The notes under the pieces: generated by a model
The model's database searches: none
The model's input: only the letters and a program-made list of their open reading frames with translations
Told to the model about the DNA's origin: nothing
Translations under genes and position numbers: made by a program
IMG/VR virus record: IMGVR_UViG_3300010153_000062
Span: 1-29,605 of that record
Source: a virus
Length of the DNA stretch: 29,605 bases
Direction: 5' to 3' (one strand)
Shown: piece after piece, positions 1 to 29,605 of the stretch
Layout: every line of letters starts with the position of its first letter
Numbering within the stretch: position 1 is the stretch's first letter

Positions 1-913
1 AAGCACCGGAAAATTTACCTCTAACACGACCTAACATTTCTTTAGCTTTAGCAAAAAAGTATTTTCTTACCCATGATTGTGCTGGAGAATTAAGTTCTTC
101 GTAAGACATCTCCTCTAAAGTTACATCACTAGGTAATAGAATTATATCTTTATTAGCCGCTAAACACTCATTTCTAGTTTCAGGTCCAGAATCATAATAC
201 CAATAATAAACTCTATGTTGGTTGGTCATAATATTACCAAAATCAAATCTACCACCAGGTACATTATATAGGTGTAAAAATTTTGGTCCATGAATACCAC
301 CAGCTCCAGCTGTCATCCTATATGTCATATCTCCACCAATCATCCTATTTTTTAAATTTCTATCTTGCATCCTTAATAAAATATCAAAAGCTGGCATTAA
401 AAAATAAGAACCTTGGATACCCATTTGTGCTCCTCCCATACCTAAATTTCCACCCATACCACCAAAAGGACCTAAAAATGGGTCAATAAAAGATTCGTTT
501 AATTCGGCTCTAGTATACCATAAAACTTCATTCATTTCTCTTCCTGCTGGAATTTCATAAATTTGTTGATTTTCCACTAATGTTATAAAGTCTTGTTTTA
601 GTTGATAAGGACCACCAGCTTGTAGACCAACTATTTTAGAATAAGCGTAGGTAAAAGAAGTTTCAAAATTTAAATCTCTTGTTAAAAAAGCGTTAGTTAA
701 TGAAATAACATCCATATCTTGACCATACAAAGATGACCACTGATTTTCTATTAACCAATCTTGGACATATTGGCCATAATCTAATACCGCTAACTCTATA
801 GCAGTATCTAACATCTCATCCTCAAGTTCAACACCTCTTAGGGGTGCACCTAATAAATGTCTAATTTGGGTAAATAATTTTTCTCTTTTTAGTGGGTCTA
901 TAGTTACTGGCAT
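1..913 (-). CDS. Neck protein, T4 gp13-like (N-terminal 304 residues; runs off the window)
   Basis: The frame is open without a stop from the ATG at 913 to the window edge, giving 304 residues beginning MPVTIDPLKREKLF. Residues 10-55 (IRHLLGAPLRGVELEDEMLD, then a helix with YGQYVQDWL) resemble the start of T4 gp13 and its cyanophage relatives, which read LGAP-x-x-x-VEL followed by an acidic helix with YGEY. In T4, gp13 with gp14 caps the DNA-filled head and joins it to the tail. Residues 148-165 form an unusual Gly/Met-rich loop. The start is supported by AAAGG 8-12 nt upstream and by a TATTTATA element 15 nt upstream. The plus-strand genes at 3456 and 3974 look like gp14 and gp15, so the neck set is split between strands. 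The gp13 assignment is from remembered family pattern and is moderately sure; virion structural protein is surer. Confidence 0.6.
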   Translation of the reverse strand, partial: MPVTIDPLKREKLFTQIRHLLGAPLRGVELEDEMLDTAIELAVLDYGQYVQDWLIENQWSSLYGQDMDVISLTNAFLTRDLNFETSFTYAYSKIVGLQAGGPYQLKQDFITLVENQQIYEIPAGREMNEVLWYTRAELNESFIDPFLGPFGGMGGNLGMGGAQMGIQGSYFLMPAFDILLRMQDRNLKNRMIGGDMTYRMTAGAGGIHGPKFLHLYNVPGGRFDFGNIMTNQHRVYYWYYDSGPETRNECLAANKDIILLPSDVTLEEMSYEELNSPAQSWVRKYFFAKAKEMLGRVRGKFSGA

Positions 914-928
914 AAATTATCCTTTACA

Positions 929-936
929 TATAAATA
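929..936 (-). promoter_or_regulatory. Candidate late promoter -10 element (TATTTATA) of the neck gene
   Basis: On the minus strand TATTTATA ends 15 nt before the ATG at 913, the same spacing as before the genes at 1617 (minus) and 12536 (plus). It lies downstream of a hairpin terminator, so the neck gene would need its own promoter here. The assignment rests on recurrence of the motif across the window. Confidence 0.45.
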
Positions 937-952
937 CTTTGATTTGGCATTA

Positions 953-978
953 AAAAAGGTCCCCTAAAGGACCTTTAT
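953..978 (-). terminator. Rho-independent terminator after the 1000-1617 gene
   Basis: An 8-bp perfect stem, AAAGGTCC (955-962) and GGACCTTT (969-976), encloses a 6-nt loop. On the minus strand it follows the stop of the 1000-1617 gene by 23 nt and runs into TTTT. The same stem sequence recurs in the terminator at 9543-9568. Confidence 0.75.
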
Positions 979-999
979 ATTTTTAATATGTTTTATGAT

Positions 1000-1617
1000 T
1001 TATTCGAAGTCAGTACCCTTCTCTCTTCTATCCTCATGGTCTTCATCATAACCCATATCTTTTTTTAGGTATTTTAAATGGTCCTCAATAGCTTTAACGT
1101 GGTCCTCCATCGACATTTCTTCTTTCTTATCACCACCTTCATCTTCACCGTAGTTATAAGTTTCTTCCCCTTCAGAATCCTCAGACAATTGTTTTTTTCT
1201 TTCCACAATTACCCTTTCTATTATAGAGTTTAATTTCTTTTGGGATACCTTAACAACATTTTCACCGACTACCACCTCCATTTCATTAGGCATTTTACCA
1301 TAACCTTCAGACTGTTCATTTTCCGAACCAACCATCTCACCCTCCTTTTGTTCTTTTTTTTCTATCTCACCATCAGTTATAGTGTCGTATAAGTCTTCTA
1401 TATATCTTTTAGCGTTTTTAATTTTTTTGTTCATTGATTTTGTTATTGTAACATCACCTATTTTCTGACCTGTAGTAACCCTATCTAATTGTTTTAACGC
1501 ATCAAAAGATTTTTTTAAATCTTTTTTAAGTGCACTTTCTGAACGTTCACCTTTATCTTCAGTTAGTGTGGTTAATTGTTTTTTAAGTTGTTTTTTAGTT
1601 AATTCTTTTTTAGCCAT
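1000..1617 (-). CDS. Hypothetical charged coiled-coil protein
   Basis: This 205-residue protein is not recognised. It is extremely rich in Lys and Glu, with no cysteine and no predicted membrane segment. The N-terminal 40 residues are basic and helical. Residues about 85-105 and 140-205 are acidic and low in complexity. A short segment near residues 118-138 (VVKVSQKKLNSIIERVIVER) weakly resembles the N-terminal helix shared by the proteins at 8838 and 9966. Composition and position between a neck gene and a helicase would suit an internal head or scaffold-type protein, but nothing in the sequence proves this. The start at 1617 is supported by a TATTTATAATAAA element 15 nt upstream, and a strong terminator follows the stop. 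I am confident that it is a real gene and not confident of any function. Confidence 0.75.
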   Translation of the reverse strand: MAKKELTKKQLKKQLTTLTEDKGERSESALKKDLKKSFDALKQLDRVTTGQKIGDVTITKSMNKKIKNAKRYIEDLYDTITDGEIEKKEQKEGEMVGSENEQSEGYGKMPNEMEVVVGENVVKVSQKKLNSIIERVIVERKKQLSEDSEGEETYNYGEDEGGDKKEEMSMEDHVKAIEDHLKYLKKDMGYDEDHEDRREKGTDFE

Positions 1618-1627
1618 AGCATTTCTT

Positions 1628-1640
1628 TTTATTATAAATA
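1628..1640 (-). promoter_or_regulatory. Candidate late promoter -10 element (TATTTATAATAAA) of the 1000-1617 gene
   Basis: On the minus strand TATTTATAATAAA begins at 1640, and the TATTTATA core ends 15 nt before the ATG at 1617. The same 13-mer occurs at 3431-3443 before a plus-strand gene. Confidence 0.45.
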
Positions 1641-1657
1641 TATCGAATAACTCATTT

Positions 1658-3391
1658 CTACAACATACTTATAATTTCTGACATAATATCTTCGTCTCCG
1701 ATATTATCCCCCATTACAGTATCTATGACTGATTTTTTATTATTTACAATGTTATATATTTTATATTCTATGGTATTTTGAAATATCGGGTATATACATG
1801 ATACTTTTTTATCTTGACCTATTCTAAATGCACGGTCCTCACATTGTGACATATCTGAAGGTACGAAAGATAAATCATTAAATATTACAACCTCCGCAGC
1901 GGTTAACGTAATTCCAACACCAGCAGCTTTTACATTACCTATAAATATTTTTATTTTGTCGTCATTTTGAAACCTATCTACACTAGTCTGTCTGTCTTCT
2001 TTTTTCATTGTACCATTAAGAATTACTGATTCTTTTTTATATTTGTTATGTAATTGCATTAGAGGTTCGGTAAAGTTGGTAAAGACAATAACTTTTTTAT
2101 CTTGTTGTAAACACTGGTCAATAAGTTGTGATGTTTCAGAAACCTTTTCTAAGGCAATAATTTGTCTAACCCTCATTAGTTTTGATAGCTGGATGGATAA
2201 CCCCTTATTCCTATTTTCTCGTCTCCAGTCCTTATATTCACCAACCTCATCTTCATAATCTTTGGATTTTAATTCCATATGTATAGGGGTGATTATTTTA
2301 TCGGGTAAGTCCAAAACATCCTCTTTTAACCTACGTAAAACTTTATCATTAGTCTTATCACGAAGTTCCTCAAGATTTGTAGCACCAAATGTTAACCAAA
2401 CTTTTCTATATCCCCTGAAAATTTGTTTACCATCACAATACCTTCTTACGTAGTTAATCCAGTTTGAAGCAACCCTAGAACCAACTAATTTTAATAAGTT
2501 GTAATAATTCATAGGTCTAGAGGTCATAGGAGTACCAGATAACAACCACAACCTAGATATTCTAGTGGCTAGATTGTTAACCAACTTAGTCCGTTGAGCT
2601 TTACCGTTAGATACGTAGTGAGCCTCATCTATTATAACCAAATCAAAATTAGAGTCTACTATAGTAGTTTTTTTGTCCGATGATTTTGGTAGTGAGTGGA
2701 AATTCTTAAGAATATCATAGTTTATTATAACATACTTACCATCCACCCAGTTCTTACCCTCAACAATACCAACACTATCACTACTATAATTCTCTATTTC
2801 TCTTTTCCAGTTAACTTTTAATGAAGCAGGACAAATTATTAATATTTTTTTAGCTTTACAACTAATACTTGCCATAATTGCAGAACTAGTCTTACCTAAA
2901 CCCATATCATCGGCTAGAATATATTTTTTGTTTGAGACTAGTTTGACTATAGCTTCCTCCTGATGTTCAAAAGGTGGTCTATGAGAAAATTCAGTAAAAT
3001 CAACAACAACATCACTTTTAGGTTTACTGATTAGTTGGTCTCTAGGGACCCAAAAAGAAGTTAACGCACTGGTCTCTAAAATTTTCCCCCAAACATGATA
3101 CTTACCTTCTTCAGTAATCAAGAGCTTCTCAACCCAAATATTAGATGGGGCCTTAGAAAGAAATTTAGTTGCTAGTAATTCATTAGAGTAAGGTTCGTCA
3201 ATATCCACCCACCTACGAACTACTTTTGGTACTACGTCAAAATTATTTACCACATATTCTGATTGTTCCAGTGTCAAAACTTTTATTTTACCAGATTTAA
3301 CAGACTCTCTTAAACCGATAATATAGTTATTTGCTCCAGAATATGTTAGTAATTTATCTTTAGCTATAATTTCAGGCAATTTTATATCCAT
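1658..3391 (-). CDS. SNF2-family DEAH-box helicase/ATPase
   Basis: This 577-residue superfamily 2 ATPase has both RecA-like lobes. Visible motifs are Walker A DDMGLGKT (161-168), motif Ia around CPASLKVNW (187-195), DEAH (255-258), motif III LSGTP (284-288), motif V around GNVKAAGVGITLT (485-497) and motif VI QCEDRAFRIGQ (516-526). DDMGLGKT and the RAFRIGQ arginine-finger motif are diagnostic of the SNF2 family, and the compact form resembles the SMARCAL1/HARP-like branch. Such enzymes translocate on double-stranded DNA and can anneal or remodel forks. T4 uses the unrelated SF2 helicase UvsW for branch migration, and this gene may fill that role (inference). The N-terminal 130 residues are a family-specific extension. 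It is divergent from the neck gene at 3456 across a 64-bp control region. No host-type Shine-Dalgarno is seen. All catalytic motifs are intact, so it should be active. Confidence 0.92.
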   Translation of the reverse strand: MDIKLPEIIAKDKLLTYSGANNYIIGLRESVKSGKIKVLTLEQSEYVVNNFDVVPKVVRRWVDIDEPYSNELLATKFLSKAPSNIWVEKLLITEEGKYHVWGKILETSALTSFWVPRDQLISKPKSDVVVDFTEFSHRPPFEHQEEAIVKLVSNKKYILADDMGLGKTSSAIMASISCKAKKILIICPASLKVNWKREIENYSSDSVGIVEGKNWVDGKYVIINYDILKNFHSLPKSSDKKTTIVDSNFDLVIIDEAHYVSNGKAQRTKLVNNLATRISRLWLLSGTPMTSRPMNYYNLLKLVGSRVASNWINYVRRYCDGKQIFRGYRKVWLTFGATNLEELRDKTNDKVLRRLKEDVLDLPDKIITPIHMELKSKDYEDEVGEYKDWRRENRNKGLSIQLSKLMRVRQIIALEKVSETSQLIDQCLQQDKKVIVFTNFTEPLMQLHNKYKKESVILNGTMKKEDRQTSVDRFQNDDKIKIFIGNVKAAGVGITLTAAEVVIFNDLSFVPSDMSQCEDRAFRIGQDKKVSCIYPIFQNTIEYKIYNIVNNKKSVIDTVMGDNIGDEDIMSEIISML

Positions 3392-3430
3392 AATGGAAAT
3401 ATAATAAAAAGAGAAAAGGAAGTCAAAATG

Positions 3431-3443
3431 TATTTATAATAAA
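3431..3443 (+). promoter_or_regulatory. Candidate late promoter -10 element (TATTTATAATAAA), divergent control region
   Basis: The TATTTATA core (3431-3438) ends 17 nt before the ATG at 3456. On the minus strand the same bases read TATAAATA, the T4 late box, about 40 nt before the helicase start at 3391. The one element could therefore serve both directions. A TTGACT also lies on the minus strand at 3419-3424. Confidence 0.45.
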
Positions 3444-3455
3444 GACTTATACAAT

Positions 3456-3971
3456 ATGACTAATAAAAAAGTACCTATAACAAGAATATCTAAATTTTTT
3501 GGTTCAGAAGATTTTGCTTTAGAACAAAATATTGGTATGGAGTGGCTACATGGTGATATGCATTTTACTTTGGTTTTATTTAGGGTAGACAAAAAACTTA
3601 GTGATGTGGATGATGTTTACGGTGAAGCGGGCAAAGAAGAAATTAGGTATAAAACACCTATAGAGTTTAAAGCTTATGTAGATATTGGTGAACCACAAAA
3701 TAAAAGTTATGCTGCAGGACTAGTAAATCAAATGGAACCTGGTAACCTAACTTTTAATGTATATATGAAACATTTAGATGAATTAGGTGCAGATATAAAT
3801 TATGGTGATTATATAGGTTATAATGAAACAGAAGAAAGAATGAGATATTATACCGTAACAGATGACGGTAGGGTTACATCTGATAATGCACATACAATAG
3901 GTGGGTACAAAGCTTTTTATAGGACAATAAAATGTTCTTTTGTTAGTGAAAATGAGTTTAATGGAATATAG
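3456..3971 (+). CDS. Probable neck/head-completion protein, gp14-like
   Basis: The protein has 171 residues, is acidic, mostly beta-strand and cysteine-free, with no signal peptide. The order of features (a DDVYGEA segment near residue 50, then IEFKAYVDIG, a long beta region, YGDYIGYN, and RYYTVTDDGR followed by GYKAFYRTIKC near the end) recalls the C-terminal region of T4-type neck protein gp14, which is larger (256 residues). The main support is context: the next gene, only 2 nt downstream, looks like gp15, and in T4 genes 13, 14 and 15 are adjacent. It could instead be another head-tail connector or a minor tail protein. The start is fixed by the TATTTATA element 17 nt upstream and the absence of an earlier in-frame start. 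Confidence 0.5.
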   Translation: MTNKKVPITRISKFFGSEDFALEQNIGMEWLHGDMHFTLVLFRVDKKLSDVDDVYGEAGKEEIRYKTPIEFKAYVDIGEPQNKSYAAGLVNQMEPGNLTFNVYMKHLDELGADINYGDYIGYNETEERMRYYTVTDDGRVTSDNAHTIGGYKAFYRTIKCSFVSENEFNGI

Positions 3972-3973
3972 AT

Positions 3974-5017
3974 ATGGCCTTACCTAAAAAAAATATAAAC
4001 ATAACACCACAACCAGTACAAGGGCATTACCCATATGGTTACAACGGAATTGCTACACCTAATAGGAGAAAAGAACTGGCCGACCTAATAACTGAAAACG
4101 GAACCTTTTTACCAAAATCAGTATTACATGCAGATTTAGATAGGGGTATGTTAGATTTTATTATAGATGATGTTCCTGTAGTTGTTTCAGGTAAAAAAAT
4201 ACCAGTAATAGATAGGATATTAACATTACAAAGATGGGGTGAATTTTCACAGACATGGTCATTTTCTACTAAAGATAAAAATGTGTCATTACCATTTATA
4301 GTGGTTGTTAGAAAACCAGACGTACAGTACGGAACTAACCCATCACTCCAATACACCATTCCAAATAGAAAACAAGTTCATTTTGCAAAAGTCCCTACTT
4401 GGGATGGGAATAAAAAAGGTTATGACATATATACCATACCACAACCAGTTCCTGTAGATGTTACTTATGATGTTAAGATAGTATGTAACAGAATGAGAGA
4501 ACTAAACCAATTTAATAAGGTAATACTACAAAAGTTTACATCTAGACAAGCTTATACTTACGTAAAAGGTCACTACATTCCAATAGTTATGGAATCTATA
4601 GGGGATGAATCAGTTATAGATACTGAAGAAAGAAGATACTACCAACAGAACTACCAGTTTCAACTACAAGGATTTTTAATTGACGAAGACGAGTTTGAGG
4701 TTACACCGGCGGTTAGTCGTACAGTACTTTTAATGAATGGTGAAAGTAGAAATGAAAAAATTAGAGAAAATAATAAAGTTAAAAATAAAATTAATTTTGA
4801 TTCTATAAGTAGTGCGACAACAAAAACATATAACTATAAAACTAATATTACTTTAGCTAGAACAAACAATGTTAATACTGTGGAGTTTAGAATTAATAAT
4901 GTTGTTTTAACTGAACCAGTTATGGTTAATCCTGGTGACACTGTAAGTATAACTATAGTTAAAACAACAGCTACTGCTTCAGCTTATATTATTATAACAG
5001 AAACTTTGGTGAGATAG
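3974..5017 (+). CDS. Tail terminator / sheath stabiliser, T4 gp15-like, with C-terminal extension
   Basis: The protein has 347 residues against 272 for T4 gp15. The middle part (about residues 160-250) matches the gp15 pattern: a Y-D-V-K-I strand, a helix ending in QKFTSRQAYTYV, a strand IPIVMESIGDES, then RRYYQQNYQFQLQGFLIDED followed by Glu/Phe/Val and SRT. In T4, gp15 forms the hexamer that ends tube and sheath assembly and docks the tail to the neck. Residues about 260-347 form an extra Thr/Asn/Val-rich beta domain that T4 gp15 does not have. Only 2 nt (AT) separate its ATG from the stop of the upstream gene, so the pair is probably translationally coupled. The next plus-strand gene is the sheath, which fits tail-completion function. 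Confidence 0.65.
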   Translation: MALPKKNINITPQPVQGHYPYGYNGIATPNRRKELADLITENGTFLPKSVLHADLDRGMLDFIIDDVPVVVSGKKIPVIDRILTLQRWGEFSQTWSFSTKDKNVSLPFIVVVRKPDVQYGTNPSLQYTIPNRKQVHFAKVPTWDGNKKGYDIYTIPQPVPVDVTYDVKIVCNRMRELNQFNKVILQKFTSRQAYTYVKGHYIPIVMESIGDESVIDTEERRYYQQNYQFQLQGFLIDEDEFEVTPAVSRTVLLMNGESRNEKIRENNKVKNKINFDSISSATTKTYNYKTNITLARTNNVNTVEFRINNVVLTEPVMVNPGDTVSITIVKTTATASAYIIITETLVR

Positions 5018-5188
5018 TTACTCACCGTATATGTCCTTTGCTGATTTACATTTTTCTTTTATTAACAATTCTATAAAAGCAAACATCTTAAGTCCGTGCT
5101 TTTTACAGTACTTTTTTAGTAGCTGGTGAGACTCAACACTAATCTTAATATTTTTAATGTCTTTTATTTTTTTATTGTTTGCCTTCAT
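5018..5188 (-). CDS. Small ribbon-helix-helix (Arc/MetJ-type) DNA-binding protein
   Basis: I prefer the ATG at 5188, giving 56 residues; the longer frame back to 5266 would start inside the inverted repeat at 5252-5267. A basic N-terminus is followed by a strand, NIKISVES, then helix HQLLKKYCKKHG, a turn, and helix KMFAFIELLIKE. This strand-helix-helix order with the G-x-x-x-x-x-F-I-E-x-L-I pattern is that of ribbon-helix-helix repressors, which bind DNA as dimers through the paired strands. The gene is antisense, immediately after the gp15-like stop and facing away from the sheath gene. The nearby palindrome (5252-5267) is a natural operator candidate for autoregulation or control of the sheath transcript. 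The DNA-binding fold is fairly secure; the target is inference. Confidence 0.7.
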   Translation of the reverse strand: MKANNKKIKDIKNIKISVESHQLLKKYCKKHGLKMFAFIELLIKEKCKSAKDIYGE

Positions 5189-5251
5189 ATAAGGGGGTAT
5201 TTTGCTATAATTATTAGAAAGTATGAAAATAGTATGAATTTTTTCACCCCC

Positions 5252-5267
5252 AATGTATTTATACATT
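5252..5267. promoter_or_regulatory. Inverted repeat, candidate operator upstream of the ribbon-helix-helix and sheath genes
   Basis: AATGTAT and ATACATT form perfect 7-bp arms around a 2-nt centre. The element contains TATTTATA on the plus strand (5256-5263) and TATAAATA on the minus strand, so a protein bound here could cover a promoter in either direction. It lies 63 bp upstream of the preferred regulator start and 80 bp upstream of the sheath start. Confidence 0.45.
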
Positions 5268-5298
5268 CATTTTCAAAAACTTTTGGGTTTAGATTAGG

Positions 5299-5312
5299 TA
5301 TTTATTAATAAA
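5299..5312 (+). promoter_or_regulatory. Candidate late promoter of the sheath gene (TATTTATTAATAAA)
   Basis: This is a one-mismatch version of the recurrent TATTTATA element, 41 nt before the ATG at 5348. The leader after it is almost pure A/T and ends AATAATAACAATG with no Shine-Dalgarno. It resembles the long leader of the tail tube gene, so the two major tail genes share this arrangement. Confidence 0.4.
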
Positions 5313-5347
5313 ATATAGAATAATAATAATTTTAAAAAATAATAACA

Positions 5348-8300
5348 ATGGCAGACGGTAATAAAGTATTTGTTTCTCCTGGTGTGTATACATCAGAGAA
5401 AGATTTGACATTTGTAGCACAAAGTGTTGGTGTTACAACATTAGGCTTAGTAGGTGAGGCATTAAAGGGTCCAGCCTTCGAACCAATTTTCATACAATCA
5501 TATGATGATTTTATAACTCGTTTTGGAGGTACATCACCTACAAAATACGTAGATTCACAAATACCTAAATATGAATTAGGGTATATAGCGAAATCATACC
5601 TAAGTCAATCAAATCAACTATTCGTAACAAGAGTGTTAGGTCTTAGTGGTTATGATGCGGGACCATCCTGGTCTATTAAAACTTTAGGTAGTTTAGACTC
5701 TTCACAATTTAGTGTAAGTACTGGTGGTACAGTAGGTAATGATGCGGGTACAGCTGCAATTGCAGGTACGTCGGCATATACAACTTACTTTGATATTTTT
5801 GTACCAATTACTGCTAGTAGTAATACCGCTTTAGGTTCAATTGTTTATGCAGATGCAACTTTAACAAATCCACTAACATTACCAGGACTAGTAGACCCTT
5901 CATTCGCAACTTCTACAGTAACATTAAATAACGGTTCAACACTACCAACATTTAATAACGACTTAATAAGTTGGGTAAAAGCTACTGTAACAAATACAAA
6001 TCATGCATATAATGCTGGTTGTTCTGCAACAACAGGAAGTACTTGTTTCGCTTATAATGGTGGAATTTACCAATATGGGTGTATGACGACATCTGGAACT
6101 TCAATAGCAACTGGAGCTACTAGTGGTTATACACAACCAGTAACAATAACAAATAGATTAGACACATTATGTACCGATTATACATCATATAAAAATGACG
6201 CTTGGTACTACGGACTATTCCAATACTCAAATAGTGATTGTTGTAGTGGAGGAACCTATAGTGGTGTATCATATCAACTATATCATGGAACAGCTTCCGC
6301 AGATACAGTAAATGCATCTGCTGGTGGTACGGTCTATTCAGGAACAACAGGTCAAACAGGACCAGCATCACTTAAAAATTCGGGTACTACAGTTTATTCA
6401 GCGACATGTGCAATAAACGTAGAATATTATAATAATGTTCCAGCTTATGATGAGTATGATGGAGTAGTAGTTGCTACATTAAGGTCTAGGGGAATAAGTA
6501 CAACAGGTTCTGGAGGACCAACATACGATGTAACAGGTAATTCAGTTAATTTTGATTGTACAGGGACTTACTCTGATGTACTAGAAGACCCATTTAAACC
6601 ATTTGGGATTAGTGCAACTACAGCAGGTGGAAATATATATACATTTAAAACTTCTATGACTAACACATCTAAAGATTATGTATCTAAGGTGTTTGGTGTT
6701 AGTCCATTTGACAAAAAGAGAGAAGATGTTCCTTTATTTATTGAAGAGTCTTACCCTGTAATGTTAAAAGATTTATGGAATAAAGGTAAGGTTAGAGGAT
6801 TACAATGTTGTTTAACATATCTTCCATCAGCGAGAGCAGCGACAAATACTAATACAATTGCGTGGAAAATGAATGAGTGGAGAACACCTGAAACTCCATG
6901 GATTGTAACAGAATTACAAGGTACTGACGTATTTAGGTTATTTAAATGTGTTTCGATATCAGACGGTACTTCAGCTAATAGAGAAATAAAAATATCATTC
7001 GCTAACCTATCTTTTGAGAGAGGTGAGTTTGATATTCTAGTTAGAGACTTTTATGATACTGATTCAGCACCTAACGTACTAGAAAAATTTACAAGATGTA
7101 GTCTAGACCCAACAAAAATTTCTTTTGTGGGTAGAAAAGTAGGTACGTCAACAGGTGAATTTGAATTAAAGTCTAAATACACTATGTTGTATTTGGCTGA
7201 TGGTGTTCTAGATGGTACTTTTGCTGGTTCACTACCTTGTGGGTTTGAGGGTTATAGATTTAGAACTTATAACTGTTCTTTAAATCCATTTATTAGTTAT
7301 AAAACTAAGTACTATACTCCTGGTGAAACAATTTATGACCCACCATTTGGTTCGGGTACTGGTAATAACAAAGTTTTAAGTGGTGGAGATAAGATATCAA
7401 AAGTTTATCTAGGCATATCTAACTCGGCCGGAGTAGGATACGACGCTGACTTCTTTGACTATAAATCACAACAACCACCAACTAGTATATGTACTGGTAC
7501 GGAAGGTACTGATTGGTCAACTATAACTCAAGGATTCCATATGGATTCAGGAGCAACAATAGTTAAAGGTGGTATAGGTACATATTTAGATTGGTCTGGA
7601 ACAACACTTAATAATAAATCAATATTCCAATGTGGTGTAACATCATTCCAAAAAGAACCTACATTAAGTACTGACCCTTATAAAAAATTAAGAGCACGTA
7701 AATGGACTGTATTACCACATGGTGGATTTGATGGTTGGGACATTTATAGAAAAACAAGGTCTAATACAGATGATTATAGAATGGGATTAACCGGATTCTT
7801 AAATGGAACTTGTGTTACAACAGAATTCCCTACAGCAACTGGAGACGGTTCATTTAAGAAACTAAGTAGTGTTGAAGCAAACACAGATTATTTTGCATAT
7901 CTCAGAGCCATCAATACATTTAGTAATCCAGAAGCGGTTGATATTAATGTATTCGCTACACCAGGTATCAATTACGTTGATAATTTAGGGTTAGTAAATG
8001 AGTCTATAGATATGATTGAGGATGAAAGAGCTGACTCATTATATGTTACAACAACACCAGACTATAATATGTTCGTAGCTAACACTACTGATACAGCTAA
8101 TATGGTAAGTCCTGAGGAAGCTGTAGACGCGATGGAAGATTCACTAATAGATTCTAATTACACAGCAACATACTATCCTTGGATTCAAGTAAGGGATACG
8201 GCTAATAACAAACAAATATTTATACCACCAACAGCTGAGGTAATGAGAAATATTGCATTGACTGATAATGTGTCATTCCCATGGTTCGCTTCAGCAGGTT

Positions 8301-8773
8301 ATACTAGAGGTATAGTTAACGCTGTAAAAGCTAGAAAGAAACTTACTCTTGATGAGAGAGATACGTTATATGTGGGTAGAGTTAATCCTATCGCAACATT
8401 TAGTGACGTAGGACCGATTATATGGGGTAATAAAACTCTACAAATTAAAGAATCTGCTTTAGATAGAATTAATGTTAGAAGATTATTACTACAAACTAGA
8501 AAATTAATTTCAGCTGTTTCAGTTAGATTAATATTTGAACAAAACGATGACATAGTAAGACAACAATTCTTAGACCTAGTTAACCCAATACTAGACTCTA
8601 TTAGAAGAGATAGAGGTTTAACAGACTTTAGAGTTGTATTATCAAGTGACCCAGAGGAAATCGATAGAAATGAAATGAGTGGTAAGATATATATCAAACC
8701 AACAAGAGCTTTAGAGTACATTTTTGTAGAATTCTTAGTAACACCTACAGGGGCTTCATTTGAGGATGTTTAA
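5348..8773 (+). CDS. gp18: Contractile tail sheath protein (gp18-like), greatly enlarged
   Basis: The protein has 1141 residues; T4 gp18 has 659. The N-terminus (VFVSPGVYTSEKDL, residues 7-20, and FVTRVLG near 92) and the C-terminal domain (about 930-1141, with FPWFASAGYTRGIV, NRLL-type helices and a final beta region ending in EFLVTPTGA) are classic for sheath proteins. These terminal domains build the contractile lattice around the tube. Residues about 112-368 are an inserted Gly/Ser/Thr/Asn-rich region with clustered cysteines (C225, C233, C245, C275, C298, C299, C354), after which the sheath core resumes at YDGVVVATLRSRG. A further enlarged region spans about 620-850. Inserts of this kind in sheath proteins project from the tail surface. 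No frameshift or stop interrupts the frame. The tube gene follows 2.1 kb downstream, after unrelated genes. Confidence 0.93.
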   Translation: MADGNKVFVSPGVYTSEKDLTFVAQSVGVTTLGLVGEALKGPAFEPIFIQSYDDFITRFGGTSPTKYVDSQIPKYELGYIAKSYLSQSNQLFVTRVLGLSGYDAGPSWSIKTLGSLDSSQFSVSTGGTVGNDAGTAAIAGTSAYTTYFDIFVPITASSNTALGSIVYADATLTNPLTLPGLVDPSFATSTVTLNNGSTLPTFNNDLISWVKATVTNTNHAYNAGCSATTGSTCFAYNGGIYQYGCMTTSGTSIATGATSGYTQPVTITNRLDTLCTDYTSYKNDAWYYGLFQYSNSDCCSGGTYSGVSYQLYHGTASADTVNASAGGTVYSGTTGQTGPASLKNSGTTVYSATCAINVEYYNNVPAYDEYDGVVVATLRSRGISTTGSGGPTYDVTGNSVNFDCTGTYSDVLEDPFKPFGISATTAGGNIYTFKTSMTNTSKDYVSKVFGVSPFDKKREDVPLFIEESYPVMLKDLWNKGKVRGLQCCLTYLPSARAATNTNTIAWKMNEWRTPETPWIVTELQGTDVFRLFKCVSISDGTSANREIKISFANLSFERGEFDILVRDFYDTDSAPNVLEKFTRCSLDPTKISFVGRKVGTSTGEFELKSKYTMLYLADGVLDGTFAGSLPCGFEGYRFRTYNCSLNPFISYKTKYYTPGETIYDPPFGSGTGNNKVLSGGDKISKVYLGISNSAGVGYDADFFDYKSQQPPTSICTGTEGTDWSTITQGFHMDSGATIVKGGIGTYLDWSGTTLNNKSIFQCGVTSFQKEPTLSTDPYKKLRARKWTVLPHGGFDGWDIYRKTRSNTDDYRMGLTGFLNGTCVTTEFPTATGDGSFKKLSSVEANTDYFAYLRAINTFSNPEAVDINVFATPGINYVDNLGLVNESIDMIEDERADSLYVTTTPDYNMFVANTTDTANMVSPEEAVDAMEDSLIDSNYTATYYPWIQVRDTANNKQIFIPPTAEVMRNIALTDNVSFPWFASAGYTRGIVNAVKARKKLTLDERDTLYVGRVNPIATFSDVGPIIWGNKTLQIKESALDRINVRRLLLQTRKLISAVSVRLIFEQNDDIVRQQFLDLVNPILDSIRRDRGLTDFRVVLSSDPEEIDRNEMSGKIYIKPTRALEYIFVEFLVTPTGASFEDV

Positions 8774-8783
8774 ACATAATAAT

Positions 8784-8807
8784 GTGAGTGGGGGTGACCC
8801 CATTCAC
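8784..8807 (+). other. RNA hairpin with GTGA loop after the sheath gene
   Basis: GTGAGTGGGG and CCCCATTCAC form a 10-bp stem with one G-U pair, closed by GTGA, a GNRA-type tetraloop. It starts 11 nt after the sheath stop. Only GTTTAAAG follows, so it is a weak terminator at best. It could instead be an mRNA 3'-end stabiliser or processing site. Confidence 0.6.
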
Positions 8808-8817
8808 GTTTAAAGTA

Positions 8818-8830
8818 TATTTATAAATAA
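8818..8830 (+). promoter_or_regulatory. Candidate late promoter -10 element (TATTTATAAATAA) of the 8838 gene
   Basis: The TATTTATA core (8818-8825) ends 12 nt before the ATG at 8838 and overlaps a TATAAATA on the same strand. AAAAAGGA follows but lies only 2 nt from the ATG, too close for a normal Shine-Dalgarno. Confidence 0.45.
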
Positions 8831-8837
8831 AAAGGAT

Positions 8838-9539
8838 ATGAAATTTAATAAAAAAATATTGAGTGAAACTACTAATAGTAAGTCAGATGGTAAAAAAACT
8901 TTCACAAAAGATAAAAAACAAAATATAATTATCAGCGAAGGACAACTAGAGAGATTATTAGAAAAAGTGAATAACCCACATGAGATAGATACTGTTATTA
9001 AAGAAGCGTTTAAACTTATTCGTGAATCTATTGTTAGAGAAAATTTAGATTTAAATGTTGAGGATTATAGTGAGACAATAATGGAACAAGGTCAGTATGA
9101 TAGAAATCCTGGTGTTTCTGCCGCAGAAGGTATAGAAAATATTATTAATGGTGTCAAAAAAGCTTATGACATGATTAAAGATAGTGATACTAGAAGAAAA
9201 TTAGCTAACTCTATAACTAAATTAGGTAATTTTATGACGTATACAGCAGAACTTATAGGTTCAGGCCAATCACAAAGAGCAGCAAGAAGTTATGATGAAG
9301 TTTCTGACGACTTACCTTATCCTGAGTTAGAAGAAGAAATGTATGAAGGAGAAGTGGAAGAAGGTAAAAAAGCTAAACCAGACTTTTTAGATTTAGATAA
9401 AGATGGTGATACAGAAGAATCTATGGCAAAAGCTTCTAAAGAAGTTAATAATGAGTCAGTAGAGAAAGAAAAGGATAGACTAATCCAGGAAGACATTAAA
9501 AAAATGAAACAAGTTATTAAACCAATATCAAGAGTTTAA
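8838..9539 (+). CDS. Hypothetical acidic coiled-coil protein with a calcium-loop-like motif
   Basis: The function of this 233-residue protein is not recognised. The first 28 residues are basic and disordered. Residues 30-43 (IIISEGQLERLLEK) form an amphipathic helix closely like residues 5-20 of the HAD-fold protein at 9966. Residues 125-165 are helical, and the region after 170 is very acidic. Near the C-terminus D185-L-D187-K-D189-G-D191 is the DxDxDG core of calcium-binding loops; the usual Glu at loop position 12 is replaced by Met196, so it is closer to dockerin/excalibur-type loops than a full EF-hand. Similar PDFLDLDKDG segments are, to my memory, common in virion-associated proteins of marine T4-like phages. 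Its position directly after the sheath gene suggests a virion or assembly role. The gene has its own promoter-like element and a strong terminator. Confidence 0.75.
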   Translation: MKFNKKILSETTNSKSDGKKTFTKDKKQNIIISEGQLERLLEKVNNPHEIDTVIKEAFKLIRESIVRENLDLNVEDYSETIMEQGQYDRNPGVSAAEGIENIINGVKKAYDMIKDSDTRRKLANSITKLGNFMTYTAELIGSGQSQRAARSYDEVSDDLPYPELEEEMYEGEVEEGKKAKPDFLDLDKDGDTEESMAKASKEVNNESVEKEKDRLIQEDIKKMKQVIKPISRV

Positions 9540-9542
9540 ACT

Positions 9543-9568
9543 AAAAAGGTCCTTTCGGACCTTTTTTT
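9543..9568. terminator. Bidirectional rho-independent terminator
   Basis: A 10-bp perfect stem, AAAAAGGTCC (9543-9552) and GGACCTTTTT (9557-9566), with a TTTC loop and a run of T. It lies 3 nt after the stop of the 8838 gene and 2 nt before the end of the convergent gene at 9571, so it can serve both strands. The stem core is identical to that of the terminator at 953-978. Confidence 0.9.
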
Positions 9569-9570
9569 AT

Positions 9571-9822
9571 TTAATTATCATCAGGAATCAATTTACCTCC
9601 ATTAAGTAACATCAGTAGAGCAATATAGGGTGCCAATAACGGGGCTTTTAAAATATGTGTGATAATGTAGAAAGTATACCACCCATCCGAAGGTACCCCA
9701 CTTCTTCTCTCCTCAAAAGAAAGGTAAGATTTTTTAATTTCTTCCGTGTTAATAAATAGAAAAAACATCATTAATATTTCTGAACAAATTACGTAGGTGA
9801 TTAAGATTTCTATAATACTCAT
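9571..9822 (-). CDS. Small membrane protein with two transmembrane helices
   Basis: The 83-residue protein has two hydrophobic stretches, at about 3-24 (IIEILITYVICSEILMMFF) and 49-73 (FYIITHILKAPLLAPYIALL). They are separated by a charged loop of about 25 residues that contains EEIKK and FEERR. It ends in a short acidic tail. It should sit in the host inner membrane with both ends on the same side. Size and topology would suit a holin, superinfection-exclusion or other membrane-acting phage protein, but no family is recognised and no lysis gene is adjacent. It is the only minus-strand gene between the sheath and tube genes, and its control region is shared with the divergent HAD gene (inverted repeat 9838-9943), which suggests the two are regulated together. 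Confidence 0.65.
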   Translation of the reverse strand: MSIIEILITYVICSEILMMFFLFINTEEIKKSYLSFEERRSGVPSDGWYTFYIITHILKAPLLAPYIALLMLLNGGKLIPDDN

Positions 9823-9837
9823 AGTTTTATTTTTTAG

Positions 9838-9943
9838 TGGTTAACATTCTTATGTATATATACGATTAAAATCGTCTTTAAGTTACAATTAAACTCATCT
9901 TTTAATTATACTACAAAGATAAACAAAAAATAAATGTTAACCA
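9838..9943. promoter_or_regulatory. Paired inverted 11-mers in a divergent control region
   Basis: TGGTTAACATT (9838-9848) and AATGTTAACCA (9933-9943) are exact reverse complements, 84 bp apart. Read along each gene, the same AATGTTAACCA ends 15 nt before the start of the membrane-protein gene (ATG at 9822) and 22 nt before the start of the HAD gene (ATG at 9966). The symmetrical placement suggests a shared activator or repressor site, or a common upstream promoter element. The palindrome CGATTAAAATCG (9863-9874) lies between the copies. Confidence 0.55.
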
Positions 9944-9953
9944 AATAAAACAC

Positions 9954-9961
9954 TATTTATA
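9954..9961 (+). promoter_or_regulatory. Candidate promoter -10 element (TATTTATA) almost touching the HAD start codon
   Basis: TATTTATA ends only 4 nt before the ATG at 9966. If it is a -10 element, transcription would begin at or just past the A of the ATG, giving a leaderless message. Confidence 0.35.
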
Positions 9962-9965
9962 TTAT

Positions 9966-10826
9966 ATGAAACATAAAATAATAATTAATGAAAGGCAAGT
10001 AAAAAGGATATCTAAACTTATAGAACAGGAAGATAACAATACAAACGACATAAAAGCTTATTCTTTTGATTGGGATGACAATATAGTTAAAATGCCTACA
10101 TTGATTAGAATGTTAAAATATAAAGATGGTAAATGGGAACCAACACAAGTATCGACAGATAAATTTTCAAAAATTAGGAATAGTAAAAACTATAAATTAG
10201 ATGATGACGCTTTCTATAATTTTAGAGAAGAAAAAGAGTTTATAGGTGATTTAAAAAAAGCTTTAGATAATAAATCTTTCGCACCATCATTCGAGAGTTT
10301 TAAAAAAGCTTTAATAAATGCACAACCAATATCTATTATAACAGCCAGAGGACACCAACCAATCACTTTAAGAAAAGGGATGGATATTGTGATATCTAAG
10401 ACATTTAATGAAGAAGAATTATCAGAAATGTTAAGTAATATACAACTTATATACCCTAAAACCAAATATCTTACACCAGATAAGACATTAGAGATTTATT
10501 TGGATGAAATTGATTATCACCCAGTATCCTCTGTTGAATTTGCTGATAAGTTTGGTTTAGATTTTGGTTCGGCTATAAATCCAGAAGAAAATAAAAAAAT
10601 AGCTTTTAGAGATTATGTAAATAAAATAATGGACGGAACAAATAAACTAGTAAATTCTAGTTATAATAAATTATCTGTAGGTTTTAGTGACGATGATTTA
10701 GGTAATATAAACGCAATGATAGACTATATTAAGGACGAATTACAAGAAGAGTTCCCAGAAACTACATTTATTGTTTACGATACATCTGAAGGGGGATATG
10801 GGAAAATTATAATTAAGAAACGATAA
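9966..10826 (+). CDS. HAD-superfamily phosphatase-like protein
   Basis: This 286-residue protein carries HAD motif I in SFDWDDNIVKMPT, with D35 as the expected nucleophile and D37 as acid/base; motif II is SIITARG (T126); the acidic motif IV is probably VGFSDDD (D242-D244). These residues define Mg-dependent phosphohydrolases that work through a phospho-aspartate. The substrate cannot be read from sequence. Residues 5-20 (IIINERQVKRISKLIE) form a helix shared with the protein at 8838, separate from the catalytic fold, and may be a targeting or packaging tag (inference). The C-terminal 50 residues add an alpha/beta segment ending in KIIIKKR. Lying between the sheath and tube genes, it may be a virion or assembly-associated enzyme. 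The start is the only one that keeps motif I, because the next Met is residue 43. Confidence 0.75.
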   Translation: MKHKIIINERQVKRISKLIEQEDNNTNDIKAYSFDWDDNIVKMPTLIRMLKYKDGKWEPTQVSTDKFSKIRNSKNYKLDDDAFYNFREEKEFIGDLKKALDNKSFAPSFESFKKALINAQPISIITARGHQPITLRKGMDIVISKTFNEEELSEMLSNIQLIYPKTKYLTPDKTLEIYLDEIDYHPVSSVEFADKFGLDFGSAINPEENKKIAFRDYVNKIMDGTNKLVNSSYNKLSVGFSDDDLGNINAMIDYIKDELQEEFPETTFIVYDTSEGGYGKIIIKKR

Positions 10827-10851
10827 ACACTCTTTTTTTTCCATAACCGTA

Positions 10852-10878
10852 TATTTATAATAAAAGGATTTTAATCCT
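10852..10878 (+). promoter_or_regulatory. Candidate late promoter of the tail tube gene plus small inverted repeat
   Basis: TATTTATAATAAA (10852-10864) is followed at once by AGGATT-TT-AATCCT (10865-10878), an inverted repeat with 6-bp arms placed where the 5' end of the mRNA would lie. A TATAAATA follows at 10878-10885. The A/T-only leader to the ATG at 10917 has no Shine-Dalgarno. Confidence 0.45.
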
Positions 10879-10916
10879 ATAAATAAAAAATAATAATTAA
10901 ATTAAAATAAAATACA

Positions 10917-11405
10917 ATGGCTGACTTGTTAATGAAAATGCCCGTACCCTATGAACCGAAGAAAAAGAATCGGTTTATCCTAAGGTTTGACTCTTCTTTA
11001 GGTATTAATGAATGGTACGTGGAAAGCACATCTAGACCACAAATTACTATAAACTCGGTAGAAGTACCTTTTTTAAATACATCAACGTATGTTGCTGGTA
11101 GATTTACCTGGGGCACAATTAATGTAACATTTAGAGACCCAATAGGTCCTTCAGCAGCTCAAGCACTAATGGAGTGGGTAAGGATGCATTCAGAGTCAGT
11201 AACAGGTAGAATGGGTTACGCTGCAGGATACAAGAAAAATATAGATTTAGAGTTATTAGACCCAACAGGGGTGGTAGTAGAAAAATGGATACTACAAGGA
11301 ACTTTCTTAACTGATGTTAATTTTAACGATTTAAGTTATAGTGATGATGGTTTAGCAAATATAACAGCCACTTTAAGACCAGATAGATGTGTCTTAGTTT
11401 ACTAA
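10917..11405 (+). CDS. gp19: Tail tube protein (gp19-like)
   Basis: At 162 residues it is almost the same length as T4 gp19 (163). The beginning MADLLMKMPVPYEPKKKNRF, the strand WYVESTSRPQI, the central PFLNTSTYVAGRFTWGTINVTFRDP and the end FNDLSYSDDGLANITATLRPD are the familiar gp19 pattern of a beta-barrel ring subunit. Hexameric rings of this protein stack to form the channel for DNA inside the contractile sheath. It has its own promoter-like element, a long A/T-rich leader and a strong terminator, as expected for a single highly expressed gene. The A-rich, Shine-Dalgarno-free start region resembles that of the sheath gene, and both proteins begin MAD. Confidence 0.92.
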   Translation: MADLLMKMPVPYEPKKKNRFILRFDSSLGINEWYVESTSRPQITINSVEVPFLNTSTYVAGRFTWGTINVTFRDPIGPSAAQALMEWVRMHSESVTGRMGYAAGYKKNIDLELLDPTGVVVEKWILQGTFLTDVNFNDLSYSDDGLANITATLRPDRCVLVY

Positions 11406-11425
11406 TACTCACAATATAATATAAT

Positions 11426-11450
11426 AAAAGTCTCGTTAGAGACTTTTTTT
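11426..11450 (+). terminator. Rho-independent terminator after the tail tube gene
   Basis: A 9-bp perfect stem, AAAAGTCTC (11426-11434) and GAGACTTTT (11439-11447), with a GTTA loop and a T run to 11450. It begins 20 nt after the tube stop codon. Confidence 0.9.
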
Positions 11451-11474
11451 ATGCAATTATTTTTATTTTCCCTC

Positions 11475-11510
11475 TTGACTTTAATATGCACAATGGTACT
11501 ATTGCAATAG
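11475..11510 (+). promoter_or_regulatory. Sigma70-like promoter with an overlapping palindrome, upstream of the gp26-like gene
   Basis: TTGACT (11475-11480) and TACTAT (11497-11502) are 16 bp apart. The perfect 12-bp palindrome CTATTGCAATAG (11499-11510) covers the end of the -10 hexamer and the expected start site, where a repressor would block transcription. A late-type TATTTACA lies further down at 11543-11550, 30 nt before the ATG. Confidence 0.45.
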
Positions 11511-11580
11511 CTTATAATATATAAATAAAATCAAAGTCTAAGTATTTACATTAAAGGAATTAAAATATATATAATATAAT

Positions 11581-12333
11581 ATGCAAACAGAACAACCATT
11601 AGAAACTATATTACCTTATGACGTGGTATCATTACCATCACAAGGTATTTTTTACGAAAGTAGAAAAAAAAGTTTAAAAGTAACTTATTTAAATGCTTCA
11701 GACGAAAATTTACTATCAACACCGTCTATGATTGGTAGTAAAAAATTAATTCACACCTTACTAGAAAGAAAAATATTAGATAAAGATATTAATGTAGAGG
11801 AATTAGCGGAGTGTGATAAAGAAGCTATATTAATTTTTTTACGTAACACAGCTTTTGGTTCCGACTACACAATTAAACTTAAAGACCCAAAAACAAATAA
11901 TGAGTTTGAAACAAGTATAGACTTATCTATTCTAAAAACTAAAGATGTTGGTGTGGAACTAGATGAAAAAGGTGAATTCGAATATTACCTAGAAGTTTCA
12001 AAAAAGAAATGTAAACTAACTCTAATATCGCCTAGAATAGAAAAAGAACTACAAAAAATTAACGAAACCTACAAAGACCACCCAATAAATCCTTATATCA
12101 CCAAACAACTAGAAATGGTAGTGAAGGAAATAGACGGAGTTAGAGACCCAATGTCTATAGCACAAACCATCCAAATAATGCCTATTAAAGATTCTCAAAG
12201 TATCAGAAAAGTTATTAGAGAAAACGCACCAGAACTAGACCTTAGTGTCAAAGTCAAAACACCGTCCAACGAGGAGATTGGAGCACGTATTGCTTTTGGA
12301 CTTGAGTTTTTTCGTCCTTTCTACGGCATATAG
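11581..12333 (+). CDS. Baseplate hub / tail assembly chaperone, gp26-like
   Basis: The 250-residue protein opens with LPYDVVSLPSQGIFYESRKK, like the VxLPSKGxxYP start of gp26-type proteins in T4-like phages. It continues with SDENLLSTPSMI, a short helix, and ECDKEAILIFLRNTAFGSDY, also family-typical. In T4, gp26 takes part in baseplate hub assembly; in many phages the gene before the tape measure encodes a tail assembly chaperone that coats the tape measure protein. The frame ends in EEIGARIAFGLEFFRPFYGI. A second frame (+1) starts inside its 3' end and continues to 12511, and a TTTTTTC run at 12307-12313 could let ribosomes shift into it. The gene lies directly before the tape measure gene, which supports the chaperone reading. 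Confidence 0.7.
   Translation: MQTEQPLETILPYDVVSLPSQGIFYESRKKSLKVTYLNASDENLLSTPSMIGSKKLIHTLLERKILDKDINVEELAECDKEAILIFLRNTAFGSDYTIKLKDPKTNNEFETSIDLSILKTKDVGVELDEKGEFEYYLEVSKKKCKLTLISPRIEKELQKINETYKDHPINPYITKQLEMVVKEIDGVRDPMSIAQTIQIMPIKDSQSIRKVIRENAPELDLSVKVKTPSNEEIGARIAFGLEFFRPFYGI
12307..12313 (+). other. Candidate programmed frameshift site (TTTTTTC)
   Basis: In the gp26-like frame this reads TTT TTT C, 18 nt before the stop at 12331. Both a +1 shift (the Phe tRNA moving from TTT to TTC) and a -2 shift lead into the downstream frame. The product would be about 309-310 residues. The site is in the overlap between two tail chaperone frames, where programmed shifts are known in other tailed phages. 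No pause structure was verified. Confidence 0.4.
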
Positions 12334-12511
12334 GAATGCCCTATTGCAAGAGTTTTACTACCTTATGAGGCACTTACATATTCCTTGGAGGGATATCTTA
12401 GTTATGCCAACATTTGAACGAAGGTTTTATGTTAATTTCTTAACAGAAGAGTTTAATAAGAAAAATGAGGCAGTAGAGCAAGCAAAAAACAAAAGGAAAT
12501 CCTCCTACTAA
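12314..12511 (+). CDS. Second tail assembly chaperone frame (C-terminal part of a possible frameshift fusion)
   Basis: The frame is open from 12245, but codons before about 12314 lie under the clearly conserved gp26-like frame and are probably not meaningful. The distinct part reads STAYRNALLQEFYYLMRHLH, then IPWRDILVMPTFERRFYVNF, then a Lys/Glu-rich helical tail ending at 12508. The succession of a helix, W-x-D-I-x-x-M-P and ERR-F/Y is like the short helical T domains of tail chaperones that recruit tube subunits. No ATG occurs before M at 12368, which would cut the first helix; TTG at 12344 with AGGA upstream is the best independent start. Either frameshifting at 12307-12313 or that TTG would express it. 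The tape measure gene begins 24 nt later. Confidence 0.6.
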   Translation, partial: VLSTAYRNALLQEFYYLMRHLHIPWRDILVMPTFERRFYVNFLTEEFNKKNEAVEQAKNKRKSSY

Positions 12512-12512
12512 C

Positions 12513-12525
12513 TATTTATAATAAA
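12513..12525 (+). promoter_or_regulatory. Candidate late promoter -10 element (TATTTATAATAAA) of the tape measure gene
   Basis: The 13-mer is identical to the ones before the genes at 3456 and 1617. Its TATTTATA core ends 15 nt before the ATG at 12536. It starts 1 nt after the stop of the chaperone frame. Confidence 0.45.
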
Positions 12526-12535
12526 TAGAATTAGT

Positions 12536-14707
12536 ATGATTGGTTTGTTAAAACAACTCTTTATTGAACGTATTTTATCTGGGGCAAAAGCTTATTTAGC
12601 TTATCATCCCGAATTAGGAGTGCCTATAGGTATTTTTAACACAAAAGACGAACCAACACACCAAGACCGAGTTAACTCCATAAAACGTTACGGAAAGAAA
12701 GGTAACCCATATTCTTACAAATTAGCTTTATTATTGGGTATAAAAAACCCATTACCATCATATCTAGCTGACCCTGATTTAGAAAAAAGAGTTACAGAAC
12801 TAGAAGCTGAAAATGAAAGATTAAAAGACTACCTTGGTAATGAAACTAAAAGAACTAGGGTTAGTGGAGAAGGAATGAACGCTAAATTTTTCTCAGCACT
12901 AGAAGAAATTAACAAACAACGTACACCTATGTCTGATATGTCTGTTGGTGATATACAACAGATAAGTAAAATGGTAACAGACCTGAGAAGAGGTACTGCG
13001 GTATCAGCGGAGAACATGGGAAAGGTGTTAGATTTACTAGCTTATGAAGATACATTAAGATTAGACCTTTCCAAATCTATTGGATTATCCAATGCTCAAT
13101 TAATAGACCAAATAGAATTAATTAATGAGGCCGCAACTGAAGGGGCAGAATATGGATTAAGAGCAAATGAATTACTAGCGGCATTTAAATCCATAACACA
13201 AGAAATTGGTAGAAATCTATATATTTCACCAGATGTTATGAAAAGAACCGCTTTATTAACCAAGACTTTAGATGGTTTTGACGCCTCTAAATTTGCAGAC
13301 GCTTTTGATACTGTAGGTATGTCGTTAGACGATGCTGTTGGGGGGATAGATGACGCGGATGGAGCTCTTACCGATATAATACAAACAGGACAAGAGTTAG
13401 GGGTTACTATGGAACAATTTTTAGGTGATGTTACCGGTAATATAAAATTAATTAACACATACGGATTTGAAAACGGTGTAGAAGGTTTAGCTAGAATGGT
13501 TGCTCGTTCACAAGCTCTTGGTTTAGAAATGTCTACAGTGACTGGTATGGCAGAAAAATTCTTAGACCCGGAAGGAGCTATAGACTTTGCAGCTAGAATG
13601 CAGGTAATTGGTGGTGCAGTAGGTGATTTAGCTGACCCATTTAAGTTAATGTATATGGCAACTAATGACTTAGAAGGTTTACAAGACGCGATTGTAGATA
13701 CCGCAGCAGCAGCTGTAACTTTTGATAAAGAAAAAAATGCATTTGTTATATCACCGGAATCAAGAAGACAATTACGAGACCAAGCAGATGCAATGGGGAT
13801 GAGTTACCAAGAACTAGCCGATACCGCGGTAAAATCTGCTAGAAGAGCAGCTGTATTCTCAGAATTAGAATTTGTGGGGGACATGTCGGAAACAGACAAA
13901 GAATTAATAGCATCAATGGCTCAAATAGGTGAAGGTGGTGCCGCACAAGTTAAAATTCCTGGTATTGAAGAAATGGTAGATGTTGCTAATGTGACCGACG
14001 AACAAATGGAGTTATTAAGAAAAGAAGGTATGTCTGATACTGATATATATAGACAACAACTTACGGTCGCGGAAAAAAGTGAACAAGCGTTAGCTCGTAT
14101 TGAAGCAGCAGCAAGGGTACAAATAAGATTAATGGGTGGTAGTTCTACTGATGTAGATGCAATGACAGCTTCACAAATGTTAGCAGGTACAATACCTACA
14201 ACTAACCAAATCACACCAGAACAACAAGAGAAATTTGAAACTAGACAAGCAGAGATTGATGCTTTACAAAAAGAGAAAGATGCTGGTAATGCAATAGATG
14301 ATGATAAATTAGAAGAATTAATAAAAGAACAAGAAAAAGAAAAACGTAAAATTTTAGACTCATTTAGTGGTAAATTTAAAGACACTGTATTGGAAATGTT
14401 CCAGGATGGGGTTAATTTAAATGATGCTATTATATCCCCTGATGGTGAAATTCGTAATACTAGAGCTGGTGACTACATTGTTACTGGCACACAAATGGAT
14501 GGTGGACAAGGAATAGACGCTTTAGAATCAGCTTTAATGGGTGGTGTTGGTGGTGGAGGTGGACAAACACTACAAGTAGGTGGAACAATAACCGTTCAAG
14601 GGGAAGGTGAGTCAGCAAGGGTTGATGCAAGAGCATTTATGGACGCTTTTAGTAGAACTAGTAGTGGACAAAAACAAGATATGTATTCACAATTAAATAG
14701 TGTTTAA
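12536..14707 (+). CDS. Tape measure protein (gp29-like)
   Basis: This is a 723-residue, mainly helical, Ala/Asp/Glu-rich protein with no cysteine; T4 gp29 has 590. The N-terminal 75 residues contain YHPELGVPIGIFNTKDEPTH. A leucine-zipper-like coiled coil follows at 80-103 (LEKRVTELEAENERLKDYL). A long helical region of 110-560 includes a segment rich in small residues at about 345-395. A charged coiled coil spans about 565-610. A Gly-rich stretch near 665-675 precedes a terminal beta/helix segment. Tape measure proteins run inside the growing tube and set its length; at the usual 1.5 Angstrom per residue this one implies a tail near 108 nm. The position between the chaperone pair and baseplate genes is the canonical one. 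No peptidoglycan hydrolase or obvious transmembrane segment is visible in it. Confidence 0.75.
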   Translation: MIGLLKQLFIERILSGAKAYLAYHPELGVPIGIFNTKDEPTHQDRVNSIKRYGKKGNPYSYKLALLLGIKNPLPSYLADPDLEKRVTELEAENERLKDYLGNETKRTRVSGEGMNAKFFSALEEINKQRTPMSDMSVGDIQQISKMVTDLRRGTAVSAENMGKVLDLLAYEDTLRLDLSKSIGLSNAQLIDQIELINEAATEGAEYGLRANELLAAFKSITQEIGRNLYISPDVMKRTALLTKTLDGFDASKFADAFDTVGMSLDDAVGGIDDADGALTDIIQTGQELGVTMEQFLGDVTGNIKLINTYGFENGVEGLARMVARSQALGLEMSTVTGMAEKFLDPEGAIDFAARMQVIGGAVGDLADPFKLMYMATNDLEGLQDAIVDTAAAAVTFDKEKNAFVISPESRRQLRDQADAMGMSYQELADTAVKSARRAAVFSELEFVGDMSETDKELIASMAQIGEGGAAQVKIPGIEEMVDVANVTDEQMELLRKEGMSDTDIYRQQLTVAEKSEQALARIEAAARVQIRLMGGSSTDVDAMTASQMLAGTIPTTNQITPEQQEKFETRQAEIDALQKEKDAGNAIDDDKLEELIKEQEKEKRKILDSFSGKFKDTVLEMFQDGVNLNDAIISPDGEIRNTRAGDYIVTGTQMDGGQGIDALESALMGGVGGGGGQTLQVGGTITVQGEGESARVDARAFMDAFSRTSSGQKQDMYSQLNSV

Positions 14708-14718
14708 AATAAAACAAT

Positions 14719-17592
14719 ATGAGTTTAGGTAAAAATACAGGAATTAAAAGTGCTGGAACGTTAGGTCCATGGAAACCAACACCAGCTTCTACAGAATCTT
14801 TAAGGGTTTTTTTATTAGGTAAAAACCTACAAAGTTCTTATTTATCTGATGGAAATCCTATACCACCACCATTTGGGGTACAACAACCAGGTGATGAAAT
14901 TATAAGTCAAACCATAGAACAATCAGTTATAAATCAAGAAACAGTTGAGGATTCTGGTGAATATTGGAAAGGGGTTAGTTTTTTAGATAATAAATACGGA
15001 CCAGAAGGTGGATATAAAGATATATTAAGTATTAACACAAATAAGTTATTTACAGAAACACACCTAGAGTACGTAACACCAAACACACTTCAACCCATAG
15101 GGTTTAGCATTTCATGTTATGGGACTTACGAATTGTATACTGGTGAAAACACATCTGTTGGTTCCGATAGTCCTCTAATGTTAGCCGCACTACCACTATT
15201 CCAACTAAACTTATCAGAAAATCAAACATTTAATACATTAGATAATGAAAATGGTAATAACATTAGTATATCACCAGGACTAACTTATCTTAAAGGTGAG
15301 GATTACTTAAATAGGTTATCAGGTAATTATAACGGTACGTCCGAAATAAGTGGCCAATACCAAAATTTACCGTTTATCCCAGACATAAACCAACTAAAAC
15401 TAAACGGTGTTAATTATGCTGGAGTAACAGACAATATATCAGCTACAGCAGATGCTGTAGGTGAATTCCTAACCAACGGTAATAACATACCACAAAATGA
15501 CTTATCAGTTCCAAACCCAAGTGATAACTTCATAACCCATATGGGAGCTCAACAACAAAAGAGTCTATTCCAAGACAACTTAGTATACAACCAATATAGG
15601 CCTGATTACAGTAGAGTGCAATTAGACCCCGGAGTTACCAATGTAACACCATATTATTATGTTGGTTCTAAGAGTACCGAACCGTCTAATATTGAAAGTC
15701 CAAATAACGCAACACCAACTAATAAGTTCGGTAAAAAAACTAAAGCGTTAGTTTATGGTCCAGGAGCGGTAGCTAAAGAACTGGAAACAGTTAACGGTGT
15801 TGCTTTATGGAAAAAATATAATTTTGGTTTAGAAGGAAAAGCTTATACCGACGGAGGGGGGTTAGCGGCAGGATTTACTTGGTTTGGTAGTACCTCACTA
15901 GCTTCAGTTAATGCACCTCCAGGGATGTTATATACCAGGTCTTTTATAAAACCAAAAAGGGTTGGTGGCATTTTAGACCAAACACAGAAATTAATAGATT
16001 CAGCACCTTTAATGGGTGGAGCAAAAAGAAAACACGCAGGACACGCAATAGACCAAACATCTAAAATATTTAATGATGGTTATAAACAAATATCTAAAGG
16101 TAGTGGAGCTAGATTTATAGACAAAGGCATATTCGGTGGAGTAGGACCAACAGAGTTCTGTAGAACGTGGACCAAAGATAATCCTTACTACACATTTAAA
16201 AATTTACAAAAAAGTGGTGGACTACTAAGAGGTAATCCAGACTCGGTACTCTCTAGTACCTACAACCTTAATATAGCCCCAAACATGGGACATAACGTTG
16301 ACGCTAATGGAGTTAAAAAATATATGTTTTCTTTAGAAAATTTAGCTTGGAGAGGAGCACCAGAACTAGATTTCCTACCAGCATCAGAAAAAGGACCTAA
16401 CGGAGGTAGAGTCATGTGGTTTCCACCTTACGATATTAATGTTGGTGACACCAACTCAGCTCAATGGAACTCAGTATCTTTTCTAGGTAGACCGGAACCA
16501 ATATATACTTACAACTACACTGAAAGAATTGGTACATTAAGTTTTAAAATAGTGGTTGACCACTCATCTATTATGGATGTTATAGCCTCAAAAGAGTTAG
16601 AAAATGTACCAGATACTACCGCTGACGCTATTTTAGAATCATTTATAGCGGGATGTCAAAAATTTGACATATATGAATTAGCTGGTAAATACGGTGACTT
16701 ATTATCAGCTGTAGATTTAGAAATTGTACAAAATACTATAGAGGTCCCTAATAATAATGTTGTCGACCAACAAGTTAATGAAGGTGATGAGATAAATGAT
16801 GGTAATTCTGTGGGGGCAAACATAAACGATGATAACTCACAAGGTGTTACAGACCTGGAAACTGGTACTGACACACAACCACCATTATCCACAACTTCTA
16901 ACTTAACTTATAAAAAAGCTGTTGGTGGTTCGGTAAACGCAAAAAGATTATTAAGTAGGTTAATGAGAGAAGAAAACTATTTTAAACATTTAGAAGAAAA
17001 TGAAGAGTTTGTTTATGATTCACTAAAAAGGCAATTAAAATATTTTCACCCATCGTTTCACTCTATGACACCAGAAGGTCTAAACAGTAGGTTATCATTT
17101 CTATTGCAATGTACAAGACCAGGAAGAACGATACCAACAGAAACAGAAGGAGGGGCTCAAAATGTAGATGCGGAAAATACCGCATTTGGTGCACCACCAA
17201 TCTGTGTTTTAAGGATTGGTGATTTTTATCACACTAAAATCGCGATAGATTCAGTTAGTTTTAATTATGAACCACTTATATTTGATTTAAATCCTGAAGG
17301 GATTGGTGTGCAACCAATGATAGCGAATGTTTCTATGAACTTCAAATATATCGGTGGTCAAGGATTGGAAAAACCAGTTTCTGAATTACAGAATGCATTA
17401 TCTAATAATTTCTTTGCAAATACAGAAGTATATAATGAGGACAGTATTACTGACACAAAAGTTGTGTTAGAGGGTGAAGGAACACAAGGAGCTGTATTAG
17501 ATGCTATTACACAAACAAATAGTCAGTTAGTTGATGACTATAATAATTTATTAAATACTGTTGATGGATTAACAGGTGGAGAACTAAGTTAG
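14719..17592 (+). CDS. Baseplate / tail tube cap-like structural protein (gp48/gp54-related region)
   Basis: This large structural protein has 957 residues. The N-terminal 60 residues include LRVFLLGKNLQSSYLSDG and a Pro-rich stretch (PIPPPFG, about 47-53). Residues about 590-635 (FLGRPEPIYTYNYTERIGTL and SFKIVVDHSS) and about 825-895 (a strand FYHTKIAIDSVSFNYEPLIF, then IANVSMNFKYIGGQ) form the kind of beta-sandwich seen in tube-like proteins that nucleate the tail tube on the baseplate. In T4 those are gp48 and gp54, encoded right after the tape measure gene, as here. Residues 674-728 form an Asn/Asp/Thr-rich, low-complexity linker. The protein is more than twice the size of gp48 (364 residues), so it may combine several functions. 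Virion baseplate role fairly likely; exact equivalence uncertain. Confidence 0.55.
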   Translation: MSLGKNTGIKSAGTLGPWKPTPASTESLRVFLLGKNLQSSYLSDGNPIPPPFGVQQPGDEIISQTIEQSVINQETVEDSGEYWKGVSFLDNKYGPEGGYKDILSINTNKLFTETHLEYVTPNTLQPIGFSISCYGTYELYTGENTSVGSDSPLMLAALPLFQLNLSENQTFNTLDNENGNNISISPGLTYLKGEDYLNRLSGNYNGTSEISGQYQNLPFIPDINQLKLNGVNYAGVTDNISATADAVGEFLTNGNNIPQNDLSVPNPSDNFITHMGAQQQKSLFQDNLVYNQYRPDYSRVQLDPGVTNVTPYYYVGSKSTEPSNIESPNNATPTNKFGKKTKALVYGPGAVAKELETVNGVALWKKYNFGLEGKAYTDGGGLAAGFTWFGSTSLASVNAPPGMLYTRSFIKPKRVGGILDQTQKLIDSAPLMGGAKRKHAGHAIDQTSKIFNDGYKQISKGSGARFIDKGIFGGVGPTEFCRTWTKDNPYYTFKNLQKSGGLLRGNPDSVLSSTYNLNIAPNMGHNVDANGVKKYMFSLENLAWRGAPELDFLPASEKGPNGGRVMWFPPYDINVGDTNSAQWNSVSFLGRPEPIYTYNYTERIGTLSFKIVVDHSSIMDVIASKELENVPDTTADAILESFIAGCQKFDIYELAGKYGDLLSAVDLEIVQNTIEVPNNNVVDQQVNEGDEINDGNSVGANINDDNSQGVTDLETGTDTQPPLSTTSNLTYKKAVGGSVNAKRLLSRLMREENYFKHLEENEEFVYDSLKRQLKYFHPSFHSMTPEGLNSRLSFLLQCTRPGRTIPTETEGGAQNVDAENTAFGAPPICVLRIGDFYHTKIAIDSVSFNYEPLIFDLNPEGIGVQPMIANVSMNFKYIGGQGLEKPVSELQNALSNNFFANTEVYNEDSITDTKVVLEGEGTQGAVLDAITQTNSQLVDDYNNLLNTVDGLTGGELS

Positions 17593-17594
17593 TT

Positions 17595-18683
17595 ATGGCA
17601 AATGAAATAAAATATAAAAATTTATTAAATACCTTTGTGGGGTATAGTAAGTCATATGCTTTAGATATTAAAAATAGTTTAAGTCAAATGTTTTTAACAC
17701 AAAGTATGGGTCTTACAGAAGAATTTATGTTTGATAGAATATTTACAAATGGTACTGTTGGTGCATTAAATAGAGAATTAGTGGGTATACCACAATTCAT
17801 AATAGATGATATAATAACAAAATATACAACATTAAAAAATAGTATTAATTCTGGAACAACTAATATACAAATACAATTTAGTACGTTAGAAACAAATAAT
17901 AAAGAAAGGGAATATATAAGACACTGTTTATTAAATACACTAGAAGAACAATTAACAAACATAACCAACTCAATCCTATCAACAACAAACAGTTTTAGAC
18001 AACAACAAGTAAATTTGGTAAATACGATAGATAAATTAAATTTAGTGACTGTAAGTAATTATGATGGGGAATTTTTAAATTCTGTTGGTGGACAAGTAAG
18101 AGCCTACCAATTAACTGGGACCACAGAACTAAACGATTTAACTACCGACTACAATAGTTCAGCAGTAGTTTTAAATGACTACATAACAAAAAAAGTCATA
18201 CCGACATTTAGTAAGAACTATCCTGGTGGGGAAGAATACTTATTCTTTATTAATAGGTTATGTACAAATGATACAATGGCTTTTAATTTTAAAAACGGAT
18301 ATAAGACCCAATTAGTTGATGTATTAAAATATAGAAATGGGGAATTATATGATAAATTACTTAAAGTTGATGAAAGTAGCGTGAACGGAATAAGATACCA
18401 AACGAGTAGAAGATTTAAACCTTTGTTAGAAACTATAGTAACTAATTGGTTAACATATGATTTAAGTCTTGTAAAATCTAGATTTGATGAGACACTTTAT
18501 ATGGGTTATGAAAAATTAGAAAATAGTTTGAAAACTTTTACTACAACATATAACGTTGGTTACGGTATAAATACTGGTGCTACTGCACAAAATTTAGTTA
18601 GGAATGAATTAAAGAGTAGAAATGTGGGGACACAAACCGTTAGTTTTAACCATAAAATGATAGGACAATTATATATTAGTTAA
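17595..18683 (+). CDS. Hypothetical tail/baseplate protein
   Basis: The 362-residue protein matches no family I recognise. It is rich in Asn, Thr, Leu and Lys, largely helical in the first half (residues 1-135, with a probable coiled coil around 100-135) and mixed later, ending in a beta segment (TVSFNHKMIGQLYIS). There is one cysteine in each half, no signal peptide and no catalytic motif. Its ATG is 2 nt after the stop of the upstream baseplate gene and its stop is 2 nt before the gp53-like gene, so it is locked into the baseplate operon. A structural or assembly role in the baseplate is therefore likely from context alone. Confidence 0.7.
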   Translation: MANEIKYKNLLNTFVGYSKSYALDIKNSLSQMFLTQSMGLTEEFMFDRIFTNGTVGALNRELVGIPQFIIDDIITKYTTLKNSINSGTTNIQIQFSTLETNNKEREYIRHCLLNTLEEQLTNITNSILSTTNSFRQQQVNLVNTIDKLNLVTVSNYDGEFLNSVGGQVRAYQLTGTTELNDLTTDYNSSAVVLNDYITKKVIPTFSKNYPGGEEYLFFINRLCTNDTMAFNFKNGYKTQLVDVLKYRNGELYDKLLKVDESSVNGIRYQTSRRFKPLLETIVTNWLTYDLSLVKSRFDETLYMGYEKLENSLKTFTTTYNVGYGINTGATAQNLVRNELKSRNVGTQTVSFNHKMIGQLYIS

Positions 18684-18685
18684 TT

Positions 18686-19003
18686 ATGAGTTATTATGAT
18701 AGATATAGTGAATTTATTGTAAATGGTGACTTTATTATGGTTCCCAGCATTACATTAGATGTGAAATCTACAGATAGAGAAACTGTTTATAAAGTAGGCA
18801 AAACTAGACTGGATAAACTATCACAGCAATACTATGACTCACCCTACTATGGTTGGTTAATTATGCAAGCTAATCCACAATACGGTGGACAAGAATGGAA
18901 TATTCCAGATGGAACACTTATAAGGATACCACACCCACTAATGACATCACTTGAGGAATATAAATCAAAAGTAGACACACACTTCCTCTATTATGGCAGA
19001 TAA
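18686..19003 (+). CDS. Baseplate wedge protein, gp53/LysM-like
   Basis: The 105-residue protein has the compact LysM-like arrangement found in gp53-type wedge proteins: a strand around YKVGKTRLDKL, a helix with SQQYYDSPYYGWLIMQANP, and the closing strand IPDGTLIRIPHP. T4 gp53 shows the comparable core with an aromatic-rich segment (GNPQLYWVLLM) but is longer (196 residues). In T4 gp53 joins neighbouring wedges around the hub; in related contractile systems a small LysM protein does the same. It follows the preceding stop by 2 nt, and its 3' end overlaps the start of the giant hub-like gene by 11 nt, consistent with coordinated synthesis of baseplate parts. The N-terminal half of T4 gp53 has no counterpart here. 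Confidence 0.65.
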   Translation: MSYYDRYSEFIVNGDFIMVPSITLDVKSTDRETVYKVGKTRLDKLSQQYYDSPYYGWLIMQANPQYGGQEWNIPDGTLIRIPHPLMTSLEEYKSKVDTHFLYYGR

Positions 19004-22000
19004 ATTAAACAGCGGTAACATATACACAAATGCGGTAGGAAACAACCTTGTTGTTGTAGACCCAAACAAAGTGGTATTAAATGGTGAGATTAAAGATAGA
19101 CTTGTAGACCATGAAGATATGGTTATGTACGCTAATCTTACAGCAATAATTTATCCACGTAGTAAAGTTATTTCTGGTTCACAAAATCAAGGAGATAGAA
19201 TAATAGTGGACATATTTGATGGTGAATTAAATTTTCTAAAACCAAAAAACTCGGATTTTTTAAACTCCGATTGGACCCAAGCTTTTACAAACCCAGATGT
19301 TAATAAAAAAGTTAAAACTGTAGATAGTGAAGGTACTACTATAGGTGTAACGACAGAAAACACACTAGATTTTCAAGGATTCGGAATAACATCAATAAAC
19401 GTTAAGTTAAATGCATCATATATACCACAAGTAAGTATTAATTTTACTGATGTAAGAGGGAAAACATTATTTGAACAAGCCAGGGGGAACACTCCCTACA
19501 CGGCCTTTTTCCACCTACCATACCCAACATTTTATTTAACACTTAAGGGTTATTATGGTAAGGCAGTAAAGTACCAGCTCACCATGGAAAAATTTTCATC
19601 TAGGTTTGACCCAGCGAGTGGTGATTATTTAGTGACGTGTAACTTTGTTGGTAATCACGTAGCATTACTTAGGGATATAAATATGCACCAGGTGTTAACA
19701 GCACCATACATGTACCCAACTAGTTGTGACGCTAGTGGTTGTGTGACTGAAACTAGAGGGAAACAAGTGTTAAAAGAAGTTTATGCTACATATAGACAAC
19801 AAGGATTAATTGATGAATCTTTTTCCAAAGATTCAGAAATAACATTAGTTGACCTTATAGAAAAATTAAAATTATTAGATAATAATCTAGGAAAATTATT
19901 TGGTGAAAGTAGTTTACAAATGACTACTGATAGACTTGAGTACGATTCGTTACTTAAAGATTTAAATAAATCTATAAAAGAAAAAGATGGGTGGAAAGAC
20001 CGATACTTAAATAACAATAAAGTTGTTACAGTACAAGTTGTGGTGCCTGATACAACAACAACAGGTAAAACAATTAATGTTAGTGCTTACCCTTTAAAAG
20101 GTATAGATGTAATTCCTGAAACAGAAGACCCAATAGTCTACAAAGAAAAAATAATTACTGAAGCGAAAGATAAATTACAAGGTATAATAGACACATTTAC
20201 TGATGAAGCAAATGAAAATTTAACATTTGGAAAAGGTGGTGAATATATGGTAGACACCAAACTCCTACACCAAACAGATTTATTTGAAGCTCAAAAAGTT
20301 TCAGGCATAAATGTTAAAGTGGTTGACGACTCAGGGTTAGATACTGAATTAGAACCTTGGATTATAATGGATGGTGCGTCATTAGTATATGGTGAATTAT
20401 TTAAAAAACATAAAACTGAATTTGAAAAAAGTGCAACTAAAATGTCTACTAAAGTTGGTAAAACACTAAATAGTAGATTAGAAGCAGAAATAGGGTTTAA
20501 ACCAACCATTAGAAATGTTTTTGCAATTATTATGGCAGGTGCAGACACCTTTTTAAGACTAATGGATATAGTACACACTAACGCTATGGAAATGAAAAGT
20601 AACGCAAAAAGGTTAGACATCTCCAAAGACAGTAAAAGTAATGACATAGTTTATCCATGGCCTCAATATTTTGTTGTGGAAGAAGAAGATGAGTGTACTA
20701 CGTCTTCAGTTTTAAAATACCCAGGAGCTAAAGATGTTATAGATAGTACTGGAGCTGACGACATTAAAGTTTGGCCTGAAGTACACTTTGTTGAAGAGTA
20801 TACCAAAACAAGTGTTTATAAGTCCTCAGACTTTAATCTACAAACACCTAATAATGCCTATGTAAAAGAATTTATACCAATTAATATATACGACTGGAAT
20901 GTAACCAAAGAACCATATAGTGACACCTATTTTGTTAGTTTGATGTGGGAAATATTACTTAGAGGTCAAAAAACCGTAAGATATGGTAGTATAGATACTA
21001 GATTTGCTGGAAGTGGTTATAATCTAAACGCTCATATATTTGAACTTGCTGGTTATGATGGTAAAAATTTATATGATAAAGTTAGTAAATCTTATTCTTT
21101 AAATCAGTTTTTTAAGGATGTAAAATCTAGTGATGACTTAATTAACTTTTTAAAGACAAATGACCCAGAAAGAACAAACTTATATCTAGAATCAAATACA
21201 GTAACACCACAAACAAACACTAAGTCATATGATTTTTCTTATACAGAAATAGTTTATAGTGTAAATCCAGCAGGGTTTGAAGAAAATATAAAATACGTTA
21301 AAGACATATCAAAAACTTTTGATGCATTTTTTGACCTCGCACCAACATACTGGGGAGGTGCGGGTGGTTGGATTAAAGCCAATTATGCTAATGGTGAAAA
21401 TAGTAGGGTTGGTGATTTTTATGAAATAGGAAAAAGTTTAGAATATGATTTAGGTGGGACATTTAATCTCAGGGATAAAGATGATATCCGATACCAGATA
21501 TATAAAAACTTTTGTTTTAGTTTTGAAATAGATACACTAGCTAGATTTAATAACACACCAAAAAAACTAAGTTCACAACCAGAAGAATTTTACAAAGAAT
21601 TAAACACCTCAACAAACCCACTAGGAGTTACAGAAGGAGAAATAGTGAGGGATGATACTACAACATTCTCCACATCGTTACCAGTACCTGGTTCACCAGC
21701 ACCAGTAGCTGAAGAAAACTATAGTCTATATACTTCCATGTTGAATACACCTTATTTTATAAATGCAATTGTGGGTGGTGTAGCTATGGACGCTCTTGGA
21801 ATGCCCGGTCCATATATTTCTGCGTCGTACCTATTCTTAAACTCCCTACCACTACCGACATTTAGAGAAAAAGTTTTATTAAAAGGTGATAGTGAGGGAA
21901 CAACAGAGTTCGGTTCATACATATCACAAATATTTAATCAAATACCAGCTATTCATGATGTACCAGTATCATTATTACTTAGACTAGGGTCAATATGGCA

Positions 22001-25000
22001 TAGATATAAAGAACAAGTTAATGGTATGGGTGATATACTTGGTGGTGATTTTAATAACTTAGGTGGAGGAGGTGGTGTTGGTCCGTTCTATGACCCAGTT
22101 GGTGGTAATATAAATCAATCATTTACCTACACAGATAGTTCTGGTGGTGGAACATTAAATTATAATGGTTCTACAACAAATTTCGGAGTCTACCAAGAGG
22201 TAATAGGAGCTATACATTATATTGCTTCTGGTGAGTTTACCACACCAACAACCAATTTAAATAATGCAATTGGAGTGGGAGCACCACTAACAATATCACA
22301 AAATCCAAACATAACAACAAATAATACTGACTTTAAATTTTTTGACGTTCATTTAGATTCGGCTAATATCACCAACCCACTCTTAGGAGCAAAAGGAACT
22401 GGGAGGGATTATTTTATTGTATACCCTTCTTCAGGAGCTCTAATTGATACAGATATTAATAGTTATTCCACACCTAATGTTGCATGGTTAAATAATGGTG
22501 GTTGTAGAATGTTATGGGGAATGTCTAATTATGGATACTTCCAACATAGCCCAAATTATAGAGCACAAGAACATAGATACTTTAAGAAAATAGACAACAC
22601 ACAAGACCAACAAATAGCTTGGCAGCTTAGACCTTTTGATGTACAAGACTATTCAACGATAGAAGAATTAAGAGGGGTGTTTAATTCAGAACAACTAGAT
22701 TTTTTTGAATCGTTATTTTTAAAATTTGCAAGTCCTAACGGTGATGCTGACTTGGGTGGTAGTATGAAACAAATTATTAAAGATATTACAGTTATTGAAA
22801 AAAAATGGTTAGACCCTACACAGGCAGTAACTAGAATAGAGGGGGTTCTCGCTAAAGCACAACTTAAAAAATTCGGTAAAGTCATGACTAAATTTTTAAA
22901 TAAAAGAATTAGTTATGTACATAAAACAACAACTAATGTTGGGGAGGTCATAAACAACTCAACCCTAATACAAAAATTAAAAGATATTGAATCTGGTAAT
23001 AACGAATATGAATTTGGTAACCTAACTCCAGGTAGTATACCACCATTAGCTGGTTCACAAGAAGACATAGATATTAAACTACATGTTGGACAATACTACT
23101 CTCAGGATAGTACCCAATTTACTATCTTAGTACCAAATGTAGCAACAAACCCAATATTAAACTTTTTTGCTACTATTAGAAATAATGGGATAGAATTTAA
23201 TTCTGAAAACATAAAAGGTTTTGCTCCTTTTATAAGATTGTATGCCGCACACTGTGCCAATAGTGGGTTAATACCAGCTAGTACATACCTTACACAATTT
23301 ATGTCTGAATTAGATGGTCTGTCCACAAAAGAAAATGAATACATAAATCAGTTAGTAAAAGTTAGTAATGGAAATATTAACGATGAAGAAAACACACCAG
23401 ACCAAGATATGGCGGACAGTAGAACAAGTATCGAAGGTGATGACCTAAAATTGGATTTATACAATCAATTTAAAACTCTTAATGATAGGTGGATATCAGG
23501 ATTAGACCTACAAACCCAAACACTATTTCAGAGATTTTTATTTTTCGATAGAGCAAATAAAGATATTGGTGATAGTGCAATTATTAATATATGGGACATA
23601 ATAAAATTAGACACACCTTTTGACTCTGGAAACGAAAAAACATTAACACAGAGTATTTCTAGTTACATATCCACAATTTTAGCAAATAATTTCTTTAACT
23701 ACATTCCATTACCGTCGTACATTAACTTCTATAGTGTTGGTGGTGATAACACACAAAAACAGGGTAATGCGATGTTTGGGACATTTAAAACAGTAGATTA
23801 CTTAGAATCTTCCCCAGTTTTTCTATGTCAATATGTTGGAAAACCATCATCCCAATTAAATAATAAAGCCCCAAACAATGGATATGCTAATGACGGGTTT
23901 GCATTAAATTTGGTTAGTAATAACCCTTTGGCTGGTCCTGACTGTGGTAACAAAAAACTATCTAATAAAGTTATGGGGTTCACGGTAGACTTTGGAATAC
24001 CTAATCAAAACATGTTTGAATCAATAACATTAGACCAAGAACAATTTCAAAACACTTCAGAGAGTTATAAGATATTACAACAAATGGCAGATTCGGGTGG
24101 TGGAGGAGCAACCAGTATGGCATCATCATCATTATATAATGTCTATGCGAGTAGGTCTTACACAGCAAAAGTTACATGTATTGGAAATGTGACCATACAA
24201 CCAACCCAATACTTTCAGTTAAGATACCTACCAATGTTTAACGGACCTTATTTAATTATAAATGTAGAACACAACATAACACCCAACAATATAGAAACAA
24301 GTTTTGAGGGTGTTAGAGTACCAATACCTAAATTACCAAATATTACAGACTTGGTACAAAGAGTAGAAGAAAAACTTTACGCAGCAGCAGAAACTAGACT
24401 ACAAGATAAAATTAAAAATGTATTTTATGATGATAACGATGCAACACCAAAACAATTAAAATTAACACCGGAAGATAACGGTTATTTAGATTTGGATAAT
24501 ACACCTTGGGTGGAAGACAATGTTGAATTACTACTACCAATTATGCCAGAATTAATTAACCCACAACAAATAACAGATAGCAAAACAAGACATCTAGGTG
24601 TAGACTTAACACCAATACCAAGTCAAACAACAGAGGTTAGTAGTGAAGAAGGTATATTAATTAGACCAGTTATGGTTGGAACAGTTATTGATAGATTAGA
24701 TGGTTGTAAACCACAACAAAAAGATAACAAATGTGCAAGATATGGTAATTATGTAATAACTCAAAAAACTATACTGGAATTCCCTGGAGAAGGTGAAACA
24801 GCTTACTACAAAGTAAAATATGCAAATCTAAGAGAAGGTGAAGTATTGGATATGGGTCAAGAAGTATCTAAAATTAGTGATAGTGATATTGCTTTTGGTA
24901 ACGTTATTATAGGTAAATTAGGAAATAGTGGAATGTCTAGGGGACCTCATTTACACTTAGAAGTAATACGTGGTGTTGTTAATGGTAGTGGTAAAGTAGT

Positions 25001-25049
25001 AGAACATTACTTAAATCCTGAACGTATGTTCCCGGAATATTATTCTTAG
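18993..25049 (+). CDS. Giant baseplate hub-like protein with C-terminal M23 (LytM-type) peptidase
   Basis: At 2018 residues this is the longest gene in the window. Residues about 130-235 are a beta-rich domain. A long central part (300-1700) has Gly-rich linkers (about 1024-1030). Residues about 1715-1785 (an AKVTCIGNVTIQP strand, then FNGPYLIINVEHNI and a closing FEGVRVPIP) have the form of hub proteins such as gp27/gpD, where an OB-like domain supports the spike. The C-terminal domain from about 1860 is a zinc peptidase of family M23: H1867 and D1871 in HLGVD, and the HxH pair H1986/H1988 in GPHLHLEV, with the conserved GNSGMSRGPH approach. M23 enzymes cut peptide crosslinks in peptidoglycan, so it probably opens the cell wall when the tail contracts. 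Fusing hub and lytic domain parallels T4, where a lysozyme domain sits in gp5. No catalytic residue is missing. Confidence 0.85.
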   Translation: MADKLNSGNIYTNAVGNNLVVVDPNKVVLNGEIKDRLVDHEDMVMYANLTAIIYPRSKVISGSQNQGDRIIVDIFDGELNFLKPKNSDFLNSDWTQAFTNPDVNKKVKTVDSEGTTIGVTTENTLDFQGFGITSINVKLNASYIPQVSINFTDVRGKTLFEQARGNTPYTAFFHLPYPTFYLTLKGYYGKAVKYQLTMEKFSSRFDPASGDYLVTCNFVGNHVALLRDINMHQVLTAPYMYPTSCDASGCVTETRGKQVLKEVYATYRQQGLIDESFSKDSEITLVDLIEKLKLLDNNLGKLFGESSLQMTTDRLEYDSLLKDLNKSIKEKDGWKDRYLNNNKVVTVQVVVPDTTTTGKTINVSAYPLKGIDVIPETEDPIVYKEKIITEAKDKLQGIIDTFTDEANENLTFGKGGEYMVDTKLLHQTDLFEAQKVSGINVKVVDDSGLDTELEPWIIMDGASLVYGELFKKHKTEFEKSATKMSTKVGKTLNSRLEAEIGFKPTIRNVFAIIMAGADTFLRLMDIVHTNAMEMKSNAKRLDISKDSKSNDIVYPWPQYFVVEEEDECTTSSVLKYPGAKDVIDSTGADDIKVWPEVHFVEEYTKTSVYKSSDFNLQTPNNAYVKEFIPINIYDWNVTKEPYSDTYFVSLMWEILLRGQKTVRYGSIDTRFAGSGYNLNAHIFELAGYDGKNLYDKVSKSYSLNQFFKDVKSSDDLINFLKTNDPERTNLYLESNTVTPQTNTKSYDFSYTEIVYSVNPAGFEENIKYVKDISKTFDAFFDLAPTYWGGAGGWIKANYANGENSRVGDFYEIGKSLEYDLGGTFNLRDKDDIRYQIYKNFCFSFEIDTLARFNNTPKKLSSQPEEFYKELNTSTNPLGVTEGEIVRDDTTTFSTSLPVPGSPAPVAEENYSLYTSMLNTPYFINAIVGGVAMDALGMPGPYISASYLFLNSLPLPTFREKVLLKGDSEGTTEFGSYISQIFNQIPAIHDVPVSLLLRLGSIWHRYKEQVNGMGDILGGDFNNLGGGGGVGPFYDPVGGNINQSFTYTDSSGGGTLNYNGSTTNFGVYQEVIGAIHYIASGEFTTPTTNLNNAIGVGAPLTISQNPNITTNNTDFKFFDVHLDSANITNPLLGAKGTGRDYFIVYPSSGALIDTDINSYSTPNVAWLNNGGCRMLWGMSNYGYFQHSPNYRAQEHRYFKKIDNTQDQQIAWQLRPFDVQDYSTIEELRGVFNSEQLDFFESLFLKFASPNGDADLGGSMKQIIKDITVIEKKWLDPTQAVTRIEGVLAKAQLKKFGKVMTKFLNKRISYVHKTTTNVGEVINNSTLIQKLKDIESGNNEYEFGNLTPGSIPPLAGSQEDIDIKLHVGQYYSQDSTQFTILVPNVATNPILNFFATIRNNGIEFNSENIKGFAPFIRLYAAHCANSGLIPASTYLTQFMSELDGLSTKENEYINQLVKVSNGNINDEENTPDQDMADSRTSIEGDDLKLDLYNQFKTLNDRWISGLDLQTQTLFQRFLFFDRANKDIGDSAIINIWDIIKLDTPFDSGNEKTLTQSISSYISTILANNFFNYIPLPSYINFYSVGGDNTQKQGNAMFGTFKTVDYLESSPVFLCQYVGKPSSQLNNKAPNNGYANDGFALNLVSNNPLAGPDCGNKKLSNKVMGFTVDFGIPNQNMFESITLDQEQFQNTSESYKILQQMADSGGGGATSMASSSLYNVYASRSYTAKVTCIGNVTIQPTQYFQLRYLPMFNGPYLIINVEHNITPNNIETSFEGVRVPIPKLPNITDLVQRVEEKLYAAAETRLQDKIKNVFYDDNDATPKQLKLTPEDNGYLDLDNTPWVEDNVELLLPIMPELINPQQITDSKTRHLGVDLTPIPSQTTEVSSEEGILIRPVMVGTVIDRLDGCKPQQKDNKCARYGNYVITQKTILEFPGEGETAYYKVKYANLREGEVLDMGQEVSKISDSDIAFGNVIIGKLGNSGMSRGPHLHLEVIRGVVNGSGKVVEHYLNPERMFPEYYS

Positions 25050-25051
25050 TG

Positions 25052-25086
25052 TTGACTATTATTGATTTACTAGATATTTATATAAT
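25052..25086 (+). promoter_or_regulatory. Promoter region of the 25105 gene (TTGACT plus TATTTATATAAT)
   Basis: TTGACT (25052-25057) is exactly 17 bp before TATTTA (25075-25080), which continues into TATAAT. The region thus combines a host-like -35 with the phage TATTTATA element (25075-25082). The core ends 22 nt before the ATG at 25105. Confidence 0.45.
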
Positions 25087-25104
25087 GAGAAAAACCACAA
25101 TAAT

Positions 25105-25347
25105 ATGATTAGAGATATGAAACTTTTAGAAAAATTAGGAAATTTTATTTGTAAAAAGACAGATAACATAGTTGAGAACGGACAAAATGAAAACGGTAAA
25201 GAGGTTTGTGATTTAGATACTGGGATATGTTATACTATTAGGTCTAGAGACGGTTTAATAGAAAGAGTAGACAATAGTATTAGAGTAAATAGACGAGTTA
25301 ATGTAGAATCACCTTCAGGCCAAGTAAAACAACTATTAAATGGCTAA
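25105..25347 (+). CDS. Hypothetical small protein
   Basis: The 80-residue protein is not recognised. It is polar and mixed, with three cysteines: C16 in NFICKK and the pair in EVCDLDTGICYTIR (about 34-43), spaced like a small disulfide or metal-binding hairpin, followed by RSRDGLIERVD. There is no membrane segment. It is the first gene after the giant hub-like gene and has its own promoter-like region. Its last 8 bases (ATGGCTAA) overlap the start of the next gene, so the two are translationally coupled and probably work together. The coding call rests on this overlap, the upstream promoter elements and an absence of competing frames. Confidence 0.65.
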   Translation: MIRDMKLLEKLGNFICKKTDNIVENGQNENGKEVCDLDTGICYTIRSRDGLIERVDNSIRVNRRVNVESPSGQVKQLLNG

Positions 25348-26059
25348 AATGGATAAAAAAATATTAGAAGAATTAATTAGGTTTAATAATTTAAATCACA
25401 ATGCCGATAACCTAAATGAAAGTATAGCTAATTTAGGTATGGGGAGTCATATAGAAAGGTTAGCCAAAAAATTCAACATAGACATGACAGAACAAGAAGA
25501 TGTTGAAGGTGGTGAAGAAGATTTAGAAATACCTACAGACCCAGAAGCTGCAATGGATGAACTTCCAGTAGAGGATGAAGAGGGTGCTGTTGAAGATGAA
25601 GAGATAGCTATTGAAGATGAGGAACTGGGTGATTTGGATATGGAAGAACCAGAAAGTGATACAACAGAACTGGATGTTACTGACCTAGTTAAAAAAGATG
25701 AAGAGATAAGTGATGAACTAACGTCACAAAAAGATATTTTATCTAAGAACACACAAGGACTAACAGACTTAATGTCTAAACTAACTGATTTAGAAAAACA
25801 CCTAAGTTCTATGGATGATATGGTAAATAAAATTTCAGATTTAGAAGTTAAAATAGAAAAGTATAGACCAAAAACTCCACAAGAAAAAATGGACTTAAGA
25901 AAATACGATAGTGGACCATTTAATAATACTTTAACTGATTTTTTTGTTGATAAGGAAGAAATTTTTGACAAAACAGGTAAAAAAGAATATATTTTAACAC
26001 CAGAAGATGTTGAAGACTATAATGAGTCTGAAATCAAAAAAAGCTTCGACGAAGAATAA
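25340..26059 (+). CDS. Hypothetical highly acidic coiled-coil protein
   Basis: The 239-residue protein has no recognisable family. The N-terminal 50 residues are helical (ILEELIRFNNL and HIERLAKKFN). Residues about 52-115 are dominated by Asp/Glu with near-repeats of the unit [V/I]EDEE. Residues 118-175 have a heptad-like leucine pattern of a coiled coil (LMSKLTDLEKHLSSMDDMV), and the C-terminus is again acidic. There is no cysteine. Composition is that of scaffold or internal head proteins such as T4 gp22, but it lies between baseplate and replication genes, so this is only a possibility. Its ATG overlaps the stop of the 25105 gene. No terminator is visible after it; the gp32 promoter lies 22 nt downstream. 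Confidence 0.72.
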   Translation: MAKMDKKILEELIRFNNLNHNADNLNESIANLGMGSHIERLAKKFNIDMTEQEDVEGGEEDLEIPTDPEAAMDELPVEDEEGAVEDEEIAIEDEELGDLDMEEPESDTTELDVTDLVKKDEEISDELTSQKDILSKNTQGLTDLMSKLTDLEKHLSSMDDMVNKISDLEVKIEKYRPKTPQEKMDLRKYDSGPFNNTLTDFFVDKEEIFDKTGKKEYILTPEDVEDYNESEIKKSFDEE

Positions 26060-26080
26060 AAAATCCTTTTACTATATTGT

Positions 26081-26109
26081 TTGACTATTAATTAATATGT
26101 TTGTATATT
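26081..26109 (+). promoter_or_regulatory. Sigma70-like promoter of the gp32-like gene
   Basis: TTGACT (26081-26086) and TATATT (26104-26109) are separated by 17 bp, giving a leader of about 36 nt to the ATG at 26153. Perfect TATTTATA is absent (TATTTAAC at 26106-26113), as expected if the replication genes are expressed earlier than the tail genes. Confidence 0.5.
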
Positions 26110-26152
26110 TAACAAAGAAGATATATAATTAACATATTAAAATAGAAAATTT

Positions 26153-27019
26153 ATGAGTAGCTTAGACGCTGTACTGGCACAGTACGAAAAAAACAAACAA
26201 CCATCAGGTTCATCAAAACCTATGATGTCACAAGAAGATAGACTTAAACAATACCTTTCTATCGCGTTACCTAAAGGAACAAAATCAGGAGAGAAAAAAA
26301 TAAGAATCATACCAACACAAGACGGTACCTCACCATTTAAAGAAGTTTACTTCCATAATATTCAAGTACAAGGGAGATGGACTAAATTATATGACCCAGG
26401 TAAAAACGATGAAGGAAAACCATCTGGTGAAAGAAGTCCGTTAAATGAAGTTGAAGAAGCTTTAAGACTTGCCGGAGATGCACAATCAAAAGAATTAGCT
26501 CGTTCGTATCGTTCACAAAAATTTTACATTGTAAAAGTTATTGATAGAGATAATGAAGAAGATGGTGTTAAATTTTGGAGGTTTAAACATAATTGGAGAG
26601 GAGACGGACCAATAGATAAGATAATTCCAATTTGGCAAAAGAAAGGTGATGTTACCGACATTAATGAAGGTAGAGATTTAATACTTATGTTGCAAGCTGT
26701 ACCATTACCTGGTGGAAGAGGTGAGTATACAACAGTGTCTACAGTTATGTATGAAGACCCAGGAAAACTTTCTAATGACGAACAAAAATCTAAAGAATGG
26801 TTTGAGGATGAAAGAACTTGGAAAGATGTTTATTCACAAAAACCTGTAGAGTATTTAGAAGCTATAGCTAAAGGATTAGACCCAGTATGGGATTCAGAAC
26901 TTAAAAAATATGTTTATGATGACCCTAATGCGGTACAAAATACTACCGACACAACAGTTTTAGGCGGTAGTAAAGACCCACAAGCAAACGCACCACAAGA
27001 CGAAGACTTACCATTTTAA
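26153..27019 (+). CDS. gp32: Single-stranded DNA-binding protein, gp32-like, lacking the zinc site
   Basis: The protein has 288 residues against 301 in T4. The core agrees with gp32: KKIRIIPTQDGTSPFKEVYF (a strand like VIRFLPSKNDEQAPF), then a GRWTKLYDP turn, RSQKFYIVKVIDRDNEEDGV, then KFWRFKHNW, and the PLPGGRGEYTTVS strand. It would coat replicating and recombining DNA and load UvsX, whose gene follows 9 nt later. The zinc ligands of T4 gp32 (His64, Cys77, Cys87, Cys90) have no equivalents; the protein has no cysteine, and the region reads GERSPLNEV where T4 has SCPVCQ. The C-terminal tail ends in DEDLPF, like the DDDIPF tip by which bacterial SSB recruits partner proteins, whereas T4 gp32 ends differently. 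A basic N-terminal segment follows SSLDAVLAQYEKNKQ. Confidence 0.85.
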   Translation: MSSLDAVLAQYEKNKQPSGSSKPMMSQEDRLKQYLSIALPKGTKSGEKKIRIIPTQDGTSPFKEVYFHNIQVQGRWTKLYDPGKNDEGKPSGERSPLNEVEEALRLAGDAQSKELARSYRSQKFYIVKVIDRDNEEDGVKFWRFKHNWRGDGPIDKIIPIWQKKGDVTDINEGRDLILMLQAVPLPGGRGEYTTVSTVMYEDPGKLSNDEQKSKEWFEDERTWKDVYSQKPVEYLEAIAKGLDPVWDSELKKYVYDDPNAVQNTTDTTVLGGSKDPQANAPQDEDLPF

Positions 27020-27028
27020 TTAGATACT

Positions 27029-28033
27029 ATGGCATTAAAAAAAAGAACATTTTCAGACTTAAAAAACAAATTTTCAAAGAAAGCTAACTTTAAACCAGAA
27101 AGATTTTTTGATTTAGGGAAAGCTTTCCTTGATGCCACTGGTTTACCAGGTCCAGCTATGGGTCATTTACAGATGTTTTTAGGTCACTCTGATACTGGAA
27201 AAACTACAGCTTTAATAAAAGCTGCTGTTGACGCACAAAATAAAGGTATTTTACCTGTATTAATTATTACTGAACAAAAATGGGGTTTTGAACATGCCAA
27301 ACTTTTAGGTTTTGATTGTGAGGAAGTTGTTGATAAAACTACAGGTGAAATAGACTGGGATGGATTTTTCCTATTCAATAACGACTTTCAATACATTGAA
27401 GAAATTACTGACTATATTAACACATTACTTGATGCACAAGATAAGGGTGAATTAGAGTACGACTTATTATTTTTATGGGACTCAGTTGGTTCGGTACCTT
27501 GTAAAATGACTTTTGACGGTAAAGGTGGTAAAATGCACAATGCAGCTACATTAGCTGATAAGATAGGTATGGGTCTAAATCAAAGAATTGGTAAATCAAG
27601 AAGACAGGACTCAAAATACACAAATACACTAGTAGTAGTAAACCAACCGTGGGTTGAATTACCAGATAACCCATTCGGACAACCTAAAATTAAAGCAAAA
27701 GGGGGTGAATCTTTATGGTTAAATTCTACATTAGTATTTAGATTTGGTAATCAAAAAAATGGTGGTACAACAAATATTACAGCAGTTAAAGAAAAACGAA
27801 AAGTAAAATTTGCTACTAGAACAAAAATAACCATTATGAAAAACCATGTTAATGGTTTGGGATATGAGGATGGAAAAATACTTATAACCCCACATGGATT
27901 TATAGCTGGTAGAGAAGCTAGCGAAGAAAAAAAATCAATAGAAAAATATAAACAAGAAAATGCTACCTTTTGGTCTGAACAATTAGGCGTGGGTGGTGAT
28001 TTCGACTTAAAAATAGAAAAAGAAAATGACTAA
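27029..28033 (+). CDS. uvsX: UvsX/RecA-like recombinase
   Basis: The protein has 334 residues, with Walker A GHSDTGKT (52-59), a catalytic-type glutamate E82 in ITEQKW, and Walker B LLFLWDSVG (146-154). Further RecA-core features follow: NQRIGKSRRQ, the strand NTLVVVNQPW and the KAKGGESLWLNS segment. The arrangement is that of the T4 UvsX branch of RecA, which forms filaments on ssDNA and drives strand exchange and recombination-dependent replication with gp32. Genes for the ssDNA-binding protein before it and a 5'-3' exonuclease two genes later form a coherent unit. The last 8 bases (ATGACTAA) overlap the start of the FKBP gene. The C-terminus is Lys/Glu-rich and acidic, as in RecA proteins. 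The motifs are complete. Confidence 0.92.
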   Translation: MALKKRTFSDLKNKFSKKANFKPERFFDLGKAFLDATGLPGPAMGHLQMFLGHSDTGKTTALIKAAVDAQNKGILPVLIITEQKWGFEHAKLLGFDCEEVVDKTTGEIDWDGFFLFNNDFQYIEEITDYINTLLDAQDKGELEYDLLFLWDSVGSVPCKMTFDGKGGKMHNAATLADKIGMGLNQRIGKSRRQDSKYTNTLVVVNQPWVELPDNPFGQPKIKAKGGESLWLNSTLVFRFGNQKNGGTTNITAVKEKRKVKFATRTKITIMKNHVNGLGYEDGKILITPHGFIAGREASEEKKSIEKYKQENATFWSEQLGVGGDFDLKIEKEND

Positions 28034-28460
28034 ATTAAAAACAGGAGACAAAGTTAAAGTACACTACACAGGAACACTAAAAGAAGGACAAGTATTTGAT
28101 AGTTCAAGAGATAGAAACCAACCACTAGAATTTGCTATAGATGACGGTAAATTACTTAAAGGCTTTAATGACGCTGTTAAGGATTTGGAAGTTGGTGGAA
28201 CAAAGACTATTTCATTGGCATCTGAAGAAGCTTACGGTAAATACATCGATGAAGCTGTTATTACAGTACCTAAATCAGAATTTCCAAAAGAAATGGTTTA
28301 CGAACTAAATGGTTTTGTTCAAGGACAAGACAGTCAAGGTAGACCAGTACAAGGACAAGTGGTTAAAATAGAGGAGGAAAGTGTTAATCTAGATATGAAT
28401 CACCCCTTAGCTGGAGAGGATTTAAAATTTGAAATTGAGTTGGTAGAAATTGTAAAGTAA
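28026..28460 (+). CDS. FKBP-type peptidyl-prolyl isomerase, SlyD-like
   Basis: The 144-residue protein starts KLKTGDKVKVHYTGTLKEGQ, the FKBP opening strand pair, followed by VFDSS and the LLKGFNDAVKDLEVGGTKTI core. An inserted chaperone (IF) domain spans about residues 68-120 between SEEAYGKY and NHPLAGEDLKFEIELVEI, the ending characteristic of SlyD-type enzymes. Such proteins catalyse cis-trans isomerisation of proline bonds and act as folding helpers. The His-rich metal-binding tail of E. coli SlyD is missing. Its ATG overlaps the uvsX stop by 8 bases, so it is made with the recombination proteins. Whether it helps fold phage proteins or acts on a host target cannot be read from sequence. 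Prolyl isomerases are uncommon cargo in phage genomes. Confidence 0.93.
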   Translation: MTKLKTGDKVKVHYTGTLKEGQVFDSSRDRNQPLEFAIDDGKLLKGFNDAVKDLEVGGTKTISLASEEAYGKYIDEAVITVPKSEFPKEMVYELNGFVQGQDSQGRPVQGQVVKIEEESVNLDMNHPLAGEDLKFEIELVEIVK

Positions 28461-28490
28461 AAAAATTGTTTAACCTTTTATAAATGTGTT

Positions 28491-29513
28491 TTGATAAGAA
28501 CCTTATTAGTTGACGGAAACTCTCTATTAAATACTGGTTTTCATGGTATTAAAAATATGTACCATGGAGATAACCACATAGGTGGATTATATCATTTTTT
28601 AAATGCTTTAAGAAAACATTTAGACCACTATCTTATAACTAAAGTGGTGGTATTTTGGGACGGTAAAGACAACATACACCCAAGAACAAAAATATATCCA
28701 GAATATAAACTTAATAGAAGAAAGAAAGAAAAAGATAAAGACACCCTACAATCTTATGCACGACAAAAAATAAGAGTTCAACAATACCTAGAAGAACTAT
28801 ATGTTAGACAGGCTTCATTTGATTTATGTGAAGCTGATGACTGTATCGGTTATTATTGTAAAAATTCGGAAGAAGAAATTATAGTTCTAACTTCAGATAG
28901 GGACCTATTACAACTAATCTCACCCAACGTATCTACCCATATTATATCATTAAACAAAATATTTAAAAATGGTGATAAAGTACCATTAAATGGGGTGTAT
29001 ATACCATCTAGTAATGTTAGGTTGGTTAAAACGATATGTGGTGATTCTTCAGATAATATACATGGCATAAAAATGGTTGGTGTAAAATCTTTAATAAAAA
29101 TAGTTCCTGAAATTTTGGAAAAAAAACTAACTTTGGAGGAAGTGATTGCTCATATAACAACAAAAGAAAAAACAACTAAAAAGGAAAAAAACATACTAGA
29201 AGGTTTAACTCAGAAAGAGATAAAACCTTTAACACCAGAAACACATAAAAAAAATATTCTAAAAACTAACTATAAGATAATTGGTGTTGGTGAAGAATTT
29301 TTAACTAATGAAGCCTTATCTGGTATAGAAGGACTATTAAAAGAGGCTATAGACCCAGAAGGAAGACATTGGAAGAACGCTCTAGACTTGATGATGTCGG
29401 ATGGAATTCTTAATATTTTACCTAAGTACGATGATTCTTGGGTTGATTTTGTAAAACCATTTTTACGATTATCTAGAATAGAAAAAGACTTTTATAAACA
29501 AAATAAAAAATAA
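28491..29513 (+). CDS. rnh: 5'-3' exonuclease / T4 RNase H-like (FEN/PIN family)
   Basis: The protein has 340 residues against 305 for T4 RNase H. Acidic metal-binding residues are all present: D8 (LLVDGNSLL), D57 (VVFWDG), E114/D116/D117 (CEADDCIGYY), D136/D138 (LTSDRDLLQL), D185 and D188 (GDSSDNIHGI). The last motif leads into the helix-hairpin-helix DNA-binding element. A basic arch segment, KLNRRKKEKDKD (73-84), lies where the flap threads. T4 RNase H removes RNA primers and flaps on the lagging strand and depends on gp32, encoded nearby. The start is TTG at 28491: there is no ATG or GTG in this frame between the upstream stop at 28458 and the conserved LLVDGN strand. The ATG at 28484 is out of frame. 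Confidence 0.88.
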   Translation: MIRTLLVDGNSLLNTGFHGIKNMYHGDNHIGGLYHFLNALRKHLDHYLITKVVVFWDGKDNIHPRTKIYPEYKLNRRKKEKDKDTLQSYARQKIRVQQYLEELYVRQASFDLCEADDCIGYYCKNSEEEIIVLTSDRDLLQLISPNVSTHIISLNKIFKNGDKVPLNGVYIPSSNVRLVKTICGDSSDNIHGIKMVGVKSLIKIVPEILEKKLTLEEVIAHITTKEKTTKKEKNILEGLTQKEIKPLTPETHKKNILKTNYKIIGVGEEFLTNEALSGIEGLLKEAIDPEGRHWKNALDLMMSDGILNILPKYDDSWVDFVKPFLRLSRIEKDFYKQNKK

Positions 29514-29518
29514 AAAAG

Positions 29519-29605
29519 ATGAAAAAAAGAAATTACGGTGAAGTACAAAAATGTGAATTTTTATTAAAATTAGGTGACAACATAGTTTGTCAACGATATT
29601 TTACA
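29519..29605 (+). CDS. N-terminal fragment of an unidentified gene (cut by the window end)
   Basis: An open frame begins ATG at 29519, 5 nt after the exonuclease stop, and continues to the window end (29 residues, starting MKKRNYGEVQKCEFLLKLGD). A basic start followed by a Cys-containing amphipathic stretch is all that can be seen. The tight spacing suggests it belongs to the replication operon. The protein is not identified. Confidence 0.6.
   Translation, partial: MKKRNYGEVQKCEFLLKLGDNIVCQRYFT

Follow-up and report, generated by a model that had tools for sequence, protein, structure and literature searches.

The window analysed here, a 29.6-kb stretch of DNA that makes up the complete viral record, encodes a tail sheath, a tail tube and baseplate parts, together with a UvsW-like helicase, SSB, UvsX and an exonuclease. 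The window UvsX has 293 relatives in IMG/VR and, among annotated phages, matches only the Flavobacterium immuto phages (45% identity), while the tube protein also has a match in Rhodothermus phage RM378; these matches point to Bacteroidota as the likely host phylum. A search of bacterial genomes with UvsX returned no match that could provide a host link. Whole-genome analysis was carried out on four large relatives, G001–G004 (128–232 kb), and on complete immuto.

Eight copies of the octamer TATTTATA lie before genes of the window, each in the sense orientation relative to the gene that comes next, and the gaps to the start codon listed in an earlier note on this DNA (15, 15, 17, 12, 4, 57, 15 and 22 nt) are exact. 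In what follows, the predicted transcription start (+1) is the fifth base after the box, and orthologues were counted as carrying a TATTTAT box with the last base of the box free to vary. The box of gene 2–913(−), which encodes a head–tail adaptor-like protein, occupies 929–936 (−) and was assigned by position and gap (10–16 nt in orthologues), with a predicted +1 at 924 and a leader of 11 nt. Gene 1000–1617(−) is preceded by the longer TATTTATAATAAA at 1628–1640 (−), comprising the box (1633–1640) and the start region and assigned by sequence and gap (13–16 nt in orthologues), with a predicted +1 at 1628 and a leader of 11 nt. Before gene 3456, TATTTATAATAAA is found at 3431–3443 (+) (box 3431–3438; predicted +1 3443, leader 13 nt), and all 26 of 26 orthologues have the TATTTAT box. 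Gene 8838 has TATTTATA at 8818–8825 (+), with a predicted +1 at 8830 and a leader of 8 nt; TATTTAT is present in 28 of 31 orthologues, and exact copies mostly show gaps of 12–18 nt. The copy of gene 9966 (9954–9966 (+), box 9954–9961) ends 4 nt before the ATG, which would place +1 on the A of the ATG and leave the message leaderless; the gap is exactly 4 nt in 24 distinct orthologue upstream regions and 12 nt in one. The tail tube gene 10917 is preceded by TATTTATAATAAA at 10852–10864 (+) (box 10852–10859; predicted +1 10864, leader 53 nt), with TATTTAT in 57 of 57 orthologues and exact gaps of 30–50 nt. As well, TATTTATAATAAA lies before gene 12536 at 12513–12525 (+) (box 12513–12520; predicted +1 12525, leader 11 nt), where the box occurs in 15 of 15 orthologues and the gap drifts, mostly within 11–19 nt, and gene 25105 has TATTTATA at 25075–25082 (+) (predicted +1 25087, leader 18 nt), with TATTTAT in 26 of 26 orthologues and a gap drifting mostly over 12–29 nt. 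The spacing of 15–17 nt that had been connected with TATTTATAATAAA therefore holds for three of its four copies in the window.

Near matches had also been proposed before three further genes, and the one before the tail sheath gene 5348 is supported: the variant box TATTTATT lies at 5299–5306 (+) (predicted +1 5311, leader 37 nt), TATTTAT is present in 27 of 35 orthologues, and exact copies there are mostly at gaps of 31–40 nt. The proposed match before gene 11581 falls away, with a box in just 1 of 21 orthologues, and that before the SSB gene 26153 belongs to another class. The region upstream of the SSB–UvsX operon (26080–26103 (+)) carries, instead of the TATTTATA element, a conserved TTTGAC with a downstream TATGTTTG of the TANNTTTG type; SSB orthologues likewise have a conserved upstream TTTGAC(A), TATTTAT is found in 11 of 38 of them, and those with exact TATTTATA have it at gaps of 31–43 nt. 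The copies at 8217 (inside the sheath gene), 1940, 18566 and 19676 lie in coding sequence and look incidental. Over both strands the window holds 16 copies of TATTTATA versus 7.7 expected, a number reached in 2 of 100 shuffles, and the raw count is thus weakly above chance. Within 70 nt of starts, eight copies are sense versus four antisense, and the signal in the window is one of position, not of count.

Across six related genomes (n = 933 upstream regions), TATTTATA is the most enriched sense 8-mer in the 3–26 nt before genes, with upstream counts of 126 sense and 15 antisense where 3.6 were expected, so that its occurrence is biased in strand and position and is not random. An expectation-maximisation motif started from TATTTATA retained the box, relaxing only its last base (A 0.91 at −7; A 0.63 and T 0.27 at −5), and its estimated share is about 30% of genes; the same procedure applied to T4 recovers TATAAATA. 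The late regions of S-PM2, phiM12, GAP32 and LR756508 lack TATTTATA in the 60 nt preceding their genes. In 12 flavobacterial genomes, the pattern TATTTATAN4ATG is not enriched (94 versus 106 for the reversed pattern), and TAHHTTTGN4ATG is mildly enriched (865 versus 636). The element is real and conserved.

With start codons predicted by a simple ATG-only caller, the gap between TATTTATA and the ATG is two-peaked over 1,794 distinct upstream regions from 245 loci: the box was counted 14, 49 and 11 times at gaps of 3, 4 and 5 nt (74 in total), 4, 2, 1 and 0 times at 6, 7, 8 and 9 nt (7 in total) and 160 times at 10–19 nt, with a column-shuffle null of about 1 per gap. The single fixed distance claimed in the earlier note has thus to be replaced by two, at 4 and at 10–19 nt. 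In the first six genomes the gap is exactly 4 in 26 of the 33 cases below 10 nt (binomial p ~2e-20), and the gap-4 boxes belong to 18 unrelated protein families; the number of families is the safer figure, as orthologues exaggerate both the individual counts and the significance. Of everything in the original observation, the outlying gap of 4 nt, on which the note did not remark, tells the most.

Flavobacterial −7 boxes are located at −12 to −5, with 4 or 5 nt to the start site (PMC6847099, PMC9723704), and the host-type box TAHHTTTG in these phages also has a gap-4 peak (23 cases; for example, TATCTTTGtagtATG), which serves as an internal ruler. Based on this geometry, a TATTTATA box at gap 4 would put +1 on the A of the ATG. 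As an independent check, the leadered class was aligned on the box, and A makes up 86, 93 and 89% at −1, +1 and +2 and 47% at +3; this AAA block is centred on the same position and would mark +1. AT-rich patches span −28 to −26 and −20 to −18, and none of the positions from −36 to −30 is conserved. Given the spacing and the AAA block, TATTTATA behaves as a promoter core would, with +1 predicted five bases beyond the box, and both speak well for a start-site geometry that would put the box at −12 to −5. The implied leaders would measure −1 to 1 nt in 74 cases, 2–5 nt in 7 and 6–15 nt in 160, and predicted leaders of 2–5 nt are accordingly scarce to the point of being nearly absent. Leaders of 8–10 nt, as the note had anticipated, are about right for the main class, whose predicted leaders are mostly 6–15 nt. 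A TATAAT read as a −10 box inside TATTTATAATAAA was considered and rejected: gap-4 boxes leave the next two bases unconstrained, and transcription would then begin within the gene.

The box precedes structural rather than replication genes. UvsX and FKBP orthologues have no TATTTAT box (0 of 43 and 0 of 40, respectively), and in annotated immuto the exact box precedes 8 of 24 structural or lysis genes versus 0 of 27 replication or nucleotide genes (Fisher p = 0.001). Some structural genes are without a box of their own, as operons would give, and true host-type boxes are also present before other genes of these phages. Judging by gene class, the boxed genes would be expressed late.

A gp55-like sigma factor, which the earlier note had proposed to look for elsewhere in the genome, has a candidate in relatives, outside the window fragment: a protein of about 235 aa in G001, G002, G003 and immuto matches the late-sigma family phrog_234 with weak scores (E 1.9e-6 to 8e-3), while fragments G004 and G005 gave no sigma match. 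Its relatives occur in 389 viral contigs and the alignment is conserved; the match to Sigma70_r2 is sub-threshold, and hhalign gives a probability of 47% against gp55. An AlphaFold model, from which the immuto row was left out, is of moderate confidence (pLDDT 74, pTM 0.45), and its fold matches are mostly bacterial sigma factors, the best with E 0.056 and none below 0.05; RpoS region 2 aligns to the model with a target TM-score of 0.67. T4 gp55 has no equivalent of the C-terminal part of this protein. The family phrog_12791, considered as another possible late sigma, gave no match, and neither PF02916 nor PF09116, the gp45-type clamp families, was matched in G001–G004 or immuto, a search that a divergent clamp could escape. 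As the sigma evidence is modest, the link from box to sigma is one that we infer, and the cognate sigma of TATTTATA is likely this gp55-like phage protein.

The T4 late promoter is the gp55–gp33–gp45 system. It consists of an 8-bp box one helical turn before the start, without a −35 element and with an AT-rich start region (PMC2988020). The element described here is similar in being an 8-bp TAT-NN-ATA sequence, predicted to sit one helical turn ahead of the start, with no −35 element and an AT-rich start region (base frequencies from −42 to +10), in standing before structural genes and, potentially, in its phage-encoded gp55-like sigma, a weak match here. That TATTTATA is the reverse complement of the T4 box TATAAATA, as the earlier note stressed, is true but uninformative, because both are TAT-NN-ATA and, read in the same orientation (TAT-TT-ATA and TAT-AA-ATA), they differ only in the two central bases (AA to TT). 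However, T4 gaps to the ATG are 14–28 nt, with none at 4, and the candidate sigma has extra C-terminal helices and no gp45-type clamp found beside it. A further comparison is offered by RM378, a T4-like phage of a Rhodothermus host with the upstream motif TTATTTAAA, in which the top sense upstream 8-mers, TTATTTAA and TATTTAAA, occur in 25 and 23 of 148 cases and peak close to the ATG; there, by contrast, the box ends in AAA, TATTTA is one base further from the ATG, and the annotated sigma matches another family, phrog_1740.

We consider it quite probable that TATTTATA is the late-promoter core of a large group of T4-like phages, most likely infecting Bacteroidota, with a leaderless subclass. 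The proposal of a candidate late promoter is strengthened by the genome-wide enrichment, strand, gene class, a predicted −12 to −5 geometry in common with the host −7 box and a gp55-like sigma in relatives. The box at −12 to −5 would serve as the core element, recognized without a −33/−35 element and accompanied by AT-rich patches near −27 and −19, and a phage gp55-like sigma on the host RNA polymerase would probably read it. The RNA would start with A, the fifth base after the box, and for roughly one box in four +1 would coincide exactly with the start codon, giving a leaderless mRNA. Leaders as short as 6–15 nt may be possible because the likely hosts do without Shine–Dalgarno pairing (PMC6847099). 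Chance recurrence in AT-rich DNA would suit the window total, which is merely about twice the expectation, but it is refuted by the strand and position bias across genomes and by TATAAATA, which is of equal composition and shows no gap peak in the distinct upstream regions of these phages, and it can practically be dismissed. An action in the mRNA, helping ribosomes on Shine–Dalgarno-free messages, had been put forward as an alternative and is highly improbable: although the element is close to start codons and the hosts do not use Shine–Dalgarno sequences (PMC6847099), one preferred distance would be expected rather than peaks at 4 and 10–19 with a trough between them, gaps of 30–50 nt are conserved for the tube gene, the element is absent before replication genes translated in the same cell, and the AAA block keeps its distance from the box rather than from the ATG. 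A ribosome signal is unlikely also because, in the leaderless class with its 4-nt gap, the box would not be part of the transcript.

A reading by the host housekeeping sigma, either merely remodelled or with no phage sigma needed, so that the box would be a variant −7 element, deserves more weight and is still unlikely. The Bacteroidota housekeeping promoter (−33 TTTG, −7 TAHHTTTG) has its box at the same −12 to −5 position predicted here and has T-12, A-11, T-8 and T-6 in common with TATTTATA; AT-rich patches near −18 and −28 recall those of F. johnsoniae promoters (PMC6847099), and host-type boxes in the same phages share the gap-4 peak. In F. johnsoniae, even the housekeeping promoter has a weak −33 element (PMC6847099). 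Yet the host box almost always has T-7 and G-5, where TATTTATA has A at both positions, the −33 element is lacking, the gap-4 pattern is not enriched before host ATGs, and the phages carry true host-type boxes before other genes as well as a sigma-like gene.

Judged by the spacing, about one in four of the messages started from TATTTATA would begin exactly at the start codon, without a leader, and gene 9966 is predicted to be in this class. Of the 25 exact boxes among its orthologues, 24 retain the gap of 4 nt, even when the DNA farther upstream has been replaced, whereas the gaps of 12536, 8838 and 25105 drift; leaderless initiation would predict just this, a spacing held constant only in genes whose start codon would coincide with +1. 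A family with the 4-nt gap is found in three relatives (G001 10630, G002 154772 and G003 111023), and from reading its sequence we take it to resemble the large terminase. That the promoter is late but the gap-4 genes use a downstream start codon, or a start site a few bases upstream, and so are not leaderless, seems rather improbable: leaderless starts are predicted from spacing and gaps of 3 and 5 nt also occur, but the orthologue N-termini align from residue 1, the 4-nt gap is constant in all but one of the exact boxes, and the immuto annotation gives the same start at 10527 and 142474. As in leaderless genes of bacteria and phages, the predicted promoter core ends a few bases before the ATG, so that the ATG would be +1; such genes are few in host flavobacteria (5.5% in F. 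psychrophilum, PMC9723704), in contrast to the quarter or so of exact boxes here.

The literature searched, which lacks most subscription papers, yielded no description of a late promoter for T4-like phages of Bacteroidota. If the explanation is right, one spacing rule would predict start sites to the base in hundreds of uncultured phage contigs and help to correct start codons, and a promoter with its likely sigma would become available for work in Flavobacterium. It is also possible, although we lean slightly against it, that the late regulon of a widespread clade of Bacteroidota phages is split, by a dedicated sigma working without a T4-type clamp and by a box intermediate between those of T4 late and host −7 promoters, into leaderless messages and those with 6–15-nt leaders, 2–5 nt being avoided, and that the leader class sets the translation of late proteins on ribosomes not using Shine–Dalgarno pairing. 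In a phylum that does without such pairing, the lack of 2–5-nt leaders and the conservation of a leaderless class would pose a question of translation initiation that is directly testable in an isolated pair, immuto and Flavobacterium sp. LMO8.

Host-type boxes (TATCTTTG or TATATTTG) are located exactly 4 nt ahead of the ATG of fourteen genes in the four large relatives (G001, G002, G003 and G004), often with tagt after the box, and the N-termini of several of the encoded proteins resemble secretion signals. These genes represent a second predicted leaderless class, probably earlier in timing. Upstream of the SSB-UvsX operon (window 26080-26103) lies a TTTGAC(A) element that is distinct from the late box and conserved in most orthologues; it probably serves as a promoter of the host -33 type, belonging to the early or middle class. 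At the tail tube gene, the box and a reverse copy of it (10878-10885) form an inverted repeat (window 10852-10885) on either side of AGGATTTTAATCCT, and this repeat is situated within the predicted leader.

The predicted start of a small gene on the minus strand (window 5018-5266) overlaps an opposite-strand TATTTATA at 5256-5263, and its true start may lie further in. In the complete genome of the Flavobacterium phage relative immuto, an ATG at 74579, 105 nt downstream of the annotated start of 74474-74992 (L121), is preceded by a gap-4 box; by the leaderless rule, this suggests a corrected start for the gene. Family A DNA polymerase genes are annotated in immuto (L120-L123), and no T4-type sliding clamp was detected there or in G001-G004.

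In Rhodothermus phage RM378 (L210-L212), the top sense upstream 8-mers are TTATTTAA (25 of 148 genes) and TATTTAAA (23 of 148), with a sharp position peak at which TATTTA ends 7 nt ahead of the ATG. Microcystis phage Mel-JY01 (L373, 1-50000) has a cyanobacterial host, yet it carries seven sense copies of TATTTATA within 60 nt ahead of genes, mostly at gaps above 30 nt.

Follow-up and report, generated by a model that had tools for sequence, protein, structure and literature searches.

The window, by which we mean the whole 29,605-nucleotide stretch of viral DNA analysed (positions 1 to 29,605 of IMG/VR record IMGVR_UViG_3300010153_000062), very probably contains a single gene that is read in two ways, with a programmed +1 frameshift yielding a plain and an extended form of a protein resembling gp26 of phage T4. 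This reading was derived from sequence alone; ribosomal pausing, the efficiency of the shift, chaperone action, and stimulation by a G-rich element are inferred, and neither the shift nor the protein has been measured. The original prediction that a programmed frameshift joins two frames at this site is supported by slip codons that are conserved beyond the needs of either protein, by coding constraint on the second frame as well as on frame 0, and by the lack of conservation of usable start codons in that frame.

Overlapping frames between the tail tube and probable tape measure genes

The frame-0 gene, which encodes a hub assembly domain of the gp26/gp51 type, extends from 11581 to 12333 on the plus strand, and its product of 250 amino acids ends in LEFFRPFYGI. 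The run TTTTTTC at 12307–12313 is read in this frame as TTT TTT CGT (12307–12315, plus strand), with TTT at 12307–12309, TTT at 12310–12312, and CGT at 12313–12315 taken as the E-, P-, and A-site codons, respectively; the TAG stop codon (12331–12333, plus strand) is located 24 nt beyond the first T of the run. A +1 slip from the P-site TTT would allow re-pairing with TTC at 12311–12313 (plus strand). The second frame, which is +1 (equivalently, −2) relative to frame 0 in the ORFs of the window, contributes a putative C-terminal part of 65 amino acids (VLSTAYR...SSY, 12314–12511, plus strand) and is open up to TAA at 12509–12511; this part is supported by an alignment (A1), by coding constraint, and by a structure model. 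The stop at 12331, the run within the overlap, and a protein-like second frame in +1 or −2 up to 12508 had all been predicted, and each was found. Upstream of the site the +1 frame is not conserved, being open for 3 to 120 nt across the 120 listed loci of the motif set described below, and the ORF list offers GTG at 12245 as a further start for this frame. The window, being AT-rich, contains six copies of TTTTTTC on the plus strand and 19 on the minus strand, and TTT followed in frame by CGN occurs once among its 8962 codons, at the slip site, compared with 1.23 expected. Given that TTTTTTC alone is common in the window, the case for frameshifting rests on comparison with relatives.

Tail assembly chaperone genes are usually found between those for the tail tube and the tape measure. 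Here the tail tube gene lies directly upstream (10917–11405, plus strand; phrog_4542, E 3.4e-32) and a probable tape measure gene directly downstream (12536–14707, plus strand). The latter gave no convincing Pfam or PHROGs match of its own, and its assignment is based on its position and on the annotation of its equivalent in Flavobacterium phage immuto as a tail tape measure protein. The overlapping frames are placed as foreseen for a chaperone cassette, just before the probable tape measure gene.

Several other genes of the window were also noted. A tail sheath protein of 1141 amino acids is encoded at 5348–8773, with its best match to phrog_23 at residues 850–1138 and a very long part before it. 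The proteins encoded at 8838–9539 and 9966–10826 have, by eye, a short NH2-terminal motif in common (IIISEGQLERL and IIINERQVKRI, respectively), which is perhaps a common targeting signal; neither protein matched Pfam at E up to 0.01. The 2018–amino acid product of 18993–25049, probably a hub or needle enzyme, gave a weak C-terminal match to M23 peptidase (E 0.0012, below the cut-off), and a phage-borne FKBP-type peptidyl-prolyl isomerase is encoded at 28026–28460 (PF00254, E 4.6e-21).

Conservation of the slip site and of the second frame

A protein search with the window protein yielded 14 viral loci, one of which (L001) is 100% identical to it and may represent the same phage. Two loci (L005 and L007) do not reach the junction; of the 12 that do, nine have TTTTTTCGTCCTTTC intact, down to a protein identity of ~50%, and L012–L014 (28% protein identity) read TTT TTT TGG at the site. 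A search of viral contigs with the 20-mer TTTTTTCGTCCTTTCTWYGG gave a motif set of at least 120 loci, which was chosen by the motif and was therefore left out of the conservation counts. The layout was the same in all 120 listed loci as far as each contig reaches: the frame-0 stop lies 24 nt on in 118 of them and 42 nt on in one, with the contig ending first in one, and the +1 part comprises at least 40 codons in 115. Four of the other five leave the contig, and in L082 the +1 frame meets TGA 16 nt before the contig end. For alignments, the 73 loci with a complete 5′ end among 80 motif loci listed were reduced to 37 by identity, of which 28, 30, and 28 were used, together with the window, for A1, A2, and A3, respectively.

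Relatives of the A3 set were chosen without the site, with the protein alignment cut before it and with the patterns YL[TN]AxDEN and FLRNT..FG located far upstream; this set consists of the best 80 of 595 confirmed relatives and leans to closer ones. In these best 80, the P codon is TTT throughout, the E codon is TTT in 78 and TTC in two, the A codon is CGT in 49, CGC in 30, and CTC in one, and the frame-0 stop is 24 nt away in 79 and 27 nt away in one. Conservation of the slippery run was thus confirmed for the in-frame TTT_C (80 of 80) but not for the six-T run as such, which is broken in two of 80 (TTC TTT CGC).

Among 45 representatives of the A3 set (<85% nucleotide identity over the 300 nt upstream), the P codon showed no synonymous differences in 990 pairs and the E codon 44, with 322 expected for each; the Phe codon at −12 nt, by contrast, varies (28 TTT, 14 TTC). 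Fourteen of 15 upstream codon columns were at 0.47 to 1.63 of the synonymous expectation; column −27, at 0.15, is near the E codon (0.14), and the P codon is at 0. If the slip occurs here, the third base of the slip codon is free in both products, so that the invariant TTT points to a constraint at the RNA level. Fisher tests gave 8e-5 for the P codon, 1e-3 for the E codon, and 9e-44 for CGY at the A site; these tests treat loci as independent and serve as contrasts rather than exact probabilities.

The A-site codon belongs to a rare class. Codon usage in the window (20 ORFs counted) includes no CGC, 24 CGT, and 219 AGA among 8962 codons, and the upstream Arg codons of the 45 representatives (n = 312) comprise 245 AGA, 35 AGG, 17 CGA, 15 CGT, and no CGC. 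CGY thus accounts for 44 of 44 Arg codons at the A site versus 15 of 312 upstream, and CGC, absent upstream, fills the A site of 15 of these representatives. The choice of CGY is explained in part by the requirements that C follow UUU and that the second protein have Val or Ala, but its rarity remains. Dual coding of CGT CCT TTC after the slip accounts for part of the downstream constraint.

A second group of relatives, the best 80 of 596 loci from a distant alignment search, has no exact 60-mer in common with the first among the 60-mers sampled, and its second frame is likewise +1. In these best 80 loci, the E codon is always TTT, the P codon is TTT (60) or CTT (20), and the A codon is TGG (72), TAC (four), or TTC (four), with CCT next in 78; TTT CTT is followed by TGG in 17 cases and by TAC in three.

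The sequence directly 5′ of the slip site is GGA CTT GAG (12298–12306, plus strand). At −9, the Gly codon is GGG in 32 of the 45 A3 representatives, as against 28 of 308 upstream Gly codons; in the second group, 47 of 63 representatives also have Gly at this position, encoded by GGG in 28 of these cases compared with 73 of 699 upstream. Pairing with the 3′ end of 16S rRNA occurs at other bacterial frameshift sites, and the preference suggests that GGG at −9 pairs in this manner as an anti-SD element, but, given that the window has GGA instead of the favoured GGG, this remains only a hypothesis. RNA structure, which the original prediction had raised for the region downstream of the run, found no support, with nothing standing out in the stretches downstream of, across, or upstream of the site (z of −0.72, −0.86, and 0.72, respectively).

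Beyond the frame-0 stop, 2215 of 4641 single-base codon differences in the +1 frame are synonymous (47.7%), versus 666 of 3820 (17.4%) and 616 of 4275 (14.4%) in the other two frames. Within 120 nt, stop codons interrupt frame 0 in all 45 representatives and the third frame in 43 of them; the +1 frame is free of stops in all 45 by construction, given that 120 open nucleotides were required, and without this filter the count is 79 of 80. The residues F, V, L, S, Y, D, P, and R are invariant in 29 of 29 members of A1, with the first four falling inside the selecting motif. The model of the +1 stretch (pLDDT 92) predicts three helices, at residues 5–22, 26–31, and 34–65 of the 66 amino acids counted from F 12311, in a domain that contains an MPxFERR motif.

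One rival explanation, which we regard as very unlikely, is that the second frame represents an independent gene translated by re-initiation at TTG (12344–12346, plus strand), which stands behind AGGA (12332–12335) at a spacing of 8, with AGGA overlapping the stop codon. Second frames with a start at the stop codon exist: that of LR756511 is in another frame and has a TAATG start at the stop (by eye), and that of Vibrio K448 has TAATG at the stop and no −1 heptamer; these two seem to use separate, coupled genes. The TTG of the window was, however, judged not to be the normal start. A start codon is lacking at its position in 65 of 80 A3 relatives, L002–L004 have TTA there, and residues before it are conserved, including the invariant Tyr. 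It also lies inside a predicted helix, and, since the first helix of the model begins before it, a start there would be expected to give a broken domain. Re-initiation would moreover leave the invariant TTT and CGY codons unexplained. The weakness ascribed earlier to the start codons of this frame holds for TTG 12344, which is not a conserved start, whereas the ATG listed at 12368 is actually at 12365 (offset +58). In the +1 ORF, any of ATG, GTG, or TTG is present at or before +25 in 69 of the 80 A3 relatives, all within the gp26 reading; ATG or GTG is present by +25 in 21 and ATG in 11, and five have no start codon of any kind up to +60. The corresponding figures for the second group are 60, 39, and 21 of 80, with 17 lacking a start up to +60, and in L010 no start precedes +133.

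Direction of the shift and proposed mechanism

Judged from the slip codons of the relatives, the direction of the shift is +1, a P-site slip from UUU to UUC, and not −2. A −2 shift, in which the tRNA would move back on the T run, leads to the same frame; TTTTTTC permits UUU to re-pair two bases back, and the −2 shift in the tail chaperone gene of phage Mu (GT) provides a precedent, as described in PMC3498833. We nevertheless give it only a very slight chance of being correct. Two A3 relatives (L172 and L197) read TTC TTT CGC, with which −2 re-pairing is lost, given that UCU would come under tRNA-Phe, whereas UUU_C is kept and +1 pairing stays good. The 20 of 80 second-group loci with TTT CTT would similarly put UUC under tRNA-Leu; since re-pairing of CTT is possible at +1, where it meets UUU, and impossible at −2, the second group fits +1. 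L175 reads TTT TTT CTC, retaining UUU_C without CGN.

In the mechanism proposed for the +1 slip, most ribosomes (a proportion that is inferred) would stop at TAG 12331 and release the gp26-like protein of 250 amino acids, whereas some would pause with the rare CGU in the A site and peptidyl tRNA-Phe on UUU (12310–12312). By moving one base forward, from UUU to UUC, this tRNA would let translation resume at GUC 12314 and end at UAA 12509, giving a predicted fusion of 309 amino acids with a helical C-terminal domain. The plain and extended forms would act as assembly chaperones for the tape measure or hub, comparable to gpG/gpGT of lambda and gp26/gp51 of T4. The peptide predicted to span the junction has three Phe residues for +1 (LEFFFVLSTAYR) and two for −2 (LEFFVLSTAYR). 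Predicted tryptic peptides for the window phage are IAFGLEFFVLSTAYR for +1, IAFGLEFFFVLSTAYR for −2, and IAFGLEFFRPFYGI for the unshifted product, and a +1 slip on CUU in immuto would give a peptide with the end GVSFLGLTPEYR.

Slippage of RNA polymerase on the T run, which would make mRNAs in the second frame, has the presence of six T residues in its favour but is scarcely credible, given that the layout persists without the run (TTC TTT CGC in two of 80 loci, TTT CTT in 20 of 80); a run of six is also short for bacterial transcription slippage. Sequencing error, a pseudogene, or chance overlap can be virtually ruled out, for although TTTTTTC occurs 25 times on the two strands of the window and the one A3 exception (L201, on the same contig as L082) has TGA after 19 codons, 16 nt before the contig end, this explanation is refuted by the comparison, in which the +1 part spans 40 codons or more in 79 of 80 loci of each of two separately searched sets, the exception in the second group being L247, whose contig ends inside the site.

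The +1 layout was also seen, by eye, in the isolates Flavobacterium phage immuto (TTT CTT TGG), Microcystis Mel-JY01 (TTT TTT TGG), Streptococcus phage GXN1 (TTC TTT CGT), Listeria LIS04 (TTT TTT AGT), and Pseudomonas QdP_Psa3 and Xanthomonas phiXF1 (both TTC TTT CCC TAA), as well as in the 484-kb giant-phage record LR756508 (TTT CTA). The last five of these are represented by loci L309 (2483–3232), L016, L020, L021, and L310. Six distant genome-contig loci (L303–L308) showed no clear +1 partner by eye and were not counted. The main sets do not fit a −1 slip on X_XXY_YYZ, their second frames all being +1. The gp26 gene ends with T_TTT_TTC in the cyanophages S-CRM01 (L311, 43206–44092), Bellamy, S-SM1, Syn33, and P-RSM6 and with T_TTT_TTT in Ochrobactrum phage OC. 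A gp51-like frame in −1, open through the heptamer, was found in six of seven phages inspected (these five cyanophages and OC; L311, L320–L324); S-CRM01 was the query, and the remaining six were selected manually among 40 listed of 560 records. Frameshifting by −1 at the equivalent site is possible in these cyanophages and OC.

Protein family and comparison with known systems

The frame-0 protein matched PF12322 (T4_baseplate; E 2.3e-7, 31.1 bits against a cut-off of 24.5) and phrog_150 (E 2.6e-8), and PF12322 was matched at E up to 0.01 by 32 of 34 A2 members. Its AlphaFold2 model (pLDDT 86.8) matched 50 BFVD entries with E up to 0.001, the best of which (3.8e-27) is an uncharacterized phage protein; a baseplate hub subunit of Bacillus phage SP-15 followed at 1.2e-14, and hub assembly proteins of the T4-like type were among the further matches, from 3.1e-13. 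The PDB yielded no fold match below E 0.001 and no sequence match at E up to 0.1. Comparison by hhalign of single T4 gp26, gp51, and gp28 sequences with profiles from the window relatives gave nothing significant, nor did comparison of a gp51 profile (A5) with the frame-0 profile (A2). The evidence linking frame 0 to T4 consists of the Pfam and PHROGs matches together with the similarity in fold.

Both gp26 and gp51 of T4 belong to PF12322, and gp51 alone of the two adds a C-terminal match to phrog_634. The second frame matched this family weakly, at E up to 0.1 in nine of 29 members (best, 4e-5; window, 0.0045), and hhalign of a profile of nine gp51 sequences against A1 gave E 3.5e-4 with a probability of 37% at gp51 residues 218–250. 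DUF6760 was matched in 12 of 29 members (best, 2.7e-5), with the match of the window below its cut-off. T4 gp26 ends in KEFFELL, which on visual inspection lies close to the position corresponding to the slip site, and the Konradin record calls both proteins tape measure assembly chaperones. On the basis of these matches, the unshifted product resembles T4 gp26 and the fusion may correspond to gp51, the latter by a weak C-terminal match; the chaperone role of the plain and extended pair is inferred. The two-gene arrangement of T4 to which the original prediction referred stands to the extent that gp26 and gp51 are the likely equivalents, but the shift would replace two genes rather than join gp26 to gp51. 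In the 2010 T4 review (PMC3004832), gp26 and gp51 are tabled as hub assembly chaperones, the function of gp51, which is essential, is given as unknown, and genetic findings are cited that place gp26 as a hub component; this last placement is a poor fit to a pure chaperone.

We consider it rather likely, with less assurance than for the window itself, that the UUU_CGN +1 signal also operates in bacteria and is widespread in T4-like phages, with gp26 and gp51 being a plain and extended pair of tape measure chaperones and relatives using one gene with a +1 or, possibly, in cyanophages, a −1 shift. If so, a +1 motif proposed to be active in diverse eukaryotes would extend to the ribosomes of bacteria, its numerous natural variants would allow rules to be inferred, and T4 gp26 and gp51 would gain a concrete role as an unfused and fused chaperone pair that can be tested in the best-known phage. 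The reading also bears on an annotation gap: the second protein of immuto is annotated with a late start, as a hypothetical gene of 36 codons without the conserved core. Frameshifting in tail chaperone genes is established, and the UUU_CGN motif has so far come from animal and plant viruses; a literature search restricted to open-licence papers listed none that describes UUU_CGN in phages or frameshifting in gp26/gp51 genes.

According to PMC5009743, the lambda tail assembly chaperones G and GT are made by −1 frameshifting and the shift of HSTV-2 is called very likely +1, so that a +1 chaperone shift is not unprecedented. Like lambda G/GT, the window has a small gene between those for the tube and the tape measure that would give plain and C-terminally extended products through a shift just before the stop codon; unlike in lambda, the shift would be a +1 P-site slip on UUU_CGY rather than a −1 slip on X_XXY_YYZ, and the family is that of T4 gp26/gp51 (PF12322). 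T4 differs in turn in having two separate genes on opposite strands, whereas the window has one gene and a shift. Frameshifting by +1 on UUU_CGN is known in influenza A PA-X (PMC3498833), is proposed for plant amalgaviruses (PMC5052127), and is proposed as a class to be active in diverse eukaryotes (PMC3498833, PMC5052127). The site in the window resembles those of PA-X and the amalgaviruses in having UUU in the P site, C next, a rare CGN Arg codon in the A site, and a +1 direction. It differs in that those sites are read by eukaryotic ribosomes and the phage site by bacterial ribosomes, in its possible upstream G-rich element, and in its E-site codon, which is UUU in the window phage and UCC in PA-X. 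In bacterial prfB, a +1 frameshift at CUU_UGA proceeds by a slip from CUU to UUU. The CUU_U loci of the second group would use the same slip, CUU_U being also discussed in PMC10885494, and differ from prfB in that the A site holds a sense codon, UGG or UAC, instead of a stop codon.
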